DNA from: Acholeplasma sp.
GTDB lineage: Bacteria; Bacillota_I; Bacilli_A; Acholeplasmatales; Acholeplasmataceae
Direction: 5' to 3'
DNA: 35,459 nucleotides
Assembly: GCA_012838065.1 (NCBI GenBank)
Contig: DUPY01000004.1
Location: 1-35,459 of the forward strand
The translations under genes were made by a program, and so were the position numbers. A model generated the notes under the pieces. That model worked only from the letters and a program-made list of their open reading frames with translations, did no database searches and was not told the origin of the DNA. Below, one piece after another: positions 1-35,459 of this stretch (its first letter is position 1; each line of letters opens with the position of its first letter).

Positions 1-1
1 A

Positions 2-3000
2 AGAAATAATTATAGTGCGGGACTTGTAAGTGGTACAAAAGATGTCGGTGGTGTTATTGGTGGCTATAACAAAAGTAGAACAAGTTATGGTGGTTCACCA
101 TACACAAACCAAACAACACGAACAAACTTATACTATGATGTTTCAGTAATTGAAAGTTATATTCAACCTACAGGTAAAATTAAACCAAGCAGTGCTGTAG
201 GCGGTCAAGGATTAGATAAAGTTTCAATGTTTGAATCACAAATGGCTTCAAAAGGCTTTAGTGAAACGATATGGACATTTAAGTCTATTGAAGGAAATTA
301 TGCGTATTATCCACAATTAAAAGTGTTCGCAACAAGCGAAAATGAGCGCATTGTAAGTGATTCAATTAACTCAGTAAAAACAAATCCATTTATGGGTGAT
401 GGTACGAAAGCAAGTCCGTACTTAATTCGTACAGCATCGGATATGGAAATATTAAGTAAAGCAATTGGTAGTGATTATGATGCGTTTGGTATTTATTATC
501 AAGTTGCCTCTGGTGTTTATCAAATTGATTTAACAACGGTTGATTTCAAAGGTATTGGTAATAGTTCGACACCATTTAGAGGACACTTTGATGGTTCGTT
601 TATTAACTTTATTATCGATTTAAACAGTGATGAAAATTATCGTGGCTTGTTTGGACGCATATCAAGTGATGCTAGCGTAAGTAATTTATCTGTTACTGGA
701 TCAATTATTGGCGGAAACTATGTAGGGGCTATCGTTGGCTATAACGAAGGTATGCTTTCACAAGTTTACGCAAAAGTAGATATTGAAGGCAAGAACTATG
801 TAGGTGGTCTTGTTGGCTACAATAAGGGCACGATTGAAGATGTTTTCCAAACAGGGAATGTTATTGGTAGAGGATCTTACATCGGTGGACTCATAGGCTA
901 TAACGAAGGTTCAATTCGTGAAGGGTATTTTGGTGGTAAAATCCACGGTGCATCAAATGTCGGTGGTATCATTGGTCATTCAATAACAGCCGATTTTGAA
1001 AACGTCCACTATAATCAAACAATTATATTCTTTGATGACATAATTGAAGGCGTTATTAAGCCTACAAAAGCAATTAATAACTTAGATATAGACTTAGGGC
1101 TTGAAAAAGAAGACATAACAGGTCTTGAAGTGTTTGATGGCAAGGCAACATTTGATCCAGATAAATGGGTCTTAACACAAACAAATAGTTTATACGATTA
1201 TTATCCACAATTAAAAGTGTTTGTAAATAATACAAATGCACAAATAAAAACATACTCTTCAATTGCAAGTAGAGTTATACGTTTCGCAAAAGGTAATGGT
1301 ACTAAGAACAATCCATACATCATTAGAGATGAAGACGATATGAAGGCATTATCTGACATAACTGTAAGTGATACATTACAAGGTTTGCACTTTAGAGTTA
1401 TGGATGGTGTTGAAATATTAGATTTAACAAATCCAAATTTAGGCTTTGTTAAGATTGGTCGCTCTAATGCAGCAAACCAACAATTTAGAGGTAGTTTTGA
1501 TGGAAATGGTGTGACAATCTTACTTAACATCAATACAAGCACAACAAATTATGCTGGTTTATTTGGATATATCGGTCAAGGATCTGAAATTAAGAACCTA
1601 ACAATTAAAGGTAACGTTACAGGTCAAGACCGTGTTGGTGGTCTTGCAGGTGAAATAAGTGGCGCTACAATAAGCAATGTCTTTAACCATGCCATTATTA
1701 ATGGACGTCAATATGTTGGTGGTATCGCGGGTGTTATAAATGACACACAAATAAGTCAATCATACAACATGGCAAACGTTACATCAAATAATCGTGACAT
1801 TGGTGGTTTAATTGGTTGGGGACAACGTTCTTCAATTACAAACAGCTTCAACTATGGCGACGTTAAAGCATCACTTGTTGTTGGTGGAATTATCGGATAT
1901 GCAAACAATAATATGACGATTCGTGGAGTTTATAACCGTGGTGCAATTACATCAACGGTCACAAGCGGAAGCGCTTGGATAGGTGGTATTATTGGTGCAT
2001 CTTACACAAACACTTACCTTTATGATAGCTATAGTGCAGGAAGCATTATTGCGCGTAGAAATGACCGTATTGGTGGTTTAGTAGGTGGCGTCAGTGGTGT
2101 AACACACGAAGAAAACAGTTACTATGATCAAGCAATTATTGATGCTGTATTATTACAAAGTGGTGAAGTTAAACCAACGCAAGCGATTTTCAATAAACTA
2201 AATCAAGAGACAGTAAGAGGTTTATCAAAAGCTTATCTAGTTGGTTCTAACGGTAAGTTATATGCAAACTTTAGTGACAGCGTTTGGACATTTAAAGACA
2301 ATGAAGGCGCTGTTGCATATTATCCACAACTTAAAGTGTTCGCAACACACTTAAATGATTATGTGAAACTTGATTCACTTGAATCTGTAAGTTCATACGT
2401 GTTTGTTGGTGAAGGTACACAACAAAATCCATACATCATTGTAACAAGTGAAGATATGCAAACATTATCAAGACTTGTAAAAAATGGCATTTCATTTACA
2501 AACAAACACTTTAAAGTTAAGGATGACATTGATGAAATCGATTTAATTTATGGTATAAACTTTGAACCGATAGGTAATGAAGTTGTAAACTTCGAAGGTA
2601 TTTTTGATGGTACTGGAACAAACTTCATTTTAGATCTTAAAGGTGCACAAAATAATGTTGGTTTATTTGGCGTGCTTGGTATTGGTGGCGAAGTTCGAAA
2701 TGTTAGTGTATCCGGTAAAGTAAAAGGATTAAATAATGTTGGTTCGATTGTTGGTTACAATAAAGGATTAATCGAAAATGTTTATTCAACAGCAAGCATC
2801 ACGGGTGATGCCCAAGTTGGTGGACTTGTAGGCTATAACAACGGCATTTTAAATTTTGCATACACCATAGGGGAAGTTCTTGGTAAAGACTATGTTGGCG
2901 GTATTGCTGGCTATAATAATGAAAATGGTATTGTTGAAGATGTTTATAGTTCTGCAAGTATCTTTGGTAAAGTTTATCTTGGTGGTGCAATCGGCTTTAG

Positions 3001-6000
3001 TTTAGGTAATGAATCAAATGTTTATTACAACAAGTCTAAAGTAGAAGTAAGTATAATCGATTCAAATGAAATGCTTTATAAACCACAATTAGCAATTAGT
3101 AATAAACTTGAAGACACAAACATGACAGGTGTGACTTCAAACGACTTATATAGTGGATTTGTTCCACTAAATACAACACACTATAAGTTTGACCAAGCAA
3201 CAGGATTCTACGCTTATTATCCACAACTTAAAGTGTTTGCAAATAGTAAATATCCAAGAATCGCTACACGATCAAGAGATAGTGTGACGGTAAACAAATT
3301 CAATGAAGGTGATGGAACGGAGTCAAATCCATACATCATACGTAACGAATTTGATATGGAAGCTATTTCACAAATGACACAAAATCGTTATACATTGGCA
3401 AACATTTACTTTAAAGTTGCTGATGATGTTGACTCTATTGATTTAAGTAATTTAAGAAATGCATATGTACCGATAGGTAATAATAGTTATCACTTCCAAG
3501 GAAACTTTGATGGAAATGGTGTTGTATTCGTCGTAGATATTAATCGTCCAACAACATCGTATCAAGGTATTTTTGGCGTGATTGGTTCAAACGGATATGT
3601 AAGCAATATCGGTGTTACAGGATCTGTAAAAGCCTATGATTTTGCTGGCGGTATTTCCGGACGCAACTACGGCATTATTACAAATAGCTACAATATGGCA
3701 AATATTTATGTTGAAAGATATTACGCCGGTGGTATTTCTGGATGGAATAACCATACAATTGACACAGTGTTCAACACAGGACACATTATCGCGAAAGATC
3801 GATATGCTGGTGGAATTACTGGTGGTGTCGCTAAAAACAATATCTTAATAAATGCATATAATACCGGCCTTGTTGAATCCCAAGGTGTAAACAACACTTG
3901 GACGGAAACAGGTGGTATTGCTGGTTATACAGCAGGTACAATTAAAAATGTTTATAACGCAGGAAACGTTGTTGGAAGAAACAGTTATATTGGTCATGTT
4001 GTTGGCCGAGTTGAAGGTGATGTTGTTTTTGAAAATGCATCCTATGTTATTGAAAACATTGATTATTTGACTACAATATATCGAAAACCTACACAAGGAA
4101 TTGGTAACGCAACACTTCCTGGCGTTTATGCTGTATATAAAAATCAATTAACAGGCGACGAGATCTTTAATGTTGAGTTAGATAAAGACCGATTTACATT
4201 AAAACAAAGTCAAGAATTATTAGCTTATTATCCACAACTCACATATTTTGAAACATCCAATCGCGCGCTTGTTAAAGTTCATTCATTACAATCCGTATCA
4301 CATGATTTATTCCATGGATCGGGCACAGTAAATAATCCTTACATGATTCATAGTAGTTTTGATTTAAGAGCTTTAGGTATTGTCGTAAAACAAGGATTTG
4401 ATACGATAGGTAAACATTTTATGGTATCAGATAAAGCAGTTATTGATTTTGAACCCATTAAAAACAATTACGTTGAAATTGGAAATATCGACAATCCATT
4501 CAATGCAACATTTAATGGTAACAACATTTTAATGAGTGTTGCAATAACGCATAAAAATAAGGATTACCAAGGAGTTTTTGGTTATATTGGCGAACAAGCC
4601 TATGTTCATGACATTTATGCAAAAGGCTATGTTGAAGGTAACAATTATACAGGATTTATTGCGGGTTATAACTTAGGTAAACTTGAACATATTATTTTAG
4701 ATAACATTACGGTTACAGGAAACAATTATGTCGGAGGCCTTGCTGGATTTAGTAGTAACGTTATTTTATTAGCAAGTGTTGATGGTGTTATTCAAGTTCA
4801 CAATTACGGTGGTGGTCTTGTTGGCCACTTAGAAAACGCAGACATTTCAATGTCATACTTTATAGGTAGCATTGAAGCAACAGGTAACAATATCGCAGGT
4901 TTAATCGCAACAACAACTGGTGAAGTTCATCTTGATCATGTCTTTGCAAGTGGAACACTTAATGCGCTTAACGGCAACAACGTTGCTGGATTAGTTATTG
5001 AACTTAATGGATCAATCACAAATGCATATGTCACTATGGATATCGTTGGATATGACAACGTTTCTGGTATTGTAACAGTAAACAACGGTGCTATTTCTGA
5101 AGTTTTCTATAGTGGAAGTTTAAAATCAAATGGTAAAGTAGCTGGTGTAGTAATTACGAATAATAATGTCCTTGAGAGTGCATATTATAACGAAACTGAA
5201 ATTAGTCGTATCCGTAATACCTATCCATACAATGTACCAACAAGTGCGGTGTATGAAGAAGAGGATACGATTGAAGTCGGAAGTAGAAAGTTGGAAGATA
5301 TGACTGCATATTTCGCACTTGGTAGTGACGAAACACAAATGAACTTTGAACCAGAACTATACCATTTAAAACAAGGCTATGACTTTACACTATACTTCCC
5401 AGAACTTATTCAATTTAGAAACTATAATGGAAAACAAAAGGATATCTATATTGCAGACTCCCTAGCATCTATTACGTATAAGAAAATTGATGGTTCAGGA
5501 ACGAAAAATGATCCATTCTTAATATATGATGGCTTTGACATGATGATTATTTATGATTATGTGAAAGATCAACATCTATTCTTAAACAAATACTTTAAAG
5601 TTGCGCCTGGTGTAAGTGAAATTGACTTAACTGTTGAAGGTTTAGACTACTTACCAATAGGCACGATTGAGTATCATTTTAATGGTATTTTTGATGGCAA
5701 TAACGCAACGTTTATTATTGATTTTAATGAAAACTTACCGTACCAAGGTATATTTAATATTATTGGTGAACAAGCAGTTATATCAAACATGACCATTCGA
5801 GGTTCATTAGTTGGCCTTGGTTACAGTGGTTCATTAGCTGCAGTAAATCTTGGTAAAGTTGAAAATATTACCAACTATGCAAGTGTAACAGGTATGAGCA
5901 TGGATGACGGTGGAAATGATATTGGCGGTATTATTGGTACCAATAGAGGAACAATTCTTCATTCAATGAACAACGGTATTGTTACATCTAAGAGTTCATA

Positions 6001-7660
6001 TGCTGGTGGTATTGCTGGTCAAAATTTAGGAACGATTATAGGTGGTTATAACCGCGCTGATGTTACTGGTTTAGGTAATGTAGGCGGTATTACTGGTATA
6101 AACTATGAAGAAATTAACGGAAGTTACAACATCGGTAAAGTTCAAGCACTTGGTGATATCGTAGGTGGTATTGTGGGTTCAACTTATGGTGTTGTAAAAG
6201 AAAGTTATAATTTTGGTGAAATAATAGCTAAACGAAGTGTTGCCGGCGGTATTGTCGGATTAGCAACAGATGCACTTATTAGCAACACTTACAATGGTGG
6301 AAAAGTACTTGCAGAAAACATCCACGCCGGCGGTTTAATTGGTTATGCTGTTCAAAGCACCATTGAACATAGTAGAAACTTTGGTAGTGTGTTTGCAGTT
6401 GATGAACTAGGTTCTCTAATTGGTTATAGCAATAAATCCACCCTTATGAACACATACTATGATTTAGATCAATTGAATCTTGACAAAACAACTGGTAAAT
6501 ATAAAAAACCAGTTCAAGCAATTGGTAATATAAGTGAAGATACTTACGGTAAATACCATGGTCAAATGATTGGTAACACCGCTGTAACAAAAAACAACTT
6601 GAATTTAGACCAAACGTTGTATACGACGGCATCAAGTATCTTAGAGTATTCATTCTACCCACAATTAAAAGTTTTCGCTGATCATACAAACATTACAATT
6701 AAAAACGACTCATTAGAGTCGGTAAGAACGATAACATTTATCGTTGGAAAAGGTATAGAAAGCGAACCGTATTTAATTAGAAACGAAAGTGATTGGATTG
6801 CACTTGCTGATAGTACGACGAGTGGAAATCACTACACAGGTATTTACTTTGTTGTTGATAAAACAATTGACACCTTGGATTTTAGTGCTACAAGTGATTA
6901 TAAATTCGCACCTGTTGGAACATACCAAAAACCATTTAATGGTATATTGGATGGTCAAGGTATTAAGTTTCATATCGAACATACATCAAATCAAAGTTTC
7001 CAAGCATTATTTGGTCATATTGGTTCAAATGGTATCGTTCGAAATGTAGCTGTACTTGGCTCAATTACGGGTAAAGATCACACAGCGGGCATTGCTGCAC
7101 TTAACGAAGGTACAATTGAACAAGTATTCAATACGGCAACAATTAAAGGTACAAATTATACATCAGGAATTGTTTCTGAAAACTTAAACACTGTTAGAAA
7201 TGTATACAACCAAGGATACATTGAAGGTTTATCATACACTGCAGGTATTGCTGGATATGTTGAAGGTTATGTTCATAACACATACAACATAGGCATTGTT
7301 TACGGTACAGATTATATAGGAGCACTTGTTGGTTTTTACCAATCAGGTAATCTTACAAACAGCTACTATGATGAAACAATTTTAAACAGTTACCGCAGCA
7401 CAGGTCAAATAAAAAAACCTGAGTCGGCTGTTGGTTCATCTTACAATGGCTCGAACGTTAAAGGTTTAGACAAACGCTTCATGACAGGTATTACAGCGAT
7501 TGGTACAGGTTCATTCAATATGAACTTTGTTGATAGCAATGTATGGGTAACACAAAGTAACATCGTTGACCAATCAAACTATCCACAATTAAAACCTTTC
7601 GCAACCGATACACGTGAAACCATACGTAACAGCTCATTTATATCAACAAGAACAGAATTA
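2..7660 (+). repeat. Seven tandem GLUG modules plus the tail of an eighth
   Basis: Each module of about 300-420 residues has the same order: a YYPQLKVFA-like boundary motif, an S-x-x-SV stretch, a GxGTxxNPYxIR preamble, an F-x-G-x-FDGNG segment, several GLUG motifs of the form GGIxGxNxG, and a KPxxAI exit. Boundary motifs start at 305, 1199, 2318, 3215, 4226, 5393 (diverged to YFPEL) and 6656. A last one at 7580 leads into the InlB-type array. Spacings are 894, 1119, 897, 1011, 1167, 1263 and 924 bp, so modules differ in their number of GLUG motifs. GLUG repeats are expected to build a beta-solenoid. The boundary coding sequence is nearly identical between several modules. Confidence 0.85.
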
Positions 7661-10600
7661 TTCAAAGTTACATTTGATGAGCAAAATGATAATATTTCAG
7701 CAATTGTAAGCGAAATTAGTCCAAATGTTCATTATCAATTATATGTACCAACATATTACGGTTACGACTTTGTCGGTTGGTTCTATAACAACGGTGAACA
7801 AGAAATTCAAGTGACAAACGGTAAAGGAGAGTCACTTAAACCATGGACATTTGAACATGATATTGAAGTTTATGCGAAATGGACAGAGACATATCACTTG
7901 ATTCAATTTGTTAATGGTGAAAACAAAGTTATCTATGAAACAGAAGTTAGACACGGATTACTAGCAGAAGCACCAAGCGGCATCATACCAACAAAGAACC
8001 GTGACTCTAAATATGTTTATGAATTTATCGACTGGGACTTTGATTTTGATACAATTATTGAGGCTCCACAACGTATTAAAGCGAACTACAAGACAATTGA
8101 TCGTTACTATAACATTACATTCTTAGATGGAAATGGCGATGAGTTTTTAGTTGTTAAAGCTGAATATGAAAAATACTTAACAAGACCAACAGCTATTCCT
8201 ACAAAAGAGTATCATGATAACGATGCGTACCGTTTTGTTGATTGGAACTTTAATTTCAATCAAATTATTACCGGTGCATTAACGATTGAGCCTGTGTTCG
8301 AACGCGTTGATCGTTATTACACAGTTCGATTCTTTAATGGCGATGAACTTATAGCCATTATCGACAATGCTGAATATTTATTTGGTGTAAATCCACCAGA
8401 AGGTATTCCGCAAAAACAATCGACAATATCGCATACCTACACATTTGCTGGATGGGATAAAGATTTTAGTAAAATTACAAGCGATTTAGATGTTCATGCA
8501 GTGTTTACAGAAAAACTTCGTGTATACACAGTGACATTTAAATATGGCGACAACATAATATATACGACCGAACAAGTTGGGTATGGCAATGTTCCAGCTA
8601 TTCCGGCAGGAAGACCATATTTAGAGCCAAGCGGTCATGATGCCTATAAGTTTACGGGTTGGGATTATGACTTCTTACAACCAATTACATCGGATATTAC
8701 AATTCTTGGAAAGTTCGAACGTGTTGATCGATACTACACGGTTACATTCTATGATGCTTATGGAAATATCATTTCAACTCAAACACATGTTGAGTACTTA
8801 AAATCAGCGGAAGAACCGACAAATCAACCAGAAAAGCTTTCAACACAATCGCATACATACACGTTCATTGGTTGGGATAAAGACTTTAGTGAAGTTACAG
8901 AAAATTTACATATTTATCCTGAGTATAAAGAAATGCTAAGAAGTTATAATGTATACTTCTATTTCAACGATGTGGATAATAAACAAGTCATTTATTCAAC
9001 ACAAAGTGTACTTTATGGCTATGATGCAACCGTACCTTTCGGTAAACCATTTAAAGATGGTACAGATGATATTGGATATAAATTCATTGGATGGGACGAT
9101 AATTATCACGAAATTACCGAAGATACCTATGTACTTGCACAATTTGAAGAAGTTCAAGGAAAATATGTTGTAACATTTATGCATAACGGTCAAATTATTG
9201 GAAGTGACCATGTGAAGTATGGACATAGTGCGAAAGCACCTGTCATTGATTACACACATCCTACGGAAGGCTATGAGTATTATTTTATTAGTTGGAGTCA
9301 TCCATTTGACTTTGTTGAAAGTGATATTACAACAACACTAACTTTAGGTTCAAGATTGAAGACATTTACCGTAACGATTATTAATGGTGACGAAACAATT
9401 GAACAAATGGTTGAATGGGGTAAAGATGCAAAACTTCCAACACCATATAAAACATCATCTGATCAAATTACTTACACATTTATTGAGTGGGATACGGATC
9501 ATCGATTAGTTAAAGAAGATCGTACAATAACTGCTATTTTTGAAGCCAATTATCATTATTATGAAGTTCGATTCTATGATGGTAACGGTGAATTGATTAA
9601 ACTTGAGCATGTTGTACCTGGTGAAAGTGCACACGCACCTAATACAGCTACTCAAGAACCAACAGATGAGTTTGTGTTTATTCACATAGGTTGGGATAAA
9701 GACTTTAGCGAAGTTACAGAAAACTTGAATGTTTATGCAAGATTTACGAAAAAAGAACGTTATCTTAATGTTACATTCTTAAAACCTGATGGAAGTTTAC
9801 TTGAAAAACAAGTTGTTGAATACGGTAAGTCTGTTATCATTCCTCCAGGACCAAGTCGTGATGAAGAAGGTCGATTCAAATACGATTTCATCGGTTGGAG
9901 TTTAGAAAACGATGAGGCGAACACAATAATCAACTTAGATATTATTACCGATAATTTAACATTAAAACCAGTATATGAACAAACGGTTAAGATGTTTGTT
10001 GTCAACTTTATTGATGGTGATGGAAAAGTTATTAAATCTGAACTTGTTGAACACGGCGCGAATGCAGTTGCACCAACGAACCCAAGTCAAAGCGCTACAG
10101 ATGATAAAGTATTTATCTTTAGTCACTGGGATAAGACGTTTACAAACGTTACTGAAAACTTGGATGTTTACGCGAAATTTACAAGTGTAAATCGTTACTA
10201 TGATGTTGAATTTATCGATAAAGATGGTAACGTTGTTAACAGGCAAGTTGTTGAATATGAACAAAGTGCGATAGACCCAATTCCAATAATTAATTACTTT
10301 GATTATGTTGAACTCGATGATACAAAATTATATGTTATTGTTGGTTGGGATAAAGACTTTGATTATGTAACCGAAAACTTAAAAGTGTATGCAATATATG
10401 GATATGTTGATCGTTATTATACAGTAACATTTACAGATGATTTAGGTAATGAAATCATGACATATGAACATGTAGAATATGGCTCAAGTGTTCATGCGCC
10501 AGATGCACCAATCAAAGTAAGTGATGATGAGTTATACTTCTATCAATTTACAGGTTGGGACAAGGACTTTACATATATTCGCGAAAACTTAAGTATTGCA

Positions 10601-13267
10601 GCAACTTACAAACTATACAAAAAAGTGTATACCGTTCTTTTCTTAAACGGCGATGGCGAAGTTATGTCAACTCAAGAAGTACCATTTGGAGAAGATGCAT
10701 ACGCACCAGGTATACCATTTAAGAGTCCTACATTGAATGAAAGTTTCATTTTCATTCGTTGGGATAAAGAGTTTACAAACGTACAAGAAGACTTAATTGT
10801 TACACCAGTCTTTGAAACGACAGTAAGAACATTTACAGTCATATTCAAAGATCATATTGGTAATATTTTAAGTGAACAACAAGTCGTTAAAGGTTCAAAT
10901 GCAATCGCTCCTACAAATATTATGCATATGGAACCAACACCATATTATGAATTTAAACCTGTATGGAGTCATTCATTTGAAAATGTACAGGAAGATCTAA
11001 TGATCACATTAAGTTATGAAATGGTAGAACGTATTTATAAAGCGACATTCTATGACGATCGTGGAAACATTATAAAAATTGTCACTGGTACATACGAACA
11101 ATTCATCAGTGCACCAGAAGCTCCAGAAAAACCAATGACAAACAAATACATTTATGAGTTTAATAGTTATTATCCAACATTCAACGAATATTTAACTGAA
11201 GATGTCGAATATTTTGCAGTGTATGATGAAATACTAAGACACTTTACCGTTCGATTTATTGATGGAAATGGTGAAGTGTTTGAGGAACAAACAGTTGCCT
11301 ATGGTCAAATGCCAACGAAACCTATTGGTATACCTGAAAAAGAAATGACGGCTCAACACATCTACACGTTTAGAATGTGGGAAACAACGACAATTAAAGT
11401 TTATCAAGACGTTGATATTCACGCATTATTCTATAGTGAATTACGTCAGTATCGTGTAACTTTTATCGATGAAAACGGCAATATCTTATCTGTTCAAATG
11501 GTTGAGTATGGTAAAGGTGCTTTAGAACCTGATGATATTCCAACAAAACCACACTCAAACACCCATGATTATTCATTCCAAGGATGGGATAAACCATTTA
11601 ACTATATTACAGAAGAGATAACTGTTCAAACTGTTTACTTAGGTGCACCACGTAAGTATGTTTATGAATTTTATCTTGATGATCATACGACATTAATTAA
11701 ACGTGTTGTTGGTTACTATGACGATCCAATAATCGCCCCAAGTAAATCAGTTATCGAAGCACTAAAAGAAGGTACAGATTATTCACACTTTGTCTTTATT
11801 GAATGGGACAGAGTTGTTGCAGCAACACTTATGCAAAATGAAGTGTACTATGCTGTATTTGAAGAAAAATTCAATGAATACAATGTTGTTTTCTTAGATG
11901 GAAATGACAATGTCTTTGATATCCAAAGAGTTGAACATTTCAAAGGTGCTATCGATCCTACAACGTATAAAGGTCATCCGACAAAACGCGATACACTTCA
12001 AGACACATTTACGTTTAGTCACTGGAGTACATCGTTTGATGAAATCACAGGGGATATCATTATTAAATCGGTATTTACTCGAAGTGATCGATTATACAAA
12101 GTAACTTTCTTAGTACAAGGAAATGAATGGGAAGTTGCTTATGTTAAATATGCGGGTGATGCTACAAGAGAAGCTGGAACACCGGTTATTAAGGGTCACT
12201 CATTCGCAGGATGGGATAAGGACTTATATAGAATTACTGAAGATACAGTTACAAACGCACGCTTTAATACAAACATCATTAATATTTATTTCGACACAGG
12301 CGTAACAGGTGACGACATGTTCCCAGTATTTGGAACAATGAAGACAATTAGAGCAGACTTTGGAGAAATAATTACAATTCCAGAAGCAGGATTTATAAGA
12401 AAAGGATTTGTATTAAAAGGTTGGATTATTGAAGGTGATGACTATCCTTCAATTGCACCTAATGGAAAGTTAGAAATACTTGAAGAAACGTATACATTGA
12501 TTCCATATTGGGTTCCAGAAGAATATGATATCGACTATGAAACAGATGGTGGTATTCATTTTAACAATCCAACATTTACTGCTGATAAAGATTTCCCATT
12601 ATTAGATGCTGAAAAAGAAGACCATGCATTTGTTGGTTGGTACTTAACAGAAGCAGATGGTGAATATGAAGAAGGATTTATTGATGTTATTAAAGCGGGA
12701 ACAATCTTCGCAAGCATTAAACTTGTAGCAATCTACGAGTATACGGGATATATCCAACTTAAAGAAGAAAGTATGCTTGGTTTATATCATGCAGAGCTTT
12801 CAGTTACAGAGCCAATCCATGAACGTGAAGAATACAATGATGATCATCCAGTTTATCTATTAGGTGTATTCTTAGGTCAAACGATTAGTAACTTAAGAGA
12901 AAACTTTATTAATAACGATCTAATTTTCGTTGATGCTATAGGTAAAGAACTGAATGAAAGTGATGTTGTAGCGACGGGTTATCAAGTCATTGCTAAAAAT
13001 AGTAACGGTGAAATTATTGACCGAGTCCATATTGTATTGAAAGGTGATACAAATGGTGATGGAAGAATAACGGTAGCTGATACAAATATAATTAAAAACC
13101 ATATCAGCAAGAAAAATGAACTTATTGCAGCCAGAATAATAGCCGCTGATATAAATGGTGACGGCAGAATAACTGTTGCAGACACGAATATGATAATGAA
13201 TCATATCTCAAATAAGACACCGTTATGGGACAAAGATATGACAAGCACTTTGAGAGAAGGTAATTAA
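2..13267 (+). CDS. Giant extracellular GLUG / InlB-repeat / dockerin protein (5' end outside window)
   Basis: The frame is open from base 2, so the first in-window ATG (227) is internal and the gene begins upstream. The visible part is 4,421 codons. Order of domains: tail of one GLUG module, seven complete GLUG modules (to about 7660), a canonical Flg_new-like repeat, about 21 divergent InlB B-type repeats of about 70 residues, two more Flg_new-like repeats, a short pre-dockerin module (about 12854-13042) and a type I dockerin (13043-13221) 15 codons before the TAA stop. GLUG and InlB-type repeats are known from secreted adhesins and surface proteins. Dockerins bind cohesin domains. No C-terminal membrane helix or LPxTG signal is visible, so attachment through the dockerin is inferred. 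The signal peptide, if any, lies upstream. The next giant gene starts 7 nt after the stop. Secretion and adhesion are inferred, and the ligand is unknown. Confidence 0.9.
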   Translation, partial: RNNYSAGLVSGTKDVGGVIGGYNKSRTSYGGSPYTNQTTRTNLYYDVSVIESYIQPTGKIKPSSAVGGQGLDKVSMFESQMASKGFSETIWTFKSIEGNYAYYPQLKVFATSENERIVSDSINSVKTNPFMGDGTKASPYLIRTASDMEILSKAIGSDYDAFGIYYQVASGVYQIDLTTVDFKGIGNSSTPFRGHFDGSFINFIIDLNSDENYRGLFGRISSDASVSNLSVTGSIIGGNYVGAIVGYNEGMLSQVYAKVDIEGKNYVGGLVGYNKGTIEDVFQTGNVIGRGSYIGGLIGYNEGSIREGYFGGKIHGASNVGGIIGHSITADFENVHYNQTIIFFDDIIEGVIKPTKAINNLDIDLGLEKEDITGLEVFDGKATFDPDKWVLTQTNSLYDYYPQLKVFVNNTNAQIKTYSSIASRVIRFAKGNGTKNNPYIIRDEDDMKALSDITVSDTLQGLHFRVMDGVEILDLTNPNLGFVKIGRSNAANQQFRGSFDGNGVTILLNINTSTTNYAGLFGYIGQGSEIKNLTIKGNVTGQDRVGGLAGEISGATISNVFNHAIINGRQYVGGIAGVINDTQISQSYNMANVTSNNRDIGGLIGWGQRSSITNSFNYGDVKASLVVGGIIGYANNNMTIRGVYNRGAITSTVTSGSAWIGGIIGASYTNTYLYDSYSAGSIIARRNDRIGGLVGGVSGVTHEENSYYDQAIIDAVLLQSGEVKPTQAIFNKLNQETVRGLSKAYLVGSNGKLYANFSDSVWTFKDNEGAVAYYPQLKVFATHLNDYVKLDSLESVSSYVFVGEGTQQNPYIIVTSEDMQTLSRLVKNGISFTNKHFKVKDDIDEIDLIYGINFEPIGNEVVNFEGIFDGTGTNFILDLKGAQNNVGLFGVLGIGGEVRNVSVSGKVKGLNNVGSIVGYNKGLIENVYSTASITGDAQVGGLVGYNNGILNFAYTIGEVLGKDYVGGIAGYNNENGIVEDVYSSASIFGKVYLGGAIGFSLGNESNVYYNKSKVEVSIIDSNEMLYKPQLAISNKLEDTNMTGVTSNDLYSGFVPLNTTHYKFDQATGFYAYYPQLKVFANSKYPRIATRSRDSVTVNKFNEGDGTESNPYIIRNEFDMEAISQMTQNRYTLANIYFKVADDVDSIDLSNLRNAYVPIGNNSYHFQGNFDGNGVVFVVDINRPTTSYQGIFGVIGSNGYVSNIGVTGSVKAYDFAGGISGRNYGIITNSYNMANIYVERYYAGGISGWNNHTIDTVFNTGHIIAKDRYAGGITGGVAKNNILINAYNTGLVESQGVNNTWTETGGIAGYTAGTIKNVYNAGNVVGRNSYIGHVVGRVEGDVVFENASYVIENIDYLTTIYRKPTQGIGNATLPGVYAVYKNQLTGDEIFNVELDKDRFTLKQSQELLAYYPQLTYFETSNRALVKVHSLQSVSHDLFHGSGTVNNPYMIHSSFDLRALGIVVKQGFDTIGKHFMVSDKAVIDFEPIKNNYVEIGNIDNPFNATFNGNNILMSVAITHKNKDYQGVFGYIGEQAYVHDIYAKGYVEGNNYTGFIAGYNLGKLEHIILDNITVTGNNYVGGLAGFSSNVILLASVDGVIQVHNYGGGLVGHLENADISMSYFIGSIEATGNNIAGLIATTTGEVHLDHVFASGTLNALNGNNVAGLVIELNGSITNAYVTMDIVGYDNVSGIVTVNNGAISEVFYSGSLKSNGKVAGVVITNNNVLESAYYNETEISRIRNTYPYNVPTSAVYEEEDTIEVGSRKLEDMTAYFALGSDETQMNFEPELYHLKQGYDFTLYFPELIQFRNYNGKQKDIYIADSLASITYKKIDGSGTKNDPFLIYDGFDMMIIYDYVKDQHLFLNKYFKVAPGVSEIDLTVEGLDYLPIGTIEYHFNGIFDGNNATFIIDFNENLPYQGIFNIIGEQAVISNMTIRGSLVGLGYSGSLAAVNLGKVENITNYASVTGMSMDDGGNDIGGIIGTNRGTILHSMNNGIVTSKSSYAGGIAGQNLGTIIGGYNRADVTGLGNVGGITGINYEEINGSYNIGKVQALGDIVGGIVGSTYGVVKESYNFGEIIAKRSVAGGIVGLATDALISNTYNGGKVLAENIHAGGLIGYAVQSTIEHSRNFGSVFAVDELGSLIGYSNKSTLMNTYYDLDQLNLDKTTGKYKKPVQAIGNISEDTYGKYHGQMIGNTAVTKNNLNLDQTLYTTASSILEYSFYPQLKVFADHTNITIKNDSLESVRTITFIVGKGIESEPYLIRNESDWIALADSTTSGNHYTGIYFVVDKTIDTLDFSATSDYKFAPVGTYQKPFNGILDGQGIKFHIEHTSNQSFQALFGHIGSNGIVRNVAVLGSITGKDHTAGIAALNEGTIEQVFNTATIKGTNYTSGIVSENLNTVRNVYNQGYIEGLSYTAGIAGYVEGYVHNTYNIGIVYGTDYIGALVGFYQSGNLTNSYYDETILNSYRSTGQIKKPESAVGSSYNGSNVKGLDKRFMTGITAIGTGSFNMNFVDSNVWVTQSNIVDQSNYPQLKPFATDTRETIRNSSFISTRTELFKVTFDEQNDNISAIVSEISPNVHYQLYVPTYYGYDFVGWFYNNGEQEIQVTNGKGESLKPWTFEHDIEVYAKWTETYHLIQFVNGENKVIYETEVRHGLLAEAPSGIIPTKNRDSKYVYEFIDWDFDFDTIIEAPQRIKANYKTIDRYYNITFLDGNGDEFLVVKAEYEKYLTRPTAIPTKEYHDNDAYRFVDWNFNFNQIITGALTIEPVFERVDRYYTVRFFNGDELIAIIDNAEYLFGVNPPEGIPQKQSTISHTYTFAGWDKDFSKITSDLDVHAVFTEKLRVYTVTFKYGDNIIYTTEQVGYGNVPAIPAGRPYLEPSGHDAYKFTGWDYDFLQPITSDITILGKFERVDRYYTVTFYDAYGNIISTQTHVEYLKSAEEPTNQPEKLSTQSHTYTFIGWDKDFSEVTENLHIYPEYKEMLRSYNVYFYFNDVDNKQVIYSTQSVLYGYDATVPFGKPFKDGTDDIGYKFIGWDDNYHEITEDTYVLAQFEEVQGKYVVTFMHNGQIIGSDHVKYGHSAKAPVIDYTHPTEGYEYYFISWSHPFDFVESDITTTLTLGSRLKTFTVTIINGDETIEQMVEWGKDAKLPTPYKTSSDQITYTFIEWDTDHRLVKEDRTITAIFEANYHYYEVRFYDGNGELIKLEHVVPGESAHAPNTATQEPTDEFVFIHIGWDKDFSEVTENLNVYARFTKKERYLNVTFLKPDGSLLEKQVVEYGKSVIIPPGPSRDEEGRFKYDFIGWSLENDEANTIINLDIITDNLTLKPVYEQTVKMFVVNFIDGDGKVIKSELVEHGANAVAPTNPSQSATDDKVFIFSHWDKTFTNVTENLDVYAKFTSVNRYYDVEFIDKDGNVVNRQVVEYEQSAIDPIPIINYFDYVELDDTKLYVIVGWDKDFDYVTENLKVYAIYGYVDRYYTVTFTDDLGNEIMTYEHVEYGSSVHAPDAPIKVSDDELYFYQFTGWDKDFTYIRENLSIAATYKLYKKVYTVLFLNGDGEVMSTQEVPFGEDAYAPGIPFKSPTLNESFIFIRWDKEFTNVQEDLIVTPVFETTVRTFTVIFKDHIGNILSEQQVVKGSNAIAPTNIMHMEPTPYYEFKPVWSHSFENVQEDLMITLSYEMVERIYKATFYDDRGNIIKIVTGTYEQFISAPEAPEKPMTNKYIYEFNSYYPTFNEYLTEDVEYFAVYDEILRHFTVRFIDGNGEVFEEQTVAYGQMPTKPIGIPEKEMTAQHIYTFRMWETTTIKVYQDVDIHALFYSELRQYRVTFIDENGNILSVQMVEYGKGALEPDDIPTKPHSNTHDYSFQGWDKPFNYITEEITVQTVYLGAPRKYVYEFYLDDHTTLIKRVVGYYDDPIIAPSKSVIEALKEGTDYSHFVFIEWDRVVAATLMQNEVYYAVFEEKFNEYNVVFLDGNDNVFDIQRVEHFKGAIDPTTYKGHPTKRDTLQDTFTFSHWSTSFDEITGDIIIKSVFTRSDRLYKVTFLVQGNEWEVAYVKYAGDATREAGTPVIKGHSFAGWDKDLYRITEDTVTNARFNTNIINIYFDTGVTGDDMFPVFGTMKTIRADFGEIITIPEAGFIRKGFVLKGWIIEGDDYPSIAPNGKLEILEETYTLIPYWVPEEYDIDYETDGGIHFNNPTFTADKDFPLLDAEKEDHAFVGWYLTEADGEYEEGFIDVIKAGTIFASIKLVAIYEYTGYIQLKEESMLGLYHAELSVTEPIHEREEYNDDHPVYLLGVFLGQTISNLRENFINNDLIFVDAIGKELNESDVVATGYQVIAKNSNGEIIDRVHIVLKGDTNGDGRITVADTNIIKNHISKKNELIAARIIAADINGDGRITVADTNMIMNHISNKTPLWDKDMTSTLREGN
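7661..12745 (+). repeat. Array of about 24 InlB B / Flg_new-type repeats
   Basis: Unit pattern: (Y/V)TVTF-x-DGNG near the start, a VEYG-like strand, proline-rich middle, then GWDKDF-x-x-VTENL and an aromatic exit often written DRYY. The first repeat (7661-7897) and the last two (12278-12745) look like canonical Flg_new units with GW-Y/W spacing. Between them, 7898-12277 holds 21 more divergent units averaging about 70 residues. Such repeats (Pfam Flg_new, InlB B-repeat) form small beta-grasp-like domains and act as spacers or weak adhesive modules in Gram-positive surface proteins. The count was made by eye from the GW-D-x-x-F and DRYY landmarks and could be off by one. Confidence 0.85.
13043..13221 (+). 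other. Type I dockerin domain at the C-terminus of the first giant protein
   Basis: Two EF-hand-like calcium loops are visible: GDTNGDGRITVAD starting at 13043 and a second, ADINGDGRITVAD, about 100 nt later, each followed by a helix (NIIKNHIS and NMIMNHIS). This duplicated loop-helix layout defines type I dockerins, which bind cohesins in a calcium-dependent way. The preceding segment (about 12854-13042, with VLKGD at its end) resembles the small module often found directly before dockerins in clostridial surface proteins. No clear cohesin is seen in this window. Confidence 0.88.
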
Positions 13268-13274
13268 GTAGAAT

Positions 13275-16200
13275 ATGAAGAAAAATATTACGGTATTTAT
13301 AACAAAAACATTGATTATACTTTTAGCTGTGGTTAGCGTGATAAGTTTAACCTTTACGCCAACAATTGCCGCAGATGAAAATGCTAAAATTGAATTTGGT
13401 TTATTAGATTATGAATCAAAATCAAGTCAAGTTAGCATTGACGACTTTATAGAGAATGCAGATAAATATGGTGACACGTATTACTATTTCTTAATTCTAA
13501 GCGCAAAATCTCTTGGATCAGAAAACATCAAATTAGATGGTGTTGATTTAAACATACAGTTAAGTGAACCAGATGTTCCTTTTGAAATCTATGATATTTA
13601 TGTTGATGAATACATGGCTAAAGTTATAGATGATAGAGGTAGAGAAAAAGAAGTTAAATATTGGAGTAGAGATATTGGTGTAAGTACCGAAGAAGCATAT
13701 TTCACATTAACCTTCGATGGAGAAGGTGTAATTGATTATCAGGAGATTGAACAAGAACCAACTTACCTTGTAAAAATAGAAATAGGTATTGATGCAAGTA
13801 TTTTTGATAAAGCTTTAGATGGTTTTTATATCGATTTAGGCTTTGATATAGCAAACTCTGACCATAATGATATTACTTACAACAAAAATGGTGAAGCTGC
13901 TACTCAGTTTTTACAAGATGAAGTAAAACTTGCTCGTTTTCAAGTCGGAAATCCATCTGCTGGACCATCTGCAGATTTAGCATCCATCGAAATTAAGACT
14001 ACAGGTACGAGTACAGTTCATGAACATGTTACTAAAACAGAAGACATTGAGCTTGATAAAGAAATTACTAACATTACTTATCAAGACAGTCTTAAAGGAT
14101 TAACAATAAATGCAGTACCTGTTAAACAAAGCGCAACCGTTGTAACTACAATAAAAAGTGGTGGAAATACCACCACTTTTAGTGGTGACACCGGGCCAAT
14201 AGCTGATGGCGATGAAGTTTCTATTACAATTACTGATGAGGAATTAGTAAAAACATATACTAGAACATTTAGGGTCGTTGATGCAGATGATGACTCATCT
14301 GTAGTATTTACGACAAACTTTGATCAATACGCAAATCATCTAGGGTTTGAAGAAAATCCGAATGATTATTATATTGAAGTGCCATACAGTATCAATAGCT
14401 TAACAGTTACAATGACGCCAAACAGCATATTCACAACCGTAGAAATGCCAACGGGTGGAAAGAAAACACAAACATTATCCGTTGGTGAAAATGACTTTGG
14501 TGCATTTACAGTTAAGACAGAAGCTGGAACAAACCAAGTTTATCATGTGTATGTTAAAAGACTTGAGGGAAGTGATGAAAAAGGATTTAGTGTTAAAATT
14601 CCTTTAATTTCAGAAAACTCAATTGAAAAAGAAGGAAACACATTTAATGCAATCCTTCCAGAATTATTAAACACATTTAATATTGAGTTTACAAAACTAC
14701 ATGAAAAAACAACATTATACTACTATGAAGGTTCAACGACTTCTCAAGATACATCCTTATATGAATTATTGCCTTCAAATAATGAATTATCCACGCAAAC
14801 ATTAGAAAATAAAGGCGATGAGAGAATATATACAATTTTAGCGATTTCAGAGACTGGTCAAAAAGAAATATCCTATATATATGTAAAGCGCGAAGAGTCT
14901 TCAGTAGCTAAAATTAGCAGTATTGAATTTATTGAAACAGGTGAAGGATTACCAATATATACAACGAAGATTACAAGCGTAAGTAATGAAATAATATATA
15001 ACATTGAACGTGGAAATTCTTCAACCTTAGTAGTTCATCCAACAACACTAGAAGGTGGAACAAGTACATTTACAGATAACGATGGTAATTCTGTATCAAG
15101 TAGTATTTCAATTTCAGACCTTCAATTTGGTGAGAACATTTTTAAGATTACAGTGCTTCCGGCAAACGGCGATGAAGCGAGTGTTGTAACATATACGTTA
15201 AAAATCTATAAAAGATCAAGTGAAAAAGAACTTGAAAGCATTTTACTACAACGCTCTGGTTCAAGTAATCCAGAAGTCTATAGAAATGAAAATGAGACAA
15301 AATCTTATACCATTATTTTAGATTATGAAACGCATATGGATTACAAAGTTGTTTTAACATCTTCACCAAATTCGTACATTGAAATTAATAATGACCAAGG
15401 TGGAGCAATCAAACAAAGACAACGTGAAGTTTATTTTAACTTCACCGGTACAAATGAATCGAGTTATCGCTTTGTATATCGCATTTATGCGGAAGACAAA
15501 AGCCACACTGAAGAATTTTTTGTAGAAGTTATAAGAAGATCAGCTGATGATAATGCTGATTTAGAAAGTATTTCAATTGATGGCACAAGCATTAGCGGAT
15601 TTAGTAAAGATAAATTTATCTACGATTATACTGTTGATAGATTTGCATCAGGAAGTGGCTTTATTCAAATTCAAGCTGAAGCATCTAGTGATGTTGCCAC
15701 TGTTAGATACTATGTTCAAACAACTGAACAATTAAATGGTATCGTGGGTCTTACTAATGGAACGCCAATTACTATTAGGGTTGTTGTAACCGCACAAAAT
15801 GGTACAACTAAGACGTATGAAGTACGAGTAGTGGCTGGTAATACAGAAAATGATATTACAAGTATAACATTAACGAATCCAAGTACACCGTTTGCGTTTG
15901 ATAAATCAAAAGAGGATTTTTACGTCACACTTCCATATAGTGTTAGTGGTATAACGATTAATGCGACTGCAAGTCCATATGCAACAATTGTTGGTGCAGA
16001 ATTTAAAGGTGTTCCAGTAAACCAAACGGTTGTTGCAGAAGTTTATGCAATTAGTGAATCAGGTATAAAAGGTAAAGTCTATCGAATTCATATTACACGT
16101 GAAGAAGCAAAAATAATCAATGATTTAGATTCACTACAAGTATCGCCAAATGATCAAGGAACGACTGGGCTTCCTAAAGAAATTGTGACTCACAACTTAA

Positions 16201-19200
16201 CATATACGAGAGAAGTAACATCGATTAGAGTAGTTGCGACTATTAAAAGTGAAGATCGTTCAAGGTTCGAAAATACGCAAGGTACAACATATAATGTTGT
16301 GCATACGTTGAATCCTGGCGACAATAAAATCATGATTAATGTAATTAGTGAATCTGGCGATATAAAAACATATACAATTAATATAAAAATTGCAGATTCA
16401 AACAACAACCTTGTAGAATTTAAAGTAGGTAGTGACGTTTACTTACCAGAAAGCTTTGATTCATCAAAAACACTTGTTTTACCCGATATTTTATTTAGCC
16501 AAAATGTGTTAAACCTAGTTATTACAAAACAAAATCCTCATAGTGTTGTCTCATTTGAAGGATTAACTTCAAAAAATATAACAACAACGTACAACTGGAT
16601 TAATTTACAAGTTGGAGATAACGTATTTACCTTTACAATAACAAGTGAAAATGGCGATAACTCAACAACGTATACTGTTAAAGTTAAAAAATTAAGTCCA
16701 AATAAAGAAAATAGCCTTGCTGGGTTAGAAATTTTATTAAACGGTACAGATTTAATTCAGACGTTAGATGATTTTGTATTAAATGAAACGACAAATATTA
16801 GTTTAAGAGTTGACCGTGGTGTTGAAAAAGTAACAATTAAAGCTTATATTCTTGCAAGCGATCGTTCTAAAGTGTTGAGACTAGGTGGCGGTGTTACAGA
16901 CGGTGATTACATCATCTATACGTATGACCTTGTATTAACGGGTCGACAAGGTGATTTATCAACAGTAGATTTTACTGTTCAAGCCGAAGATGTAAACTTT
17001 GAAAGAAACTTTACTGTTCGAATCTTGAGCAAAAACGCAAATAATGATGTTGACGAACTTATCATTAAACACGGAGAAGACATCGTTTACCAAGGCGATT
17101 TTGACGATGTTGAATTATCAAGTGAGTTTTCATATAATGTTCAATCATTAACTTTCTATGTTTACAAAAACGATGGATATGCGAGATTGTTTGTTGAAAA
17201 TGTTTTAACCGGCACTGTTGGGGAACAACTTGTAACATTTAATTCAACATTAAAAACGGGATTGAACACAATAAAGCTTCGCATCGACTCAGAAGTAACA
17301 TCTAATGAAAGTGCGAAAGATTATCAAACTAAATCAATAACCATTACTTATACGAAAAAAGCAGCTAGCACGGTTGCAGAACTCGATACATTAACAGTTA
17401 CATATGGTGGCGGCATTGAATTGTTCAAATATGAAAGTGGTTCAACAATACCATTTATTATTCGAAATAGTGAAAATAAAAATTATAACATTATAAGAGA
17501 ATATGAAACGATTAACATTATTGCAACAGCAAAAGATGGTGGTACAGTCACCGGTGCTGGGAATAATAAAATCTTGGTAGATGCGAACGGAACATCATTT
17601 AAACTAATCGTAAAAGCTGAAAACGGTAATGAACAAGAATATCATTTTACAATTACAAATAAAAACATCGACAATGAAATCGAAGATATTACGATTGATG
17701 GTGTTTCCATTGGTTTTGATAAAGAAGTATATGCCTATGATTTAACAGAAAATGTCTATCCGTATACTAAGAAAACAATCGAAATCGAAGCAATTGCAGA
17801 TACATACGCAACATTGACAGGTGTAGGAACGATAACACTTGATTACAACTTAGTTGATGGTATTAATGTCTTTACAGTTTATGCCACAAGCGAATTAGGT
17901 GTAAAAGGTAAAGCGTATGTGATTACAATAAAAATTGAAAAGCCATATAAAATTATTGATTTGAATGATTTGGTTGTAGTAGATGACAACGATCAAGTTT
18001 TATCATTTACGAATAATTATCAAGCAGGTACTTATGAATACACAATTGATTTGGAACCGACAGCACAACTTTCAAACGTTAAAGTGTTTGCCGAGTTATT
18101 AAATGATGAAAAACAACAAATTGATATTACTTACGGGCAAGAGTTTACAATAACTTTAGAATCAAACGGAACAATCAACAAAGTTATTACATTTACAGTG
18201 ACTGCAGAAGATAATGCAAGCAAAACATATACAATTACAATTAAAAAGGGTATTGTATTAAGCGATGAAAATGATATATTTGATATTTCATTTGCTGAGT
18301 ATGCTTTTGAATTTAACCAAAGTGAAAAAACGTACGAATTTACAGTTCCATATGCCGTATCAAAACTAACAGCTACTGTCCTAGCAAGTGATAAAGCAAC
18401 AATCTCTGGCAATAAAGTTTGGAACTTAGAAGTTGGTAAAGAAACACTTATTACAATTTTCGCGGTAAGTGAAAAAGGTACTAAGGGTGATGACTATATC
18501 CTTAGAGTTACAAGAGAACTTCCATCATCAATGAGTAAGTTGGATGAAATATACATAACGTTATCCGACGATATAAATCATTTCATCTTTGGTAATGAGT
18601 CAAGAGACCTTCAAAGTTTAAACGAAGTACACTTTGATGCAAATACTGGAAATTACACAATTAACTTAGGAATTGAGTATGCAAGAAAAGTAATCTATGT
18701 AACAGCAGTTAAAGGGCATAGTGGACAAGTTCTACAGTACTTTAGTTTAAACGAAATTTCTAATTTACAAACATTAAGTTTAAAACAAGGTGCAAATGAA
18801 TTCCAAATATTCGTTATGGCTGAAGATGGCACAAGCTCATTCGCATACTCTATAACAATTAATGTTAAAAACACGGAAAATGATTTAAGTGAGTTAAAAC
18901 TTAATAATGAACTTATTGATCTTGAGTCGGAGCTCAACTACGAAACAGAGCAAGAATTTGTAGATATTACATATAAGATGGTTCATGATAGTGGCTCAGT
19001 AAAATTATTTAATGGATTAACACAAGTTACAAATAAAATGAATTTAGAGTTTGGTGACAATTTATTATTCATTGAAGTCTATAATGATTACAATGAACTT
19101 GTTAATGAATATACAATAACAATTACTCGAAATAAATCAAGCAACAAAGATATCACATCCGTTACACTTAAAGATGTAAGTGGTACAAACTATATCGCAT

Positions 19201-22200
19201 GGCATAAAGACACCTTAGAATATACAATAACAGTTCCATCAAGTGTTGGTACACTTACACTAGCCGTTGTACCTTCAAGTCCAAAAGCAAACGTTTATGG
19301 GAATGGTACATACGAAATTAAACTTGATGATGTCACATCATTTTCATTCTACGTTGAAGCTGAAGATGGCTTAAAAACAGCGACTTACCAAATATCTGTA
19401 TTACGTCAAAGCTTATCAAAAGATGTTTATTTAAAAGAAATTGCATTTAGATATAATGCAAACTACTTATTCGGTTTATCAACTAGAAATCCACAAAGTG
19501 GTGTGGAATACATCTATGATCAACATGAACAAGTTATTAACTTAGGGTATGAATACGTTGGTAGAACAATTATTGTTGAAGACCAAAAAAATCATAACAA
19601 TCAAGAAGTAACTTATATTGGTTTAACAGGAAAAACATTAACACTTCAATATGGAAGAAACGAATTTTCAATTGATGTTAAAGCAGAAGATCGTAGTGTC
19701 GATCCATTTACATATACGATTGTTATACATGTTAAACATAAAACAAACGATTTAGAATCTCTAAAAGTTAATAATGAAGTTGTCGCGTTTGATACAACGA
19801 CATCTGAAATTTATTACGAGACAGAATCAACAACAATTTCACTAGATTACAAAGCATTAAATAACGGAAATATTGTTGTAAAAAACATAAACAATGATAT
19901 CGTGAAATCAAATATCGCGTTAGAATATGGCGATAATATTTTCACTATGCTAGTTTATAACGAATTTGAAGATTTATACAAAGAATATCTATTAACAATT
20001 AAGCGTTTGGAATCAAGTGATAACTCTATTGAAGAGGTTACACTTTTTGGTAGTGATCATATCAACTACCTAAGTTTTAATGAAACAACCTATACGTATA
20101 TAATTGAAGTTCCATATTTTGTTGAAGAAGTTACACTAAGTGTTATGAAGCGTCATGCTTTAGCACAAACATACATTGGATCAGAGTTAACAAGTAACAA
20201 AGTATTCCAATTAACATCAGGCACGGTACAAGATATTGAATTTCGTGTTGTTGCTGAAAATGGTGATACCGTTACGTATAACGTTGAAGTCGTACGTTTG
20301 CTAAACACGGAAAACAAACTTAAAGATTTAACTGTAGAAACAAATATAGATACTTTAATCGATAGCACAATATTTGATGCCGATACTTTATATTACTATT
20401 TTGAAGTTACAGAAGAACATCAAACGTTACGTATGCAATTTGAGGCAAACTTTGGCCAAACAGTAAAAGGTTTAGGCTTTGAAATCAATGAAGTCCTGTC
20501 AATTCAACATGGATTAAACACATTCATCATTGAAGTTTATCCTGAAGATGATTCTATTGATACAATACAATACGTTATTGATATTGAAATGATCAATCAA
20601 AACGCAGATATTGATGAAATTATTGTCAACGGTGAAAACATTTATGTAAATGGAATAAACCAATACACACTAAATCCAGTATCAAGTGAAGTGCAATCAA
20701 TCACACTAGAAGTTTTAGCAAAAGATAATTATGCGCATGTTGAAGTTTTAGTTAACGGTGTGAAGATACAAGATAACAATGTTGTGCTTCAAACTGGAAA
20801 CAATACAATTTCAGTTCAAATAACAAGTGAAAATGGACAAAATATAAGTGAAGTAACAATCAACATTGAACAACTGTTAAATACGTATGACTTATTTGAT
20901 GAACTTAGCGTTATAACCAATAAATCAACTTATTTACTTGGTAGCCCAGATAAAGCCGCAGTGATTACATTTGATCCAGAAGTATTTACATATACATTAG
21001 AAGTTAATGAAGATGTTATCTGGATTAAATTAGACTATGTACTTGGAAATGCTAAACAATCATTTGTTGGTGATTTTAATAAACAATTAACGATTAATCA
21101 TGGTATGAATAGTTTTGAAGTTTGGGTGTATCCAGAAGATACAAGCTTACCGGGACAAAAATATGCAATACAGGTAAATCAAACATATAAAGATATTGAT
21201 TTAAGCGAGTTGAAAGTTAACGGAAAATCAATTTATGATGAATATACACAAGACTATATGCTTGATGCTGTTACGACAGATGTATCAAAAATAACACTAT
21301 TACCAGAGTTAACTAATATTTATGGTCAATATGAAATAATTGATGCTAAAGGCAATGTCATTACAAACAACGAAGTTCCACTATATTTCGGTGAAAACAT
21401 TATTTCTATTAACTTAGTTAGCGAATCAGGCGAAACAACAAGAACATACACAGTTAAAATTCATCAAACGTTAAGTAGTGCAAACGAAATAACAAAAGTT
21501 GAAGTCGTAGACTTAATGACAAACTTAAATAAAATTATTTTTGATAAAAACACGCACACTTACAACGTTACGTTAAACCATACTTCTGACAAAGCAAGAC
21601 TCATTGTTGAAGCAAGTCCAAAAGCGAAAATTTTCATCGATGGTCATGAAGTTGCATTAGGTAAAAAAGACTATTCATTAGCTCAAGGTGAAAATAAAGT
21701 CATCTCATTTTATATCGAAGCAGAAGACGGTAGTCTAACGGATACGTATGAAATTCATGTATATCGTAGAACGGAAGATGAAGGCGCTTTATCAGATAAC
21801 AATATACTAAGTGATTTAAAAGTTGAGCTTCCGATAAACAGCAATACAATTAACTTTGATCCAAGTATTTATACATATTATGTGACGGTACCATATAGCG
21901 CATCTGAAGTGTATTTAAAAGGTTATCCAGAGCATCCAGGCGCAACCGTTTATAATGAAGGCGCATATGCCTTAGAAGTTGGGCAAAACGATCCGATATA
22001 TATTCGTGTACAAGCTGAAGATGGTACACCATCTAGATACCAGTACACCGTAATCTTTACAAGGGAATTACCAAATAGTGATACAACACTAAGCGATTTA
22101 AAACTTTATGATTTGCAAGGTAACTTACTAAACTTTGATCAAAAAGTATTCAATCCAGATAACTATGTGTATAGTATTTCTTTAGGAAAAGATGCGGCAA

Positions 22201-23669
22201 TTAATCAAGTGCGTGTTGTTGCTGAAAAGAATAATGAAACACAAACAATCTTTGGTACAGGTGTTGTAAGTCTACATGGTGAAGTAGAAGGACAGTATAA
22301 TACGATTTTACCTGTAACAGTTGTTGCAGAAGATGGTACAAGCAAAGACTACTTGATTTATGTATTACATGAATTAGACTTCTCTAACTTAATCGAAATT
22401 AAAGATATTTCAATTATTGGGGATGATAACATATCATACTTTGGTCGAGAATTTGCAAGTGATATTTATGAATATGAAGTTTATGTACCATTTAATGTTA
22501 GTGATTTAAGATTAATTGTTCAAACATTTGGTAATGTTATTTATCTTGATGAATTTGGTAGTGAAATTGATGAAAATCGTTTACAATCATTTGATGATAA
22601 CGATTTAATTATTTATCGCTTCAAGATTCAATCGATTAACGAACAAAATTATTCATTGCCATACGAAATCAAAGTCATTCGTGAAAAGGCCGATGATAAT
22701 GTTTTCCTAGAAGATCTAATGATTGACGGTAAAACAATTCCAAACTTTGATAAACATATAAATAATTATGTCTATGTACAATATATTTTAGATCCGAATT
22801 TTGTTAACGTATTTGCCAAAGCAGAAAGCGATTCAAGTGTTGTAAACGGAAATAACACATATGCGCTCATCGAGGGCGATTCCATTTATATTAGCATTAT
22901 TGTTACAGCACAAAACAAATCAACAAATACATACACGGTTGAAGTTAAATATGTTGACTCAAACGCATTATTAAAGGAACTCGCTGTTTATGAAATCGAT
23001 GAATTTGGTAATGAGTTTGTCCGTCAAGTTGCGCTTATTGAAGGTGAATTTAACTATACAGTTCAAATTGATAAGGATATTAAAGTTATTAATATTTTAG
23101 GTTCTGCAATGGATCAAAAAAGCGCACGACTTAGAGGATTTGGTCAATACAATGTTAATGAAGCTGATCTAACTGTTCCTATTACAGTAACAAGCGGAGA
23201 CGGCTCAGAAGAACGTGTGTACTTTGTTACAGTAACGAAAAATCTAAGAGGAAACGCAAAACTTAGAAGTATTGAGATTAACGGACATACCATCGAAAAC
23301 TTTGATTCAGATACATTAATTTATGACGCTGAAATTTCAAGTGATACAGGCATCGTTACAATCTCAGCTGAAGCACGTGATAACAACGCAACCATCTTTT
23401 TTAATGGTAAAACATATGATAACAACCAATTTACACAAAACGACTTACAACCTGGTCAAACATCAATCATAATTAAAGTTGTAAGTGAAAGTGGTGAAGT
23501 TATTGAAACATATGTTGTTAACCTTGCGAAAGCTTATCAACCAGACTTATTATTAACGATTCTTTTAATCGTAAGCTTACTCTTATGGATATTTGCAATT
23601 TTAGTAACAATTATAAAGAAGACACGTAAAGGCAAATCACATGATCACCAAGATCAATTGATTTTCTAA
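13275..23669 (+). CDS. Giant membrane-anchored protein with about 32 cadherin-like beta-sandwich repeats
   Basis: 3,464 residues. The start gives a good signal peptide: basic KKN, hydrophobic core at about residues 12-27, likely cleavage after A32 (PTIA/AD). Residues 33-233 are a unique N-terminal domain that I do not recognise. From residue about 234 to 3422 there are about 32 repeats of roughly 100 residues with the PF12733-like pattern: LxxLxv at the start, F-x-YxVxVPYSV, a GxNxixIxVxAEDG strand and a closing xYTixixR. Residues about 3425-3446 are a single hydrophobic helix followed by KKTRKGKSHDHQDQLIF, a basic cytoplasmic tail, giving a type I topology with the bulk outside. The start lies 7 nt after the previous stop, with AGAAGG about 14 nt upstream, so translational coupling is likely. 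No enzyme motif is seen. A long stalk or adhesin is inferred. Confidence 0.88.
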   Translation: MKKNITVFITKTLIILLAVVSVISLTFTPTIAADENAKIEFGLLDYESKSSQVSIDDFIENADKYGDTYYYFLILSAKSLGSENIKLDGVDLNIQLSEPDVPFEIYDIYVDEYMAKVIDDRGREKEVKYWSRDIGVSTEEAYFTLTFDGEGVIDYQEIEQEPTYLVKIEIGIDASIFDKALDGFYIDLGFDIANSDHNDITYNKNGEAATQFLQDEVKLARFQVGNPSAGPSADLASIEIKTTGTSTVHEHVTKTEDIELDKEITNITYQDSLKGLTINAVPVKQSATVVTTIKSGGNTTTFSGDTGPIADGDEVSITITDEELVKTYTRTFRVVDADDDSSVVFTTNFDQYANHLGFEENPNDYYIEVPYSINSLTVTMTPNSIFTTVEMPTGGKKTQTLSVGENDFGAFTVKTEAGTNQVYHVYVKRLEGSDEKGFSVKIPLISENSIEKEGNTFNAILPELLNTFNIEFTKLHEKTTLYYYEGSTTSQDTSLYELLPSNNELSTQTLENKGDERIYTILAISETGQKEISYIYVKREESSVAKISSIEFIETGEGLPIYTTKITSVSNEIIYNIERGNSSTLVVHPTTLEGGTSTFTDNDGNSVSSSISISDLQFGENIFKITVLPANGDEASVVTYTLKIYKRSSEKELESILLQRSGSSNPEVYRNENETKSYTIILDYETHMDYKVVLTSSPNSYIEINNDQGGAIKQRQREVYFNFTGTNESSYRFVYRIYAEDKSHTEEFFVEVIRRSADDNADLESISIDGTSISGFSKDKFIYDYTVDRFASGSGFIQIQAEASSDVATVRYYVQTTEQLNGIVGLTNGTPITIRVVVTAQNGTTKTYEVRVVAGNTENDITSITLTNPSTPFAFDKSKEDFYVTLPYSVSGITINATASPYATIVGAEFKGVPVNQTVVAEVYAISESGIKGKVYRIHITREEAKIINDLDSLQVSPNDQGTTGLPKEIVTHNLTYTREVTSIRVVATIKSEDRSRFENTQGTTYNVVHTLNPGDNKIMINVISESGDIKTYTINIKIADSNNNLVEFKVGSDVYLPESFDSSKTLVLPDILFSQNVLNLVITKQNPHSVVSFEGLTSKNITTTYNWINLQVGDNVFTFTITSENGDNSTTYTVKVKKLSPNKENSLAGLEILLNGTDLIQTLDDFVLNETTNISLRVDRGVEKVTIKAYILASDRSKVLRLGGGVTDGDYIIYTYDLVLTGRQGDLSTVDFTVQAEDVNFERNFTVRILSKNANNDVDELIIKHGEDIVYQGDFDDVELSSEFSYNVQSLTFYVYKNDGYARLFVENVLTGTVGEQLVTFNSTLKTGLNTIKLRIDSEVTSNESAKDYQTKSITITYTKKAASTVAELDTLTVTYGGGIELFKYESGSTIPFIIRNSENKNYNIIREYETINIIATAKDGGTVTGAGNNKILVDANGTSFKLIVKAENGNEQEYHFTITNKNIDNEIEDITIDGVSIGFDKEVYAYDLTENVYPYTKKTIEIEAIADTYATLTGVGTITLDYNLVDGINVFTVYATSELGVKGKAYVITIKIEKPYKIIDLNDLVVVDDNDQVLSFTNNYQAGTYEYTIDLEPTAQLSNVKVFAELLNDEKQQIDITYGQEFTITLESNGTINKVITFTVTAEDNASKTYTITIKKGIVLSDENDIFDISFAEYAFEFNQSEKTYEFTVPYAVSKLTATVLASDKATISGNKVWNLEVGKETLITIFAVSEKGTKGDDYILRVTRELPSSMSKLDEIYITLSDDINHFIFGNESRDLQSLNEVHFDANTGNYTINLGIEYARKVIYVTAVKGHSGQVLQYFSLNEISNLQTLSLKQGANEFQIFVMAEDGTSSFAYSITINVKNTENDLSELKLNNELIDLESELNYETEQEFVDITYKMVHDSGSVKLFNGLTQVTNKMNLEFGDNLLFIEVYNDYNELVNEYTITITRNKSSNKDITSVTLKDVSGTNYIAWHKDTLEYTITVPSSVGTLTLAVVPSSPKANVYGNGTYEIKLDDVTSFSFYVEAEDGLKTATYQISVLRQSLSKDVYLKEIAFRYNANYLFGLSTRNPQSGVEYIYDQHEQVINLGYEYVGRTIIVEDQKNHNNQEVTYIGLTGKTLTLQYGRNEFSIDVKAEDRSVDPFTYTIVIHVKHKTNDLESLKVNNEVVAFDTTTSEIYYETESTTISLDYKALNNGNIVVKNINNDIVKSNIALEYGDNIFTMLVYNEFEDLYKEYLLTIKRLESSDNSIEEVTLFGSDHINYLSFNETTYTYIIEVPYFVEEVTLSVMKRHALAQTYIGSELTSNKVFQLTSGTVQDIEFRVVAENGDTVTYNVEVVRLLNTENKLKDLTVETNIDTLIDSTIFDADTLYYYFEVTEEHQTLRMQFEANFGQTVKGLGFEINEVLSIQHGLNTFIIEVYPEDDSIDTIQYVIDIEMINQNADIDEIIVNGENIYVNGINQYTLNPVSSEVQSITLEVLAKDNYAHVEVLVNGVKIQDNNVVLQTGNNTISVQITSENGQNISEVTINIEQLLNTYDLFDELSVITNKSTYLLGSPDKAAVITFDPEVFTYTLEVNEDVIWIKLDYVLGNAKQSFVGDFNKQLTINHGMNSFEVWVYPEDTSLPGQKYAIQVNQTYKDIDLSELKVNGKSIYDEYTQDYMLDAVTTDVSKITLLPELTNIYGQYEIIDAKGNVITNNEVPLYFGENIISINLVSESGETTRTYTVKIHQTLSSANEITKVEVVDLMTNLNKIIFDKNTHTYNVTLNHTSDKARLIVEASPKAKIFIDGHEVALGKKDYSLAQGENKVISFYIEAEDGSLTDTYEIHVYRRTEDEGALSDNNILSDLKVELPINSNTINFDPSIYTYYVTVPYSASEVYLKGYPEHPGATVYNEGAYALEVGQNDPIYIRVQAEDGTPSRYQYTVIFTRELPNSDTTLSDLKLYDLQGNLLNFDQKVFNPDNYVYSISLGKDAAINQVRVVAEKNNETQTIFGTGVVSLHGEVEGQYNTILPVTVVAEDGTSKDYLIYVLHELDFSNLIEIKDISIIGDDNISYFGREFASDIYEYEVYVPFNVSDLRLIVQTFGNVIYLDEFGSEIDENRLQSFDDNDLIIYRFKIQSINEQNYSLPYEIKVIREKADDNVFLEDLMIDGKTIPNFDKHINNYVYVQYILDPNFVNVFAKAESDSSVVNGNNTYALIEGDSIYISIIVTAQNKSTNTYTVEVKYVDSNALLKELAVYEIDEFGNEFVRQVALIEGEFNYTVQIDKDIKVINILGSAMDQKSARLRGFGQYNVNEADLTVPITVTSGDGSEERVYFVTVTKNLRGNAKLRSIEINGHTIENFDSDTLIYDAEISSDTGIVTISAEARDNNATIFFNGKTYDNNQFTQNDLQPGQTSIIIKVVSESGEVIETYVVNLAKAYQPDLLLTILLIVSLLLWIFAILVTIIKKTRKGKSHDHQDQLIF
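14154..14187 (+). other. Intragenic inverted repeat with two mutually exclusive hairpins
   Basis: AAAAGTGGTGG (14154-14164) and CCACCACTTTT (14170-14180) form a perfect 11-bp stem with a 5-nt AAATA loop. The right arm can instead pair CACCACT (14171-14177) with AGTGGTG (14181-14187) around a TTT loop. It lies about 880 nt into the second giant gene and encodes a Gly/Ser/Thr-rich turn. Function, if any, is unknown. Chance arising from ggt/acc codons is possible. Confidence 0.4.
18273..21485 (+). repeat. Higher-order three-domain (A-B-C) super-repeat inside the cadherin-like array
   Basis: Domains 15-25 repeat as triads. A types carry the VPYSV-like strand, B types a long insert with INLGxEYxxR and a GxNEFxIxVxAED strand, C types a short entry such as DLSELKLNNE or DLESLKVNNE. 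Triad 1 is 18273-19148 (876 bp), triad 2 is 19149-20024 (876 bp), triad 3 is 20025-20888 (864 bp). A B-C pair without A follows at 20889-21485. Equal length and matching order indicate duplication of a three-domain block. Confidence 0.7.
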
Positions 23670-23682
23670 AAGGAGAACAACA

Positions 23683-24981
23683 ATGAATCTACAAATAAAC
23701 ACACTCATGAATATGAGTCCAGTTCAACGAACATTACTCGTTGTTGCGTCATTAATATTTATCGGTGTTGCCATTTATTTTCTAATCAATTGGTATAAAA
23801 AAACTAGAACAATCGATAAAAAAAATAAAATGATGACAATGAACTTAGTGGTTAAGAAAAAACCATTTATGGAATATCTAGAATATAAGAAAGAGCAACA
23901 AGAACCATTCAACATATTCATGGTAAAAATTAACAGTTTATACCAACTTGAAAAAATATATCCAGATCACATTGTTCGAATGTATTTATCGCGTATTGCA
24001 AAAGAACTTAGTGTTTACTTACCGTTTGGTGGAAAAGTAGCACAAACAGAAAAACGTGATACATTCATCCTTTATTACCCAAAAACAAACGAGGATATGT
24101 ACGAGGTTGGCGAGCGCTTTAAAGCGCTTGCCTCCAAAACCTATCAAAAACCAGATATGAAGGTTACGAAAGGTGCGAGCGTTGCATTTATTGAAGATAC
24201 AGATTTCTCATTAGATCGCGTATCAAGCACACTTGCATCATCACGTAGAAATCTAGGGCTTACAACAAAATATGATGAAAGTATTACTCATGATTCAAGT
24301 GATTTTGAGTTACTAGAAGATAAAATTAAGCAAAGCAATATGTTAGTTAAATCGTGGCATGTTAATAAAAATCTCGATGGTAACTACCGTGAAATTTATA
24401 ATGATGTTGTTATTAACCAAACAACATTTAAACAATTTTTTGATAAAGTTCCAGTTGTGGATCATTCATGGATTAACATGGATGCTATTGAGTGGTTATT
24501 GAAGCATCATTATGACCATCATGTATATTCAGCAATTGACATACCCGTCTTATTAAGCACATTAGAAAAAATAAATTTTACAGAAGTATTTGAACATTTA
24601 GTTTTAGCAAATAGCTTTTTGATGCAGCAAATGATCTTATCGATTAAAATTACAAATGTTACACATGAGGAAAGAATTATTAAAAACATTTTAATGCTGA
24701 ATGAACTTGGCGTAAAAATATCGCTTGAAATTAACAGTTTAAATCAAGAAGTGTACGCATTTATTCAAAAATATCACATTGAAAGACTTGAGATAGATGA
24801 TGCATTAATGAATGATGAAAGTATTTCAGAATTGTTATACTTTGCTAAAGTTAATCATCTAGAAGTTTTATTAAAAACGAACAATAAGAATCGAAATATG
24901 ACGGAATTAAATATTACACATATGACAGGTTCTAATATTGTCTTTAATGCAGAAAATGGAAAGAAAAGAGGTCGTAAATAA
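23683..24981 (+). CDS. Membrane-anchored degenerate GGDEF-EAL protein
   Basis: 432 residues, with a strong AGGAG (23671-23675) upstream of the ATG and 13 nt after the preceding stop. One membrane helix at about residues 17-36 is followed by a basic stretch, so the bulk is cytoplasmic. Residues about 56-190 follow the GGDEF fold pattern (FNIFMVKINSLYQLEK, then VAQTEKRDTFILYYP), but the catalytic GGDEF signature is replaced by TEKRDTF (122-128). Residues about 205-425 follow an EAL domain in outline, including a MLNELGVKISLEI strand and an IERLEIDD strand, but the EAL motif and metal-binding residues are not apparent. It is probably catalytically dead for cyclic-di-GMP, and could bind a nucleotide or act as a scaffold. 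The family call is by eye from weak similarity. The gene overlaps the next by 1 nt (TAATG), which argues for coupled synthesis with the ATPase. Confidence 0.6.
   Translation: MNLQINTLMNMSPVQRTLLVVASLIFIGVAIYFLINWYKKTRTIDKKNKMMTMNLVVKKKPFMEYLEYKKEQQEPFNIFMVKINSLYQLEKIYPDHIVRMYLSRIAKELSVYLPFGGKVAQTEKRDTFILYYPKTNEDMYEVGERFKALASKTYQKPDMKVTKGASVAFIEDTDFSLDRVSSTLASSRRNLGLTTKYDESITHDSSDFELLEDKIKQSNMLVKSWHVNKNLDGNYREIYNDVVINQTTFKQFFDKVPVVDHSWINMDAIEWLLKHHYDHHVYSAIDIPVLLSTLEKINFTEVFEHLVLANSFLMQQMILSIKITNVTHEERIIKNILMLNELGVKISLEINSLNQEVYAFIQKYHIERLEIDDALMNDESISELLYFAKVNHLEVLLKTNNKNRNMTELNITHMTGSNIVFNAENGKKRGRK
24109..24132 (+). other. 24-nt near-perfect GC-rich palindrome inside the GGDEF-EAL-like gene
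   Basis: GGCGAGCGCTTT followed directly by AAAGCGCTTGCC. All positions pair except one G-T. As RNA the G-U still pairs and the TTTAAA centre would open as a loop. It stands out by GC content from the surrounding coding DNA. No T-run follows, so it is not a typical terminator. Role unknown. Confidence 0.35.
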
Positions 24982-26477
24982 TGTCTAAATTTTCAGCTTG
25001 GTTTGTCGCGTTCTTTACGGAGTTTTTTACAGACCTATGGCATATTATCAAAGGGTTTTTTGCTGGTATTTATCGCTTAATTATTGGAAACCCCATGAAA
25101 TATATCAATAATTTAATGGTTTACTCGAAAGAGTATACAGCTGTTGATTGGCTATTAAGTTTAATCTTTCTAGTTATTTTCGCATTATTAATTGTTCTTG
25201 TATGTTTAGTTATTTATCAACAGTTAAAACGATACATTCGTTTTACAAAAATTGAACAAGATAAAATGGTTTTATTAAACCAAATGAATTTGCTTGAGCG
25301 AAGAATAAGAGAAGGTAATGTACCAAGTGTACAAACACCTAAAGTTGGCAGTACACCCATTGTGAAAAAAGATACACAGCGTGTAAAAGGCAACCGCTTT
25401 ACAAAACTAAACTTAATTGACGAAAAATATAAATATACGGTATTACCAACATTAATGACAGAAAAAGATCGCTTATCTTTAAGTGAAATCGTGAGTCACT
25501 TTAGAAATTATGCAGCATTCCACCATAAACTTTACTATAGCGAAAAAGTTGCTGCAATATTTATCGCAGGTCTTGCAACATCGAAAATCTTAATTTTAGA
25601 AGGTATTAGTGGTACAGGTAAAACAAGTTTACCGTATGTCTTTGGTAAATTTATTAACAACGATGCTAACATCATTTCAGTTCAACCATCATGGCGAGAC
25701 CGTTATGAAATGATGGGATATTTCAATGAATTTACAAAAAAATTTAACGAAACGGAGTTTTTAAGTAGTGTGTATGAGGCGACTTATCGAACAGATGTTA
25801 ACCTTGTCGTACTTGATGAAATGAACTTGGCACGTGTCGAATACTACTTTGCAGACTTTTTATCACTTCTTGAATTACCAAATAGTGATGAATGGCAATT
25901 AGAAATTGTTGCTGAACAACAAATTGGCGATCCTGTACATTTAAAAGAAGGCAAAATACGAATTCCAGAAAATATGTGGTTTATTGGTACAGCAAATAAC
26001 GATGATTCGACATTTGCTATTACGGATAAAGTCTATGACCGTGCCTCATCAATTTCAATGAATGAAAAAGCAGTACCATTTTCTGGTATTGATTTACCAA
26101 AAATAACGATAAGTTATCAATACTTAAAAGACTTGTTTGATCAAGCATTATCAACATATCAAATTTCAAAAGTGCATATGGATGCGATCTATAAGCTTGA
26201 TAATCATATTTCAAAAGTTTTCCAAATTACATTTGGTAACCGTATTATGAAACAACTTGAAACATTCGTTCCTGTTTATGTAGCGTGTGGACGTGAGGAA
26301 ATTGAGGCGATTGATTATATTATTGCGCGTAAAATTATTCGTAAATTTGAAACACTAAACTTACCATTTATGAAAAGAGAACTTGAAGAATTGGTTTCTT
26401 TATTTGATAGTTTATTTGGTAAGAATAAACTTATTGAATCAAAAACAATGATTCTTAAGTTTATTACGCAAGTATAG
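24981..26477 (+). CDS. Membrane-tethered McrB-like AAA+ ATPase
   Basis: 498 residues. N-terminus: an amphipathic or hydrophobic segment (about 8-35) and a clear membrane helix (about 57-80), then a linker. The AAA+ domain has Walker A GISGTGKT (208-215), a Walker B of the McrB type in NLVVLDEMNLARVEYYF with D279-E280, sensor 1 in WFIGTANND (N339/N340), and an arginine-finger candidate at R354 in YDRAS. The LDEMNLARVEYYFADFLSLLE-like run (276 onward) is typical of the McrB/AAA_5 branch that pairs with McrC/DUF2357-type partners. McrB proteins of restriction systems are soluble with an N-terminal DNA-binding domain; here a membrane anchor takes that place. It overlaps the upstream gene by 1 nt and the partner gene starts 9 nt downstream. 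ATP-driven work at the membrane is inferred and the substrate is unknown. Confidence 0.82.
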   Translation: MSKFSAWFVAFFTEFFTDLWHIIKGFFAGIYRLIIGNPMKYINNLMVYSKEYTAVDWLLSLIFLVIFALLIVLVCLVIYQQLKRYIRFTKIEQDKMVLLNQMNLLERRIREGNVPSVQTPKVGSTPIVKKDTQRVKGNRFTKLNLIDEKYKYTVLPTLMTEKDRLSLSEIVSHFRNYAAFHHKLYYSEKVAAIFIAGLATSKILILEGISGTGKTSLPYVFGKFINNDANIISVQPSWRDRYEMMGYFNEFTKKFNETEFLSSVYEATYRTDVNLVVLDEMNLARVEYYFADFLSLLELPNSDEWQLEIVAEQQIGDPVHLKEGKIRIPENMWFIGTANNDDSTFAITDKVYDRASSISMNEKAVPFSGIDLPKITISYQYLKDLFDQALSTYQISKVHMDAIYKLDNHISKVFQITFGNRIMKQLETFVPVYVACGREEIEAIDYIIARKIIRKFETLNLPFMKRELEELVSLFDSLFGKNKLIESKTMILKFITQV

Positions 26478-26486
26478 GTCTTATAT

Positions 26487-28289
26487 ATGAATAACGATTA
26501 TAAGAAAGAATTTTTTGATGAATCAATTGCTGAAAACAAACAATCAACATTTTTAAAAACATTTTTTGATGCACTGAAAAATGGCGATGTTAAACGCACG
26601 CAATCACTTCAAGTTGAATACCAAAGATTTGAGGAAGAATGGTTAAATAATTTGAATACTTTCTTTCCAAGTCTTATTCAAATTACACGCGATTTAAAAA
26701 GTTCATTAAGAACAGAAGAAGAAATTTTACCTGTTGAAAAAACACGGCGAACAAATCCGGAATCAATTCGGCACTTACTAAGAAACACTCGATACATTAA
26801 AGATATCGATGAATCTGGTGACATTATTCCAGAAAAAGTTTTAAATGCTTTATCAGAAATAGATTATGGGATTTATGAAAACCGCTTTATTATGACACTT
26901 GTTGATAGGCTCTATCATTATTTACATAGACGTATAGAAGTTATTAGAGAGCATGTCATGGGTAACAAAGAAATGCATTTTAATTATGAAAGTTTCTTTG
27001 AAATTGATAAAACGAGTTATCAGATGCAAATCAACATAAAAGCTAACGAAGAAATTGATATTAAAGAAATTGATATTCATAACTATCGAATTTATGAGAT
27101 GGCCAATGAAGCATTTAAAGTCATCTCACGTATTTATCATAGTGAATTTATGAAAGTTATGAAAAAATATCAAAAAGTAAAACCACCAATTATGAAGACG
27201 CAAATCATCTTGAAAAATCCTAATTTTAAAAATGCGTATTTGTTGTGGCTATACCTTGATAAACTTAATGAGTTAGAATACACTTTGGAGCGTAAGATTA
27301 AAAAAGTTGATTTTAGTAAAACATATTCCGAAGAAATTGATCGTAGCATTTCAGCCTTGTTTTCAACAATTTATAACAATAGTGATATTAGTATTAAAGA
27401 TGGGGAAATTATTACCGAAAATATAAAGCCAAAAAGTAACGATGTGGACTATGTTAATAACGCATCACTTACACCAGTGCCCTATGTTTTAGAGCCAAAT
27501 CTTGCAACAGAGTATCACTTGAAAAAAGCCAAACAATTTATTAATAAGCAATTCACTGAAATTACTCAAACGACTCATGATCATGAACAAAGTTTAAAAC
27601 AATTGCTTGTTGACCAATACGGTATTGCAAATCAAGTCTTTAATTATTATTTTGAAACCGATCAAGATGAAGATGTCTTTGATCGCCTCATTAACTATGC
27701 GAATCCGGTTAGACGTTATGAGGAAGCACTCCGTAAGTATGTTGTTGCAAAAACACAAAGAGAAGTTACAGAAAAAATGTTTAATGATGCTGTAAACCTT
27801 GAAGCACGTTGGATAAGAGAAGCTGACATACTTCATAAAGAAGCCATCAAACATATTATGGATAAAGAATACAAAGAAACCGAAGAAGTTGTTATGAAAA
27901 TGCGTAGAGAACACGCAAGAGAAATGGATGGCTTTGACCGTGAACTTGTTAGTGAAACAAAGAAGAAACTTCGTATTGCTCGAACAAAAAATAAAGAAAG
28001 TATACAACTTATTAAAAAGTCGTATAGTGATAAGCTTAAAGAGTTTAGAGTTAAAGAGCGCGAACGCGTAGCAAACGAACGTGAAAAAATTAAAGAACGC
28101 AACAAAATAATGCGTCAAAAAATTAAAGAAAAACGTGCGAAAGAACGTGAAAAAGAACTTCTTAAATTAAAGAAAAAACGCGAACAAGACAAAGAAGCTC
28201 TCCGCAAGCGCTTAATGATGCAAAAAGACAATCTTCGCAAGCAAAACAACGAAAAATTGCGAAAGTTAGCAAGTAAAACTGTTGAGTAA
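26487..28289 (+). CDS. DUF2357/McrC-like partner protein with long C-terminal coiled coil
   Basis: 600 residues, no signal peptide and no membrane helix. The N-terminal 400 residues resemble DUF2357/McrC-like partners of McrB-type ATPases, most visibly in YGIYENRFIMTLVDRLYHYL, where ENRF (131-134) is the recurrent motif. From about residue 441 to the end the protein is an almost pure Lys/Arg/Glu coiled coil, with no recognisable PD-(D/E)XK motif where McrC carries its nuclease. This suggests a structural or adaptor role, perhaps bridging the membrane-bound ATPase to another component, which is inference. Start ATG 26487 has only a weak AGGT upstream and is probably coupled to the ATPase gene 9 nt before. 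It is the last gene before the terminator at 28302-28339. The DUF2357 assignment rests on the motif and on context and needs a profile search. Confidence 0.6.
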   Translation: MNNDYKKEFFDESIAENKQSTFLKTFFDALKNGDVKRTQSLQVEYQRFEEEWLNNLNTFFPSLIQITRDLKSSLRTEEEILPVEKTRRTNPESIRHLLRNTRYIKDIDESGDIIPEKVLNALSEIDYGIYENRFIMTLVDRLYHYLHRRIEVIREHVMGNKEMHFNYESFFEIDKTSYQMQINIKANEEIDIKEIDIHNYRIYEMANEAFKVISRIYHSEFMKVMKKYQKVKPPIMKTQIILKNPNFKNAYLLWLYLDKLNELEYTLERKIKKVDFSKTYSEEIDRSISALFSTIYNNSDISIKDGEIITENIKPKSNDVDYVNNASLTPVPYVLEPNLATEYHLKKAKQFINKQFTEITQTTHDHEQSLKQLLVDQYGIANQVFNYYFETDQDEDVFDRLINYANPVRRYEEALRKYVVAKTQREVTEKMFNDAVNLEARWIREADILHKEAIKHIMDKEYKETEEVVMKMRREHAREMDGFDRELVSETKKKLRIARTKNKESIQLIKKSYSDKLKEFRVKERERVANEREKIKERNKIMRQKIKEKRAKEREKELLKLKKKREQDKEALRKRLMMQKDNLRKQNNEKLRKLASKTVE

Positions 28290-28301
28290 TTATTAAAAAA
28301 T

Positions 28302-28339
28302 GAGTGTCTAAAAAAAATTATTTAGGCATCTCTTTTTTT
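28302..28339 (+). terminator. Rho-independent terminator closing the giant-protein operon
   Basis: GAGTGTCTAAA (28302-28312) pairs with TTTAGGCATCTC (28321-28332), with one G-U and one bulged base, across an 8-nt A/T loop. Seven T residues (28333-28339) follow. It lies 12 nt after the stop of the coiled-coil gene and ahead of the galE promoter, so it separates the two transcription units. Confidence 0.8.
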
Positions 28340-28362
28340 AAGTATGAAAATATTAATGTTTT

Positions 28363-28371
28363 TGATATAAT
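28363..28371 (+). promoter_or_regulatory. Extended -10 promoter for galE
   Basis: TGATATAAT matches the extended -10 consensus TGnTATAAT exactly. The -35 region about 17 bp upstream (TATGAA, 28343-28348) is poor, as is common for extended -10 promoters. Transcription would start near 28378, too close to ATG 28381 for that codon to be used, which supports the start at 28396. Confidence 0.7.
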
Positions 28372-28382
28372 ATCATTAAGAT

Positions 28383-28390
28383 GGAGGAGA
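28383..28390 (+). promoter_or_regulatory. Ribosome binding site that fixes the galE start
   Basis: GGAGGAGA lies 5-12 nt ahead of ATG 28396. The in-frame ATG at 28381 overlaps the front of this site and cannot be served by it, so 28396 is the start. Confidence 0.85.
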
Positions 28391-28395
28391 AAAAC

Positions 28396-29391
28396 ATGGC
28401 AATTTTAGTGACCGGAGGACTAGGGTTTATTGGTTCACATACAGTAATTGAATTATTAAGTTCAGGTTATGAAGTAGTTATTGCAGATAATTTAAGCAAT
28501 TCAGAAATTTCTGTACTAGACAAGTTAAAAAAACTAAGCAATAAAACGATTGCTTTTTATGAAATAGATGTTACAGATAAAGATAAGTTAGAACTTATTT
28601 TCTTAAATCATGAAATCGATGGAATTATTCACTTTGCAGGATACAAGGCAGTAGGGGAATCTGTCGTAAACCCATTATCATATTATTATAACAACTTGAT
28701 GTCTACTATAAGCTTGGCAGAATTAGCAAGTAAGTATGACGTCGAGTCTTTTGTATTTTCTTCATCTGCAACTGTTTATGGGGATAACGTTTCACCATTT
28801 AAAGAAGATATGCCTTTGTTGGAAAGAACAAATCCATACGGTGAAACTAAAGCGATGAGCGAACGTATTTTATCAGATTATTCAAAAACAGAACCAACGA
28901 AAAAAATTACATTATTAAGATATTTTAATCCGATTGGTGCGCACGAATCTGGCTTGATTGGTGAAGTTCCAAAAGGTATTCCAAACAACTTAATGCCTTA
29001 TATTACACAAGTAGCTAGTGGAAAACGTGAAAAATTATTTATTTTTGGAAACGACTATGATACACCAGATGGCACTGGCGTAAGAGATTATATTCATGTT
29101 GTTGACCTTGCAAGAGGCCATGTTGCTGCACTTAAAAAAGCTAAACAAGGTATTAATATCTATAATTTAGGTACTGGAATTGGTGTTTCTGTACTTGAAT
29201 TGATTCATACGTTTATTGAAGTGAATCAAGTAGACATTCCTTATGAAATTGTTGAACGAAGACCTGGTGATATTGCCGTAAGTTATGCTGATACATCTAA
29301 AGCGGAGAGAGAACTAGGATTTAAAACGGTAAAAACTGTTGAAGACATGGTTCGAGACGCGTGGCGATTTGAGAAAAACTTAATAAAATAG
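28396..29391 (+). CDS. galE: UDP-glucose 4-epimerase
   Basis: 331 residues, the usual GalE length. It interconverts UDP-glucose and UDP-galactose (possibly UDP-GlcNAc/GalNAc) in the cytoplasm with bound NAD. N-terminal Rossmann motif TGGLGFIGSH (6-15). Catalytic serine in FSSSATVYGD (S124), and the YxxxK pair in NPYGETK (Y148, K152). RYFNPIGAHESG and the C-terminal ERRPGDIAVSYAD are typical family signatures. It is the first gene after the promoter at 28363-28371, and the next gene starts 1 nt after its stop. The neighbours (polymerase/ligase, dehydratase, glmM, glmU) place it in sugar-nucleotide supply for a surface polysaccharide. I cannot tell from sequence whether it prefers Glc or GlcNAc substrates. 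Confidence 0.93.
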   Translation: MAILVTGGLGFIGSHTVIELLSSGYEVVIADNLSNSEISVLDKLKKLSNKTIAFYEIDVTDKDKLELIFLNHEIDGIIHFAGYKAVGESVVNPLSYYYNNLMSTISLAELASKYDVESFVFSSSATVYGDNVSPFKEDMPLLERTNPYGETKAMSERILSDYSKTEPTKKITLLRYFNPIGAHESGLIGEVPKGIPNNLMPYITQVASGKREKLFIFGNDYDTPDGTGVRDYIHVVDLARGHVAALKKAKQGINIYNLGTGIGVSVLELIHTFIEVNQVDIPYEIVERRPGDIAVSYADTSKAERELGFKTVKTVEDMVRDAWRFEKNLIK

Positions 29392-29392
29392 A

Positions 29393-30757
29393 ATGAAAAT
29401 GACAACGAGAACTTCAGCAATAATGAATAACAAACAGCAAATGCTCCTTCATTTAGTTCTACTTGGATTGATTACTTATGGATTGTGGCTGTTCCAATTT
29501 TCTTTTTGGATTAATGTCACAATTTTTGCCATATTGATGATTCTAGCAATATTAAAGGGGACATTTAAACAACAATTGTTGGTTCTTTTGTTTAGTATAC
29601 TTGTCTCTTCACGAACACACGATACAACATTGTTAGAATTAACAAACAACATTATCTATACCGTTGATCCTCATATTGTTACAGTTTCGATATTATCCAT
29701 AGTAAGTATTGTAAAAGCGGTAAAAAACCGGAAAATGCATATGGGAAAACTAAGTTTACCAATATTACTAATTTCGATTTATGCATTAATATCCATTATA
29801 TGGACGCCAGTATTTATTGATGGACTATCTGGTTTTTTCACAATTCTTGAAGGTTATATGATGTACTTTATTATAAGTGAACATAAAGATGAAGAGTTAT
29901 CAATGAAAGATATTTCAATAGTTTTTACAGTTTTTGGTTTCGTCCTTTCAGCACAAATGCTTACACACTATATAAATTATGGGTTTATAGAAGCCCTGAA
30001 AACGAAACATGTATTTAGTGATTTTTGGGCAAATCCAAATGTTGCATTTGCACTTTATGGATTTATTATCCCAATGAGTTTATATAAGTATCGCCATATA
30101 AAATCAAAATATAAATATTTATTCATCGTTTTGGATTTAATGATTATAGGTTGTATGATCTTAAGTCAATCGAGAGGGCTATACTTTGGTTTTATTGTAG
30201 GTATTATATTTGCATTACTTATTTATTTTAGAAGTCGTTCAAAAACATTATTAGTTATTGGAGGAACGATCTTTGTATCTTTTATAGCAACCATGATGAT
30301 TTTGGTATTCTTTAAAGAAAGATTTATATCGTCATACGAATGGATGGATGAATTTTCAAGTGGTAGATTAGCACTTTATGATATAGCGATTCACAGATTT
30401 ACAGGATCGCTAAGAACATTTATATTTGGAGACGGTATATTATCGAGTAGATATTATATAGAATTGGCCGGAAAGTCATCGATGTATTACCATAGTTTTT
30501 TCTTTTATGCATTTGCAACACTTGGAATCATTGGTATTGCCTTATACAGTTTTTTATTTTATAGAATCTATCAAGTTTTCAAACCAAGGTTAAGAAAATA
30601 TGCTTATTTAAGTATTGCAATTCTTGTTTTCTTGGCACACCAACTTGTAGATGTGGGCTTTGATAATCGATTTTTAGGTGTTATATTTTACTTTATTGTA
30701 GGTCTTGTAGAGTATCGTCAGTTGAACTTGGAAAAGCAGTTGCAAGAATGTAAATAA
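29393..30757 (+). CDS. O-antigen ligase / polymerase-like (Wzy/WaaL) membrane protein
   Basis: 454 residues, strongly hydrophobic throughout, with about ten predicted membrane helices. LSQSRGLYFGFIVGI corresponds to the SRG-containing motif of the Wzy_C/O-antigen ligase family. A large outside loop follows, and then YYHSFFFYAFATLGIIGIALY matches the conserved HNxxL...LGIIG segment near the C-terminus. Such proteins polymerise or transfer lipid-linked glycans on the outer side of the membrane. Which of the two is done here, and onto which acceptor, is not visible. The start at 29393 has no good ribosome binding site and is probably coupled to galE. The nearby in-frame ATG codons (29399, 29423) are alternatives. 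Confidence 0.75.
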   Translation: MKMTTRTSAIMNNKQQMLLHLVLLGLITYGLWLFQFSFWINVTIFAILMILAILKGTFKQQLLVLLFSILVSSRTHDTTLLELTNNIIYTVDPHIVTVSILSIVSIVKAVKNRKMHMGKLSLPILLISIYALISIIWTPVFIDGLSGFFTILEGYMMYFIISEHKDEELSMKDISIVFTVFGFVLSAQMLTHYINYGFIEALKTKHVFSDFWANPNVAFALYGFIIPMSLYKYRHIKSKYKYLFIVLDLMIIGCMILSQSRGLYFGFIVGIIFALLIYFRSRSKTLLVIGGTIFVSFIATMMILVFFKERFISSYEWMDEFSSGRLALYDIAIHRFTGSLRTFIFGDGILSSRYYIELAGKSSMYYHSFFFYAFATLGIIGIALYSFLFYRIYQVFKPRLRKYAYLSIAILVFLAHQLVDVGFDNRFLGVIFYFIVGLVEYRQLNLEKQLQECK

Positions 30758-30797
30758 GTATGTTATATTAAGTATGCTATATTATGTATATTATATA
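30756..30797 (+). promoter_or_regulatory. Tandem 14-mer with extended -10-like elements; candidate internal promoter
   Basis: AAGTATGTTATATT (30756-30769) is followed at once by AAGTATGCTATATT (30770-30783), one mismatch, and then by a weaker third copy (30784-30797). Each of the first two contains TGnTATATT, an extended -10-like element. The first copy overlaps the stop codon of the upstream gene. No convincing -35 is seen. It could drive the dehydratase-glmM-glmU genes separately. Confidence 0.4.
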
Positions 30798-30808
30798 AAG
30801 AGACAAAG

Positions 30809-30833
30809 TGATAGGATTTTCAAAATTTTATCA
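30809..30833 (+). promoter_or_regulatory. Hairpin in the leader of the dehydratase gene
   Basis: TGATAGGATTT and AAATTTTATCA pair over 11 positions (two G-U pairs) around a 3-nt loop. No T-run follows, so it is not a typical terminator. It lies 56 nt ahead of ATG 30890. On the DNA level it may also be an AT-rich operator. Function not known. Confidence 0.35.
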
Positions 30834-30889
30834 TCGTGTCGTGGAATCATTCAAAATGTTTCGATAGCAATTTAAGATTGGAGAGAAAT

Positions 30890-32752
30890 ATGAAACAAAA
30901 AAATATTTTCTTTAGTAAAGTCTCAAAGATTATCATCTTGGTGGCTTTTGATATTATTGCACTATTAGCAGCCTTTTTACTAGCGCTATTAGCAATTAGA
31001 ATTTTAGTTGTTACAACCTTTACAGCAGGAGCAGTATTAAAATTTCTACTTGTAACAATTGGGTTTAAAATCATTTGGTTTTATATTTTTGGACTTTATA
31101 AGATTGTAACAAGATACATTGGCTTAATTGATTCAGTACGTGCATTTTTTGCAGTAGTATCTGCAAATGCCCTTATTTATATTCACTTACTTATAAATCA
31201 TGTGGATAGTGTGTACTTGTCCGTTGTTTTACTTGCAACACCTATTGAGTTTTTAAATATTTTGGTACCAAGGTTTTTTGAACGTTTATATGAATATTTT
31301 AAAAGTACAATACGTCATAAGCGTATAGGTTTAAAACGTACAGTTATTATTGGTGCAGGAGCAGCAGGTAGAATCGTCTTAGAAGAAATTAACGCTAATG
31401 TAAATTTGAGTAATCGTGTTGTTTGTTTTGTTGATGATAATCCAGAGAAGCAAAACAAATATATTTTAGGTATTCCAATTGTGGGTAGTCTTGATGATTT
31501 AGAAAAAGTAATTATTGAGTATCATGTTCAAGAAGCAATTTTCGCGATTCGTGAACTTGATGAATATCGACAAAAAGAAATTATTGAACGATTAACCGCA
31601 TTAGAGGTTAGTATTAAAAAGTTAAATTTAATATCTGAGATCAATGATACACAAAAAGCACAAATTATTGACTTTAATATTGAAGATTTATTAAATAGAG
31701 AAGCGGTTGTTTTAGAAAATAGCGGTATCAAAGATTTTATTAAAGATGAGATTGTTCTCATAACAGGTGGTGGTGGATCTATTGGTAGCGAACTTGTTCG
31801 TCAAGTAGCGAAATATCAACCAAAAGCAATCATTATTTTTGATTTTTATGAAAACAATGCTTATGAGATTCAAATGGAAATTGAACGACATATGAAAAAA
31901 GGTATGTTTGAGCGATTTGAGCTTCATGTTATTATAGGTAGCGTATATAATAAAGAACGCGTTTATGAAGTATTTAAAACTTATCGACCAACCATTGTAT
32001 TTCATGCAGCAGCATACAAACATGTACCGCTTATGGAAAGTAACTCTAAAGAAGCAATTCGTACAAACGTTATTGGGACACATTATGTTGTTGATGCTGC
32101 AATTGAATGTGATGTTAAAAAGTTTGTGTTAGTATCAAGCGATAAAGCGGTACGTCCAACAAATGTTATGGGAGCTACCAAACGATTTGCTGAACTTATT
32201 ATTTCTAATGCAGATAAAGTATCAAAAACAAAGTTTTCTGCAGTTCGTTTTGGCAATGTTTTAGGATCAAATGGAAGTGTTATTCCTCTATTTAGAAAAC
32301 AAATTGATGAGGGTGGTCCTGTTACTGTTACAGATGAAAGAATCACACGTTATTTTATGACCATTAAAGAAGCGGTTAGCTTAATTTTGCAAAGTGCAGT
32401 TTATGCAAAGGGGGGCGAAATTTTCGTCCTTGATATGGGTGAACCAGTTAAAATTTTAGATTTAGCACGTAAGATGATTCGTCTTAAAAATTTAATACCA
32501 GATAAAAATATTAAAATTGAAATTACAGGATTAAGACCAGGTGAAAAATTATATGAGGAGTTATTGATTGATGTTACTAAAAATAACCATACATCAACAG
32601 AACATCCAAAAATATATATTGAAAATGCAAGTGAAGATATACGTAATTTACCGATTGATGAACTTGTTCAAACGATTGAAACCATGAATAATGATGACGT
32701 TCGATCAATGCTAAAAGAAATTATTAAAACGTATCAAATAAGTAATTCTTAA
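30890..32752 (+). CDS. Membrane UDP-HexNAc 4,6-dehydratase of the WbpM/PglF/CapD family
   Basis: 620 residues. The start is ATG 30890 with GGAGAG at 30880-30885. The upstream in-frame GTG at 30836 has no such site and adds a non-conserved stretch. About four N-terminal membrane helices are followed by a Rossmann domain with GAGAAG (155-160) and a second, catalytic SDR domain with ITGGGGSIGSE (G293-G299). Active-site region: SSDKA (S416/S417) and NVMGATKR, where Met427 stands in place of the usual Tyr of YxxxK, with Lys431. This Ser-Met-Lys arrangement is known for the long WbpM-type branch. LRPGEKLYEELL is also a family signature. The enzyme converts UDP-GlcNAc to a 4-keto-6-deoxy sugar, the first step towards sugars such as QuiNAc, FucNAc or bacillosamine. 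No downstream aminotransferase is in the window, so the final sugar is open. glmM follows after 18 nt. Confidence 0.88.
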   Translation: MKQKNIFFSKVSKIIILVAFDIIALLAAFLLALLAIRILVVTTFTAGAVLKFLLVTIGFKIIWFYIFGLYKIVTRYIGLIDSVRAFFAVVSANALIYIHLLINHVDSVYLSVVLLATPIEFLNILVPRFFERLYEYFKSTIRHKRIGLKRTVIIGAGAAGRIVLEEINANVNLSNRVVCFVDDNPEKQNKYILGIPIVGSLDDLEKVIIEYHVQEAIFAIRELDEYRQKEIIERLTALEVSIKKLNLISEINDTQKAQIIDFNIEDLLNREAVVLENSGIKDFIKDEIVLITGGGGSIGSELVRQVAKYQPKAIIIFDFYENNAYEIQMEIERHMKKGMFERFELHVIIGSVYNKERVYEVFKTYRPTIVFHAAAYKHVPLMESNSKEAIRTNVIGTHYVVDAAIECDVKKFVLVSSDKAVRPTNVMGATKRFAELIISNADKVSKTKFSAVRFGNVLGSNGSVIPLFRKQIDEGGPVTVTDERITRYFMTIKEAVSLILQSAVYAKGGEIFVLDMGEPVKILDLARKMIRLKNLIPDKNIKIEITGLRPGEKLYEELLIDVTKNNHTSTEHPKIYIENASEDIRNLPIDELVQTIETMNNDDVRSMLKEIIKTYQISNS

Positions 32753-32770
32753 AATTTTAGGAGAAAATGT

Positions 32771-34075
32771 ATGCCAAAATATTTTGGAACAGACGGTATT
32801 CGTGGCGTAGCCTTTGAGTTTTTAAACGAAAAGCTCGCTTTTAAAATTGGACAGGCATTAAGTATAGCCTTTGAAGAAAAAGAAGTTGTTATTGGATGTG
32901 ATACTAGAGCATCATCAATGACACTTGCACACGGGATTGCCTTTGGCGCAATTACACGTGGATTACATGTGAAATTTGCTGGTGTTGTCTCCACACCAAT
33001 GATTGCTTATTATTCGAAAAAGAAGCAGATGATTGGTATTATGGTTACCGCATCGCATAATCCATATACGGATAATGGTATTAAAGTATTTGATAAAGGC
33101 TATAAATCAACCGAGGCTATCGAAGATATTATCGAAGGGTATATTGATAAAGATGAAATTGAGTTTAGTCATTATGGAACATTTGATTTAACCGATGATG
33201 TTGCTAATGAATACATGGAGTTATACAAAAAAATTAAAATTGAGAACTTTACCGATGTTATCGGTGTAGACAGTGCTCATGGGGCAAATTATAAAATCGC
33301 AAAAAAAGTACTAAACTATTTTCAAATACCATACAAACATATCGGAAATGAACCGGATGGAGTAAATATTAATAATGGTTTTGGGTCAACACATATAAAA
33401 ACCATTCATAAGTATGTAAAGGAGCATCAATTGGCATTAGGATTTGCATACGATGGAGATGGTGATAGACTTTTAGTTTGTGACCAAAATAATATATACG
33501 ATGGCGATTTACTCATTTATATCATCGCAAACTATTTAAAAGATCAAAATTTGTTATATAAAGACTCTGTTGTGTTAACACAAATGAGTAATCCAGGAAT
33601 TATTAAAGCATTTAAAGACCGAAATATTCATGTTGTTGAGACTGAAGTTGGTGATAAATACGTATCAGAAGCCATTCGAAAAAACAATTACACAATTGGT
33701 GGTGAAAACTCAGGACACTTATTATTAACACACTTGTTACATAGTGGTGATGGATTACTTGCAAGTATGTATATCCTAGAGATTTTATCGAAAACAAATA
33801 AGACATTAAGCGAGTTAACAAGCGATGTCATTATGTATCCACAAAAGCTTATCAATATAAAAAATATTAATAAAGATGTCTTAAAATTAGACCATGTTAA
33901 AAAGTATATCGAAGAAACTCGCACACGACTCGGCGAAAATTCTAAAGTCTTAATTAGACCGTCAGGGACCGAACCACTTCTTCGTGTAACAATGAGTCAT
34001 GTTGATCAAAATATCTTAGACCATGAAATAAATCAAATGGTAGAATTTCTTAAACAAGAAGGAGAAAAAGTATGA
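32771..34075 (+). CDS. glmM: Phosphoglucosamine mutase
   Basis: 434 residues, slightly short of the usual 445-450 but complete. It converts glucosamine-6-phosphate to glucosamine-1-phosphate, the step before GlmU. The start MPKYFGTDGIRG is the family N-terminus. The phosphoserine loop is in TASHNPYTDNG (S95). The metal site DGDGDR runs 228-233, the sugar-binding loop GGENSGH includes E312-H316, and the phosphate-binding loop RPSGTEP starts at R396. AGGAGA precedes the ATG at a good distance. The stop TGA overlaps the glmU start by 4 nt (ATGA), so the two are translationally coupled. This also shows that TGA is a stop codon in this organism. Confidence 0.95.
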   Translation: MPKYFGTDGIRGVAFEFLNEKLAFKIGQALSIAFEEKEVVIGCDTRASSMTLAHGIAFGAITRGLHVKFAGVVSTPMIAYYSKKKQMIGIMVTASHNPYTDNGIKVFDKGYKSTEAIEDIIEGYIDKDEIEFSHYGTFDLTDDVANEYMELYKKIKIENFTDVIGVDSAHGANYKIAKKVLNYFQIPYKHIGNEPDGVNINNGFGSTHIKTIHKYVKEHQLALGFAYDGDGDRLLVCDQNNIYDGDLLIYIIANYLKDQNLLYKDSVVLTQMSNPGIIKAFKDRNIHVVETEVGDKYVSEAIRKNNYTIGGENSGHLLLTHLLHSGDGLLASMYILEILSKTNKTLSELTSDVIMYPQKLINIKNINKDVLKLDHVKKYIEETRTRLGENSKVLIRPSGTEPLLRVTMSHVDQNILDHEINQMVEFLKQEGEKV

Positions 34076-35459
34076 AGACGTACGCTTTAGTATTAGCGGC
34101 AGGTAAAGGAACAAGAATGCGCACGATAATGCCAAAATGCGCATACCCGATTTTGAAAAAACCGATGATTGAGTACATCGTAGAAAACATTGAAAAAAGT
34201 AATATAGATGAAACGGTTGTTGTTGTTGGACATAAACGTGAAGTATTACAAGATATTTTACAAGACCGTGTATCCTATGCATATCAAGAAGAACAATTAG
34301 GAACTGGACATGCAGTTTTATCTGCTGAAAGCATTTTAGCGCATAAAGAAGGAATAACTTTCATTTTACCGGGAGATATGCCGTTAATTGATTATGTTTT
34401 AATAAATAAAATATTATCTGCTCATCAAGAGATGGGGAATGACTTAACGGTAGTGAGTATGATGATGGATTATCCAAAATCATACGGTAGAATTGTGCGC
34501 GACGAATACAATTCAATTCTACGAATTGTTGAAGAAAACGACTGTAACGAATATCAAAAACAAATTAAAGAAGTTAATACAGGTATTTATGTTGTTAACA
34601 ATAAAATATTATTTAATTCCTTAAAGAAAATCAAAAAGAATGAGCGTAAAAACGAATACTATTTAACAGATATCGTTGAACTTATGCATACCGATTACAA
34701 AGTAAACTCATTTATCGTGCGTCACCCACATGTAACAATGGGTGTTAATGATTTATATGGTATTAGTATTGCTGAAAAATATTTACGCGAATCAATCAAT
34801 AAAAACCATATGTTATCTGGTGTATCGATTATTAACCCTGAAACCGTAACTATTGGTGATAATGTTGTTATTGAAGAAGGTGTAATTATTCACCCAAATA
34901 CAACAATTACTGGTAGATCAGTTATCCATAGTGGTGCACAAATTGGACCAAATACAGAAATCCATAATTCTGAAGTCGGATCAAATACTGTTGTAAACCA
35001 CTCATTAGTTTATGATTCAAAAATTGGAGAAGAAACGACTGTAGGGCCATTTGCACACTTACGTGGACATGCTGTTATTGGAAATCGTAACCGTATTGGT
35101 AACTTTGTTGAAGTTAAAAACTCATCAACGGGTGATGATACAAAAGCAGCACATTTATCCTACATTGGAGATGCAACAGTTGGCCATAATGTAAACTTTG
35201 GCTGTGGGTCTATTACTGTAAACTATGACGGTAAACTAAAACATAGAACAACAATAGGTGATGATGTCTTTATTGGTTGCAACGTAAACTTGATTGCGCC
35301 TATTTCGATAGGTAATGAAGTGTTCTTAGCGGCAGGTTCTACAGTAACTGATGACGTTCCTACAGGTTCATTTACAATTGCACGTAATCGTCAAGTAAAT
35401 AAATCAGATTATGCAAAAAACTATATCAAACCTCATATTGATAAAACACCTGGACAATA
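34072..35459 (+). CDS. glmU: Bifunctional UDP-GlcNAc pyrophosphorylase / glucosamine-1-P acetyltransferase (3' end at window edge)
   Basis: At least 462 residues. The frame is open to the last base, and the final two bases TA could begin a TAA/TAG stop, which would match the normal GlmU length. The N-terminal uridyltransferase has LAAGKGTRM (8-16), the LGTGHAV motif and a PGDMPL metal-site region. The C-terminal half is a left-handed beta-helix of hexapeptide repeats (IGDNVVIEEGVIIHP and onward), with acetyltransferase signatures KAAHLSYIGDA and GSITVNYDGK. It makes UDP-GlcNAc from glucosamine-1-phosphate, acetyl-CoA and UTP in the cytoplasm. An AAGGAGAAAAAGT stretch gives the ribosome binding site, and the ATG overlaps the glmM stop. 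Its UDP-GlcNAc is the substrate of the dehydratase two genes upstream. Confidence 0.95.
   Translation, partial: MKTYALVLAAGKGTRMRTIMPKCAYPILKKPMIEYIVENIEKSNIDETVVVVGHKREVLQDILQDRVSYAYQEEQLGTGHAVLSAESILAHKEGITFILPGDMPLIDYVLINKILSAHQEMGNDLTVVSMMMDYPKSYGRIVRDEYNSILRIVEENDCNEYQKQIKEVNTGIYVVNNKILFNSLKKIKKNERKNEYYLTDIVELMHTDYKVNSFIVRHPHVTMGVNDLYGISIAEKYLRESINKNHMLSGVSIINPETVTIGDNVVIEEGVIIHPNTTITGRSVIHSGAQIGPNTEIHNSEVGSNTVVNHSLVYDSKIGEETTVGPFAHLRGHAVIGNRNRIGNFVEVKNSSTGDDTKAAHLSYIGDATVGHNVNFGCGSITVNYDGKLKHRTTIGDDVFIGCNVNLIAPISIGNEVFLAAGSTVTDDVPTGSFTIARNRQVNKSDYAKNYIKPHIDKTPGQ

Follow-up and report, generated by a model that had tools for sequence, protein, structure and literature searches.

A putative surface-filament operon in Acholeplasma, with a probable dockerin-cohesin-like joint, a proposed NTPase platform related to fibre systems, and a predicted c-di-GMP swap

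Five co-directional genes of Acholeplasma sp. form a conserved unit that we consider, on balance, to be a surface-filament operon: two giant exported proteins would be held together by a dockerin-cohesin joint, served by an NTPase platform taken over from fibre systems, and exchanged for another surface structure in response to c-di-GMP. An exported, membrane-anchored filament in two parts, accompanied by such a platform, is the best supported of the readings that we weighed; defence, motility, and giants without a link between them are all weaker. The new elements are 1) the pairing of a dockerin with a cohesin-like domain; 2) the placement of the AAA+ protein and its DUF2357 partner as a branch of the CoCoPALM group; 3) the confinement of c-di-GMP-I riboswitches to surface operons; and 4) the opposite expression platforms of these riboswitches. 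If the reading is true, an NTPase of restriction type has been reused to build or control surface filaments, for which we found no experiment, and the system would illustrate by what means a minimal cell without a wall can present a tether of great length and select one of two surface coats. The predictions are concrete, namely one protein-protein joint and two groups of riboswitches of opposite sign. Within the literature library that we searched, no paper turned up on Acholeplasma that deals with its giant surface proteins, its c-di-GMP riboswitches, or the expression of this operon.

The window, i.e., the whole stretch of 35,459 nucleotides that was analysed, comes from a genome of 1.18 Mb and holds the five genes on the plus strand, with junctions of 7, 13, -1, and 9 nt and a single closing terminator-like hairpin (Table 1). 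This is the arrangement that a sequence-only reading had described, and its call of two giant extracellular proteins is also borne out, with the qualification that the window starts at a contig edge (G000:C38:1) and the 5' part of giant 1 is missing. Polysaccharide-synthesis genes lie past position 28381, outside the five-gene unit.

Table 1. Position of the five genes and of their main features in the window
Feature	Position	Strand	Basis
Giant 1, secreted surface protein	2..13267	+	ORF, 4421 aa (3' 4421 codons, 5' open)
Listeria-Bacteroides-type repeats of giant 1 (~70 aa each)	~7649..12709	+	sequence reading, Pfam PF09479, spacing 68-73 aa
Conserved module preceding the giant 1 dockerin	12710..13039	+	alignment, 11/11 orthologues
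Type I dockerin at giant 1 C-terminus, two DxNxDG-type loops	13040..13207	+	PF00404, E 3e-10; 49.5 bits in genome search
Giant 2, with signal peptide, cohesin-like and cadherin-like domains, and a C-terminal TM	13275..23669	+	ORF, 3464 aa
Predicted cohesin-like domain (residues 34-225) at the giant 2 N-terminus	13374..13949	+	AlphaFold2 model, Foldseek, VIA-align
Transmembrane anchor at the giant 2 C-terminus, followed by a short basic tail	23550..23666	+	hydropathy, sequence
Gene 3: membrane-anchored degenerate GGDEF-EAL protein	23683..24981	+	ORF, 432 aa
Gene 4: membrane-tethered McrB-like AAA+ protein	24981..26477	+	ORF, 498 aa
Gene 4 motifs: Walker A; Walker B; NxDD sensor	25599-25625; 25812-25826; from 25995	+	sequence
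Gene 5: DUF2357-like protein, ending in a long helix/coiled coil	26487..28289	+	ORF, 600 aa
Terminator-like hairpin with U run at the end of the operon	~28301..28340	+	-15.2 kcal/mol, z -5.7, 0/200 shuffles

Neighbourhood maps of 46 loci revealed the order giant 1, giant 2, gene 3, AAA+, DUF2357 at every readable locus, 15 in all, of the AAA+ clade of the window, as far as contigs reach, and these five-gene loci span at least two orders (genomes G000, which is that of the window, G003, G013, G024, G025, G028, whose contig extends only to gene 3, G039, G044, G048, G054, G082, G084, G086, G090, and G225). Giant 2 is present at every locus of the clade that has upstream sequence, and giant 1 wherever the contig extends that far. 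The flanks of the block are common only to G024 and G048, two close relatives; elsewhere, flanking genes gave no more than a small number of matches, which were weak or short. As the order is kept and the flanks are not shared, the five genes are the unit. The proposal that the three cytoplasmic-side genes serve the giants gains support from this pattern, since giants do recur beside the AAA+ and DUF2357 genes of the clade. In the single-gene trees, the AAA+ proteins are concordant and genes 3 and 5 largely so, and the giants of G003 and others regroup. The trees thus indicate that giant genes have been swapped between blocks and that the trio can go with more than one giant pair; strict co-inheritance of all five genes was considered and dropped for the same reason.

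Complete orthologues of giant 1 have 5300-6768 residues and an N-terminal signal-like segment. In giant 1, GLUG-like repeats (VGGLVGY) lie upstream of the Listeria-Bacteroides-type stretch, and a type I dockerin ends the protein in 11 of 11 cases; it passes the Pfam Dockerin_1 cut-off with its calcium loops present, its profile matches solved dockerins, and it is the single dockerin of the genome in the four single-contig genomes (G003, G013, G039, and G086). Giant 2 has 14 scored cadherin-like domains (Pfam). The AlphaFold2 model of its residues 34-225 (mean pLDDT 76.5) has a cohesin as top Foldseek match (5lxv, E 1e-6), and VIA-align gives cohesins in all of rows 1-42 (Z 10.8-7.9, with the first unrelated row at 7.9), at identities of only 5-13%. 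Because the Pfam Cohesin model does not match the domain, we predict a cohesin-like fold and make no assignment to the Cohesin family. In 11 of 12 genomes, a profile of the domain hits exactly once, and each of these hits is at the start of giant 2; the 12th genome, that of the window, has a second copy on contig C64, directly after a dockerin-ended giant 1. A cohesin had been anticipated from reading the N-terminal region of giant 2, before the structure model was made.

Since a dockerin ends every giant 1 and a predicted cohesin-like domain begins every giant 2, and each block has a single copy of both, an end-to-end joint between the giants is probable, and we infer from the pairing that they bind in trans. 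An alternative that we regard as unlikely is that both giants are displayed unjoined, the dockerin binding something else and the N-terminal domain of giant 2 being an ordinary beta-sandwich. Many proteins have sandwich folds, attachment of giant 1 could be achieved otherwise, a few relatives have other cohesins (and further dockerin and cohesin proteins occur in some relatives), and the lack of a Pfam match would also fit; against this stand the unbroken series of 42 cohesins among the top structural matches, the strict one-to-one pairing of dockerin and N-terminal domain in adjacent genes, which extends to the second copy in the window genome, and the solitary dockerin of the single-contig genomes. 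The end-to-end joint would recall cellulosome scaffolds, where type I dockerins and cohesin-like folds also occur in neighbouring genes, but no enzymes or carbohydrate-binding modules were found here and the joint would link two structural giants.

The assignments of the cytoplasmic-side genes by the sequence-only reading hold up. Gene 4 is McrB-like, with McrB as its nearest solved structure (E 1e-3), and gene 5 scores 33.7 bits against a DUF2357 cut-off of 23.3 in the whole-genome search, the window copy falling below the cut-off in a plain hmmscan, where 9 of 20 members of its family match. Throughout the gene 4 family, an N-terminal TM helix lies near residues 56-80, and the Walker A and Walker B motifs, N339-x-D341-D342, and the next arginine, which is arginine-finger-like, are invariant (15/15). 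The model of gene 5 comprises the DUF2357-like part and a long helix only (predicted 190 residues); searches for McrC with gene 5, by sequence profile and by fold, returned coiled-coil proteins only, a long-helix model being ill-suited to comparison with the McrC fold. Gene 3 proteins align as a family to GGDEF/EAL structures (E 5e-12) and are degenerate: all 14 have lost the EAL catalytic residues (E, N, E, DD, K, E) that an active EAL phosphodiesterase would have, and they retain an altered, RDTF-like GGDEF site. The sensor-type EAL proteins of operons with SipW-type signal peptidases are, unlike gene 3, mostly intact.

The sequence-only reading knew of no described system of this composition, which is not quite right, as the AAA+/DUF2357 pair branches within CoCoPALM, a group of McrBC relatives that was named in one paragraph in 2024 and left for later work (eLife 13:RP94800, PMC11090510). 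The N-terminal membrane helix and coiled coil of the AAA+ protein may correspond to the FtsB-like transmembrane plus coiled-coil segment of CoCoPALM GTPases. Common to both are an McrB-like AAA+ protein, a coiled-coil DUF2357 partner, and an NxD-type motif, which is NxDD here and fits NxxD too, the deletion itself being indistinguishable. In a tree of 51 AAA+ proteins, the giant clade is one branch (100/99) nested among the SipW-associated proteins, its parent node with SipW-type members being supported at 100/100; on this evidence, the pair forms one derived lineage among the CoCoPALM relatives of McrBC. The giant block departs from the group in having no TasA-like gene and two giants with dockerin/cohesin-like ends instead, in including a degenerate GGDEF-EAL gene, and in a riboswitch predicted to be of OFF type and not of ON type. 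Signal-peptidase genes, typical of CoCoPALM, were not found in the five-gene block or its near flanks in the giant clade and are present in the paralogous operon described below.

A place among the McrBC relatives, which are mostly restriction systems (PMC11090510), raises the question of defence. The pair could be a phage-defence or restriction module that shares an operon with surface proteins, e.g., as a barrier to phage adsorption or as a membrane sensor of infection, and the AAA+ protein matches the PADLOC candidate PDC-M26A (E 1e-41), a match from which a defence reading was considered and set aside. We hold this to be very improbable. With McrBC type IV restriction, the pair has in common the AAA+ ring and the DUF2357 partner, but it is membrane-tethered, no DNA-binding domain was found, and the PD-(D/E)xK nuclease is not seen: CoCoNuT and McrBC restriction systems carry a nuclease fused to or beside the McrC homologue, and there is none in the gene 5 model and no nuclease gene in the blocks of the giant clade. 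Further counts against defence are the neighbours, which in nearly all relatives are either secreted themselves or involved in secretion, the predicted control by c-di-GMP riboswitches, and a gene order that different genera share, where defence islands have a shuffled context.

A second AAA+/DUF2357 pair exists in the window genome (contig C23), within a paralogous operon (contigs C34/C23) that encodes SipW-like signal peptidases and TasA-like secreted proteins. Paralogous operons occur in most relatives, with SipW-type signal peptidases on either side of the pair plus TasA-like proteins. The label 'TasA-like' was given by size and by the pattern of the signal peptide, as these secreted proteins matched no model of Pfam or NCBIfam. 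The operon on C34/C23 is the sister system that resembles the SipW-TasA fibre operons of Bacillus subtilis type, and the window operon has none of their genes. Homologues of the trio without giants, a finding that would have spoken against a dedicated link between the two, are the rule in the wider family, where 75 of 80 named loci have the SipW/TasA context, and not in the clade of the window itself. As the pairs of the wider family stand beside SipW/TasA genes, the reading widens: the pair would serve secreted surface structures in general.

This wider role also bears on motility. The NTPase might pull the giant tether through the membrane anchor of giant 2, as part of a gliding or contractile apparatus, and such work would suit a membrane-tethered NTPase with all its Walker and arginine-finger-like motifs intact and a partner with so long a predicted helix. 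Still, nothing cytoskeletal or ratchet-like is encoded in the block, TasA-like fibres are served by the same NTPase pair, and gliding is not known in Acholeplasma; we found no evidence for either motility or contraction, which the sequence-only reading had named as examples of a possible role, and regard this explanation as highly unlikely. The gliding genes of Mycoplasma mobile offer an analogy of layout only, and a Pfam scan of the window gave no family hinting at gliding proteins.

We favour instead the two-part filament, which might work as follows. Giant 1 and giant 2 would be exported via their signal peptides. Giant 2 would be held in the membrane by its C-terminal helix, its cadherin-like chain reaching outward to the N-terminal cohesin-like domain, and this domain would capture the C-terminal dockerin of giant 1. 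The resulting tether would comprise 8,000-10,000 residues, and its distal part would be the giant 1 repeat region, which is most likely adhesive. On the cytoplasmic side, an McrB-type NTPase ring, the DUF2357 partner with its very long helix, and the catalytically dead GGDEF-EAL protein would make up a platform that may assemble, place, or gate the filament, and that would descend from a platform serving SipW/TasA-type fibres. Where a riboswitch accompanies the giants (8 of 15 blocks), rising c-di-GMP would cause one surface structure to be swapped for the other.

Signalling by c-di-GMP is plausible in these bacteria, since each genome encodes 6-20 GGDEF domains. In G039 and G225, Rfam identified c-di-GMP-I aptamers immediately before giant 1; it also placed such aptamers upstream of SipW/TasA operons. 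A model for whole-genome searches was built from seven of these Rfam-identified aptamers, two of which are from giant blocks and match by construction. It detected 32 strong riboswitches in 14 of 15 genomes, all at surface operons: 8 at giant blocks, 21 at operons of the AAA+/DUF2357-SipW (CoCoPALM) type, and 3 at other TasA-like operons, all in G225; G048 has one additional weak match. All eight giant-block aptamers pass the Rfam gathering threshold of RF01051; seven precede giant 1 and one (G048) lies between giant 1 and giant 2. Upstream sequence of 7.5 kb or more is available for 30 named SipW-type loci, and 27 of them have a riboswitch there. A riboswitch is not recognisable in 7 of the 15 giant blocks, and the idea that one before giant 1 is a universal feature was dropped. 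The window itself contains none because the 5' end of the operon is missing; elsewhere in its genome, one riboswitch precedes TasA-like genes (C34) and one precedes a giant 1 start (C67), which may be that of the window or that of the second giant 1 copy.

The expression platforms differ between the two kinds of operon. In SipW-type leaders, the aptamer 3' strand (AGCCAGTTG...) doubles as the 5' arm of an intrinsic terminator, which is how ON switches are usually laid out; a hairpin of this ON type scores for 59 of 74 aptamers on the CoCoPALM side and for 1 of 8 at giant blocks (G039; Fisher p 3e-4, a guide only, as aptamers of the same locus are not independent). Giant leaders have a separate terminator-like hairpin 12-27 nt after the aptamer and before the start codon (8/8), although the candidate of G225 overlaps the coding start and is doubtful, and in G039 the ON-type fold also scores. 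The terminator loops are complementary to the aptamer 3' strand in about six of the eight giant leaders and beat shuffles at 0.05 in three of the eight. Giant-block riboswitches are thus predicted to be OFF switches and those of SipW/TasA operons mostly ON switches. With opposite platforms, reciprocal control is expected: when c-di-GMP goes up, TasA-type fibres would go on and the giants off, which suggests that the cell swaps its giant filament for a second surface fibre via c-di-GMP. More tentatively, and as a possibility that we would not yet lean on, the membrane McrB/DUF2357 NTPase could be a general motor for the assembly of extracellular fibres in wall-less and related Bacillota, with a TasA-like version, a derived giant version, and riboswitches of opposite sign choosing between them. 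An ON leader of the antiterminator kind has been measured in B. thuringiensis (PMC4933901). A report on Clostridioides difficile (PMC6200980) offers a precedent in describing several c-di-GMP riboswitches that control surface structures and adhesion; in these Mollicutes, unlike in the C. difficile regulon, c-di-GMP-I riboswitches were recognised solely at surface operons that are McrBC-linked or TasA-like.

The AAA+ and DUF2357 genes also occur in a third layout, AAA+–DUF2357–AAA+ sandwich operons adjoining long secreted proteins, and the AAA+ proteins of these operons form one clade of their own in the tree of AAA+ proteins. Other AAA+ genes have no neighbouring DUF2357 gene (L110, L118, L126, L132–L134, L139 and L140), and part of these clearly lie in tandem with a complete AAA+/DUF2357 operon, on its upstream side. 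The AAA+ family of the window (24981–26477) is matched by the PADLOC candidate model PDC-M26A and may therefore be labelled as defence in automatic annotation.

In the related genome G225, TasA-like operons (L193 and L194) that lack the AAA+ pair within the stretch read are also preceded by c-di-GMP-I riboswitches.

The genes that follow the five-gene block encode an epimerase, Wzy_C, a CapD-like protein, a phosphomannomutase and a nucleotidyltransferase. The window's genome has a second giant 1/giant 2 junction, on a short contig. Among related genomes, dockerin-bearing open frames of at least 16,000 residues occur at G087:C8, G095:C3 and G104:C11, and G024 encodes a 1730-aa protein with canonical cohesins two genes ahead of a 2407-aa dockerin protein.

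Locations of the features discussed
Feature	Location	Remark
Polysaccharide synthesis genes	window 28381-35457	immediately 3' of five-gene block
Sandwich operons	L067, L087, L069, L071, L081	genomes G013, G093, G168, G375, G191
Second giant 1/giant 2 junction	L173 (G000:C64), 1-3622	
G024 cohesin and dockerin proteins	L176, 4629-17679	separate from giant block
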